A program made the translations under genes and the position numbers. This document shows, in pieces, positions 1 through 64,000 of a stretch of DNA of 64,000 nt; within the stretch, counting starts at the first letter, position 1, and every line of letters starts with the position of its first letter. Under the pieces are notes generated by a model, which was given only the letters and a program-made list of their open reading frames with translations, did not search any database and was not told where the DNA came from. Origin of the DNA: Sphagnum magellanicum (lineage: Eukaryota > Streptophyta > Sphagnopsida > Sphagnales > Sphagnaceae); the NCBI GenBank assembly GCA_021904315.1, contig CM038925.1:5272501-5336500 (forward strand). The letters run 5' to 3'.

Positions 1-912
1 AAAAAAAAAGGGTCCAGAACATGATGAGGAAGAATGAAGGTGAGATGAGATTTTTTGGCCTCACTATCACATTATTTGTTGAGAGTTGATGATATCCCAC
101 TCCTTTCTTCCTTTGTGTGTGTTGTGTGTTGTACTATTGTCTTACACATTGTGGGAACCACCCACCTCACCCACCAGTGGCTACTTTTTGTTTTCTGGGG
201 GGAGCTAGGTCATAAAGGATCAGCCTGCAAACTCTGTCTATAACACAACTTGCTGGTTGGATTTCTACACTATAGGCCAAATGTAGGGGTGCATTGTGGA
301 ATGAGGTATGTATGATTCCTAACCAACTGGAAAGAAAACAAATATGCAAAGGACCCAAAGTGTTTTTTAGTACAAGTGAAAGTTGCATCTGTGGGCAATT
401 GAAGTGAAGTGAAGTGAATCGAATCACAACCCACCCCTCATGATGGGCGAGTTGAGATTCATTCACAGTAAGGGATTTTTTAACCTAGTGGCTTCCATAG
501 TGAAAGCATTGGCTGGGCATAATGATTGATTGGTCCAAGTGGTGGCGTTTTAAAAATGATCTCTCACTTTATACTATCAATTTTTCATGTTTATGGGTGA
601 GGATTGGAGGGGGGGGGGGAAATAATCACCACTTTGTGTTGGATGTGGGAAACACTGGTGCATGCCCCCAATAGGAAGTGTGGGTAGAGATCGTGAGATG
701 CTCTTAGACAAAGTTTATGAGCTTTGTTGGTGACCGGTAACTCACTCACTTGTTGATTCCTGAGTGTTGCATGAATGATTTGTTTATCATCTTTAATTTT
801 TCACTTTATGAATTTGTTTGGAAACCAAGGAACTCCAAAATTGCTCATGTCGTGTTGTTGTATTTCCTATTTTTGTGTTGTTGAACGATTTGCTAAACAA
901 AATTAACAAGAA
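1..912. other. intergenic, no gene recognised
   Basis: No coding region or RNA gene could be supported here. The stretch holds ordinary AT-rich sequence, a G homopolymer near 610-620 and short open frames on both strands that match nothing recognised. Its right end (about 900-934) is T-rich and finishes in TTTCTAG, which could be a splice acceptor for the candidate exon that follows. Confidence 0.5.
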
Positions 913-934
913 ATGGTTAATTTGTTGTTTCTAG

Positions 935-1240
935 GACATAGGCTCCAGGAGAAGACAGTGTTCATGATGCAACAATCCATTAGTGGGGTGGAACTAAACC
1001 CAGGTGCACCAACCCCACAGAGCTTGGGCACTCCCGCAACAAAATGGATAGATTTTGCTGAGGTTCAGATGGGATGCTCCATCTGGATTCCAGATACTTA
1101 TCAACATACTCTTTTATATTTTTCTTCAAACATTTGGAGCCCCTTTTCAATCAGCGAAAGAGTCATCAGACAAGATGACAATCCTGAAAGCATGATTCAG
1201 ATGCTCCAACTATACAAACAAAACACGCTATACCCAGTTT
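935..1240 (+). other. possible exon of an unrecognised gene
   Basis: This stretch is less AT-rich than its surroundings and stays open in one frame. A T-rich tract ending in TTTCTAG precedes it, and the end falls at TTTG followed by GTGAGC, a good splice donor. Translated as one exon it gives about 100 residues, including NPGAPTPQSLGTP and KWIDFAEVQMG. I do not recognise the family and see no conserved domain. It may be an exon of a gene whose other exons lie outside or were not identified, a gene relic, or chance. Confidence is low because one open frame with plausible splice signals is weak evidence in a window this large. Confidence 0.25.
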
Positions 1241-1394
1241 GGTGAGCAACTTGAAAGCACTGATTCTCCAACTAGGCTATGTACACTCCACCTTCAAAAG
1301 GAGAACTAGAGCCTACAGGTATCCTCCTTTTGGGAGATGTCCATCAATCCACTTTTGTCAAGTATCATACAAATTGTCAATATTTCCTTCAAAT

Positions 1395-1416
1395 TTGTTG
1401 TTGTTGTTGTTGTTGT
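1395..1416. repeat. (TTG)n microsatellite
   Basis: About seven TTG units, followed by a T-rich tract. It probably lies in non-coding DNA. Open frames across it encode only cysteine or glutamine runs and are artefacts of the repeat. Confidence 0.85.
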
Positions 1417-1996
1417 TTCTTTTTCCTGTTTTGTTTTGTTTTGTCTTTTTTGGTTGTGTTTGAGAATTTTGAGTTTCTAAGGTTTGGGGAATTGGGTTCA
1501 GTGGCATTACACACCAAAAGAAGGGAAAGTAAAGCTAAATTAATCATTTGAATGATTGGATCAACTAAATTGTTTGAATACTTGGCTTCAATCAATTCTC
1601 TTTGTATGTGCATGTCCCTTGTCTGACCATCTTCTTCATCAATAATTCATGGAAAAAATTTACATTGTCAAAAAGATTGTTAGAATTCATTTTGAGAGTT
1701 GCACTATGACCTGAAATACGAGCATGCAGACATTGTCCCAAGGATGGGACATGGAGTTCATTGATCCTTGTCTCCTCAGGTGCACAGAAATGCAGTGAGA
1801 AGCATCACCACATTTCGGCCCCATGAACTATGGTGAAGAAAATTGATCACCTCAATGGAGTTCTTTGCATTTTGAGGTATGTTGTATAATAGCTGTAGAA
1901 TTTGGGCACAAATTCAAGTCAAGTCCCATGGCAGAGTACATGCACGACATTGGTTTGTGGGGAGTAATGGGGATGCTATGCGCGGGGACAAATTTC

Positions 1997-2181
1997 AGGT
2001 GCCTTGTGCTTTCTCCTCGTGCAATTCATGCCTTGGCCCAAATGCTTGCTCTTTTGGAGCCTCTGGGCATGGAACAAACCAGAACACCAAGAATCAAGGA
2101 GTTAAAAAGAGAAGGCTAATTGAACCCGAACTCAATTTGTTAGATTTGTTGGAAGACTCCTCTACTCAGCTTCTAATGTAG
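1997..2181 (+). other. possible terminal exon of an unrecognised gene
   Basis: An open frame ends at a stop at 2179-2181 and gives a tail containing GVKKRRLIEPELNLLDLLED. A possible acceptor (AAATTTCAG) precedes 1999. The tail has an acidic, leucine-rich look and a basic KKRR patch, but no family is recognised. If real it could belong with the candidate exon at 935-1240, although no convincing exon chain between them could be assembled. The bases between 1241 and 1996 hold a TTG repeat and nothing else recognised. Confidence 0.2.
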
Positions 2182-2237
2182 GAACTAGGAACTGCTTTTG
2201 GGAACTTGGGTGGGTGTCAATTTTTGAATTCAAACTT

Positions 2238-2243
<6 letters not shown>

Positions 2244-2268
<25 letters not shown>
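2244..2268. repeat. (AC)n microsatellite
   Basis: Uninterrupted CA/AC dinucleotide run of about 12 units in non-coding sequence. Confidence 0.9.
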
Positions 2269-2539
2269 TGTGGGGAAGGTATGGATGAAATTACATGAAA
2301 GATGTGAATACAATTGGAATGAAATATAAAAATAGTTTAAATGTCCTTTGTGAAAGCCCGATCCAACTCTCGTTTACTTCGATGCCATGGAGTAATAGGT
2401 GCAACTCTTTTAAAATCCAATTGGGATGGCTCTAGTTTAAACAAATCAAAATATATCATATCCAAATTTCAATTGAAAATTGGATGAAATTGAGCCTAGG
2501 GTTGTGAAAATGTTCAAGTGCTTGTTTAGATATTGATGT

Positions 2540-2940
2540 TGCTCAACATCATGTTGGACTAGGGTCAACTTAGGTCAAAGCTTATGTTGAGTTGCTTGAG
2601 GCAAGTTTAAGACGATTGATACTCTTGTTGTTTAGTCACTTTAAACCCTGTGATGATTGAAATAACGTTTGGTCACCAAACCCTTATAGGGTTAAAAAAA
2701 CACCTCAAATTTCGTCATTGGATCAATTGTGAAAATTGAACCTTTGTTGATTGGATGATTGAAAATTTTCAATTAGTTGATTTTGGGGGAAAAAAACTTT
2801 CAATAGCTCATTTTCGACAATTGAACTCTTTTTGTCACTTGATTTCAATGATTGGAATTTTTAATTGCTAAATTTGACGATTGAAAAAAATTCATCACTA
2901 AAAAAAATGTTGACATTTGACAATGGGTGAAATTGATGTG
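2540..2940. repeat. dispersed repeat with degenerate GATTGAAA units, copy 1
   Basis: The left part (AGGTCAAAGCTTATGTTGAG, then a TTGAGGCAAG-like block, then GTGATGATTGAAA with TTTGGTCACC) aligns with 30860-31110, so this is a dispersed repeat. From about 2650 the sequence repeats a short motif around GATTGAAA at irregular 25-40 bp spacing, as in a decayed minisatellite. No coding content was seen. Confidence 0.6.
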
Positions 2941-5900
2941 TTTGGATGAATGTTGGTGTGGTGATCGACCCAAAATGCATCATTTTTGACAATCTCTATT
3001 AAGCCAAAATCAATCCAAGATTAGATAGTTAGAACTCTAGCTCAAATCAATTTGGTTTGATTAGAATCCATTCAAAACTAGTTTGGAAATGGAACAAGAT
3101 TTTAGTGAGCTTAGTTTAGCTTTAGGAATTGGCATCAACTTAACTTCATTAAAATCCATTTAAATCTAAAATTTGTTTGGGATTGGACCTACATTTAGAT
3201 CATGAACCAACTTGGATGGACATCCAAGATGGATGTGATCGACCTCAATCTAATTGGGATTAGTCCAAAAATGGCCTAACATTTAATTTGGATAGATTTG
3301 GTTTAAACAAATTGAATAGATCATATCAAAACTTCAATTGAAATTGGACAAAATTAAATTGGATTTAGTCCAATATTGGACCAAAATGAAGTAATAATAT
3401 AATGTCAATTATATAATTTTATATAAAGTTGTATTTAAAATATTATTATTACCTATTATCTAATTGCACCCACTCCCCTTCCCAATTTATGGATTTTCTT
3501 AATTTGGAAAAAACCAAGTTGGTTTTTACAGTTGTATAAGAAGATAAAAATTGTTGGTTTTCAAAAAAATGTGAGAATTGCCCAACACTAATATATACTT
3601 GATAATGAAATTGGTAGAACCCTAATATGAAGTTGATATTACTTTAGGTCCTTGCTGTGTAGGTATTTGTATGAGAGATTGGATTTGTCTAAACAAATGT
3701 AAATATGCAAACATGATCCACATATGTCCCCTTTTGTCCTATGTTTATTTAAAAATATTTAGGGAATATTCTTGCAATATTTTAGATATATGTTTTTTAA
3801 AATTTAAATTTTCAATTATATTATTGTGTTAAAGTTGATATTTAAAAATTCTAAAAAATGTGTCATTTTCAAATATTTTAAAGTCTTTTAAAAAGTTTTT
3901 CAAGCATTTAAAAACATAGGTTATAATGTTTTCCAAATGTTTTTGGACATTTTATACTCTTATATTCAATTTCAAATTTTTGTAAATGGTTCCATAAGAT
4001 ATTAGAAACATTGTTGTATAAACACACAAAACATTTTCAACATTAATTTGATGTATCACTTACAAACATGTAAAATTAACTATTAGTTACACCTTAGGTA
4101 GGTCATATGAATTTACATACTAAGGTTCTGGCTTGGTACCCACCCAACATTGGTAGAAACCATGTTTAAATTATATATCAATGATTAGGAGAAATCAATA
4201 ACTAACTTGAATAGTTAGTGACATTTTAGGTAGCTAATGATGTATCTAAACATAATGGATGACAATCATTTTAACTAGATTAACAATGGTGTCATAATTA
4301 AACCTTAAACCCAACTTATACACCCTCCCCTCTCCCGCTCCCACCCCCAAATGACAATTGTTATAAAATATTTTCACATTAGATGTATAAGTAAGTAACT
4401 ATAACACATACTATAATCACCTTGTGTTTTATTATCTTGTTTTGTCTTGTTCCTCACCAATTTTTGCCTTGCTTCATTTAGATTTCAAAATTACTAGTGT
4501 GATTGTGCCTTTTAATGATGTATTATTTGCAATGAAATATTACTTAGTAATATAGTTCATTTGATTCATTTATTATCCTTTGTTCACTAGGGGAATTCAC
4601 CTTGTGTCATCAATCACCAATGAAAGCTTTGGAGATTGATGATATGGATTGCCAACTAACCATTCAAGTTAGATAGGAACATCATGAGGCTTAGTGCTTG
4701 AGCAAGAATGGTGTGTTGGGTTAAATGATTTGGAGCTCCAAAACTTGGAGTGTGGTTGTTGTAATGGTAAAGTACTTTTGAACATTTCTTACAATTGTTA
4801 TGTTGTATTTTTCATCAAGTTATTTTGGTGTTTTCTCAACAATTCTTATGGGTTGTAAGCTTGGGTTGGAATTGATGGTTAATAATCATGTAGTTGACAA
4901 ACATGGGGATATTGACATTAAAAAAATTATGAACATACTTATCCCTTAGAAAAATTGTTGTTTTGTAAGTGACCCCAATTGTGAGATTGTTATATTGTCC
5001 ATGAAAATATAATGATACTTAACTAAATCTAGTGATTAAAACAATTGACATGATATTTAAAAATTAGTTTAACACATAAGATAATGACAAAAATGAAGTT
5101 AGGTGATAATCTTATATATATAGATTGAACTTTCCTATTGAATGTGTATTTAGTGCAATTGTATTACACTTTTACTCTTTGAATACAAAAGTCATAAATC
5201 AACATGCATGTCATATCAAAATGACTATTCTAAAGTGATGTAATTCATATAATACATTGTTTTTTATGAATGGAATTTCACAACTACATTAATAAATTAT
5301 CATGAACTGAAAAATAAATGTGATTTGCCCAATCTAAAAAGATCAATAGAGAAATGACTTTCACCATGTCTATCTCCAACAAATTGATAGGTGTAATCAA
5401 CTTTAGTGTTTAGGAAGTCAAGCTTTGAATGACTTTTAAGAAGAGGAACTTATGGAATTATCATTAGGCAAGACATTTTAGTTGTATTAACTAACAACAT
5501 CATAGCTCTAAAATAAATTTGCAAGCTAAAGGAGCTAAAGGAGGCCATGTATTGTTGAAGAGGTTGAATCAAAAATTTGATGTTGTCAAGTTGAGATTAA
5601 AATAGACCAAACGCTTCTAATTTTGATAAGGTTATTGAATGACGAGTTCACACCATTCATTCATGGTTGATGTTGAAACTTTAGAAAAATGTTGGAAGAC
5701 TTTTTAAAGGTTATACAAGAATCAAAATGATGCAAACTTGTTATACTTAAGGGTCAAACATGTTAATAGGTCACTTGCTTAGATGACCATTTAGAAAACA
5801 TTGGGTTGCTTTGTTAATATGATGTGGTAGATTACCATTGGTTACAAAAGCTGATGGATTTTAAGTCCATGATTTTTACAATGGCCAAAAATAATTGTGA

Positions 5901-6098
5901 CAAAGAAAAATGTCAAATTATATTATTGTTGAAAGGTTTTGATAATTAGTCTACATGATTATGTCATTTTGGAAATGTTTCAAGTCCTTTAAAAAATATG
6001 AAAAAAACAATGAAAACATCACAATCAATGCTTTAGAAGTGCTTTTGAGAACTCCTTTCTCATTATATTCATTCCAAATTATTACAAATGATTCCATA
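2941..6098. other. AT-rich intergenic with old repeats
   Basis: No gene was recognised. The block at about 3800-4080 is a diverged paralogue of the DNA flanking the inserted element at 6099-6705. It lacks that insertion and so serves as an empty site (CATA at 3993-3996). The rest is AT-rich sequence without long open frames. Confidence 0.5.
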
Positions 6099-6705
6099 GG
6101 GTGAGTGAAAACTATAGTGACTCACTTTTGTGTCATAGTGACAATTTTGGTGATATGAGTGTAAATGCAATGGTGAATTTGTATTTTAAATGTCATAATA
6201 TTTTAATAAGGACCTAGTTTGAGATTATTAACTTGAGTATACATATGATGAATGCATTTGTTATGCATAACTTGTAAAATAAAATAATACATGATCTTCT
6301 AAAGTGCAACATGTGGATTGTGCACCTTGCCAACAAGTTTCATATATGGACTTCAAAATGGTATATGGACAATCAAGTTTTAAGGATGTTGTAACATGTC
6401 AACTGTAAGTTAGTCTTAATGAAAATTTTAATCTTTTTTATTATTTTAAAAAATGAGTATTTTCAAAAGTCCGTATCACTATGGAAAACTATTCATTTTA
6501 TTTTGGGTTTATGCACACTTATATCAAATATTTATCTTTAGAAGGGCACAAATATAAACAAAAAAACATTGCGCAAGTGACATTGATGAATTGTTGATGT
6601 TTTATTATTTAATCCTTTTAGGGCTCCAAAAAAATACAAAGGAATATGGACTTGGGTGAAGTCTTCATGTGCCACTTCGTGAGCCACTATAGTTTGCACT
6701 CACCC
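6099..6705. mobile_element. non-autonomous TIR DNA transposon, 607 bp, 4-bp TSD CATA
   Basis: The ends are inverted repeats of about 27 bp. The left end starts GGGTGAGTGAAAACTATAGT, and the reverse complement of the right end starts GGGTGAGTGCAAACTATAGT, with two differences in all. CATA flanks both sides (6095-6098 and 6706-6709) as a target duplication. The homologous block near 3990-4010 reads TTCCATAAGATATTAGAAAC with no insert, which matches the joined flanks and confirms both boundaries. There is no transposase frame, so movement would depend on an enzyme supplied elsewhere. Other members with GGGTG ends lie at 22137, 25150, 46273 and 48750. Confidence 0.88.
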
Positions 6706-9700
6706 CATAATATGTTAGAAACATTATCGTCAAAAAAAATTAAAAACTTGTACCATTAAGACAACATTTAATCCAAAAACATGCAGAACCAAACATAATT
6801 GGTTACATTCACTTTGGTTCATATTAGTGTGATTGTGCTAGGTTAAACAAAAAGTTTCACATTACCAAAATGGAAGATATAAACCAAGTTGCAAATTTTT
6901 GAAGGACATCAAAGACACTAATGTCAATGCATGAATTAGTTAACCAATATTGGTTCAGAATGTAGTTTTTTATGAGTTGGTTAAATGTTGAAAACCAATT
7001 GAAGTGTATCAAAATCCATATTTGCGATTGGCAAACATGTTGATAATGTAAGAGTAATGTAAATCATCTTCAATGCACTTTTGTCAAGTTGTGAAAACTT
7101 CATACAATCAATTATTACACAAGATGTTTTACTTCATTTTACATGTTTGTGCGCAAATTATTCATGGAAAAATCATGTAGGGAGTTTACATACATAGACA
7201 TGAATGAAGATTAGGTTTTTTGCTTTAAGTCTTTAATAACAAAGGGGAAATATAGCTTTAATGTTAAGAGTTGGGTGAAAACACATTATAATGGAATTTT
7301 ATGGAAGTCACAGTAACAACTATTTTAAATTAATCAAGTCTTGTTGCACACAATTCAAATGCAATTGAAAAATTTGGCAAAAAAAAGAAGAAAAATTGAA
7401 ATTATCTTTCAATCCTCCCAATTTTGAAAAAAAAACACAAAACTAAATTCAATATTTAATCAAAGGTGAACTTTGTAATGTAAGGCACATCCAATTCATT
7501 GTCCAAAATATTATGATGATCAACTTTTTGCTTCTAATGAACTTGGAGAACATGCCTACAATTTTTACTACCACAAATTAAAATATCATAACACTTAAGA
7601 TGAAAGAATCAAGTAAGATTTTTTTAAAAAAATTAAATTATTTTTTTAAAGATTCAAAATGAAAACCTCAAAATCATAAAGTCCATTTAGATATTTAAAT
7701 TGATTTTTTCAAGGCCCATATTTTAAAAGACGTTTTTAAAATGTTTAAAGTAGGGTGGTATGAATTTGAAAATGGAAAAAATGTGAACCTATATGATTGA
7801 TATGTTTTTAGTGAAAAATCATTGGATGTGGACTCTAAACATGAACTTTAAATTGCCAATTTTGGTCCACCCTGATATGCTTTCATCCAACTAAGGACGG
7901 CATTTAAGCCAATTGACTTATTAGGACATATCAAAAAGGCCTTCAAATTGTGAGATCATCATCCAAAGGTGTGTTAACACTTCATATAATAAATAATGGA
8001 ATGGGTTGTGTTAGAATACAAGGCATCACTTTAAGTATATGTAACAATTTGGACTAGTTGGAACCCTAGGCATGCAAATTTATCAAACAATAAATAACCA
8101 AATGAATTTTGAAAGACCTTGGTGAACATGGTAGAAGAGACTAGAAGAAGGAAGAAAAAAATGAAATCTCAATTCCTAAGCTATTTGAAGTTGTGATGGT
8201 GATGGATGGAATGGACAAAATGAGTTTCTAAAAGCCAAAGGTCACATGAAAGGATTCAGTTGGAACCTACTATATTGGAAAAAAAATGTGTTCATTGTAA
8301 TGCACCTTTACATTTGATAATTGATGATGATATCAAGTTCAAGAATCCCTAGGAAAATAAAGTAATTAAAATCCTAGAGACATTTATTATTGCCCTTAAT
8401 ATAAAGAATGAGATACTAATTGGTATTTGAATTTTGGAGCATTTAAATATGTCTTTAAAAACATATAAAATTTAAACATAACCAAGCTTTAAAAAGTTGG
8501 TATTGTAATGTGACAATCATTTATAGACATAATCATGTAGTTCATGGAAAAGGAGAAGTTGCCTTTTCTCACAATGGTGAAAATGAACATTGCCAACAAT
8601 GTGTTCTTCCTTCCTTGGTGTACAAAAGGATTTGCTTTTTGTTGGAACCATCACAAATGGACTATCATAGATGAAGGTCATGTGGTGATCTTTTGACTAC
8701 TTATGGTTTTGTTGAATCACAATCACCAAAAACACAGATAAAAATAAGAAAAAGGGACCTAGAAAATGGACCTTATACAAATTGGATCATGAATCATTGC
8801 ACTCTTAGTTGAAGCAAATTTGAACAAACTCTTGTGGACACCAAAAAATAAGCCATTTGCATTTGATTTCAAAGCTTGAACACCATCTCAAAGAAAGAAC
8901 AACACAAAAAATCCCACCCATTTTAGTCACTAATCATGTGTTTAACCATTGAATGTTTGGAAAACAAGAATTTAAATTGGCATCAACACAGAGTGCAACA
9001 AGAATAAAAAAGTTGGGGAAATAGCTAGCACATAAATTATGAGGCCATACACTATGATGTTTGGGAAGGTTGCTACCATATGTTTTAGAATGTGGATCAA
9101 GAAGCTTTGTCATTCAATGTATTAATGATTATAGTTTAAAATTGGTCTTATTTTAAAAAATTTAAAGTGAGATTTTTGAAATGTTTAAAATGTTTAAAAG
9201 ATTGCTAGAGATGAATATGGATGAAAAGATCAAAATTTTTCATACTAATAAATGTGGTGACCATGGAACACATTTTTGAGGAGTTCAAATTGTTTTGGTG
9301 AAAACATGAAATTTAAAGACAACTAATCACTACCTACATACCCCATCAAATTAGCACATCAAAATGGAAACATAGGATAATCCTAGGAATTAGCAATATG
9401 GCTATTGAGAAATATAGTTTTGGAATGAAGTAGTCAACATTGTTTTTATTTGACAAAGTTTGTCAAAACAAACAAAGGAATTATTCATTGGGATGCCTTT
9501 AAAGTTTGATCATTGAAAACCTTTAAATGCTTTGCTTATGTCATGTCACACAAGGTAAATGAAAAGAATTACAAATAAAGTCAATAGTCACAATGTTTGT
9601 GGTTTATGCCATCAATTCAAAGGCCCATAGGTGCTCCAACCTAGAGACATGCATAAGATACTAATATTGAAAGATGTGGTGTTTGACAAACATATTATGA

Positions 9701-10132
9701 GATTGAGCAATTTGTTCATTAAGGAGTCAAAAAATTGCATGAACATCACATTCCACTTACTTTGATTCATTTTCTACATAGATCCATGAACTTTTCTCTT
9801 TAGGAAAGTTCATCATTTTGAAAGACCAAAGTTCACAAATGGAATTTTCTTTGAAGGCAACTAAATTGATGCATGATTAGATCAAAGTTTTCTAAAAAAT
9901 TGTGCATCAAGTTGAGCCTTCAAACTCCTTGGTGTAGTTGATGTTGTGAATGTCTATGATTTCTTCTTGGTGACATATTTGTTCTTTGAATGTTAGCTAT
10001 AGTTTGTAAGTTGGAGCTACCTATTGAGACACTCAAATTGAGAACATTCAAAATTGATCTTGCAATGGATAAATAGTTCAACATTCAAGATATTTCCTGG
10101 ATTGTGAAAAGAGAACCATGATTCCAATACCA
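6706..10132. other. AT-rich intergenic, partly decayed copia interior
   Basis: No gene was recognised. Immediately after the TIR element the old host repeat resumes, as near 4000. The right-hand part probably includes internal sequence of the copia-type element whose LTR begins at 10133, because the primer-binding-like site lies at 10116-10132 and the interior would run toward lower coordinates. No conserved pol motif could be identified, so the left limit of that fossil is unknown. Confidence 0.4.
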
Positions 10133-10381
10133 TGTTGGAAGACTTTGTTATTGGCAAACACCTCAACTTAAACATGAATTTATAATAGAATAGGAATCCT
10201 CTTTAAATACAAGATGTGATTACTAGAAGTAGCTAACCTAAAAATTTAATGACCTTCTAGAAGGCACATTGAAACCTAATGGATGAGAGCCACTTTATTT
10301 GGATGGAAACTGACATCATAACTAAAAATAATTGGATGCATGGGGGGCGTCAATTTAGAGGGAGGGATGAATTTTCCAACA
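10133..10381 (-). mobile_element. copia-type LTR fossil
   Basis: A 249-bp segment bounded by TGTTGGAA and TTCCAACA, the usual inverted ends of an LTR. On the minus strand it is followed directly by a sequence resembling the tRNA-iMet primer-binding site of plant copia elements (TGGTAT, then a CATGG a few bases on; 10116-10132). That places the element in minus orientation with its interior at lower coordinates. The second LTR was not found. The element looks old and broken: no coding domain is recognisable in the presumed interior. Confidence 0.55.
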
Positions 10382-11804
10382 AAATTGAGGTGTGCCAAGT
10401 TTTATCCATAGCCTTGGAGATAATTTGACCACCTTCAATTTTTGCTTCACATAATCAATAGATTGCCCTATTCATGATTTGTTGGAAACAAATCTAGTGG
10501 GATCTAGAAAAAAACCTTCTTTAGCATGCACCCCTTGTAAGTCCCTTTGGCAAGAAAAACGTAGTTTTGTGTGTTTTGCATGTGCTAGTTACCGATGTAC
10601 ATTTGGGACCTCCTGGTAACCTTCGTAGCTTGACTAGAATGAGCTGAGCTGCCTCGGCATTGCTTATCAATGGAAAACTCCAATCTTGAGAGTCAATTGT
10701 GTCCAAGTTCTTCACTCCAGTGGCTTCTGTAAAGGGGTGCATGATGGTACACAATTCTCAATATGAAGCTGTACATAACGAAGTTTTTTGGATTGATTGT
10801 TTAGACTTCACAATTAGCTGAAGATAATCTTCAATGGACCGCAATGTATCAGGGTGCTTCAGTTGAGTATATATATTTTTGGCGGTGTGGGTTGCAGTGT
10901 TGGAGGTTAGCTACATTGACTCTTAATGCATAGATCTTCACCAGCTTCTCCTTTTGAGCTATATATGTACTGAGCTTTAGGCACTGGGGAAAAGACCATG
11001 CCCATGGACATACATACTTGAAAGCCCAAGAGACAATGGAGAAAGTTCAATTTCATGATCAAAATATACATTACTCATTTGAAAGTAAACTGTTTGTTAT
11101 GCACATGAATCAATCAGGATGTGTCTTTTTTCAGTAGTAGCAAGTTTCCTCCATTTTTGTAAACTGTGCAAGAAGAGAAGCACAGGAATGATAGACCTAT
11201 TGTATCTGGTAATTGTGGCAGATCAGGACGTTGTAGAAGAATCTCTAAATTTTCTTTGTTGAGATAGAATCTCTATGGTTAGAACTCTTGAAACCCATTC
11301 CTCTAAATGAAGTCTTGGAGACATATATATGAAATATGAAAGCAAAACAACTGGTTAACATGGCCCAGGTTTGTAAGCCAGGGCTTGAAGGCTATAAAAC
11401 TGGTAGACTACTTCCTGCACATGTCAATAGTTTTGCTGATGTTTATCATGATCTCATTTTGAATCGGCTTTTTCACCATCTCTCCAAATGGGGACTTCTG
11501 AGTAATTTTTGCACCCTTATGATGCATGATGTTCACAGAAGAGCTTTCAAGTACATATGTTTTTCAGTCAAACCACTAGATCTTTGAACACGGTGTCCAT
11601 AGTTGAGATGGACACCAATTGCTTCTTGCCAAATCCAGGAAGGACTAAACTTCACCTGACTTAAAGCTCTACTGTGGTTGTTCGGGTTCACTCCATGTGT
11701 TTTTATAGCATTGCATGTTAACACTGTCTAAAGCTTCATCATGTACGATATGAAACTACAGAAGCTCACTGATGCCAGCAGCTCCAGGAATGCTAGGGTA
11801 TAAA
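10382..11804. other. intergenic, mixed composition, no gene recognised
   Basis: This stretch is somewhat less AT-rich than its left neighbour and has short open frames on both strands (about 10521-10754 minus, 11336-11587 plus). None carries a recognisable domain or a convincing exon chain. Probably intergenic or remnants of an unidentified element. Confidence 0.4.
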
Positions 11805-11827
11805 GGGTTTAGGGTTTAGGGTTTAGG
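11805..11827 (+). repeat. interstitial telomere-like (TTTAGGG)n tract
   Basis: Three uninterrupted GGGTTTA units plus a partial one. TTTAGGG is the telomere repeat of most land plants. An isolated short tract like this is usually a trace of double-strand-break repair or of promoter telobox use. No gene start was seen next to it. Confidence 0.85.
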
Positions 11828-14030
11828 TTGACATCCTTAGTTGATTGGGTGGCAGGTACGTTGATGTTCACCTGATGCAGGTTGTTATGTCAGTTGCCCA
11901 TGGGGTTGCCCCTTGTTGATCCAGTCTCATGAGCTGTGTGTGAGACACTGATATTGTAAATCGATCTACCACCTTGACACTGTGTCTCAAGTGCTCAGAC
12001 CCTCACATTGAATTTTGTGGGTGCCCAAAAAAATTGACTCTTAACTATTGCACAAGCTGAAGATAGCGCCATCCATCCCTTATTTTGCAATGGGTGTTAA
12101 ACCCCAATATCTTTTAACTGAATTGCATGCAATCGCAATTGGAAATTTTTTGTTTCTTGATGAAACTCAGATTCAGAGCTTGAGATGCTGTAGCTGAAAT
12201 TGAGAGAGATACAAGTGATGATGATTTGGAAGTTCATGAGGAAATTTACACTCTTGCACAGAGCAGAAAGGGATTCATCACAGTATGGAAATCTTTGTGG
12301 GTTTGGTCATTCCATAACATATATGGTCTCAGGTGGAGCAGATAGATGATTTAGAAAAAAAACATTTCATGTTCAACATGTGACACATTTTGGTCACTAT
12401 GTATTACAAGTGTATGAGCATCACCAGAAGATTATTTCATATATTGTGGTCAAGAAAATAACATAAACTGCCACCCCAGGTCCCAGATCTTATTTAATGT
12501 ATGAGCATATATAATAAAACTCATTTTCTGTTTTGAATGTGATGCATCCATTTTTGTTTGAATGTGAACCCAACTCAAATGTATTTTTGCCATGGTATGG
12601 TGCCAAATTGTTGGATGGTACAAAGATATGATTTATATTGTGTGGTGTTATACCTCATAATCGTGTTGTCATGACTCCTTTTCAATTCTAAACCAAGTTT
12701 TACTCACTTCACATATTAGCCATTTTTGCAAGCTTGCATCATTTGAAAACATACTGCAAGACATCACACACAATGTGGGGCAACCCATTGGCTACAACAA
12801 TGCCAATGGAGTCTCAATCTTGTGCTTTGGGCAAGGTTGTCATGAGATTGTTGTTTGCATTCAAAATGTCTTGGTTGTTTACACCCATTTTACCATTGAA
12901 AATTTTAAATCGAATTAAATATATTTATGTTTGCCAAACTCATTCTCAATTTTCACAATACCAAGCATCCATCAAATATGTTTTAAATTATGTATAATAC
13001 ATGTAATTGTTTTTGCTATATGCTTTCAATAGCTTTGGCTTTAGAATCCATATGGAAACTATCCTTGAGCAAATATATGGGCACACCTTGACTTTGGATT
13101 TGGATAAGGGGAGTGATAATTGATCCCCACCCCCCCCTCCCCCTTTAATGTTGTTTGGAGAGTGTTAGTGCACAAATGAGTGGTGTTATGAACACTACTT
13201 GTAAGTAATTAACATGTTGTAGCGAGACTTGAAAGATCTAAAGACTTTTCACATGAACTATTTTAAAGAAGGACAAATGGGATCCCTTATGGCAATCGGT
13301 AGCCAATTGGGAATATTTTATGGTGGGTTTTGTCATAAGGGGATATTGTGGTATATATATATATTTTCCTCCCAAATCCCAAGTACATTTGCTAAAATTT
13401 TGTACCTTTTCATACATAAATTAAATCTGAGACTTTTTAAAATGTAAACAAATTACCTCAAATATGATTTATACGTGCTAGAATCACAATGATAACTTGG
13501 GGTGTACACAATCACTATTATTAATGGGTGAACATGAAGGAAATTTACAATTTTTGTATTGACAACCCAATATTTGTGTAAATGTTAATTTGATGCCATT
13601 AAGGCATTTGAGTAAATGTGTCAACCAATCTTGAAGAATTCATTTCCATATTTTTTCCAAAAGTGTGCAAAAACATGTAAGATGAAATTAATTCATTACG
13701 AAGTAAAAATAATAATTTACTTAAACATAAATATGGTGCTCAAAATTCATTATGAAATTATAAATAGAATATTTTTAATCTACTTTTAATTTTAATGAAA
13801 TATTATCTCAATATTCTATTATTTCATAATATAGCAAAAAAAAAACCCTTTTATTTCACATGTACCAAGTGTAAACTCAGGCTGAGATAAGCCAAACTCC
13901 AAGTCCTTGTTTCCCTAAAATTGGATTCAGACCTAACACTATGTGTAGGGTAATGCTCAAGGCTACAGGCATTATCAGATTAAGGGCTGACGACATGAGG
14001 TGGCCGAGGGCATTACAGGTGTAAAAATTG
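11828..14030. other. intergenic, no gene recognised
   Basis: No supported gene. It contains a C-rich patch near 13125-13143 and AT-rich sequence from 12500 onward. Short open frames at 12734-12997 and 13229-13447 have no recognisable content. Confidence 0.45.
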
Positions 14031-14158
14031 ACTAATTTAATTTAATTTTTTTCCTGTGATACCCGCTGAATTTATCAAATCACCAGATTTTAATGATGAG
14101 TTCCGGCAGGTAGCCAAGAGAATAGAAGAATTTCTGTTTATTTTTGCTATTTTTACCT

Positions 14159-14230
14159 AATTTATAGCCAAATTTGGCTAAATGTTTTTTCTAGATGATT
14201 GTCACTTTGGCTACATCACAAAATCCTTAA
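14159..14230 (+). repeat. dispersed AGCCAAATTTGGCT-core repeat, copy A
   Basis: The block TTATAGCCAAATTTGGCTAA is followed by CTAGATGATTGTCACTTTGG and then CTACATC. The same order of words occurs at 61090-61160 in the same orientation. It recurs reverse-complemented at 18126-18190, 35995-36055 and 45175-45240. An upstream word (AATCACCAGATTTTAATG, near 14080) also has a counterpart near 61015. The element type is unknown, and no coding sequence or clear termini were seen. Confidence 0.65.
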
Positions 14231-15734
14231 AAAAGTTCCAGATGCCCTTTGGTTTCACCATTGGGCAAAATGACTAAATATGCAAACCTCTAGAGCAATA
14301 CACATTTCATCCTCCAAAGCCACCATCAATATGAATTTATGGGCTTTGAATTTGGTGGGTGGGAGAAAAAGCCTTGGTGGCCTTGTAGCAATTGAGTGAC
14401 TTACTTTGTAACATTCCAATTAGTGAATTCATATAACATGTTATCACATGGAATAGAAACGACTTTTGATTGAAAGGCAAAACTTCACAACTCAATGACC
14501 TCTTCATCTATGTGAACTTGAAACACATAAAATTGCATGGAATGTGTTGGAAGCTTATTTCTTGAAGACCTTGAATTGGGTTTTTGAGTTATATAACCAA
14601 TCTTTTTGTGATTTGTTTCAATTCCAATTCAAATTATTTGTTGGATGAATGTACCATGCTGTTTTGGTTTCAAGTTAAGAAGACTTGATTTCACGTAATT
14701 TTTCGTTTTTTTTTGGCTTAAAAAAACTTGGATACACCAATTTAGTGAGGAAGGTTTCATCCCTTCCCATTTGCAATCTCCATAGTTGATGTGTTTCAAG
14801 TTGCATTATGCTATGTGTGTGAAAAAACTTTGGCATTGTGGACAATTGGCTCCCCTTGTTTGGATTGGAAATGGATGAATAAATTGCACATTTAACATTG
14901 GCTAGGCGAATGATTTGATAAGGTGAACAAGTAGTTCAAGTATTGAACCACCCACCCTAATATAGTTCATGGTTTGGATGGATTGGGATACATGTATAGG
15001 ATGGGAATGGCATGTAGGCCATACATAGTATGGAAAACAAAAAGGAAGGATTTGTAAGTTTAAAAGGATTTTGATTTTTCAGCTTGTTCACTTAACACTA
15101 TCATGTTTGTTGAACACCACAATGCGACTTTTAAATTATTTAAAAAAAATTTGTGCGTTTAGGCCTCCTACAAAAGCATATTCATAACCCTAAAATATTT
15201 TGAGTTAGACTTCATCACTATGTTGTTAATGCAACTCAACAGTAGAGTTACCCAACAATGCAAAAGCCTTGTGGTTTCCTGGGAGATCCCCCTCGGACCT
15301 ATACTAGACAATCTTATTGGATGAACTGCAATTAATTGAGTTACCAAGGTTCTTCCTTGGTAACCTATTTTGTAAACCCTCTTACTTCCACCTCCCACCA
15401 CTTGGGGAAATTGCTTATGTAATGGGTAAGTACAATAGGTAAATAAGTAGGTAATGTAAAAGGTTATGGGCAAAGCACTTGACGGTTATTAAGTAGGTGG
15501 ATATCCGTCTTAGGTGGGTATCACAAAGATGGTTGGGTACCCCAGCTGGGTCTTAGGCTAGTTTTAAAAAGTTGAGAACAAACAAGTATCACATTAGACG
15601 ATATACTTGATTCAATAATCAGCTTGTCAAATACATAGGGTATCCGGGGTCTTGTTTCTTCATACATGAGCAAGGTATTAGATGTTTAGTTGGGTCCAAT
15701 TTTCATTGCTAGGGTCTTGGGGTAAGTAGGGTAG

Positions 15735-15835
15735 GTTAAAAGGGTAAAGTTAGGAATTTCACACAAGGATTGAACCCAAGAACTTTCAAATATTGGAAGG
15801 TGTCTACCATTGGATCACATGCTCATATGTGGAAA
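15735..15835 (-). mobile_element. tRNA-derived SINE-like head (minus strand)
   Basis: On the minus strand a pol III A-box-like TGATCCAATGGTAGA (15803-15817) is followed at tRNA-like spacing by a B box GGTTCAATCC (15768-15778). The segment between them resembles a tRNA anticodon arm, but the stems pair poorly and the T arm does not close, so this is not an intact tRNA gene. A SINE head or a tRNA pseudogene fits. It is one of three tRNA-like heads within 500 bp. Confidence 0.55.
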
Positions 15836-15938
15836 TGCTTGTCTTAATTTTTTTAATGTAAAATTTACACATGCCAAGACTCTTATTCTAATAGGTGGAA
15901 ACTTGAAACTAAAAAGTTATGAAATGTTTCCCCACACA

Positions 15939-16100
15939 GAGATACATGGTGTAGTGGTTAAGTCATTGCGACACAATTAAGTGATTTTGGGTTCAAACTA
16001 GTGTTGGGTGAGTATCACCTTGAGGGGTTAGTTTTTAAGCCGAATTTAACATTGAAAATAAAAGGTTCTCACCTTAAATCTTAATCACTTCCTTGAAATC
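15939..16100 (+). mobile_element. tRNA-derived SINE
   Basis: An A box TGGTGTAGTGGTTAAG begins at 15947 and a B box GGTTCAAACTA lies at 15990-16000. Both are close to the pol III internal promoter consensus, and their spacing is right for a tRNA-derived head. The head is followed by non-tRNA sequence (GGTGAGTATCACCTTGAGG and on), as in a SINE body. No clear tail or flanking duplication was identified, so the right end is approximate. Confidence 0.65.
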
Positions 16101-16164
16101 CGACATGTCATCATATGAGCTTCAACTTGATACCTGAGGAGTTTATGAAAAGAACCCTCCAGGT

Positions 16165-16258
16165 CTGGTTCTTAAGTTAGTAGAGGCTATATAAAAAACC
16201 TAGTAACTTGAGTTCAAATTTTATAACTAAATAGGTGTTTAGTTATAAAATTTGAACT
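16165..16258 (+). mobile_element. third tRNA-like head ending in a perfect hairpin
   Basis: TTAAGTTAGTAGAGGC (from about 16172) resembles a tRNA D arm and A box, and GAGTTCAAATTT (from 16210) resembles a B box. The B-box-like region starts the left arm of a perfect 21-bp inverted repeat (16211-16231 and 16238-16258, loop of 6). Either a decayed SINE was locally duplicated in inverted orientation, or the hairpin is a feature of its own. Confidence 0.4.
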
Positions 16259-16904
16259 TAAAGATCATTTTGGTTTCAAGGAATTTTTTTCCATTATTCA
16301 ATTACTTCTCATGTGGAAAAACTTTGTTTAAAATATCCACATGCTAATGATTTGAACTTTAAAACAATTGGCCTAAATGAACTTAATTTTTTAAAAAATC
16401 ACCATTATCATTGCACATGAAAAGTTATGGTTTTATGGTTAAAACATTAGTCTCCCTCTAGGGAGTCAAATTGGGTTTTCTTGAAGACTAATGATTCTCG
16501 TTTGAGGGAAAACTTTTAAAAAAAAAAAAAAGTTAAAAAACCAGACCATTTCTTTAGAAATCTGGTAAGAACTAGAATCAAAGATTTTTTTGAAAAAAAG
16601 AAAAGAAATGCCCAACATTGGTTTAAATCCAATGTGGGGAGCCTATCTGTACCTAAATTCCCAATTTTTTGGTTAAAATAGAAAGATGAAATTTGCGGCA
16701 CAAAAGAATCACTGATTCTGGATGATCATTAGGGTAAATGACCGACCATTGGATGACAGTAGTAGTGCATGAAAGGTTTGGATTAAGGAGATGAGTGCAA
16801 CAACAACACTAGGGGAGAACAGCCCATGAGCAATCATCTAAGTGTTCAGGGCGGGCCAGATCCAAGGGGGAGGGCTCTGTTGTTTCTGGTGTTTAAAAAA
16901 AACT

Positions 16905-17365
16905 TGAACCCTTCCTATTGGCACATTAGGCACACTAAAAATCATTAAAAATGAAGTAGAATTGAGAAAGTTACGGCCCCCCAAAATAGAGGGGGTCAAG
17001 AACTCAAAAAAACAAACCACCAAACACTGCAAAGCCTAAATCTGATCACCCGAAAAATTCCTTGTATGTTACTATGTTGTTATTAGAGTTTTGAGATGAT
17101 TTGTACAACTGAAGGTGGTGCTCCTATAGCACTTTAAATCATTTAAAATGAACAAGAAATGAGAAAGTTAGAAGCTTTGAAAGTAGGAGGGGTCCAAAAA
17201 CAAAAAAAGAAAAAAGAAAAAACATGCATTTTGTGAGTTAGAAAGCTTATTTTTCTTCTCACTATTTTTTAATTATTCCTTTTCATTTGCACTTCAAAAA
17301 TGATTTCTAGAGCTTGAGGCAATGCTCCCATAACATTTTAAATCGCTCAAAATGAAGCACAGATG
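16905..17365. repeat. degenerate tandem repeat, about 200-bp period
   Basis: Three diverged units share the order 'CACTTTAAATCATTTAAAAT, GAA, ..GAGAAAGTTA'. The anchors are TTAAAAATGAAGTAG near 16945, TTAAAATGAACAAG near 17142 and CTCAAAATGAAGCAC near 17347, giving periods near 197 and 205 bp. Units differ by many substitutions and indels. Not coding. Confidence 0.5.
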
Positions 17366-17569
17366 ATGAAGATCTAAAGAACTCATCAGTGATAGGGTAA
17401 TGATCAGTGATGAACAGATCTACCCTAGTACAGAATGCATGAATACTTACTCACTCCATTGGCAGGCAGACTGCCACACTTCAGTCTTCTTCTTCTTCTC
17501 AGTGAGAAGTTCCAATTGAGTTAGGAAATGGAACAACAACAAAAAGAAGTGGACCCATGAACAATAAAA

Positions 17570-17574
<5 letters not shown>

Positions 17575-17606
<32 letters not shown>
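17575..17606. repeat. (AC)n microsatellite
   Basis: Uninterrupted AC run of about 16 units, just left of a trinucleotide-rich patch. Confidence 0.9.
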
Positions 17607-17609
<3 letters not shown>

Positions 17610-17679
17610 ACTTACTTACTGACAAGGTTGGGTGCTCTCAAGTTGATCTCATGTTGAATCATCTTTTGATGAGATCAGT

Positions 17680-17860
17680 TTGCAGCAGCAGCAGCAGAAT
17701 TGTGGGTGGGTACTATGACAAGAGTAATAATTATTGGGGCGGGGAGGGGGAGGAGAAAGAGAGTGCTGCATGTGCAGAGTACCTAGTAGTAGTAGTAGTG
17801 ATGGGAGAATGAAATCATCAGAGGGTGGGAGGAGCTGCTGCTGTTGTTGCAGGGCAATTG
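17680..17860. repeat. trinucleotide-rich, G+C-richer patch
   Basis: The patch contains (CAG)n near 17682-17697, (TAG)n near 17788-17801 and GCTGCTGCTGTTGTTGCAG near 17835-17853, with a G-rich stretch at 17738-17752. Open frames on either strand are mostly runs of Q, L, C or S. The composition resembles the homopolymer-encoding parts of the host gene at 37.6 kb, so an exon relic is possible, but no domain or splice chain supports one. Confidence 0.4.
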
Positions 17861-18029
17861 ATAAACAAAAAAAACCTCCTTTCTTGACAGACACATTTTG
17901 GCAGGAAAGAAAGTAGCCAAGTGTTTTAATGAATGCTCCATTAAACTAGCAAACCCATAGTGTTGCAACCCATAATGCAATGCAATGCAAAGGAGGACTT
18001 GATGAATCAATCATTCTCATTTGTAGGGT

Positions 18030-18190
18030 AAGTGGTGATCATCCATAGAAAGATGTAGAAAAAGTGGTGATCATCCATAGAAAGATGTAGAAAAAGTGGT
18101 GTTCATCCATAGAAAGATGTAGAAAAAGTGGTGATCATCCATCCATAGGAAGAATTTACCAAATCTGACTCTAAAACCATATCTGAAATA
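18030..18190 (-). repeat. 32-bp tandem repeat inside a dispersed core repeat
   Basis: Units of 32 bp (AAGTGGTGATCATCCATAGA plus AAGATGTAGAAA) start at 18030, 18062 and 18094, with a partial unit at 18126. The third differs by one base. The last unit continues into AGAATTTACCAAATCTGACT and CTAAAACCATATC, which is the reverse complement of the dispersed repeat seen at 14159 and 61090. The array therefore arose by tandem expansion of part of that repeat. The near-identity of the units suggests the expansion is recent. Confidence 0.8.
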
Positions 18191-18690
18191 CAACACTTTA
18201 ATCATCCCTCTATTTAGATCTATGGTTACACTCAAAACCAAATATAGAAATCTAGTGATTTTTACTCAATTTTCCCCCCTCACTTGTGGCCATTTGCAAA
18301 CCTCCAAATCCATTTCATTTTTTAATTTCACTTTTGAGCAAAATTTTGTCAATTAAAAAAAAGAAAAAAGGTGGTGGTCTCTAATGGAACTTTTTTTGAG
18401 TTTGGGTAGAACGAGAAGGTCTAGTAACTCTAATGTCTCTCAAGTTCTGTTGTTTGCTTATAATAAATGCAATGGAACGTGGAAGGGGCTGGGCCTATAC
18501 AAGATGCTTGAAAGCAATAAATCAAATGAACTTGAATCTCATTGCTTTTGTGTGTAGAGGCCCATTGTATGTGCAAATATTTTGACCATTCAGTTCATTC
18601 TCATCACAACCTCCTTTTTTTTTCACCACACTTACATGAGTTGCAGATTTTCAATTCAATGGAGACTAGCTAGTAAGGGGTCAAATTCTC

Positions 18691-18693
<3 letters not shown>

Positions 18694-18724
<31 letters not shown>
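18694..18724. repeat. (AC)n microsatellite
   Basis: Uninterrupted AC run of about 15 units followed by an A-rich stretch. Confidence 0.9.
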
Positions 18725-18728
<4 letters not shown>

Positions 18729-19133
18729 AAAAAAAAACCATGAAAATTTGAAGAAGGTTGTCCATAAATTATATCGATTGCACACTTGATAATGGGAATT
18801 TCCATTTTTCAACCAAATTAATTACTTGACAATTAATTATTTGACAATTTTTTTTTCCTCACCTCAACTATTCCTAAAAGCTTTGATGGTGCGGTCAATA
18901 ATAGTAATTAAATGTCAAACAAATTTTCTAAAACTATCAGCATTGGCAGTGGCTAATTTGATTTTGAGAAAAATCAATAATATTTCATGTAAAATAATTT
19001 AAATTATTGCCAGAATGGTAAAGATTATTTCAAGGTTGTATTGCATCCAAAGGCTTTTTTTTAATTTCTAATTTAATTTTTTTATTATTTTAGAGTGCTA
19101 CCAGTGGAGAATGACTAAAAAATAGTATATTAA

Positions 19134-19211
19134 AATAACTGCACAACATAGCTAGCTAGCAGCCCTTTCTAGTGAGGGTCTCTCTTCTACTAGTAGTGTT
19201 GTGCAGTTATT
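19134..19211. repeat. inverted repeat AATAACTGCACAAC, divergent TIR-like ends
   Basis: AATAACTGCACAAC (19134-19147) and its exact reverse complement (19198-19211) are separated by 50 bp containing a TAGC repeat. The right arm sits within TAGTGTTGTGCAGTTATT, and a near copy (ATGTTGTGCAGTTAATAG) occurs near 61309. This suggests terminal sequences of an element family. Just right of it lie AGAACCGCCGGTTCT (19223-19237) and GAACCTTCGGTTC (19263-19275), small palindromes resembling the subterminal repeats of plant hAT elements. Confidence 0.55.
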
Positions 19212-19860
19212 GGAATTTATAGAGAACCGCCGGTTCTATTTTTAATTGACTTGGGAATTAGAGAACCTTCGGTTCCCAGTTTTTTGGGAATTTTTTAAAA
19301 AATGAAAGAACTGGTGATTATTTTATGATTGGTTATTTATTTATTGATCTATTTACTTTCAAAATTTTGAGAACGAGATGACTACCGATTATACCGAATA
19401 TTGGGTACTCGATTTCTTGAGAACCGGGAATACGGACCTTAAAGAATCGCCCCCAATAACTAACCTAGTTGCTCGGCTCTTGTTCCTGTTTTGTAATGAC
19501 CGTCCAACACGGGAGTGTACGATCGAGAGATCGATCATCGTGCGTGCACTCTTACGTTGCACACGATAATAATCATAGCCGCACACTTTCTTGCTCGAGA
19601 CAAGGGATTTTGTTGGGTCTTTCTTCCTCGGATGCTGTGACGAGACTGGAGACGCGGTGTGCACATCAACTTGGGGCACAATTTCCTACTTGGTGCCAAA
19701 CTAACTACTTCCGATGATGACGATGATGACCCAAAAACCTTTTTAAAATTTTTTAAAAAAAAGTTGTCATCAACCATGTGCTCATGACGTTCTCCCCCCC
19801 CTCCTGGTAAGATTCGAGATAGCCCCTTCTTTCCGTCCGTCTGTCCATCCATCGTACCTT
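19212..19860. other. CpG-rich island of unknown origin
   Basis: CpG dinucleotides are frequent (ACCGATTATACCG, GATCGAGAGATCGATCATCG, GACGCGG, CCGATGATGACGATG) in a window otherwise poor in CpG. No convincing gene was found: frames of up to about 105 codons on both strands show no domain. It may be a young, still undecayed insertion, possibly of an hAT-like element given the AGAACC palindromes at its left end, or an unmethylated regulatory segment. Confidence 0.5.
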
Positions 19861-20065
19861 GGTAGCTTTGATACTAATTATATTATTATTTTTTAAATAT
19901 TGAAATTTTCACCCCGAAAAAAAAACATTCGAAGAGCAAAATTTTGTGCAGGAAAATACAGAATAATATTTTAGATTTTCTGCAATATTGTATTTTCAAC
20001 ATGCAATCTTCAAACGAAAGTAATTACTTGAGCACTAAAATGTTGAACTTGCCATTTCACTATGG

Positions 20066-20242
20066 TATTGGTTAAGGGTGTTGAGAAAAATAAAATAAAA
20101 TAAAAATAAAAATAATAATTATTTTTGGGTGATGAAAGGATGTTGGGAAGATGTTATTGGTTAAGGCTGTTGAGAAAATAATAATAATAATAATTTTAAT
20201 TTTTTTTTTTTGGTGTGATGAAAGGATGTTGAGAAGATGCTA
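20066..20242. repeat. 89-bp tandem duplication
   Basis: TATTGGTTAAGG, GTGTTGAGAAAA, an AAT-rich tract and GTGATGAAAGGATGTTG occur twice in the same order, starting at 20066 and 20155. The copies differ mainly in the length of the AAT/A-rich tract. Not coding. Confidence 0.75.
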
Positions 20243-22136
20243 AAAGGGATAACAAGGATGGTGGATAACATTGGCACAACTATTACCTGATAGTAATTAC
20301 CGTCACAAAATCATTTTTAAAACAAAAAAAGAAAACTTTAACATTCTTACAATGTTTGAAGATTACCTTCATTAGTTTGTGATAGTTTCTAGGGATTTTT
20401 TTTAGAAGGTGGGGTATAGGTGAAAAATATTCATATTAATTTAAAAGGAGATTTGGAGATTATTTTAAAATGTAAGTTGGTACGTTGAATTTGAAGGTAA
20501 AGGTGAGAAAATCTAAAATGAGATGAGAAAATCTTCGAAAAGATGAGGAAGATCCATATGTGCTAGTGAATCCCTTGGGGTTGGGCCCACTTTTGTTAAT
20601 GTTTGTTGGAGAGGAGCTTGGAGGAGATTTCTTTGCAACGGGCTGGGTTTTGAAAGAAGTTTGACAAGATTTGGAGATCGAGATGTACTTTAAAAGTGTG
20701 TGTAAATACAAGAAATATATGTTCCAAGGAAGGTGTCTATTTGTGTTTTTTTTTTTTTCTTTTGATATAGATGATTGTTATGCTTTGGAATTTTATTTCA
20801 CATTTGAGTTGTATCATATTGTAGGTATTTATTCTTTTCTTTTTTAACAAATGGTCACTAAATGATAGTTGTAATAACTGAATGCAGTTGCAACAAAGGA
20901 GAGTAACAACAATGATGGACAAAAGTTCATGACAAACAAAGTAGTTTGCACCTTTTAGTACACCTTGCAATAGAGTTCAAAAGATGGGTAGGATAATAAC
21001 TATCTTTTTGCCACATCAATTGTTTTATTAAACATTTTTTTTAAAAGGGTTTTACTTTATGTTTTTGAAGGGTAGTTATGCTAATGGTAGGCATATTCCA
21101 ATACATTTATTTTCTTGTATTTTATATGTTTTTATACTTGACAATCTTCACATAATGTGTATTTAGGGTTGTTGGGACTATAACCTTTATAACAACAATA
21201 GATGACATGGGGCAATGATTGGGGAATGCTTAAGGTTAGGTAGTGTTGGGAAAAAATGGTGTACATTAAAAAAACAATTAATTGACAAGGGGATGATAGA
21301 GATGTCAAACAACATTGAGGAAATGATATAAGACTTTAAGTAGTGTTGAGGAGATGCCATGGGGTGCTTGACAATGTTGAAAAAATGTTAGGGGACATTA
21401 AAAAAATCTTTCTAGTGCTAAGGTGGACATCAAGGAACAACAACAGTGCTAGATAAACATTAGAAGGACATTAGGCAACATAAAAAAATTAAAGACACTG
21501 TGAAAACATTAAAGGATGACAAGGGTGTTCGAAAAATGTCAAGGATAATAGGAAGATGCTAAACAATGTCACAAAAATGACAAGGGACATTGAAAAGCAC
21601 AAAAAAACATTGAGCAACATTGAAAAGACATTGGGGGGATGTGTGAAAAGGTAAGTCTAAACCAAATAGGTAAACTTTGATTAAATATTTTTGAAAATTT
21701 ACTTTTATGGACACCAAGAAGGTTGCTAGGGACATCCCAAGGCATCCCTAGCTTAAAGATGTCCTTCCTAGCAACTTTGTTTTGTACACATGCCCATGAT
21801 TGTACTCGAATGATTAATTTTGTGGAAAGGAGTGGATTTAACCTTTAAAAACATAGCATGACAAACATCTTATTTCAAAGCACTATGCTAAAATTGACAT
21901 TCCATATCAATTTGTCCTTATTGATTATACTAGTTGCTTATGCCATTTGTAGTTGATTCAAACTAGTTATGAAATGACATTTTTGGTGTATTAAAGTTTC
22001 AAACAACTAGATGACAACTAAACTTGTAATATAAATTCAAAAAACCTTCAATTTGTTTATATTATAAAAATAATAGTTCATTTATTGAATCATAATTCTT
22101 TTTCATGACAAGATGACAAGGTTCGCACAAATCCAT
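20243..22136. other. intergenic with a decayed purine-biased minisatellite
   Basis: No gene was recognised. Between about 21200 and 21650 the plus strand repeats short variants of GACATTGAAAAGATG and CAAGGGACATTG at irregular 20-30 bp spacing, a heavily decayed minisatellite. An imperfect hairpin follows: AAGGTTGCTAGGGACATC (21719-21736) against GATGTCCTTCCTAGCAACTT (21758-21777). No transcript evidence is visible. Confidence 0.5.
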
Positions 22137-22779
22137 GGGTGAAATCATGGTCAAAGGAACGAGGGGTGCCAAGGTAAAAGTCTTTTTCTAACGATTGCAC
22201 TTGACATGTGTCATTTTTGTGTTGGTTTATAAGTTAAAATTTTGTATTTCACATACCACATTTAATACTACATTTTAAATATAAATAAATTGGTTTTATA
22301 TCATGTATATTATGCATTCATGCCTTCTATCATATAAATATGAACAACTTTTTGTTAAAGCCACATTTTGAAAATCCATAATTTCCAAGATGAAAAACAT
22401 TTTTGAGCCAAATGTGTTTAAGTGGGTTATGAAAAAAAAATTCATTAGTTCAAGTCCTTTTGCCCTTCTAATCATCAATGTTAAAATTCTCTCTAATTTT
22501 CAAAAGGAATGGTGCACATTTGGTAAAAAAAATTAAAGACATTTGAAAAAAACAAGGATTGTCCACTTTTGAAGTTTGAGTGTTTTGAACATGTAAAACA
22601 AATTTTGATTTTTTGTCAAGTTTTGAACATGTAAACTTTGCAATTTAATGGAAAATATTCCAAAATATATATAAAAATTCAAACTATTATGCTTCCTTTG
22701 TGATTTTTTAAACATACAAAAATGTAATTTTAAGTAGTGTTCACTCACTTGGGTGGTTCCTTTGATTGTGATTTTACCC
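22137..22779. mobile_element. non-autonomous TIR DNA transposon, 643 bp, TSD CCAT (copy X1)
   Basis: The left end GGGTGAAATCATGGTCAAAG mirrors the right end, whose reverse complement begins GGGTAAAATCACAATCAAAG. The four differences are all transitions. CCAT flanks both ends (22133-22136 and 22780-22783). The whole length aligns with the element at 46273-46908, sharing words such as GCACATTTGGTA and CATTCATGCC, which fixes the boundaries independently. No transposase frame is present. Many substitutions separate the two copies, so the family is not young. Confidence 0.82.
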
Positions 22780-23302
22780 CCATGTCAATTTTAATTATGC
22801 ACATGAAAATCATAAATTTTCTATTTTACTTTTGCAATTTTAAGTTGAAAATATATCATGTGCAACATATTTCATGCTTGGGGCCCAAGGGAAGTATAAG
22901 TGAGTATAAATATAGGGGTCACATATATTAGTTATTAAGTGAAAATTATAATTTAATTTATATTTATTTTGAAAACTAATACATATTTAATATAAGATAT
23001 GTATTAGTCTTGACATTTCAAATATATAACACATGTGTTAAAATTTTAAATATTAATTATTTGTAAGTTCAAATTAGTAAGTTAGTAAATGAACTAGTAT
23101 TAGTAAATGGGCTAGTAATCTTGAACATGAAGGAATGCAAAATGAAGGATCCTTTCATGCACCACTAGTGGGTGCTCGTGACCTTCGGCCATTGTGAAGT
23201 CCCCCGGTTTCTTTAAACTTGGTTCGCGTTTTAGGTTTTTTTAAAAAACTTTTAACTTTTTTTTAAAAAAAATTTATGTGTTTTTTATTTTTATTATTAT
23301 TT

Positions 23303-23700
23303 TGTGATCATCCAGTCGGACAGACATTTCATCCATCCCCTTAATTGGGACGGATAGTAGCTAAAAGAAAAAAAGCTTCCCCAAAATTCGTCCCGTCATC
23401 AAGCCGGACGGACATTTCATCCATCCCCTTAATTGGGACGGACAGTAGCTAAAAGAAAAAAAAGGTAGTCTTGGTCAATACAAAAAAAAAAAAAAAAATT
23501 GATTATGGGCTGTCCAAGGCCTAAATATTTTTTTTCTGGTCTTCCCCTAAATCCGTCCCGTCATCAAGCCAGACGGACATTTCATCCGTCCCCTTAATCG
23601 GGACGAACAGTAGCTAAAAGAAAAAAAAGGTAGTCTTGGTCAATACAAAAAAAAAGAAAAAAAAAATTCTAGGCTATCCAAGGCCTAAATATTTTTTTCT
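23303..23700. repeat. 165-bp tandem repeat, about 2.5 units
   Basis: The block CGTCCCGTCATCAAGC, GGACGGACATTTCATCC, CCCTTAAT, GGGACGGACAGTAGCTAAAA starts at 23389 and again at 23554, a 165-bp period. A shorter first copy starts near 23303. Each full unit also carries GGTAGTCTTGGTCAATAC, a poly-A tract and TCCAAGGCCTAAATATTTTT. Retention of CpG (CGGACGG, CGTCCCG) suggests it is younger than its surroundings. Confidence 0.78.
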
Positions 23701-23870
23701 GGTCTACCAAATCTTTTGCCTCAAAAAATCAGACTGCCCCTGATTTCTTTTTTCTCTGGAGTCAGTTACATCTGGGGAAGCTCCACAGGGAACATGTAGT
23801 GACTGGAAGAATTTTTAGGCACTGCCCACACAAACAGACAAACACCACTATTGCTTTAATATATAAGATG
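23701..23870. other. probable 3' part of the element carrying the 165-bp repeats
   Basis: Sequence right of the tandem units is less AT-rich and ends in CACTATTGCTTTAATATATAAGATGG, after which typical AT-rich background resumes. A matching change in composition on the left is at about 23160 (GGGTGCTCGTGACCTTCGGC). Together 23160-23870 looks like one inserted element, but no termini, coding region or family could be assigned. Confidence 0.35.
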
Positions 23871-25149
23871 GATACTTGAATGAATTTAAAGAAATTTAAA
23901 TTTTATATGGGTATTGTGTTTTGGAAAATATGTTAAATACATATGGTATGTATAAAAAAATAGTAATTTTATCAATGATTTTAACATGTTTAGTTATAAC
24001 TTGTATCTTCATCATTTTCAAAAAATTAAAATTAAAAATTAAAATAAATGTAGGGTATCAATATTTGATTAAAAAATTAGAAAAAAATTAGAAATAAGTT
24101 TTGGGTTGTTTAAATTTGTGCATATTAGAAAAATGAGGCAACAATATGTTGGGAAAAAAGCTTCTTTCACATAATGTCCCCCCAAAATACCAACTTGTAC
24201 AATAAAATTTTAATGTCGTTTAATGTGGACCCTTGAGATTTTATTTTCCATTATGCCATAGTGTACATAATGGATTTGAAACCCTAGTACCAAATTATAC
24301 ATTCCAATGATGATGATTGATTAAAATTGGTTTAGGTAGAATAATTTTAAGTTCCATAACTTATAAATCATAGTCATCATTGTCACTTGGACAATTCCAA
24401 ACAAAAATATTTTCAATTCATTTCCAAATAAAAAAGAATGCACATGGTTTTTAAAAAAGATCTTTGTCTTTACACCATATTCATGAATCAATATTTGATT
24501 TCCACCAATTTGTAATTCAATTATCTTCAATTGAATTTTAATCCAATTGATGAATTGAATTTAGTTGAATTAGAAATAAATTCAATGTATTTGAATTCAA
24601 TTAAATTCAAGTTGCATGTAATGCCAATTAATATTTTCATTCAAATGGAACTTAATTTCAAAAGGTCAATTCATATTTGGTGTGATTGCACCCCCAAAAC
24701 ATTCATGTTGTGTTAGAAATGTGATGGTTGAAATTGTTTAATTAATAAATGGTGGAAAAGAAATAATAAGTTTAAATTTCTTTAGATTTTTAAGGAGGAT
24801 TTGCAGAAGGTGTTACGATAAGTACAAGTTGATGTGCAACTTTACCAACATTGATTGTAGGCCTATGAGATTCCCTTTCTTGCTTCCAATTCATTCCATT
24901 AGTTTTGAGCCTAAAGTCACCACCAGGTGGTCCTTATTCTTAAGCAGGTCATAATGACACTAAACCAAATTTGCCCCAAATTGAATAGGCACAATAAGAG
25001 ACATTAGTGTTTTTTAGGTATACATGCTATCTAACCTCAAAGGTGGTGGTGTTTTTCATTGCATACAACCAATTGAACAATAGGAAAAGTTGGAAGGTTA
25101 GAAGCTACCTTTTCAATCAACATAATTTATTACACCATCATAGACATTG
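23871..25149. other. AT-rich intergenic, no gene recognised
   Basis: No supported gene. Around 24530-24620 the word AATTGAATT recurs, as in the decayed arrays elsewhere in the window. GGTGTGATTGCACCCCC near 24678 resembles the right end of the GGGTG-type elements, but no matching left end was found. Confidence 0.45.
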
Positions 25150-25946
25150 GGGTGTAATCATAGTCAAATGAGCTAATGATGATGAAGGACTCAAGGACTA
25201 TAGTCCTTTTTGTGGTACTTTTCATTTTCTCATAATTTTTTTTTTCGGATGAAATCTTTTGCAATATGTTACTAAAAATACATTTATTTTTTCAATACAT
25301 CAAATTTTTTGTATAAAATTTTCATGAATAACTAAGATTTTTTATAAATTGTATAAATTCTACCAAATGTTTTCATTTCATTTTGACAAATTATCTTAAT
25401 TTTCAAATTATATGAAAATATGTTAATTATTTAATGTTTTATTTTATTTTTTCATAAACTACAACTTTGTTTTAAATTTCATGTACATTACACCCCATTT
25501 ACATGTGGTAGAGGACTTTTGAAAATTTGAAAATTTGAAATTTTTTTCAATAGATTTTTAATTTTTAAAAATTTCAAATTTCATAACTTTCAAATTGTGA
25601 GTGCTTTTTGAGTGTGGATAATCAATTAACATCATCGCAAATTTGTTTTCATCAAAATTTTTATAAAGAGAGTCTTTAGCTTGGTAATTTACAAAATTGA
25701 TTACTTTTGATGCAACTATTGTTCAAATTCAAAGGTCTTTTTTTAAAACCAAAAACCAAAATAATTTTTTTTTGAATCTTTATTTTGAATTCTTCAACAT
25801 CCATATTAATCATTTAACACTACATTCCATGATTAACATAGCATTAAAGTGGCACCACAAAAATATATCTAACAAAATTATAGTTTTTATAGAGTTTTGG
25901 CTATCACCCAACATATTTTTTGGTTCGTTTGATTGTGATTGCACCC
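25150..25946. mobile_element. non-autonomous TIR DNA transposon, 797 bp, TSD ATTG (copy W1)
   Basis: The left end GGGTGTAATCATAGTCAAAT and the reverse complement of the right end, GGGTGCAATCACAATCAAAC, are inverted repeats differing mostly by transitions. ATTG flanks both sides (25146-25149 and 25947-25950). The interior aligns with 30030-30781 and 56430-57179 through shared words such as CATGTACATTACACC and TTTACATGTGGTA. There is no transposase frame. The ends resemble those of the X elements, so the two groups are probably mobilised by related enzymes. Confidence 0.8.
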
Positions 25947-26639
25947 ATTGCAAGAATAAGACCAAAGTATAAATAGAAGGAGTATAACATGTGCCAAAGC
26001 CATGGTATTCTTTCCACCTCAACCATCGCCAATCATTGTTTCATTAATTAAAAGGGGAATTACACATTCTTGATTCACAACAAGTATGAGGAATGGCAAT
26101 TGATGAAAAATAGGAAGTTGAGATTGATGTGTTACAAGATGTTGCATAGGTTCCTCAATAGGAGTAGAGGTTCAAACTTGTGTAATATTACTTTTCATTC
26201 ATGTGTAAGGATTTCGAAGATGCAATCCAAAATACAAGGGAGGTAATGTTAGGAATAGGTAAACAAATTAAGACTAGACAGAAAGACAAAATTTTAGTTT
26301 TAGTTTAGATTTAGACACAATGTGGTTTTTTAAAAAATTCTTGTTCTTTCTTTTCAAATGGGGTTTTGGAAGGAAATGGGGCAACATTTCTTCTTTCTCG
26401 TGTTTTTGTTGTGTATCACTTTTCTTTGCAAATTTTGGTGTTCTAGGAACATTAATTTTGTATGGTAAAATAAGTAGAGGTTATCTTAAAAAAAAGGAAC
26501 AAGAACTAAATATTACAATAACTAAATCTTATCCATATTTGCAAGTAGAGGACTTGTCAAGATTGTTAGTAATGGAACGTTAATAAATATGAAAACTTGT
26601 AATTAAAACATCATTTTGATACTTGTTTTGATATGAATT

Positions 26640-26770
26640 GCATAGAATTAGAGTTAGTACTTACCAAATAGGTTATAAGTAGGTAGGTAGGTTGATGGCC
26701 TACCTAGGTTAGGTAGATTGACATGGAGCTTGCCTATTCACCTACCTACCTACCTAGCTAGATGGCTTGC
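26640..26770. repeat. TAGG/CCTA tetranucleotide-rich patch
   Basis: TAGGTAGGTAGG near 26680 is followed about 60 bp later by its complement (CACCTACCTACCTACC, near 26740), so the strand could fold back. Similar runs occur near 34822-34850 and 27470-27560. Simple-sequence DNA, not coding. Confidence 0.6.
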
Positions 26771-26829
26771 TTATTTATGTTTATGTACCTATGTAAATAG
26801 AGGTCATTGGAAGATGAGGTGAATCATTT

Positions 26830-27440
26830 TTTTTGTGTCACAATGTAGTTTTTTGTAAATTGTTGTGCATTAAGATGACATAAAATTATCATTATATGCC
26901 AAGTTTTCCATTGGGTTAAAATTCTCAACTTGAATGAAAAAAATCTATATTTAAAATTGCAACACATATACACCAAATATAAAGTAATAGACTATTGATG
27001 TTGAAAAATATGGATTATTTTTTTATTTGTGGTTTTATATGAATACCATTTTTTTAATGAAAATTTTTGGGTATATTTTATAAAAACTCAATATAAATGA
27101 TATATTAAAGGAAAAGGAACTTAAGTGCAAAACTTTTGCTACAAAAACCTTAAGTCAAAGAAAATTATGGATTTTAATTTGAATGTTTTGAAATGGACCT
27201 TCTTTTCAAAAGTTCATATCATAATCATTTTTGGATAGATTTCAACTTTTTTTCTTAACATGTATTTTAAAGATTTATTCAATTAGGCTTTATTCACATA
27301 ATTTTTAATAGCTCATTAACCACCTTGTAATCCCCCACTTAAGCAATGATATCATAGTAGATTATCATTTTAGCACCAATGAATAGATTTTATATGGACT
27401 ATTTATTTGTTAGAATTGGTCCACCAATTATCTTGAAACA
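26830..27440. repeat. dispersed repeat Y, copy 1 (without insertion)
   Basis: Aligns with 48480-49745 through words such as TTTTGTGTCACAA, GATATATTAAAG, TTTTTTTCTTAACATGTA and ATGATATCATAGTAGA. Copy 1 lacks the 606-bp element present in copy 2, so it is a paralogous uninterrupted version of that site. Family unknown and no coding capacity seen. Confidence 0.65.
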
Positions 27441-30029
27441 ACCCATAGCATACATACATATTTATGTAAGTAAATTTTCTACTTATTGACCTATTAGCTT
27501 ACCTACTTCGGTAAAATATAAGTAGGTACGTAATAGATGTCTACCTTAACCTCCTAACCTACTAGGACTATCAATTAGGTTAAATAGGTTGTAAGGCCTA
27601 ATTAACTTAACATATTATTAGCTTAGCCCATTAGACCTGAGTACATATTAGGTACCTTTTAAATTTTGTAGTAAGTTTTTTTTTTTTTTTTCCCACACCA
27701 TTTGGAATAAAATGGAAGTGACCTCGAAAATTTTGCAAATTTTTATTAGTTTGAACATTTTACTATTAAGGGTACATAAGGCCCCTCATTTGAGTATTAA
27801 AATTGTAAGCTCCCTATACCCAAAAAATAACTTATAAGGAGATTATAATCATTAGTCCCTTGATAGAAAGCCCTATCATGAAAACCATATAATGTTTTGG
27901 TATAGGTGGATAGTGCCTTGCCTTCATTTTAAAAAAATCATCAACATAGAGGCCACCTTATTGTAAGGACATTGTTCATGTGAAAAAATCTTGTTCTTCC
28001 TCACCTCCCAAACAAAATCATAGCCAAATTCCTTTTAAAAGCAAAACGGTACCATTTATCTATGTCAAGGAATTTAGACTAGGCATTCACTCATGAAATT
28101 TGGTCCTTAAATTATTGTAGTTTCTAAAGGCCACAAAACCTAATGAAATATATATATAAGTTTAATGTAATCATAAGACACTATACATTAATGAAATGTA
28201 TAAAGGTCAACATACATGCCCTCATCAAACATGTATATTTGACCATCTACTGTAAGTTGGATTTGTTTAGTACTTTCTTATGGTTTTGTTTGAAAAAAAC
28301 TAATTATGGTTCCCAATTTGCAAACATCCATAAAGGTTGGGGTTTAAAAATGTGTTTTAATTAATCTTAAGCCCAACCTTGAGAATTCAAAAATGAATTG
28401 GTTGTGTACATGTTAATTTGGCAACAAATTCTTAGGCCAATTGATGAAAATTTAAGAACCTTCACAATATGAAGACCCAACTTCATTGGCTTGACCCAAT
28501 AGTTGCATCATTATTTTCTTCTTATTATTATTCAAATGTAATTGTTGGATGGGAATGATTTCTTAACATGTGAAAGGAAATAAATGGAAGAAAAGGATGT
28601 AAATTTTTTTTCCTCTCACCTTTGTTTTCCTTAGTTCTTTTCTTCAACTTTTCATTGTTGTACTTTTGAATCAAAACAAGTTAGCAACATGGAACGTTCT
28701 TCACAAAGTATTTCACAAGTTAATGATGGCAACAACATGGATGATCATATTTTTTTGTCAAGTGGGTCGCCCACTACTAGTTTTAGGGCATATCACCAAG
28801 GAGGTGTTGTCCAAAGGAGCATATTGTGAATGTTGCTTTCATTTGACCACTACATATTTGAAGTTATTCAAAAGAATGTTGGTGTATATTTTATGAGAGA
28901 GAAATTAGATGTTGAGAATCGAAAGAGAACAACACAACAAAAAATTTAAAGACACAAGAATTTTATGAAGTTCATGTCACAGCCCCACCAATTTTGGAAA
29001 AAAACACACAAAAGGAACATGTAATAAGGTAATTCAAGCTAACAAAAGCCAATAGTGCACCCTTTTGAGACCTTTTGGGAATCATTTTGAATCCTAACAT
29101 GTTGATGTGGTAGCCTAGGATTTGTCAAACAATGTTTAAATTGTGCTTAAATAATGTTAAAGCTATGTTAAAATTTGTGTTTTTGAGGATTGGTTACAAT
29201 ATTTTAGAAGTATATTTGGGTATTTTATACTCAAATTTATTCAAATGTTACATTGATTTATTATAAACATTTTCTATGAATTCATCAAGCATTCATGAGT
29301 TTTGAAATTAATACATGGTTTTAATTATGTAAATCTAAGTAATGATTACATGTTCTTTGGCTCCTTTTAGTTTGAATTTGTCTAATAGGGAAGCTAAAGC
29401 AAACAAAAATGAAAGAAGAACTAGGTTTTGGAGATGACAAGGTTGAAAGTAAAAAGAATTGGAGAAATTTGGATGTGTGTGTGTTGATTGGTTTTCATAT
29501 AGTGAAATGGAGCTAGAATTCATGAAGAATGCGAAAAAAAGGTAAAATTTTTGAAACCTTAAACTCAATTTTTTTTTGAATGCAGTAAAAGAGAATATAG
29601 AAGTGTTAGATTTGCAAAAAGAAAACCAATGGACTGTTCTTTGAAATGTATGGCATAGTGCATACACCTTCAACGAAAATGTAGCATTTAATCATGATAC
29701 ATGGATAATAGTGTACTATGGCATTTGCTAAATTAATGTCCTTACATTTCACTAAAGACTATATGGGATTTGCTAGATTATCCATACATGTATTGGTAAT
29801 TTCAAATATCATGTCTTTTGAATTAAATTTCTCACCTCATAATGATCATAAACTTAATGATACACTTATCATATGGTTATCTTTTTCAACTTTCACTTTC
29901 CATGTAATTTTACTCATAACCATTTTGAAGGGAATATTAACTAATAACTCAATGTTGGTTCCATTTTGCATTTTCTTCGTAACTTTGCCCAATCCATGTA
30001 TCAAAATAGTTTCAAGTTTATTATGCATG
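27441..30029. other. AT-rich intergenic, no gene recognised
   Basis: No supported gene. The open frames at 29335-29673 (minus, 112 codons) and 29718-30059 (plus, 113 codons) have no recognisable domain, biased AT-rich codons and no splice context. Around 28905-29020 a stretch resembles sequences common near plant retroelement ends, but this is too weak to call. Confidence 0.45.
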
Positions 30030-30781
30030 GGGTCAAAACCTACTAATGGGAACCAATGAGATTACTTTATAGAAGGATTATGGGTCATTTTGTAATCTTG
30101 TCACTTTTTCATAGAAAAGATGTTTTGAATGAAATCTCTTACAACTGGTTATTAAAAGTAGTTCTAATCACCTCAATAAATCACATATTTTTGTTAATAT
30201 TTATTGAGTAACTATGATTTTTCCAAAAATGTGAAAATTCTAACAAATCTTACATTTTGTTTTGAAAAATGATTGTAATTTCAAATCATTCCAATACATA
30301 TTAACTACTTTAAGCTTTCATTTTTTGTATTATAATATACAACTTTGTTTTCTATGTCATGTACATTACACCTTATTTACATGTGGTAAAAATCTTTTGA
30401 AAATTTGAGATTTTAAAACACATTTCAAAAAGATTTAAATAAAAAATTTCACAACTTTTAAATTGTGAGTGATTTTTGAGTTTGGGCAATAGGTCATTAT
30501 CATTTTAATTCTTTTACCATCAAAATTTCTTTATTAAAAGAATCCTTTGGCATATTCCTTTACAAAATTGATTCCTTCATAATGCAATTGTTGTTGAGGT
30601 TCAAACTTGTCCTATATTAAAATCGAAGCCTGAAATTAAATTAAATGAATGTTTAATTTGGATTCTTCAACACTCATATTAGTCATTTAACAAAACTTGG
30701 AATGATTATCCTAACTTTTTTGAAGGTTAAAATAAAAACATACCTACTATGGTTTGTGATTTTCAATGAGTCATGACACCT
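30030..30781. mobile_element. TIR-type element, copy W2 (degraded ends)
   Basis: The interior aligns with W1 (25150-25946) through CATGTACATTACACC, TTTACATGTGGTA, TTTTGAAAATTTGA and TTTTACAAAATTGATT-like words. The expected ends are at about 30030 (GGGTCAAAACC) and 30781 (GACACCT), but they are too diverged to show a clear target duplication, so both limits are inferred from alignment. Confidence 0.6.
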
Positions 30782-30839
30782 TTTTTGTAGGGTTGTCATC
30801 ATGTCCATGCATCTATCATGATGCAATGGATGCATCTAG

Positions 30840-31110
30840 ATGAAGACGCATCCTTGTGTCATGTTAATATAGGGTTAGTTTAGGTCAACCTATGGTCAAC
30901 CTAGGTCAAAACATTCTTGAGTTACATGAAGCAAGCTTATGGGTGATCGAAATTAGACCTATTTTAGTTGTTGTAAACCTTGTGGTGATTGAAACACCTT
31001 TTGGTCAAGCCTACAACGATTGAAAACTTTTGGTCGCCATCCTATGGTAATGGAATGTTTTTGGTTGCCATTTGTGTGGTAGCAAAAAAAATTCAGTTGT
31101 TAATCCTTGT
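30840..31110. repeat. dispersed GATTGAAA-unit repeat, copy 2
   Basis: Shares with 2540-2940 the order AGGTCAAA, TTGAGTTACATGAAGCAAGC, TTGTAAACCTTGTGGTGATT and GAAACACCTTTTGGTCA, then repeated ATTGAAAACTTTTGGTCGCC-like units. Non-coding. Confidence 0.6.
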
Positions 31111-31279
31111 TGTGAAATTGGATGACAACACCCTTTGTTTATATAGTGTTCAAAATAGGAATGGAGAATAAATAATATGGGATAAGTTTTGAAATTGCAA
31201 CCTCCTCATAAACTAAGTTGTAACTTCAAAACTTTCTTCAAGTCTTTTGTTCTTAGGTTTTAGATTTATAAACAATTCA

Positions 31280-32099
31280 AGTACATTTCTCATTAGATAA
31301 TTAGATAACCATATAATTAATACTAATTAAATTTAACATATATTTAAAATATAAACTATGCACTACAAATATTAAGTATTCAATATCAACTATTAAAATA
31401 AATAATAATTTCTTAATATTTAACTAAGTAACTATCTAATTATTCACAAATTGTTAATACATAATTCAAAGATAAATAAATAACTAGAATATTTAAAATA
31501 TTTTATTACTTTTTAAATATCTGGTCGAATTGTAAATAATATATATAATATAAAAATAATTTAGTTCTTCTAATTAAAAAATATATTTCAAATTATAAAT
31601 AATGAACTAACAATTGTTAAAAAAAAAGTCTTACACAATTTTAAAAAAAAAACTAGTTACCTTAATTACTATATAATTACATTTATTATTTAAATTTTTT
31701 TTATACTAAATAAGTAATTACAAAATTTGAAAAAAAACCTTAAAGCACTTTATAATAATTCCTGAAACTACAATCATTACAATAATTATTTTAACTACAT
31801 TATAATTTTTCCAAAATTTTTATTTTGATTTAAAAATATAAATTACATATTGTGAATAATTATGCTCAATTAAAAAATAATTATGCATATACTATAATCT
31901 GAAGTAATTACAATGATTTTAAAGTAATGTAACATTAATTACAGTAATTCATTTCTTTCACTATAAGAATATAAAATATATAATGTAAAATTTCTTGTTT
32001 AAAAAAATATTTATTTAAATTTATAATTAGTTAATATGATAATTTATATTTAATTATAAAAGTGATTCTGTATGGATAATTCTAGTAGAAAAAAACCTT
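31280..32099. other. extremely AT-rich segment
   Basis: Nearly all A and T with few G or C, rich in TAATTA, ATTATT and TTAAAA words. No gene, no clear repeat unit and no element ends. Such a segment could act as a matrix-attachment-like region, but that is only a compositional suggestion. Confidence 0.5.
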
Positions 32100-33110
32100 A
32101 AAACTCAATCAATAATTTTCGGAATTGAAATAGTAATTTTAAATTCGAAAAAAACAATTCAGAATTCAAATATTAATTTTTAGATCAAATGAGTCTTTCA
32201 AATTTTAATAAAAAAATTCAGAATTGAAATGTTAATTTTCAGATTCAAATAACTACATTCAAAATTGAAATGTCTAGTTTTAGACTCAATTAGTAGTTTT
32301 CTAAATTGAAATGTTAATTTTGAGAATCCAAAATAAGAATTCAGAATTGCAATTTCAAGTTTCAAATCAAATAAGTTTTTAAAATTTAAATTAAAATCTC
32401 AAAATTGAAATAATAATTGTTAGAATTGAAAAGAATTATTTAGAATTCAAATATCAAATTTTAGATCAAATAAGCTTTTTGAATTTAAATAAAAAATTTC
32501 AAATTCAAATAGTGTTTTAAGGAATTGAAATAGCAAATTTCAGATTCAAATATGAAATTTCAAATTCAAATAATTCTTTAATGAATTGAAATAGTAGGTT
32601 TTAGAATTGAAATATAATGTTTAGGATCAATTTCCAAAAAAACACTTAAATGTTAAAATTCTGACTTGAAATATTAATTTTGAAATTCAAATAGTTTTAT
32701 TTCGAATTCAAATGATTAAACAAAGAATTCCAAAAACATTTAAAATTGAAATAAAGATTTTAAGATTTAAATGCTTTTAATTTTGTAATTAAAAAATGAA
32801 TTCTAGTAGCAATTTTCAGAATTGAAGCTTTGATGTTAATGTTTAAATATAATTTTCATAATTCGAAATATAATTTTAGACTCAAACATATATTTTTGAA
32901 TAAAACTAAAAATTTAAAAAATTCATATTTCAAATTTGAAATTCAAATTTTGATTTTTAGATTTGAATAAAATGTTTTAGAATTGGAACAATAATTTTTA
33001 GGTTCAAATATAATTTTCAAATTGAAATAAGAATTTTTAGTATTGAAATATGAAATTTCAGATTTGAATAATAAATTTCTGAGTTCAAATATTAATTGTT
33101 AGATTCATTA
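32100..33110. repeat. degenerate short-period array (AATTGAAAT / AGATTCAAAT units)
   Basis: About 1 kb built from variants of AATTGAAATAGTAATTTT and TAGATTCAAATAA alternating at roughly 25-40 bp spacing, with dozens of recognisable units. Units are too diverged for a clean consensus, as expected of an old satellite or minisatellite. It follows directly on the extreme AT-rich segment. Not coding. Confidence 0.75.
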
Positions 33111-33508
33111 TTTGAACAATATACATACATACATAGAATTAATATACACACAAATATATATTGATGTTATATGTAATATATTGTAAATATAATTTTAATA
33201 CATACATAAAAATACACCCCTATGTCATCATAAAATACTTTTAGGATGCGACTAATTTGGTGGCTATTATAACTAATTGGACATATCAATATATTCATGG
33301 ATGAAAATAAACCTAAAAACCATCCAACCAATAGGATGAAGTTTTCAATAGTTGCATCATAGTTGTAATAATGACCAAAATAGTTGAAAATTGATCTTAT
33401 AGTTGTAAATACTCCCAAACTTAGTTGTAAACGACTACAAGTTGCATGTAATTGCAAATGGAGTGGTTACATTTTGGTTAATTTCTATTAATGATGGTAT
33501 TTGATGTT

Positions 33509-33720
33509 AGAGGACAAGCCAAGGAAGGTGGAATGCAGGTTTTGCGTCAATGTTATTTCATATTACAAGGATAGAATGCTCTTCCATTCGGGTCATTGAT
33601 ATGATGACAATGGGCAAGTTGGAATTGTAATGTGTTCAAAGGCACATCCACAGGTGAAAGCTTTATTTGCTAGAATGTGGTGAACTTGTCCTTCCACCAC
33701 TAAACAACATGTAAGTACCA
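33509..33720 (+). pseudogene. possible hAT-type transposase N-terminal relic
   Basis: Read on the plus strand this gives PRKVECRFCVNVISYYKDRM followed by LFHSGH, then after a stop YDDNGQVGIVMCSKAHPQVK and ALFARMW. The C-x2-C with following histidines, and the word order, resemble the BED-type zinc finger at the start of hAT-superfamily transposases. At least one in-frame stop makes it non-functional. The rest of the transposase was not found downstream. This is a family guess from short motifs. Confidence 0.4.
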
Positions 33721-33979
33721 ACCCATCTCTTAGATGGGTGAATAGAGGATGTGGCCATTGATGTGTTGAATCTTTTAATGGAAGGAAAATTTGTTTCGAT
33801 GTCTCAAGTGGAAGGGGTTCGAAATTTCACCCCCCCCTTACATATAACATAAAAGGTTTTATTAGATCCATAAATAACACCATTCGAACCTTTCGAGAAG
33901 TTTCATTGCCCAAGGGATTGAATTCAACCAAAAGATAAGATTTGGACAAAAATGGACACTTTGCTACTATTAATGAAAC

Positions 33980-34740
33980 ACCTTGGTGTACTTTCACCCA
34001 TGTTGTATAGACTTTAAAATTTTAATAATAACAATAATATTTTATATTTTGATGTGCCTAATAAATACATTTAAAAAAATTTAAGAATGTGACAATGTTT
34101 CCTTTCCTTGAATCTTTTGGTCAAGAACATAAGTTTGAAACATGTTTTGGTTTTTTTTCTGCAAAATAATTTTATATGTTACTTTTGATGGTATTTTATT
34201 TGATTTTTAAAAATTAACTAGTTGGATTCATTTAATTTAATTATGAATTTGAAAGTTCAAGAACATGATTCTAAAATGAGCCATTGCAATTAAGCCTTTA
34301 AAAAACAAATGCCCACTTTATTTTTATTCAAATAAATAGTTTTGGCCATATACTTTAAGCTACATTGGATAAATGAGAGAAAAAATAAATATAAAATTGT
34401 AAAAAATTTTTAAAAGTAGAAATATTATTTGATCAATTTTATCACTTGATTTTATTTTTTAATGTGGTTTTTAATGGTACCATATAATTATGTTTTTGCC
34501 CTTGAAGGTTGTCAAGACCACCATTAGAACCTAATAGGACAATTGACTTCTTTTCAAAATTGAGTTAAAACTTAAATTGAATGTTGTTGCCTTGTTTGAA
34601 ACATGCTCTAGATTCTTTAGGTAGATAAATACAACTATATTTTAAAATTATAGGCTTGGCCTTACATTTTAGACAAATTATTGCATTTGATTGGTTGCAT
34701 GTGATTAATAATAATTTGTATGCACTAGTGAAACAATCTA
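33980..34740. repeat. dispersed repeat Z, copy 1
   Basis: Shares ACTTTCACCCAT (about 33988) and then ACCACCATT, AATTGA, GATT.TTTAGGTAGAT, CTTGGCCTTACATTTTA and ACTAGTGA, in the same order as 47270-47595. Copy 1 is longer between the first and second anchors. Element type unknown. The ACTTTCACCC word looks like a right end of the GGGTG-type transposons, but its partner was not found. Confidence 0.45.
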
Positions 34741-35037
34741 ATACTAAACCAAGAAAAATAAAATATTGAGTTGAGTGTAATGGAGAAAGAATTGGACCTT
34801 ACTTTAAAACAAACAAGCTAGTAGGTAGGTAGATAGGTAGGTAGGCAAATAGATAGAGCTCCAATTTATTTGCACCAACAATTGAGAGTTCTTGAGATTC
34901 TTGGCTACTTACAAGTTTCTTTAGGGTTTAAGAGCTCCCCTAATCAATCAAGTAGAAATCTGACATAAATCTCTGCTCATCTCATGATTACCAACCACCT
35001 TACAAAAGCAGCCTTTTGGGGGAGTTAATTACATCTG

Positions 35038-35403
35038 GTTGGTGGCCTTGCCTACTGCCAAGGCAAAGGATAACTTGTTAGTGTTTAGATTCATTATAGA
35101 GTATAGTAGCTTAATGGATTTTTATAGGCCCCTAGGTAATAATAAATAATAGGTCTATTATTTTTATATGAGGATTTTTGAAAGATGATATATATTTTGG
35201 CTTGTGTTGAAACTTGAGATTAGTTAAAGAGTTATAATAATATCTTGAAGGATTTTGGTTTCTTTTTTTTTTTAGAGGATTTTTTGATGATTATATTTTT
35301 GCACGGTGAAATATTTGAGTTTCCATAAATTCTTCTTTCTTTTGCCTTATGATACTTTTTTCATGTAAATGGCATGGCCATAGTGTAACATACCCCTTTT
35401 GTT
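35038..35403 (+). repeat. 350-bp repeat R, copy 1 (upstream of the TAR gene)
   Basis: Carries GGCCTTGCC, GTTTAGATTCAT, TAGAGTATAGTAGCTTAA, TTTTTATAGGCCCCTAGGTA, GAGGATTTTTGAAAGATGAT, TTGAAGGATTTTGGTTTCTT, TTTGAGTTTCCATAA and GGC.TGGCC in order. The same order is found at 43290-43693 and 44274-44619, all in the same orientation. GGCCTTGCC near the left and its complement near the right could be remnants of inverted ends, but the shared sequence continues past the right one. Unclassified. Confidence 0.8.
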
Positions 35404-35603
35404 AGCATTGGTTTTGCTTACTAGGTACAATAATTAAGCATATGACTTGCTAATTAAGCATAAATTCAGCATGTATTTTCTTGCTTGCATATGGCTTTTG
35501 TGCAATATGTTTACACCATGGAGAGATCACTTACATTTCTCATAAATGACCTCAGTTCCATTCAATAAAAAACATTGAAGGTATGTTTTGAATTTTGAAA
35601 ATA

Positions 35604-35630
35604 AATAATAATAATAATAATAATAATAAT
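35604..35630. repeat. (AAT)n microsatellite
   Basis: About nine AAT units in non-coding DNA. A complementary TTA run lies near 35957-35977. Confidence 0.85.
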
Positions 35631-35994
35631 TTTTGAATATTCAATGAAATAGAGATGATGATATACATACATATTTATAATGAATTTGGATATTTATAAT
35701 TTTGCGCAATCGCTTATTTTATTCAATAAAGAAGGCTAAATACTTAACATTCATTCCATTTATAAATAGATCATAAAATATTAGTACCCTTGGAACGAAC
35801 CATTGTGTTTTCGGTTATTTTCTTCCAATTTGTTGATCTTGCAAAACTGACACATTTTGACATTTGAAAAACACAAGTTTTTTGGTCTGTCAAATATAGT
35901 GGAAATCATCACCAAAAATAAATCACTGAGAGGTATGTACTACAAATCATGGGGATTTTATTATTATTATTATTATTTTCAATTTTGTGATGTA

Positions 35995-36055
35995 GCTGAA
36001 GTGGTGGTCATCCATAATAGGAATTCAGACAAATCTGGTTATAAAAAGATATGAA
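35995..36055 (-). repeat. dispersed AGCCAAATTTGGCT-core repeat, copy C
   Basis: GATGTAGCTGAAGTGGTGGT, CATCCATAATAGGAATTCAG and ACAAATCTGGTTATAAAAAG, a diverged reverse-complement copy of the repeat at 14159 and 61090. Confidence 0.55.
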
Positions 36056-36401
36056 AATAAGAAAATTTAAGCATCTTTCTACATATGTGTGGCTACCTAC
36101 TACAACCAGCATTTAAAAAAAAAATTTGAATGCGAAATTTTACTAAAATGAGAAAATAAAAAATGAAAAAAGAATATTCTGTCAAAAAATATTCCCATTT
36201 TTTCTGAAAGAAAATTGCAAGATTTCAAAAAAAAAAATTCACCACAAATTAGATCCAGATTTTAGTTTGGTAGCAATTTAAAAATATTTTAAAAATTATT
36301 TAGACAAGTTTTAAAAATCAATCATCAGTTCATTTCATGCTAAATCTCTCTTGGGATGCTAGCCAATGACACAACACAACATCTCTTGGATGGGCAGGGC
36401 C

Positions 36402-36402
<1 letters not shown>

Positions 36403-36426
<24 letters not shown>
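36403..36426. repeat. (AT)n microsatellite
   Basis: Uninterrupted AT run of about 11 units, about 1.2 kb upstream of the host gene. Confidence 0.85.
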
Positions 36427-36434
<8 letters not shown>

Positions 36435-36815
36435 ATTACTAACTAGAACTGCATATACTAGGTCAAAAATTTTAATTAAAATGTTTTTTTTTTCCTGAAA
36501 TTTGGCACAAAAAAAATTCATTGAGAAAGAACAAAAATTGGCTATGCATTAATAATAATTAAGTAAAAAGAATGACATGTTCCCAGCTTCCAAGACTAGA
36601 CTGAAGAAGCTGTTAATTTAATAACCATCTCCTAATCATGTTTTTTGGAACCTTAAACTTATGGGATAAGTAATCCCTACACTCTCTGGTGGTGGTGGTG
36701 GTGGGGGAGTGAGAGTTTGCGTGTAGAAAGAAAGAAAGAAGCAGCCCATGACTTGGGTGGGAAAGAAGTTTAAAGAATAATAAATTACATGTAAAGAAGC
36801 AACCCCTTTTTTATA

Positions 36816-36842
36816 ACACACACACACACACACACACACACA
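36816..36842. repeat. (AC)n microsatellite
   Basis: Uninterrupted AC run in the upstream region of the TAR2-like gene. A (GGT)n patch lies near 36689-36703. Confidence 0.9.
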
Positions 36843-37181
36843 ACTTCTTTAGTGATTTCTTTCTCAACATTCAAGTTCTTTCTCTCTCATGACCACCCCC
36901 TTGCATGATTGACAAGCAAGAAAGCTAGCTAGCTAGCTCTGGAACCAGGGAGCTTAAGAGATGCAGTCCAGTTTTGGAGTATTAGATCTCATGATTTGCA
37001 TGCAGGTGACACTAGAGGGGCTGTGGGTGAGATAATTTCCTATCTCCCCAGAGGGTCTTAGCTTTCTCCCTTCTTTGGTTCTTTTGGGCTGTGTGTCTTT
37101 TGGTCTTTCTTTAGCCTTCCCTTTTGTCTTAGTGTGATAGTTTCGACCATTGATTTTTTATTGGATTTTTGTCCATGTCAC

Positions 37182-37190
37182 TATATAAAT
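37182..37190 (+). promoter_or_regulatory. candidate TATA box of the TAR2-like gene
   Basis: TATATAAAT lies about 420 bp upstream of the chosen start codon. It is the clearest TATA-type element in the 1 kb before the gene. If used, it implies a 5' leader of about 390 nt containing a T-rich stretch and the AGTC-rich repeat at 37511-37557. No canonical auxin-response element (TGTCTC) stood out next to it. Transcript ends would decide. Confidence 0.45.
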
Positions 37191-37510
37191 AAATTTATAC
37201 GTACTTTAAATTTAAGTTGGGGTAGGGATTATTGAAGTAATTGGCTCATAAAAATGAAGCTTTTTAACACAAGTTTGCTAATGATTTTCTTTTTGTTGTT
37301 GTTTGTTTGTTGATGTTTGTTGTTTTTGTTCTTTTCGTGAACCCTCCCTCCCCCCCCCGCCATCATCATCACCATCCAGTTGAAGAAGCTCTTGAAGCTC
37401 AAGATAATATGGAGTTTTGGAGGTTTGGAGTTTTGATTAGTGGATTGCACAAAATTCTAGTGTGAAAATAAATTTGTTTTTGGGGCCCGGGGGTTTTCTC
37501 CCACCCCGGA

Positions 37511-37557
37511 AGTCAGTCAGTCCAGTCCAGTCAGTCTCAGTCTCAGTGAGTCAGTCC
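37511..37557 (+). repeat. CAGT/AGTC-rich short repeat in the presumed 5' leader
   Basis: Repeated CAGT, CCAGT and CTCAGT units make a low-complexity tract about 50 bases before the start codon. It is open in the frame of the gene back to a stop at 37458-37460 but contains no upstream in-frame ATG. Confidence 0.7.
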
Positions 37558-37607
37558 TCCAGAGGAAGGAAAAAACAAAGAAGAAAAAAACAAAATCACT
37601 TCCAGAA

Positions 37608-41344
<3,737 letters not shown>

Positions 41345-42480
41345 CAGAAGATCATACTTAATGCCATATTATTATCTTCAAAAAACCCACTAATCTTTCT
41401 GACTTGGTCAAGAGCTTCCAGCTCAAAAATCCACCCATTGCCATCCCATTGCCAGTTTTGTTTTTTGCTCCCTACTACTGACATTTTTGTTCCCAAAAAA
41501 AAAAAAAACACTTTGGGGGGAGTTTTCTGGAACAGCTTGGAAAATGTGACTAACTTTGCAAGAGGCTAATGACAGACACTATATATGTAGGAAAGGCATG
41601 ATGATCATCTCTTAAGACCTTTTGAAGTAAACAATCTCTCTCTCTTTCTCTCTTGTGCTCTCGACATGATCTCCAGCTGAGTTCTGTGTTTATGTAAAAC
41701 TTTAGCTGAGTTGGAACAAACCAATCTTGGTACAAAATCCATGAAACCTGGCTTGTGGACAATAACCTACTTGAATGCTCAAATTTTGTTTTGAAGGAGG
41801 TTTGCAAACCTATGTCTTTTGCTATTACTTTGATCCCATTTTTTGCAGCCGTGGGTTTCTTAATTACAATGTCAATTGCTTAATACTAGTTTTGCTTCAC
41901 CATGATTCTGTATAAAACTTGCGTAATATGATAATAGGAAACCTTTAGAGAAATGTCATCCTCAGAATTACAACATAGTACCTGTGGCTTACGAACACCT
42001 CTCTGGACATCCTGAGCATATACACTTAACCCTCAACCCTAAACCTTGAGTTTACACTTAACTTGTTGGAAAGAGTTTATAATTCTGGACCCCCCCAAAT
42101 TTGAACTTAAAAAGACCTTGATTTTGCACCTGCCTTCCACTTAGTAGGTTGCGGGAGACTTCAAATGGGTGATAATTTAGTGAGAATTGACTTGAATCAA
42201 ATGGCAGAAAGTGGGCAAAGGTGGTGCTGGTACTTAAGCTTTCTTCTGTATGAAAACTATTAGGCTAAGCCTTGAGAATGTCAAAAAAGAGTGGCCACCA
42301 CGCCCTCTGCACCATGCTGGGATCTGGATTCTGAAGATAATAATTTCTTCCAATTTTCTCCAACTGCAAATTTTCTGAAAAAACATTTTTTTAGCAAAAA
42401 AACCCTGCATGTGGTACTAGGTCATTGAGGATGGTGAAATTTTGAAAAAGAATATACAAGAAGAACATGTAGCAAAGTGA
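41345..42480. other. 3' flank of the TAR2-like gene, no second gene
   Basis: Presumably includes the 3' UTR. It contains a 14-A run near 41496-41509 and a CTCTCT tract near 41635-41652. No further coding region was recognised. Confidence 0.5.
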
Positions 42481-42558
42481 AGATGACCTGCAGTGTGTTG
42501 GTCTGGTATTGGCTTTTGAACATATGAGCCTGGTCCGAGTATTAGGTGTGTAAAGAAA

Positions 42559-42655
42559 TTTCATACCAGCTTGGTCTTGGGTCCTTTTTCAACCTTTCAT
42601 ATCAGCCTGGTCTTGGGTCCTTTTGCAAACTTTCGTACCAGCCTGGTCCTTGTAG
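42559..42655. repeat. 36-bp tandem repeat, about 2.7 units
   Basis: TTTCATACCAGCTTGGTCTT plus GGGTCCTTTTTCAACC starts at 42559, 42595 and 42631 with few differences. It belongs to a wider 42480-43100 block whose phrases (CATACCAGTCTGG, TTGGGTCC, GATACAAGGCTGATATTGCC) recur in diverged form near 57590-57780 and 59285-59340, so it is probably part of a dispersed element. Confidence 0.75.
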
Positions 42656-43030
42656 TGGGTCGAAGGCCCACTTTAGATGGGCTCCTGGGTCCAAATTCCT
42701 AGGAACGAACTTGGACTCATGATTTGAAGCAAGTTGAATACTTGAGTTGTACCATAACTTGGACCCTAGCTTGCATCTTGGTTCTCCAAATCATGAGCTC
42801 TCTCCTTTGAGCTCATTTCTTTATAGTTCTGAACCAGTTGATTTTCCCTTGAAAATCGTGCCACTTTTTGGTATTGGACCCTCATCTAAAAGCCATGGGT
42901 CCTCAGCCAATAGGATTGCTCTAATCCATTGGACCCTCATCTAATGTGGCCCTAAGAGGGTCCTTAGTGGATTAGTATTGATACAAGGCTGATATTGCCT
43001 CAAGTCATACCAGTCTGGTAGGATCCTCAC

Positions 43031-43081
43031 TACCAGTCTTCATACCCCGCACAGGATACCAGTCTTCATACCCTGCACCAG
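43031..43081. repeat. 26-bp tandem repeat, two units
   Basis: TACCAGTCTTCATACCCCGC plus ACAGGA at 43031 repeats at 43057 with minor differences. Same TACCAG-rich family as the 36-bp units. Confidence 0.75.
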
Positions 43082-43289
43082 CCCATATACGAGACCAACA
43101 GCAGAGAAGACACATGCAAGTTGTAATAGAGTTTTCAAGAGTTTCACAACCAAAAAGTCAAGTTGGCTGTGCCCAGGGACAAGAAGTTTAGTTGGCAGGA
43201 AAGCTACTGAAATATTCAAAGAGAGAGATTTCCAAGTCATTTTGATAGCTTTATATGGGCAGTTTAGTTTATAACCAAGGGTTATAGTG

Positions 43290-43693
43290 TATGTGTACTA
43301 ATATATTATTATTATTATATGAGGATTTTTGAAAGATGATTATTTTGGCTTGTGTTGAAACTTATAGAGTTATGATATCTTGAAGGATTTTGGTTTCTTT
43401 GGAGGGTTTGTTTTGAAGATTATATTTTGCATGGTGTAATTTTAATATGGTAAGTAGACAAATATATGAAAAACATTTGCAATTAAAGTTTTATAATTTT
43501 CTTTGCATTGATCAATAGTCTTTGAATATTGAAAAGATTTTGTAGCCCCTTTCTTGGTGCATCTAATATCACAAAAATCACTGAAATTGATTTTTCAATG
43601 AAATACTGAAATTTCCATAATTCTTCTTTTGCATTAAGATACTTTTTAATGTACCTGGCAAGGCCACAGTGTGACACACACATCCCTTGTTTT
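43290..43693 (+). repeat. 350-bp repeat R, copy 2 (downstream of the TAR gene)
   Basis: Shares GAGGATTTTTGAAAGATGAT, TTGGCTTGTGTTGAAACTT, CTTGAAGGATTTTGGTTTC, TTTCCATAATTCTTCTTTTG and GGCAAGGCC.CAGTGTGACAC with the other R copies. It lacks most of the left part and has about 150 bp of extra sequence (43445-43600) between the middle and right blocks, possibly a later insertion. Confidence 0.75.
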
Positions 43694-44273
43694 ACTAGTC
43701 CTTTTGGCTATTTGGAAACCATATGCACATAATCAGCAACAACAACTCCAAAGGTCTCATAACTCTCTGTAATCATACCACTAGAGCAAAACACAACCTC
43801 TAAAGATCTATGTATCCAACTTGAGAGTTGTGGTGGGTACCTAAAGAAAGTACATTGAAAAAGCAGGTACAGACAGAATGTTTTGCCATACCTCTTTTCC
43901 TCTCCTGAGTCCTTCCTCAGTACTCACTTGTTCAATTCCAAAAACCAGAAATTGGAAACTTGGTTTTGGGTTGGGCTGTGTAATAAGAATGAAGTGTTTC
44001 CTAATTTGTTGGGCAACGCAGTACTTTCTTTCAGGGAGGAGGTGGTACTACTTACTTCCTTCCAGTTCTAAAGCTCAATCATTTGGTGTGTCTGACATGA
44101 CAGCAAATGGTGCCTTCTTCTTCTTCTAGTTCTACTACTACCCTACTTGGCTGCAGAGTTGGATTTGTTTCTGAGAGAAATGTACCAAAACCACACACAT
44201 CTTCTTAAACTTCATTTTTTTTTTGGTAGAATTGTTTTTCTGGCTGTTTTCTTCCTTTTGAGTGTGCATTTTG

Positions 44274-44619
44274 TTGGCCTTGTCTCTACCAAGGCAAAGG
44301 TTATTGTGTTTAGATTCATTCTAGAGTATAGTAGCTTAAGGGATTTTTATAGGCCCCTAGGTAATAATAATAGGTCTATTTTTATATGAGGATTTTTGAA
44401 AGATGATATTTTGGCTTGTGTTGTTGAAACTTGAGATTAGTTATAATAGAGTTATAATAATACCTTGAAGGATTTTGGTTTCTTTTAAGAGGATAATTTT
44501 TTGAAGATTAGGTATATTTTTGCATGGTGAAATATTTGAGTTTCCATAATTCTTCTTTTGCCTTAAGATACTTTTTTAATGTAAAATGGCAAGGCCCCAG
44601 TGTGACACACCCCTTGTTA
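44274..44619 (+). repeat. 350-bp repeat R, copy 3
   Basis: Nearly complete copy with all blocks seen at 35038-35403, from TTGGCCTTGTCT to GGCAAGGCCCCAGTGTGACA and CACCCCTTGTT. It lies only about 600 bp beyond copy 2 in the same orientation, so copies 2 and 3 could be a local duplication. Confidence 0.8.
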
Positions 44620-46272
44620 AAGTGAAGTACACATAACTCTGAGGGCCAACTTGTACTTTCAGGCTGGCCCCTTGCTCCAAAACTCTGGCTTCATCATTTG
44701 GTAAATAACTTGGTGCCACATATGACCTTCCACTTGTAGGATAAGGACCAAGAATGGGGCTATTCTACGAATGATGAATATGGGTCCCGTGCAAGGCACG
44801 AGCTCAGCACGAGACCCAGGACCCGAATTCCCAGAACAGCCATGTTCAAGTTCCTTACCCAATGTAAAGATCTTGGTAGAATTTTGTTTTTAATAAATTG
44901 AGTGTAGCAAGTTTATCTGCCTAAGCACGAAGCTTGATAGCTATAAGTAAACTAAACAAAATGCATCATGCATCTTGTGGAGAAATGGACAGCTCTTTTT
45001 CATTTGAGAGTAGAGGATGGCATCTTTTGCGATAAGGGTTGTCCTTTGTTGAGACATAAATTGTATTTTTGTGGTAATTAAGGTGCCCTCTATTTACCCT
45101 AAAAAACATTTACAGGTTCTTTATGCATGTTTCAAGTTCTTTTTCTTTTTGTTCAATTTTATGATAGAGCCAAAACTTCAAAGTGGTGATCATCATTCAT
45201 AAGAAGATTGAAGCCAAATTTGGCAATAAATGAGATATGAAAGTTTTGAAAAATTTCCGAAGTAAATTAAGTCAATTTATAAAATTTTGCACTTTTTCAT
45301 AGTCCTAAATGCCCAATGTCCAGGCTCTAATAACAATCCCTACAAATCAATTAAGGGGTGATCTATAATTTGATATTACTTGCTACATAAAAAGCCATCC
45401 AATTCTAAGAATTGAATCTTGTATCACCACCACTAGTTTGTTTGCATGTTTGAACTAGGAGGCTATTGTAATAAGTGAGCACTATTAAGAATCAAGTAGG
45501 AGTTGCTAATGTGTGCTCAAGAACTTGCATACACCAATGTTGGGTGGCTTTCCTTTTACTCAAAGAAAGAATCGACGAGTGAAGGTTGGATATTGCCAAC
45601 TTTTGTCAATAATTTTGTGAAACCCATTGATTTTTGGCTTGTTTGCTTTTCAAAGAACTTGGAACTAGAGTGAGTAAAAGTATGGTTAGATGGTTCACTT
45701 TTGATTTTGTGAGCCTATTTTTAACACTAGCTTATTTAACTTGTATAGTAGAATAATTCACAACTTATGCATGAATATACACCTATGTTTCCATTCAAAA
45801 ATGTGGGTAATCCCAAGTTTGTATGCAATTAGACCTATACTTGGTTTAAAAATACATGTAAAAAGATGAAGTTTTGAATGAAAAATGGCTTAATGAGACT
45901 TAATAAAATAATGTTCAATTAATAAAATAAAATGAAATCTATAAAGAATGTTTCAATGCATGTTACTTTTTTAAAACCTCATTTGATATTGTTCTATTTG
46001 TAAAAAATAAAAAAATTGCCCCTATTATGTCAAGAAAATTTGCAAGTTAAAATATAATATTCCTAATTTAGGTTTGTAGGATAATAGGGTTGAAGAAATC
46101 ATGTTCCTCAAGGTACAAGAACTCAAGGAACGCCATAATTTTTTATGGAAATCAAAAATACTAAAGGTTTCATCTTTTTTAACAATAGCCACTACAAACA
46201 TATATTATTTCACAAACCCTACAAACAATAATCAAAATTACTTTTGGTCCTTGGATGAGTACTTTTCTTAAT
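44620..46272. other. intergenic; dispersed core repeat near 45.2 kb
   Basis: No gene was recognised. At 45175-45240, CAAAGTGGTGATCATCATTC, AAGAAGATTGAAGCCAAATT and TGGCAATAAATGAGATATG form a reverse-complement copy of the repeat at 14159 and 61090. The rest is AT-rich. Confidence 0.5.
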
Positions 46273-46908
46273 GGGTGAAAACACAATCAAAAGCGTCAAA
46301 GTAAAAATCCTTTTCTAAGGATTGCACATGACATGTGTCATTTTTGTGTTAGTTTATAATTTTAAAATTTGTATTTCAAGTACCCCTTTTAACACTACAT
46401 TTTAAATATAAATAAAATTTGACTAAAAATTGATTTTATATCTTTTATATTATGCATTCATGCCCTCTATCATATAAACATGAACAATTTTTGTTAAAGG
46501 CACATTTTCAAAATCCATATTTTTCAAGGTCAAAAACACATTTGAACTAAATGTGCTCAAATCAGTTATTAAAAAAAATCATTAGTTCAAGTCTTTTCTC
46601 TCTCATAATTATCAATGTTAAAATTGTTTCCAATTTTTATAAGGAATGGTGCACATTTGGTAGAAAAAAAGGATGTTTGAAAAAAACAAGGACTATCCAT
46701 TCTCAAGGTTTAAGTGCTTTTAACATGCAAAAACATTTTTTGTTTGTGTCAAGTTTTGAGCATGTAAACTTGGCAATTAAAACATATTCCAAAAAATTTA
46801 TGACAACCCAAATTATTATACTTCACTTGTGATTTTTCAAACATACAAAATCATTGTTTTAAGGAATGTCCACTCACTTGGGTGGCTTCTTTGACTACGT
46901 TTTTACCC
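46273..46908. mobile_element. non-autonomous TIR DNA transposon, 636 bp, TSD TAAT (copy X2)
   Basis: Full-length relative of 22137-22779. The left end begins GGGTGAAAACACAATCAAAA and the right end, reverse-complemented, GGGTAAAAACGTAGTCAAAG. TAAT flanks both sides (46269-46272 and 46909-46912). The different target sequence from X1 (CCAT) shows the 4-bp flanks are true target duplications and not part of the element. No coding capacity. Confidence 0.83.
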
Positions 46909-47159
46909 TAATGTTCAACCATAATCCAAAAATTTAGGATACACATTTTACTAAATGTTGGTGTTGGATGTTTTCCCTAGTCATATGTCATAGGGATATT
47001 TTACAACCAAAAAAATTTATATACAAGGTCATTTAAAATTCCTCCATGGTTCCTATGTTCATTCTTGGAATTTTTGATATAGGAAATGTTAGTGAACATC
47101 AAAGCATGTCCAAATTTTGATTAAAATAGACCAATAGAAAACCCATGATGTGCATAATG

Positions 47160-47600
47160 TAAGAGTATTAAAAAATTCGTCAATATTGTACCACACAAGC
47201 ACAAATCATTCATAAAATCAAAGTGATTCAAAAAAAATGATAGTGTGACATTTTTTATGGTACCACCCAAGCATACTTTCACCCATCACTAGTATTGGTA
47301 GGCTTTTTATTGAATCAAGTTCAAGTCCAAGTTATAAGTCGAGCTTTAAGGTATCCAAATCAAAAATTTAATGTCTTGCTAAAACCACCATTGGAGCAAG
47401 ACCAAACAACTAACCTTTTAAAAAATTGAACTAAAACTAAGCTATGTTAAACCTTTTTTAACAACTTGAGATTATTTAAGTAGATTATTATAACTTTTCC
47501 ACAAAAAAAATGCATGACCCTACATTTTATGTAATTATTTAGTTTTAATTATACATATATCTTGGGCTTCACATTACTACACACTACTAGTGACAATCAA
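47160..47600. repeat. dispersed repeat Z, copy 2
   Basis: From about 47270 it aligns with 33980-34740 (ACTTTCACCCAT, ACCACCATTGGAGCAAGACC, CATGACCCTACATTTTATG, CTACTAGTGAC). GTACCACACAAGCAC near 47191 and GTACCACCCAAGCAT near 47261 are direct repeats. Unclassified. Confidence 0.45.
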
Positions 47601-48749
47601 ATGATCTCAATTGATGAAATAAATAAATTGACTCTATGGAAATTAACTTCCATTTAATGAAAATATTGAATGAAATTACATGTGGTTTGAATTGAATTTG
47701 AATTGGGGGTAGACCCATCTTTTGGTGGTAGCACTAAAAACATCACACCCCAAATTTCTTAGACTCATTAAAGTTTAAGACAACATAGGATTCACTTAAA
47801 GAATTTTCATTTCAAATTTTATATCAAAAGAGTATGTAGGTTGTGTAGAATCTGAAATTTTAAATTGGATTTGCATAAATTTAAGTTTTAATATTCCAAA
47901 TGAATGATTAAAAGGAATTTTTCAAAAAAAAAACTCTTCAAGTTTTAGTTCAAAAACACAAAAGGATCATGTATTTTCACTTTTTCATCAAATTTCTAAT
48001 AGGGCTTATAATGGTCCTTTTTTTATTTGATTAATACATAGTGGATTGAAACAATTACAAATTTTTGAGCAATTTTCGAAGGTTAAAACAAGGAGGTCTT
48101 GAAAGGTCATTGCATTCATGTCTTCAAATTTGTAATAATTTCCACTCTTTTTTTTTAAATCAACAATTGGGGCCATACCTTAATGATTATAGTTTATAAA
48201 CCAAAAAGAAAAGATTTTATAATGGTGCAACTTAAGATTTAGTGATAACGGGTCAAGAATATCAAGAACACATGTTAATAACATTTTAAAAACACAAATG
48301 TTTTATGTTTATAACTTATGTAAATGTTTATAATTTTTCCATGTTGTGTACAAAAGTGGGAAACACAAAGCCCATGTGATGCAAATCAACAATAAAAATG
48401 ACAATTTAAAAAGATTAATTTGATTTAATTTAATTGGGTCCACCTTTCTTTGGATTTTAGTGAAGGGTGGTTGCAAGGTAGGATGATTCATTTTTTGTGT
48501 CACAACGTAACTTTTTACTAAATGTGATGCATTTACATGTTATTAACATACCATAAAATCAACAATATGTCAAATTTTTTATTATGTTTAAATTGTTAAC
48601 TCTAATAAGAATAAATTTATATATTAAAAAATGACATATATCCACCAAATATATACTAATTAAAAATAATAATTGAAAAATATGGACTTGCATATTGTTT
48701 TTTATTTGTACTTCTTTATACATGCATTTTTGTATATTATTTTTATTTA

Positions 48750-49355
48750 AGGTGAAAGCACGGTAAAGTAAGCAAAAAAAAAATCCTATAAAAGTAATCA
48801 CAATCACATTTATGGCATAAACATGAAAAAACGTATTCAAAACTTCTTTAACTTTCATATTAAAGCAATGGTGCATTCCATTGAGTTTATGGTTAACTAC
48901 ACATAAAGTTTGAAGAATTTTATTATTAAAAAAAAGGATGAAAAGTATGTTCTAAACTGACTAGGTTTTCAAATTTTCAAACATACTTTTATATGAAAAA
49001 TTTAATAGATTATGACTATAATATGAAAAAATTTAAACACATTGATACATATTAATGTTTCATCCATTTAAAAGTTTAAAAGATCCAATTACAAGTGTAC
49101 ATTCATCATACTTTCATATACTTGTTCAAAAGTGGGACATATACTTTCCTGTACTCATATTTTATTGAATGTACTTAAATGCATATTAAAACATGTAATC
49201 TTTTAATATTATTCAATGAAGTCAAAGAACTTCCTTTTATTGATCATTAAAATAAAAAATATTCATGAGCTCAATGTATTAAGGCTTAATTTATGGATAT
49301 TTTCCATAAAAAAATCAAGTATCCCTCATTGGCATACTTTACCATGTTTTCACCC
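48750..49355. mobile_element. nested non-autonomous TIR DNA transposon, 606 bp, TSD TTTA
   Basis: Inverted ends: AGGTGAAAGCACGGTAAAGT on the left and, reverse-complemented, GGGTGAAAACATGGTAAAGT on the right. TTTA flanks both sides (48746-48749 and 49356-49359). It interrupts repeat Y, whose intact copy lies at 26830-27440, so insertion is inferred independently of the termini. The left terminal G appears mutated to A. There is no transposase frame. The ends closely resemble those of the X elements. Confidence 0.82.
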
Positions 49356-49567
49356 TTTAGAATATTTTATAGGGATTGATTATATGATATATTAAAGTAT
49401 TAAAAATGTAGATGTAAAAATTTTGTTAGAAAAAAATTAAACAAAAAACAATTATGGAATTTTCAATGACTTGAAATGGGCCACATTTTCACAAGTCCAT
49501 ATCATAATTACTTTGTAGTGGATTTGATCTTTTTTTCTTAACATGTACATTAAAATGTTGTTTAATT

Positions 49568-49591
49568 TATATATATATATATATATATATA
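49568..49591. repeat. (AT)n microsatellite
   Basis: Uninterrupted AT run inside repeat Y copy 2, followed by TTTA tetranucleotide units. Confidence 0.85.
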
Positions 49592-49745
49592 TTTATTTAT
49601 TTATTTAAGTTCATTAAACATCATGTAATTTTCTATTTAACTAATGATATCATAGTAGACTATAATATTCATTTTGACACAACTTTATGAACCTTTAGGG
49701 AATGATTTATCTGTTGAAAATAAACCACCTTAGCTTGCAATCACC

Positions 49746-51734
49746 TTGAAGTGGTTCTTAATGGTATCATTTAAGGATGGGTTTTCCCTTAGATTCAAAT
49801 TTAATTCACTAGTAGTAAAAGCCCATTTTGTGACCTATCCAAAGCAACTAAAAGTGTTGTTTGCAACTATTTTTAAACAAAAAAAACCTTGTTTCAAGAC
49901 TTGAAAAGATTTGGAAATCAAATTTAAAATACAAACCTTAACATAATAGTATAAAATATATACTAAAAATTGTTTCTAAACATTTTTGTTCGAAATATTT
50001 CAAGACTATTCCAAGATGGATAATCACCAAAAGAGGGAAAGGTGATTCCTATTAGCATGGATGCACCCAAAATGATCTTTATGTTGAACGATGTGGATTA
50101 ACTGAACAAACTAATACTACTATGAGTATCACATATTGGGAGACCCAACAATTAATATATATTAAACCTCAAATGGTAACTTCCAAATAAGAAAACTAAA
50201 TGAAAAATAAAGAAAAATCCTTTAATCTTGAGTATTAAAAACCCACAAAAAAGTCCTCCAAAAGGGGCTTTTATGAGAAAATGAATAGGAAAAATATAAT
50301 CACATCCAAACAAATGAGATGTGTTCAAATGTGTTGTTGTCCCCTACCTTGATTATATCCCCAACCTTTGACTAAGCAATTTTCTTTTTGTCATCATCTT
50401 TTCCATCTACATATGACCTCATCCTAAGTTATGACATTTTCATTCTAGTATCAAAATTATGTCCACAAAGAGCTACAATCTTTTATATCAAATGTAACTA
50501 TAAAAAATGACCCATGTTGGTTTTGACTATTAAAAACCTTTAGAAAAAAATCCCAAGCAAAGAAGAGAACTTTTATGGGAAAATGAATAGAAAGAAATGA
50601 ATTGCACATGAACAAAAGAGATACCTCCAAGTGTGTTATTGCCCCATGCCAAGTGCTTATATCCCGAAACTTTGACCAAGTGATTTTTTCTTTGTTTTTA
50701 TCGTTTCTATTGGCATATATATACCCTCACCTTAGGCTACTACATTTTCTTTCTAGTATCAAAACTACTTCCAAAAATTGCTACAATCTTTTATATCAAA
50801 CTTAACTAATTATTATTTAACATAAAAGAAAGTGCACATAAAACATTTTCACTAAAGTCCTTTCCAAAATCCACCAAATACATTATACTCTTGGAAGTTT
50901 CTCCAAACTACATCCTTTTATGTAATATATACACACCAAAGTTGTATTAGTATATATGAAGCAATTTAAGTACATAATATTAGTCTATATGTTGGTATTA
51001 AAAAAAATACTTGTCAACTATGAAATTAAATATATATCCATATGATATTCATACTAGGGTGGGTATTTGATTTGGGTTTTAATCTCTCATACCATACTGA
51101 CCTACATATTGGGTTTTGCAATATTGTGGATGATACTAGTGTTCATGCTTCAAAGGGGCAATGGATTTAGGTATGGATTAAAGGTGAAAGATACTAATGT
51201 TAATTTTGGGGATGGTGATGGATCTAGGTCTTCAACATACTAACGGATGCTTGTGTCCCAAAATGTTTGCTTATGATTTGAAACCAAATAAGTAACAAAT
51301 ATGACTTGTGTGCTTTTCCTTTTGATAATTTCGTGGTTGGTGTTAGTGCCTTCGTTTTCTTTCACAACTAATCTTGTCATAGGTGCAATTTTTTTCAATG
51401 GGTATAACCAACTTGGTTTTTTTGCATACAAGTTTTTTCCTATGGAAAAAAGATCTTCATTTTTCCATTTCAGATTTTGAGGATTGCATTGCGGATGAGG
51501 TAGTTGGTGTAAAATTCATTAAATTATTGGGTGAGCTGCAAGAACCTAAATAAACAACATTAGATTTGTTACAAGCTATCAAAAGTCATGACGAGGTATG
51601 AATAGTGAAAGAAGTTACAACATGGAAGGTGTACATTTTGCTTTTCTTGCAAAGATTTGACATTTTGAATGCCACACCATTGTAATAGTGCTATGTGGGT
51701 TTTTTTTCTCTTCATGACTATTGATGTATAAGTT
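49746..51734. other. AT-rich intergenic, no gene recognised
   Basis: No gene. Two diverged versions of one phrase (TACCTTGATTATATCCCCAA...TTTTCTTTTTGTCATC...CATTTTCATTCTAGTATC and its variant) occur near 50345-50490 and 50640-50790, indicating an old duplication of about 300 bp period. Confidence 0.4.
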
Positions 51735-52420
51735 GTGCAAGTGATGAGGTGCATCATTTGCCACAACAACTACTTCCTCTTCTTAAAATTTCACAAAATA
51801 CCTAAAGCACCACCTAGGGTGTCAAGGAAGGGGTTGGGCAATATAACCTTTGTCTTATTGCACCCATCCTTTGCATGCTTGTTTAGCACTTGCATGAAAA
51901 AACATTATCTAAACAAACATGCAAAGGACTTTGCCAAGTTAAAAATTGAATCCAAATCTATTAAAGCTTGTGTGGAAGGAGATAGAAAAAATCTAGAAAA
52001 TGCCATGTAGTGCATCCATCTACAATTATATATTTTTGTGGTCATTGAGGTAACAGGATAAATGACCCTTTTCAACTAAAGTTCATTCAAAGCTTCATCA
52101 TTTACATGAAGGGTATGAAGTGCTTTCCTTTGTCAAATTGCCTTTCTTATGTCAACTATGATTTGTTAAAACCTAAATATTTGATTCACCACTTGCAAAT
52201 AGCTTGTGAATGACCACATCTTGAATTACCTTGCAAAGACCATGGAAATTTATGTTCTATTTGCCCTAGGTAGTTGTGTAATTGTTAACATTTCTTTTGA
52301 TCTATGGATGTTCGAGACAAGGTTTGACACATTTTCTTTAGTTGTTAACATCATTGACAAAGGTTGGGTGTTAAAACATGTAACTATACGTCATAAATTT
52401 AACATGCAACAAATTAATAA
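51735..52420 (+). pseudogene. hAT-superfamily-like transposase relic
   Basis: Two open pieces in one direction. The first (51735-52010) ends with FSTCMKKHYLNKHAKDFAKL and KIESKSIKACVEG. The second (52206-52451) contains ISFDLWM (52290-52310), DTFSLVVNIIDKGW and LKHVT (to 52385). The FDLWM..DTF.LVVN....W..KHVT pattern is the one I know from the central region of BED-finger, hAT-like transposases. The interval between the pieces has stops in all frames, and neither the RNase-H catalytic residues nor the dimerisation domain were found, so this is a fragment. Assignment rests on motif memory, not on a search. Confidence 0.5.
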
Positions 52421-52436
52421 TGAAAATTGTACAAAG

Positions 52437-52605
52437 TTTGTTCATTCATAGGTTCGTACATTTTACACACAAATATCACGCGTTGAAAACATGTTTGACA
52501 CATGGATAAATGTGTTGACAAATGAAATATGAACCTATGAATGAACAAATGTTGCACAAATTTTGCATATTCTTGTAAATATGTGTCAAATGTGTTTTCA
52601 ATGCA
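52437..52605. repeat. two interleaved inverted repeats (A B A' B')
   Basis: TTTGTTCATTCATAGGTTC (52437-52455) has its exact reverse complement at 52531-52549. GTTGAAAACATGTTTGACAC (from 52482) has a near-exact reverse complement ending at about 52603. The arms interleave instead of nesting, so a transcript could form a pseudoknot-like fold or two alternative hairpins. It lies directly after the transposase relic and may be its subterminal region. Confidence 0.65.
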
Positions 52606-52639
52606 TGATATCAGTGCGTGAAACATAAAAATTATGAAT

Positions 52640-55600
52640 GAAAAAATTTAATAAGATTTTCAATACTAAGTCGTGAAATGCTAAGTTTTGATGTAAGGTT
52701 GTTTGAAACATTTAGCAACTTTGGCAAAACTTTTGAAACCCCTCCTTGCTTAATTCTAATTGATAAACAAAGTTATCACATATGTCAAATATGAAGGCAA
52801 TAATTTTAACACCTTAATTGTTGCACTAGTTCATTAATGGTCACCTATGCCCTCTTTTAACATGATACACCTTTTGTAGTTGGTGTTTGGCCATGTTATG
52901 TCCAAAGCATGTTAGTATGCAATAAATGATAAAATTACATGTGGGCATCAAATAAGTCTTGTTTAAAGATGCACATGGAGCTTTGTAGAAAACAATGACA
53001 TAAATTAAATTTTTTAGGAAAGGGAAACATGAATGGGGCAACTCCTAAATTGAGGTGGGCCTACCCACTTCATAGGGAAGTCATTCTTTGCATGTATTTT
53101 AAGAAGCACTTGAAGTAAATAAGTATTTTGTATGGGGATTTTTTTTTTTCATCCACCCTATAATTACTTAAATTTTGTAATATGACAAATTATTTGGTAG
53201 GGTATTTTTAAAATATTTGACAACAATCATCAAATATTTGGCATTTTATATCAACATAAAAATAAAAATATTTTTTAACAAGGTGATATATATTATTAGT
53301 TATATGAAACAAATTCATTTAAAGCTTCAATTTCAAAAGCATTCAAGTTTAAATTTTTTGAAATTTATCAAAAGTCATAATGATTAAACTAATGATGGAA
53401 TCTATGTCTATCGTTATGTTATTGGTAACAACATATTTGAATTTAAAGCGTCTTCTTGATTTTGGAAAATCATTTAAAAGCACCATTATTGTTGTTGTTG
53501 TTAGTTTATTAGATCAAATATACCCCATTTAGTTCCCACCTTTTTCTCATCTTTTATATTTTGCCTATCCACCATGTACCCTCATCTACACTAATAGTTA
53601 TTGATGTTAGTACACCTTTTTGACCCCCCCCCCCCGCCCCTTTGTTTTATTTATTTGTAAAACTATTTTTACAAAAAAAGGTCATGTTACAAGTTTTGGG
53701 CACCCTTGAAAAAAATGCACTTCCACATTTTATCCCAATCTATGAAACATGTATTGAAATTCTTTGTAACAACTAGGTATGCCTTTCAATTGTTAAAATA
53801 TATTGAAAATAAATTAACATGGGTCAACCTATCTTTGCTGAAAAATGAATCATTATGCCAAAACATGACTTTCATTATTACACTCATATCACTACACAAT
53901 CAAATAAAGTCCATTGTTTATACCATTTTGACATAAACAACTATTAAAATGGCATAAACAATAAGTTTGTATTTTTGTAATCAAGGAAATCACATTTTAG
54001 CATAGTGAATTGACATTTAGTTAATTGATTAAAATCAACTTAAATGTGACATTTTCTTTAAACTTCATTGTGGCAAAAATTAGAATTTCATTATCAACCA
54101 AATCTTTTTTTTTGACCCCAAGCACATCATCTCATCAAATATCTCTCTAACTTCATCTTGAGCTACAAGTATGGGGTTTAGCTTGTCATGAAATTGTTCG
54201 CCTATTCTTCTTCTTTTTCAAGGATTTCAATTTTGTTCACCATTCAGCCAAAGTTAGTTCTTACATAACTTCACCATTTCCATCGTCCCCTACAATTAGT
54301 TTTTATAATGGTTTAAAACATATCTTATAAATAAACTCTATTGACCAAGGTTCTATCCACCATTTCTTGTTACTAACTATTTATGAAAAACCCATGTTCT
54401 AACCAATGAACAATCTTTGTGATTGATGAAAGCCCTGTTTTAAAGCTTTAATGACCATCTCATCTACAATAAAAACATTGAAAAATTTAACAAGTGCTAA
54501 CAAACATCAACATATGGCATGGTAGCTAATCATTTCAAATTCAAACATAGGGGGGGAAATGTAAACTTGTTTAGAGAAGCTCCAAGAAAATGATTGAATT
54601 GGGCCTTTTATAGTTTAATCACAACTTGTTGGCACACACAAATGAATGTGTGCACTTGCATTACTAAAACAAAAAATAGTTGCCAATTTTTGTTGTTGTG
54701 AAAACCAATTTTTTTTTTTTGAAAATTTAACTGACAACCTTAAACCATAATTACAACTCAGACCAAGTCCCCTTTCAAAACACTTGAACCCTAATACTTG
54801 ACAACCCCCATGCTTGGAGAAATAAACATTAATTTCAACTAAAGTTTTTGGCAAATAAAAATAATAATCTAGAACCTTTTTCAAAGGTTCCAAAAAAAGG
54901 TTTTAATAAGAGGGAATTGGTTGACCCTAAGGTTCCCTAGAAAAACAAAAAATTGCAGAACATTAGTTATAACCTTTGTGTGTGTGATAATAGTTTGTGT
55001 TTGTGATAATTTCATGCCCATCATTGTGAACCAACCATGAATTGGATAACCTACACCCACACAAAAGAGATTTATGAAAAGATTAAAAAATTTCGAGTGA
55101 TTCATTAGTTTCCTTAAAACAATCAATTTCATTAAAAATGAAATGTCCAAGTGGAATGGGTTTGAATTTTTCTTTTGGGGGAGGGGGTTTTTGAGAATTT
55201 AGGGATTATTCTCATTGATTTGGTTGACAACATTATGAAAAGTGACAAAAAATATCCTTGAGAATCAAGCATGAGGCCAAAAAAATTCACTTTGGTGCAC
55301 ATGTTAACAAATAAATTTGTGTACAAAAGAAATTTTTTGTTAAAACAATGTTAACAATCAATGGAAATACATTTTGATCTAGATCTTGTACATGTGACAT
55401 ATTCCAAGGTCTATTGATTCATGGTGGGATTCATTGGTTTGGCCATAACTTGTTAGATTATGGGGCAATCATTTGTAGGGTCTTATGTTGGAGATGTGAA
55501 CATAATGCAAGTGAAGTTCCTTTATCTAGGTAAGTTATATGATTTGGTTAAAGACTATTCTTGTGAATGTCAATACAAAGCCCCATAACAATAGACTTTT

Positions 55601-56429
55601 AAGTTCCATCTAGTTTACTAGTAGAAGGCTTAACAAATCCAAAATCATCATTTGATTTATTTAAGGCTTAAGCTTATTTATTTATATCTTCCTTTCAATA
55701 TCATGTTTAGAGACAACATGTTGAAGTTGAATGTTCATTACCTATTCTTCTTTTCATGCACCAAAAAAATCTACCATTTCCCTTATTGCTCTAGTACTTC
55801 AAATGCCCATTTTAATTTGGATCTAGTTGGTTTTTGAAATACTTGGAATTGGAAGTTCTTTGATTCTAATTTTTTTTCAAATACATTCAGAACTATCAAT
55901 TATTCCAAAAATCAAAGATCCACCCCCACTCTAGAGTAAACCCAAATTTACACCATCATGATGCTTAAGCCTCATGAAAAATCTAATGCATAGACCATTT
56001 TATTGTTGTCATTGGAGATTGCTTTTGAGGATAAAGCATGCAAGACTAAATAATGATCTCTTTTGTTTGAGTTGGTGTGATGCCCAAAGAAATTGAAAGT
56101 TGGGTCTTGAAAAAAACTATTGAACTCAAAACATCACTAGGGCCTAGTAGCATTGGAGCACATGGTAGGGTCTTCACATTATTTGAAAAGACAATTATGC
56201 TTACATGAACTAATGCATTCCTAATCTCTTCAACGCACATATGGGGCTTATTATTGCATATGTGTTAGCTTGAATAATTCCAAAGTTCCTAGGAAGTTGT
56301 TGATTACTAGCATGACCTCCAATTAATTGAATTTTGTATGCATACAACACTGATCAATTATGGGTTGTTTATCATTTTGGCGAATATGGATTGTTATCGT
56401 TGGTTTATTCTAACACCTTTGTTGTTGTT
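52640..56429. other. AT-rich intergenic, no gene recognised
   Basis: No supported gene. A C/G homopolymer patch lies at 53626-53640. Short open frames on both strands show no domain and no exon chain. Confidence 0.45.
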
Positions 56430-57179
56430 GGGTCCAAACGACATATCATGAGCCAACATGTTTAATTTGCATTTAAGATTATTGTCCTTTTTCCCAAAAA
56501 AGCATGTTTTCTTAAAGAGGAATTCTCCAATGAAATGTTTTGAAATGTTTTATATATTGTATTTATAGTTCCCAATATGTCATGTGTTTTTTTACAATCA
56601 AATTTGGAGAAATAAGAATTTTTGAAAGTGCACAAATTTTGTTCAGATTCTATGTTTCATCTTGAAAATTTGTCATAATTTCAAATCATACCAAAACATG
56701 TTAACATTTTCAAGTTTAATTTTTTATGTTATAAGCTATAATTTTTCTTTAAAAAACATATACATTGCATCACATTTACATGTCAAAAAAGATTCATGAA
56801 TTTTTTTTCAAACCTTAATTTTTTCATAAACGAAAAATTGAAAAAATATGAAAATTTGAGTGTTTTTTAGATGTGTTTAATAGTACCTTATTACTATAAA
56901 AAATTGAAGATGAAATAAATTGTATTATGAAAATTAAAATGCCCTTTATGAAAATAATGTCACTAAATGAAGCTATTAAACAACCTTTATTCAAACCAAA
57001 CTTTGATATTGGAATTTGTTTGATTCATTTTAGATTTCAATATCCATATTATTCAAAAAACACAACTTTCCATGATTCACATGCCATTAAAGTGGCACCA
57101 CATAAACAAATGTAACAAAAATTGCAGAAAAGTTGACCTTTTGACATCAATTCTGGCTTGTTTGGATTCATGTACACCT
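56430..57179. mobile_element. TIR-type element, copy W3 (diverged)
   Basis: The interior aligns with W1 (CATTACACC-like word, TTTACATGT, CATTAAAGTGGCACCACA near 57087). The left end is near 56430 (GGGTCCAAACGACATATCAT) and the right end near 57179 (GGATTCATGTACACCT). The flanking tetramers are TGTT (56426-56429) and TGTC (57180-57183), three of four matching. Limits are therefore likely but not proven. Confidence 0.55.
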
Positions 57180-58288
57180 TGTCGTTGTTTGTTGTAATAC
57201 TAGAAAACCCACGTGTTAGGATGTTTGTCTCCTTGATTAAGTTTCTTCTTCATACTAATGCACACCAATATCAACTTTTGAACATACTAGTCTACTCCTA
57301 GTAGTAAGTATTGTAAAAACTTGCCCAATTTTTTTTAGCATACTTTTTTGTGGTGTCAAGTTGAGCTTATTTGTTTCTTGTTTGTTTGTGGGGCATTTTG
57401 AAAAATGGGAGTTAGCATTTGTTCCCTTTGGTGTCATGGAAAAAAAAGAAAAAAAAGTGAAGCAAGTCTCTATGCTTGATAAAACCCTTGACCCAATATT
57501 ACAGTCAAACCCATTCTCAAATAGGGTGAGTCTTTATAATTCTAATAAAATCCATAGCCACAAGCTTTTACACTACACTAGAAAACACTCATACCAATTT
57601 GGTCTTGGTATTATTGAATCATTTCCAAAATTTTCATACCAATCTATCTTAATATTGGGTCTAGTACTATTTTTTGGCTAATATGAGATGAGTAAATATT
57701 TAGTATTACATGACATTACCTCAAGTCCTTACCAATGTTATGTTGGCTAATTTCGAGTTTGCAATTGGGTTGGGTTTTATCCTAATCTAAGAATTAAACT
57801 AGGTGATTACACCTAGACCTGGCCAAGACTTGCACCCAGTGGGTCTACATAAACATGGACATAGCCATCAAATTGGACCTAGTGGGTCTACATGGACAAA
57901 ACTTGTCATAGAAACAAACCTAACAAGTCTTTAAAAAAAATTTCAAGATTCAAGTCATAGGGTTAGTTAGGGGCTAAAGTCATAAGTTTAGATTTTAGAT
58001 TGTAGTGTTTGGCTAGTTAAATAAGTTTAATTAGTTTTGGGGTCTCTTTAACACCTATAAATTCCATTTGATTAGCTTTGGGGTCTATTTTTGTAGGTTG
58101 TTTCTTAGAAGGGATTAATGGTGGTTTATTAGTTCCATTATTGAACACCAAAAATGGAAATGTCAATTATGCTTTTTAACAAGCTTTGTATACATGTTGC
58201 CACCTTTTGGGCAATTAATTGCCTTGAATCCTACATACTTACCACTTTTCCAAGGAACCATTATTTTTATCTGACCAATTTTGATACA
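57180..58288. other. intergenic; diverged TACCA-rich repeat
   Basis: No gene. CTCATACCAATTTGGTCTTG and TTCATACCAATCTATCTTAA (57588-57650) are diverged relatives of the TACCAGTCTGG block at 42480-43100. GTGGGTCTACAT occurs twice near 57840 and 57885. Confidence 0.4.
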
Positions 58289-58954
58289 ATAAACTCCCTT
58301 TATAATCACACCCTTGGTGACCACCTTTTTTGTGACATTAATGAATTGTGATTTAAATGTGTATAATCACATTCCATATAAACATTTATAAGATTGTGAT
58401 TATAGGAAAAAATAACCTTACAAAATAATTTTTTAATGTTAGATTCAAGGTGCCAATTGTTTAAATTTCTTACATGGGTTATTCTAAATTTTATTTCATG
58501 CATTATTAGATTTTAATAAAGTTGTGATTTTTGCCTATTTTAATGTGATGATTTACATTGAGTATGAATTCCTTAACTATTAACTTCTATATATTGTCAA
58601 CTAGATTTTCTTAATTAACTTGGCAAGTTTGCATTTTTTTGCTTGTTTGCATTAGAAAGTTGTTGTTTTTTCTTTTTTTTTTTAGCTAGATTCATTGTTG
58701 TTAATTTGCGCAACTTAAACATAAAACAACACTAACCAAAAGGAATTAGAATTTACAAAATCCTAACATTTGTTCTGGATTTTCCCCATTATAGTCACAT
58801 TTACAAAGAAAGCTTTACAAATATTTTGTTCTATTAATGAATGTGATAATGACTCTAAAGAATGGTGTTTCTAACTAATACAAATGGTTACCAAAAAGTG
58901 TTTGACACAAACAAAAATGTGACTAAAATGGGTGTGATTGTAAAGGGGGTTTAT
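58289..58954. mobile_element. non-autonomous TIR DNA transposon, 666 bp, TSD TACA
   Basis: The ends are 25-bp inverted repeats with two differences (ATAAACYCCCTTTAYAATCA, then CACCC). TACA flanks both sides (58285-58288 and 58955-58958). The subterminal region repeats TATAATCACA/TGTGATTATA. There is no transposase frame. The 4-bp target duplication is the same length as in the GGGTG-ended elements, but the TIR differs, so it may be a separate family or group. Confidence 0.85.
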
Positions 58955-58969
58955 TACATTAGAATTAGT

Positions 58970-58995
58970 CCTAAACCCTAAACCCTAAACCCTAA
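58970..58995 (-). repeat. interstitial telomere-like (CCCTAAA)n tract
   Basis: Just over three units of CCCTAAA, 12 bp beyond the target duplication of the TIR element at 58289-58954. Plant telomere type in reverse orientation relative to the tract at 11805. Confidence 0.85.
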
Positions 58996-61080
58996 TTAGC
59001 CTAGTTGCTCTTTAAATGCAAGCTTCAATGGTTTTTTTTAAAATCTAAAACTTAAAACTAACCTTGAACCCAAAATTGATGGGTCTTATAAAGCTTAAAA
59101 CAATTGACCCATGAATTTACAATTAAAAAATTGAACCTGACTCCAAAATTGAAAGATTTTTTTCTTAAAAAATATTTTGTAAATCCAAAATCTACGACTT
59201 TTCCATTTAAAAAAAAAATAGAGACATAGACTTTATTATTCTTCTCAAAATCAAGAACTAGCCAACATTGGTCCTTATTAAACAAGTACATTGATACAAG
59301 GCTAGTATTGCATTAGGTCATTTTAGTCCAATACATGATTTATTTTTTCCAAATTCCTCAAGTAGGTGCAAGGATCCCTAACATTAATTAGCATCGAATG
59401 GTGACTACCCTATGAGGTTGTAGCATTTTTACAAAATGGTGTTAGAAGTGGTGACGTGGGAAGTGCTTAGGCCTAGATGTGCTAATTCAAAAAAAAATTC
59501 CCAAAATGGCAAAAAAAATCCTTTTAAATCTTTTCTTTTTTCATTTTGGTTAAAAAAACCTTGGCATGTTGCAAAATTTCAACACAAAGAAAACACTAGG
59601 ACTATAGTAGGAGCCTTGATCACAATGTTCATACCTAATGGAGGTTTATATACAAGACCATTCACCAACTCTATAGTGTCCTTCAATACAATGACATGCA
59701 GAAAAATTGGACATGGCCAAAACGGCTTGTCCAGATTGATGGGATGGTTTTTTTGACACATGTTCAAATGGGATCCTTTTTTACTAGATTCTTTAGTCAA
59801 AATAACTTGTTTTTGTAGTATTGTCCTATTTGTGATGTTGTTGGTGGTCCAAGTTCTACTATGGAGTAGAAGGATCAATTGAAGTCTATATTTGGCCCTA
59901 TGTCATTGGGCAATCTTAATTTGAAATTTACTTTTAGTCATGTGTTTAGTAACTTGCAAATCTACCAAATATAATCAATTACATGGTTGATTCAAGCAAA
60001 TGTGTTTATTCTTTTGCAAATTGCAAATCTACTAATGATTCTGTTTTGGCTACTGGTTCTATTAGTGATTCTACTTCTGCTGGTGTTTCAACATTGCAAG
60101 ATATTGAGAATTTAGTTTGAATAATGTGCTTCTATTGGCATTCATGTCAACTTGTAGATCATTTTTTTTCATGCTTGTTATGGGATTTAACTTCTAAAGT
60201 TGCTTCAACTCCAAAGGCGACAATAGTTGTGGATTTGGTGGAGAGAGTTGGTTGTTACGTTGTAGAGATGTTAGTTCTTTCCAAAAGGATTTTTGCATTT
60301 TTTTGGTTGTGGACTTTAAGGCTTTGATGGACTTGGTACTTTCTTTGATGGACTTGAAATTTAGTTTTAGTTTTGATGGACATGATTTACAATTCAAACT
60401 TTGGAATGCACAAATTGAGTTGCCATGATTTTTTTTCTTGTGTTAATTTTTCACTATCATCAAATTTTGAAATTTTTTGGATAAATGAATTCTCATTGTT
60501 ATCTCTTGAGTTTTGATTGTTTTTTGTTTTGTACTGAGTTGTTTTTGTCTTGTCATATTTTATTTTTGAATTTAGTATGCAAACCTTTAAAGAAAAATAT
60601 GAAAAACAGGACCTTACAAATTTGGTAAGGTATCATTCACCAGTATCGTTCACCATTGACTTTTGTAAGGTTCTATGAGAAATTATGCTTCAAAACCAAC
60701 CAAAATAAACAAAGAAAAATCTCTCCAATACTTCAAGCCTCATGAAAAATTCTGAATTTTGTCATATTATTCGCTGTTTTTGGAACCCTACAGTTGAGGG
60801 CCAGTACACTTAAGGTTTTGAAAACTTGCACATGGAGGAACCTTGGGAACCTCACATGATGGAGCCAATGGACTCAGAGACTGAAGTACCTTTGTGTGGA
60901 GCAGCCTTTTTTTCAAACTGGTGATATATTGCCGCAAAGTGAAATTTAAATTTTTAAGAAAAAGTCATTTTGGAGATTTCCAGTCGCGCAAAAAGTGAGG
61001 AAAAACAATTAAAAATCACCAGATTCATATATGTGGTTTTCATTGTGCAGCCAAACATACGGAAGCGTGAATAAAGATTT
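58996..61080. other. intergenic, no gene recognised
   Basis: No supported gene. TTGATACAAGGCTAGTATTG near 59291 is a diverged relative of the phrase near 42980. A stretch at 59950-60120 reads as a weakly retroelement-like peptide but is too short to call. Confidence 0.4.
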
Positions 61081-61089
61081 GTGCTTCAT

Positions 61090-61160
61090 TTCTGGTTTAT
61101 AGCCAGATTTGGCTAAATCTTCCTAGAGATGATTGTCACTTTTCCTACATCTCGCAATGA
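61090..61160 (+). repeat. dispersed AGCCAAATTTGGCT-core repeat, copy E
   Basis: GGTTTATAGCCAGATTTGGC, TAAATCTTCCTAGAGATGAT and TGTCACTTTTCCTACATC give the best match to the copy at 14159, in the same orientation. The upstream word AAAATCACCAGATTCATA near 61012 is shared as well. Confidence 0.65.
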
Positions 61161-62036
61161 ATGATCACTACTTTAGCTTCAAACAGAAATTCTCCCAAAA
61201 AAACACTAGTGTGGAGGACCCCAAAATGCAATTAGTTATACTTTAAGATTATGCTCTTAATACACTTAGTTCTACTAAAATTTAATGTATTATGTAGAGA
61301 TACCAATGTTGTGCAGTTAATAGAAATGGCACCTTATAATCGAAGGTCCTTTTTGAAATATGTAAACATGGTTCTCAAAAATTTAAGAACTGCTTAAATT
61401 AACCTTCTATAAAATTGCTGGTTATTTCATGAAAATTATCAGTCCTTTGAGGGGCTTGGAAATACCAAAATTGGAGGTTCTTTTGATTCTAATTTTCTTC
61501 AAAAGTCTGGAAATTGGAGGTTGCTACTCTGGGATTTTGTATATATCATGTTTTGAACCAGCATGCTGCATCCAGGATAATCAGCTTCCAGTTTTTAAAA
61601 AAATCTCACCTGGTTTTGGACCAAACTTGGGGTTCTGATGTGTTTTGCTGACTTCATGGAATACTCTTCTGTGTGTGTCTTTTTTGTAATGGGGTTATCT
61701 TGAGACTAAGTTAAGAGGTCAATCATCCCAATAGCATTTGTTTTTGCTTGTAGGGTGTTTTAAATGCGTGGTTCACAAGGGCACTGGGAAGTTCTATGTC
61801 CTCACTATCTAGGCACCACTAGGCTAGCACATTCATTCTTGTAGAACAAAACAAAAGGTGTTGGCACCAGTTGCATGAACTTGGCCCATGAACTTCAGGT
61901 TGGTTTACAATTTTGTGCCTGGGTGTTGGACCAAGCATGGAGCTGTGGAAGAAAAGAAATCAGAATTGAGGGGTTTAAGGTTTAGGGTTAGTGTAGATAG
62001 AGTATTGGGTTATACTTCAGTGCTGCTATGGAATAG

Positions 62037-62521
62037 CAGTGTTGGCCGGTTACCTGCTTGGGTGGGTAAGAATCACCAGTTCTCACTCCCCATTAAGTAG
62101 AACTAGTGAACTAGAACCGTTTCTGGTTTCCAGAACTGGAATCAGAATTCAATTTTTTTTTAATAAAAGAACATGACCCATAAATGGCTTCTATTCATGT
62201 GTCAAACTAGGACTAGAACCAAGATACATGTTTTTGAAATAAACAAGTGACTAGAACTGGGGCTTAGTTTGGAATTAACCAGAAGTTAATTGTTAGTTCA
62301 GGTTCAAGTTAGTAAGAACCAGACCAAAACCCCAGACCAAAACCAGGTCTGATTTTCAGAATCAGAACCTGAATTTGAAATTATTTGGAAGAACTGGACC
62401 TAGAACTGGATGCCCAATACCATTTGTAGCTGGACCCAAAACCAAGACAGTTCTAATTTTTAGTTTTTAGATGTGAAACTAGAGAGGTTCTTTATAAAAG
62501 TAAAGACCCGCCCAACACTTG
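62037..62521. mobile_element. hAT-like non-autonomous element with AGAACC subterminal repeats
   Basis: CAGTGTTGGCCGG on the left and, reverse-complemented, CAAGTGTTGGGCGGG on the right form short imperfect inverted ends. The interior is crowded with AGAACC, GAACTGG, CCAGAAC and GGTTCT words, as in the subterminal regions of several plant hAT elements. The expected 8-bp target duplication is not convincing (TGGAATAG against TATGTAAG), so the ends may be off or decayed. No transposase frame. Confidence 0.45.
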
Positions 62522-64000
62522 TATGTAAGCCCACACATGATGTCAACACGGGCATCAAAGACCCTAGTTTAAGTTCAATTTTGAGAACAAGCTGTGCAAG
62601 ATGAGGCAATATCACCTGTGTAATTATATTAGTCTTGTAGCAACATGAAGTAATATCAAATACATACCCTAAAATACTAAACATGTTCACGATATAAAAC
62701 AGAAATACAAAACATTACATTAAAAATCCCTATAACTGATTAAATAATTGGTAGGATAACTAGTGGTTATCAACCGATTATTTGATAACCTATCTTTATG
62801 TATAATCAATGGGTATTACTCAAAAAATATTCATAACCTAACCAGCACCCAAATGTTTATTAAAAAAAACACCTACCCACAGAATTTTTGAAAAAAAAAT
62901 CAATAGCCAGTCAACAGTAGAGTACATTCCTGCCTCATGAAAACCAAAAATCAGTCTCCTACCCCATTCCAAGACAAAGCTGGTATTTTCAAGACAGTGT
63001 TGTGCGGGGTATTCTCAATTTTATCTCATACGGTTTGTCCAAAGTTCTCACCTTCTCACCAAAATACAGACTCTGCATCCTTACTTGAAAACTTATATTA
63101 AATGGGAAGTTTCCAAATGTTCGATTTTTATTTTTATTTTCTTGTGATGAGCCAATCAAATTGGCTAATTGTCAAAACAAAATGAAACAAAAAAAAACAA
63201 AGAACTTGGGAGGCACCCCATTTTATTAATAAAACTAACTAAATTTAGGGCTTAATGCATATTTACCCTAATTCTTACATATATTCAAGATTATGAATCA
63301 AATGTAATTTCTCAAATCTACATACCCTTTTGTTATGCATTGCATTAGGATATGTTGATTATTTTAAATAAAATAAAATAACCAATATACCCTATCTGTA
63401 CTCAATGGATATATCTTAGTAAAAGATACATTGCACAACACTGGTTCAAAAGTCGACAGACCAACATTGCTACATTTCATACTTCAAACCAAAGTATGAA
63501 ACCGACACATGTGACATTACCACCAAGTAATCAACATTTTGAACCATTAAGTTTCAAACCCAGACAAAACCTCTAGTTTCCATATGGAACTTGAATGGAG
63601 TAAGGCAATGGAGCGTGGTTTTATGCAACTTGATCTGAGAGATTTTGCTGAAAAGGGTTCGCTAGAGAAGCTCCTTTGGTGATGATCAATTAATTTCTCA
63701 CTAATCTTTTTTTCACAATGTCATGATAATACTTACCTTACTATTTATTCAGGATCGTTTTCATTGTAAAATGTTCATGTCTCTTTAATATGCTCAATTA
63801 AGAAATTTCATTCATCGTTGTTCCCACATGTTGTGACAATTCTTCCTTGGATTACATTCAGATTTACAAATTGCTATTATGGAAGTTAATATTTCGAATG
63901 TACCATGTATCATCTTCATCATCATGGTTATGGTAGATCTTTTGCACAAAGATTTTTGATATCTTGGCATGTATCTTGATACATACCACAAGTGATAATA
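62522..64000. other. AT-rich intergenic to window end
   Basis: No gene, RNA gene or clear repeat was recognised. A feature could continue past the window edge. Confidence 0.45.

Follow-up and report, generated by a model that had tools for sequence, protein, structure and literature searches.

Short inverted-repeat elements in the window

The window, that is, the whole 64-kb stretch of moss DNA analysed here, holds a set of short elements with ends of the GGGT..ACCC type, together with decayed relatives of them (Table 1). Four elements of 606-797 bp with GGGTG ends, one of them with a changed first base (A in element 48750 where the others have G), had been predicted from the sequence, and both direct reading and a script recovered all four with their flanking tetramers; the fourth was named in the original prediction but lies beyond position 46908, where its interval ended. 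A scan of the window for terminal inverted repeats (TIRs) of the GGGT type gave six matches with a target-site duplication (TSD) of length 4, five with length 2, and none with lengths 3 or 5-9. Two of the six, at 6099-6705 and 48465-49746, come in addition to the four named elements. At the ends of the six TSD-bearing elements, 15-20 of 22 bases are inverted. The same scan returned no match in mononucleotide shuffles (n=10) and 23 matches in dinucleotide shuffles (n=50), or 0.46 per shuffle with a maximum of two, versus the six observed. A noisier, end-agnostic scan produced 39, 9, 9 and 2 matches at TSD lengths 2, 3, 4 and 5, respectively, and none at 6-10; its nine length-4 matches comprise three of the four named elements, the element at 6099 and five others that look like chance, element 46273 falling below the threshold. 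The six elements with a TSD and four decayed relatives amount to about one-tenth of the window.

Table 1. Inverted-repeat elements and decayed relatives in the 64-kb window.
Feature	Family	Position	Strand	Length, flanks and remarks	Source
Element 1	A	22137..22779	+	643 bp; TSD CCAT at 22133-22136 / 22780-22783	direct reading and script
Element 2	E	25150..25946	+	797 bp; TSD ATTG	direct reading and script
Element 3	A	46273..46908	+	636 bp; TSD TAAT	direct reading and script
Element 4	H	48750..49355	+	606 bp; TSD TTTA; inside 48465-49746	direct reading and script
Outer element	F	48465..49746	+	1282 bp including nested 606-bp element; TSD TGAA	TIR scan
Further element		6099..6705	+	607 bp; TSD CATA; TIR GGGTGAGTG..	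TIR scan and end-agnostic scan
Probable decayed element		7273..7888	+	616 bp; flanks AGTT / AACT, no direct repeat	
Decayed paralogue of outer element, without nested insertion		26801..27433	+	flanks ATAG / TGAA, no TSD; right end approximate	
Decayed copy, 25150 subfamily		30030..30805	+	possible TSD CATG; approximate right end; 72% in an alignment of 653 bp	
Decayed copy, 25150 subfamily		56430..57179	+	ends approximate; possible TSD TGTT/TGTC	

The terminal repeat common to the elements is 26 bp long, with the consensus GGGTGAAAGCAAGGTAAAATGAGCCA (from 46 ends). Under the Repbase rule for a single superfamily, given in PMC4455052 as the same TSD length and at most one mismatch in positions 1-11, the four named elements fall together, their ends GGGTGAAATCA, GGGTGTAATCA, GGGTGAAAACA and GGGTGAAAACA (the last being the right end of 48750) chaining at no more than one mismatch, whereas 6099 and 48465 fall outside. 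Over 623 aligned bp, element 22137 shares 80.7% identity with 46273. The idea of one family of four stands for the terminal repeats that they have in common and has to be amended in two respects: the four are at least three subfamilies rather than a single sequence family, and the window contains more than four such elements.

Dispersed families and a four-base duplication

Three of the four named elements were used as queries against the genome (439 Mb, 31 contigs). The family A query (22137) found at least 41 further matching pieces in its own genome (40 of 943 candidates scored). For the family E query (25150), 32 of the 40 candidates scored, itself included and out of 1382, align from position 1-4 to 795-797; for the family H query (48750), 36 of 40, again including the query and out of 472 candidates, align from 1-4 to 602-606. 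Judging by these alignments, each of the three queried elements is a dispersed family present on several chromosomes. TIR patterns gave 182, 22 and 705 matches genome-wide versus 0 for reversed controls, so that matching ends do occur elsewhere in the genome.

The tetramers that flank the elements had been interpreted as target duplications, and two lines of evidence bear this out. One is an insertion of one element into another: element 48750-49355 lies within 48465-49746, and in the alignment the paralogue at 26801..27433 provides the empty site, with a single TTTA. The other comes from a sequence sample of 49 pairs of ends picked by terminal sequence alone, with an end profile trained on the ends of elements with exact duplications, in which the 4-bp duplication is exact in 30 pairs and matches at three of the four bases in 14 more. 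The per-base flank match is 0.87 at length 4 versus 0.27-0.35 at lengths 1-3 and 5-10; no other length tried, such as a known family with another duplication length would have, rises above background. An exact 3-bp duplication occurs in 4/49 pairs (per-base match 0.35, near background), and exact duplications of 7, 8, 9 or 10 bp, the last being the longest length tried, in 0/49 pairs each. The proposal that the 4-bp duplication would hold over many copies was also borne out in individual families: among 22 copies of family A, ten have an exact TSD, ten have one with a single mismatch and two have none, and in family B it is exact in 8 of the 15 copies kept, three of 18 rows being left out because an end scored below 18 of 26. 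In 29 exact pairs, G is never the first base of the TSD and C never the last.

Coding content and candidate transposases

As far as tested, the elements are non-coding, as had been claimed. The longest stop-free frames of elements 22137, 25150, 46273 and 48750 encode 81, 86, 93 and 67 aa, respectively, and those of 17 elements 45-107 aa. The Pfam scan covered the three frames of at least 85 aa that overlap 25150, 46273 and 48750 and gave no match, and no Rfam match reached the gathering score. In 312,011 bp scanned, less than 0.1% of the genome, none of the TIR-bounded elements seen had a clear coding region; of the three pairs exceeding 1 kb, two are nested pairs and the third is a tandem-repeat expansion. 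A candidate for a longer family member, L013:6-1874 (TSD CCCT), was rejected, its interior being full of ACCTACCT-type repeats.

The hunt for an autonomous copy covered eight loci (L046-L053) with near-perfect family-B ends and an interior that was absent or fragmentary in the family-B search. Five of them (L047, L048, L049, L050 and L053) are elements of the ordinary kind, 646-767 bp long and flanked by exact TSDs, and at L051 and L052 the partner of the family-B end was not found. At L046, a transposase-like coding relic lies 495 bp inside a family-B end. We rejected this locus as an autonomous partner: it is a three-part mosaic in which a family-B piece (positions 1 to ~151 of the query) is followed by ~195-220 bp of unrelated repeat (123 or 140 to ~334-344) and then by the relic (~334 to 748), a chance neighbour of the family-B end. 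L046 aside, no match listed (40 of 359 candidates scored) runs from the family-B piece into the relic. A block of ~550 bp common to L046 and L052 was likewise rejected as coding evidence, since it matches in all six frames and is therefore a repeat. No autonomous copy or transposase between such ends was found in the sequence examined.

The L046 relic leads to a young multi-copy transposase-like family with at least 27 full-length places at ≥94%, six of them at 100% (150 of 528 candidates scored). Its exon has no Pfam and no PDB match, and in three copies the common sequence extends 3.9-4.6 kb upstream of the exon and contains repeats. No GGGTG end was seen in short slices of seven copies, slices that end before the termini of this family, and a motif considered as its end was rejected as a repeated internal one; no link between this family and the elements was established.

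Type of element and possible superfamily

The elements are very probably MITE-like DNA transposons of the non-autonomous, TIR-bearing kind, as indicated by their inverted ends, fixed-length TSD, lack of recognisable transposase coding and dispersed multi-copy occurrence. Like Tourist, Stowaway and other MITEs, they are short, non-coding, TIR-bounded, multi-copy and AT-rich; Tourist and Stowaway duplicate 3 bp or TA, in contrast with the 4 bp found here. Their size of 600-800 bp counts against the MITE-like reading, plant MITEs being described as mostly shorter than 500 bp (PMC10741241), with group averages of 156-251 bp (PMC12550479). A transposase encoded elsewhere would bind the ends common to the elements, excise the element and link its two 3' ends to the target at sites separated by 4 bp. 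The 4-bp duplication would then be created when the staggered gaps are repaired, and amplification of a short master copy would give rise to families whose copies decay afterwards. That the elements depend on such a transposase we can only infer, since no autonomous copy was found.

Our best guess, a tentative one, is that this transposase belongs to the Sola superfamily, because of the 4-bp duplications that Sola creates and its record from moss. No autonomous copy or transposase having been found, the guess is based on the length of the TSD and the lineage of the host. The original prediction had mentioned Sola and Ginger as unproven possibilities, of which Sola is still a candidate. Sola is described as having a 4-bp TSD and as present in Physcomitrella (PMC10741241), a table lists 'Physcomitrella Sola1' (PMC9033089), and the TSDs of Sola2 of amoebozoans are AT-rich (PMC3627910). 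The elements resemble Sola in their 4-bp TSD, AT-rich targets (as in Sola2), terminal inverted repeats and moss host; they differ in that no transposase was seen in them and in length, most known Sola elements measuring 2-9 kb (PMC10741241). Sola terminal sequences are very variable according to the same source, so that the ends of our elements neither favour nor exclude Sola. Among the matches listed in the open-licence literature, no paper using the motif word came up for a Sola terminal motif, and no title dealt with these moss elements, many matches concerning arthropod mites or other organisms.

It is possible, if distinctly less likely, that the elements derive from a plant lineage with 4-bp TSDs other than Sola, its transposase being not yet described or lost from this genome. 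No transposase has been tied to these ends, and clearly coding TIR-bounded elements were absent from the scanned sequence, but that absence weighs little in so small a sample of the genome, and the moss record of Sola speaks against this reading. We consider it rather doubtful that a lineage of this kind, outside the superfamilies that are usually listed for plants and with a transposase undescribed or extinct here, has filled a sizeable part of the genome with 600-800 bp derivatives.

PIF/Harbinger transposons duplicate 3 bp, and Harbinger ends often start with GG. The G-rich ends and the plentiful relics of PF13359 transposases in this genome (632 first-look candidates, 150 scored) would suit derivatives of an unusual PIF/Harbinger branch duplicating 4 bp instead of 3, but the near-background frequency of 3-bp duplications makes such an origin unlikely, and an unsystematic look placed no PF13359 copy between these ends. 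hAT elements duplicate 8 bp, a length at which none of the 49 pairs is exact.

Ginger, the other superfamily originally suggested, occurs in plants and has TSDs of 4-6 bp, a range that overlaps ours, but its published termini, TG..CA with TIRs of 40-270 bp (PMC10741241), differ from the G..C ends and ~26-bp repeat found here, and an origin from Ginger is very improbable. The same source gives CACTA/CACTG ends and a 3-bp TSD for CACTA, a TSD of 7-12 bp for Mutator/MULE and TA for Tc1/Mariner (PMC10741241); the elements have neither the ends nor the TSD of CACTA, of the Mutator/MULE range the lengths tried, 7-10, are never exact, and the flanks are CCAT, ATTG, TAAT, TTTA, CATA and TGAA. Chance inverted repeats in AT-rich DNA, which dinucleotide shuffles do yield at a low rate, are refuted as an account of the full set by the six pairs in the window, the homologous families with sharp boundaries genome-wide and the zero matches to reversed patterns.

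The elements are ordinary in kind, but their abundance is notable for plant elements that duplicate 4 bp. In plants the TIR group that usually makes such duplications is Sola, which is described as uncommon in flowering plants (PMC10741241). Extrapolation from the six exact cases in one 64-kb window suggests that the genome could contain tens of thousands of copies. Elements with the 4-bp duplication recur genome-wide, and naming their transposase would show whether Sola has grown into one of the major DNA transposons in mosses or whether plants have a further superfamily. They form well-defined repeat families that the genome annotation should carry. Copies diverge from their family majority by 7-13% in family A (22 copies) and 5-11% in family B (15 copies), with a transition/transversion ratio of 2.4.

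Elements in the window and their flanking tetramers

Direct reading and a script recovered the ends of the four named elements, and their four different flanking tetramers, as the original prediction had them (Table). Two further exact cases were found, and an end profile combined with self-comparison added decayed members and lone right ends; ten window elements cover ~6.7 kb of 64 kb, a sum in which several ends are approximate. Element 4 sits within the outer element 48465-49746, and therefore one element jumped into another. The decayed copy at 26801-27433, a paralogue of that outer element, serves as an empty site: when the nested element and one TTTA are removed from the outer copy, its alignment to the paralogue is gapless across the junction, which is what a duplication of 4 bp predicts. 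The paralogue has not kept the tetramer as such, because the two sequences are only ~69% alike around the junction.

Elements and other features (window positions, unless prefixed by another piece of the same genome)
Feature	Position	Strand	Flanking duplication	Basis or description
Element 1 (family A)	22137-22779		CCAT	direct reading, script
Element 2 (family E)	25150-25946		ATTG	direct reading, script
Element 3 (family A)	46273-46908		TAAT	direct reading, script
Element 4 (family H)	48750-49355		TTTA	direct reading, script
Further exact case	6099-6705		CATA	
Further exact case, outer element (family F)	48465-49746		TGAA	
Decayed members	7273, 26801, 30030, 56430			end profile, self-comparison
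Lone right ends	33999, 47284, 50068			end profile, self-comparison
Inverted 76-bp repeat	24599-24674, 47623-47698			71% complementary
Three related 123-bp units	23288-23663			two 94% alike; start-to-start 88 and 165 bp
Degenerate AT-rich array	32077-33120			spacings ~20 and 41 bp and multiples
Alliinase-type plant gene	37461-40086	+		multi-exon
Enlarged element	L013:6-1874		CCCT	1869 bp, GGTG-type ends, enlarged by ACCTACCT repeats
Tc5/pogo-type transposase fragment	L028:7008-7853	-		PF03184, PF03221

A window scan for GGGT-like ends returned six pairs with a 4-bp duplication, five with length 2 and none with lengths 3 or 5-9. Mononucleotide shuffles gave no hit in 10, and dinucleotide shuffles 23 in 50 (0.46 expected versus six seen). 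A scan with free ends was noisier (39 hits at length 2, nine at 3, nine at 4, two at 5, none at 6-10). Its nine length-4 hits include three of the four named elements and 6099, the remaining five look like chance, and 46273 falls below its threshold. Another GGGTGCAATCACA end lies at 24693, near the inverted 76-bp repeat, and the repeat may be a further pair of related elements that have decayed.

Dispersed copies and duplication length

Matching ends occur elsewhere in the window's own assembly (438,994,042 bases, 31 contigs; window at G000:C19:5272501-5336500), where three terminal patterns had 182, 22 and 705 hits and their reversed controls none; for the 182- and 705-hit patterns, places are those of the first ~100 among the matches listed. 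Element 1 matched 41 other pieces at 82-86% (40 scored of 943 candidates). Alignments spanned position 1-4 to 602-606 in 36 of 40 for element 4 (40 scored of 472) and 1-4 to 795-797 in 32 of 40 for element 2 (40 scored of 1382), each counting itself. The end consensus, GGGTGAAAGCAAGGTAAAATGAGCCA (46 ends), is strongest at GGGT, C10 A11, T15, G21 and A26. Families have these ends in common and sometimes inner patches, as at L013:5960-6625, while the remaining sequence differs; L010:1031-1689 is an inverted relative of element 1 (71.6%).

The 4-bp duplication holds across copies in three sets, which overlap one another. For family A (the 20 best-scoring of 39 other long matches plus two window copies, ends set from terminal sequence only), 10 of 22 duplications are exact, 10 have one mismatch and two lack any matching base; a length of 4 gives a per-base match of 0.80, compared with 0.50 for length 1 and 0.25-0.34 for the others up to 10. 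Family B (query L025:5251-5863 and 17 loci; three of 18 rows excluded for an end below 18 of 26) has exact duplications in 8/15, and its per-base match reaches 0.83 for 4 bp, against 0.19-0.38 for other lengths. A pooled sample from across the genome was paired by end profile alone, taking ends that had a single candidate partner at a distance of 350-900 bp; elements with exact duplications supplied the ends, but not the flanks, on which this profile was trained. Here 30 of 49 pairs are exact, 14 share three of four bases and five fewer (per-base match 0.87 at length 4 versus 0.27-0.35). In 29 exact pairs G is never first and C never last in the tetramer, a symmetrical target preference.

Divergence from the family majority is 7.1-12.9% among copies of A and 5.0-11.1% among those of B, and the copies have therefore decayed for some time; transitions over transversions are 2.4 in these copies, and the window CpG ratio is low (0.23). 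Two family-B copies ~93 kb apart (L043, C12:18235020; L044, C12:18328480) are identical in ten left-flank bases, duplication (ACTT) and inner inserts, and their right flanks diverge beyond the tetramer; this is possibly a duplicated locus.

Coding content and mobilisation

The elements were claimed to be non-coding, and indeed the longest stop-free frames in 17 of them are 45-107 aa. No Pfam match under E 0.01 appeared in the 30 frames scanned, three of them overlapping named elements, out of 51 window frames of at least 85 aa; four further scanned frames are the alliinase-type gene. The elements have inverted ends, a fixed duplication, dispersed copies, nesting and no recognisable coding. They would be mobilised in trans, by a transposase cutting at these ends and presumably joining them to target strands 4 bp apart.

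A coding relic lying 495 bp inside a family-B end (L046) was rejected as partner transposase and taken as a chance neighbour, because no other match among those listed runs from end into relic. Via this relic we reached the exon of a young, multi-copy transposase-like family with a C..H..KAW motif (L060:85-474; G000:C6:2054644-2055030), present at 27 full-length places of at least 94%, six of them identical. It has no Pfam match, and its carrier element, assembled from several copies, contains repeats and measures at least ~6 kb; the copies probed gave no link to GGGT-type ends. Decayed Harbinger-type domains (PF13359) are plentiful genome-wide (150 scored of 632 candidates), and none was tied to these ends.

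Superfamily assignment and other features

In the excerpts of PMC4455052, the Repbase superfamily rule asks for equal duplication length and at most one mismatch in positions 1-11; so applied, it joins the four named elements, by chain, into one superfamily, against which 6099 and 48465 fail. Sola is our best guess, not a result: excerpted sources give it 4-bp duplications (PMC10741241), a record in Physcomitrella and, for the Sola2 group, AT-rich tetramers (PMC3627910). Ginger, with TG..CA ends and long terminal inverted repeats, is disfavoured, as are CACTA, MULE and Tc1/Mariner by their duplication lengths, all as described in parts of PMC10741241. Where tested, the sequence claims of the original prediction were correct, and in naming Sola and Ginger as unproven it was suitably cautious. 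The duplication lengths of hAT and Harbinger speak against both. The elements are ordinary in kind; what interest remains lies in how abundant they are for plant elements with 4-bp duplications, and in the missing transposase.

In the alliinase-type gene, three of four scanned frames matched Pfam Alliinase_C, with EGF_alliinase below cut-off in the first; tryptophan-aminotransferase-related genes are of this kind.
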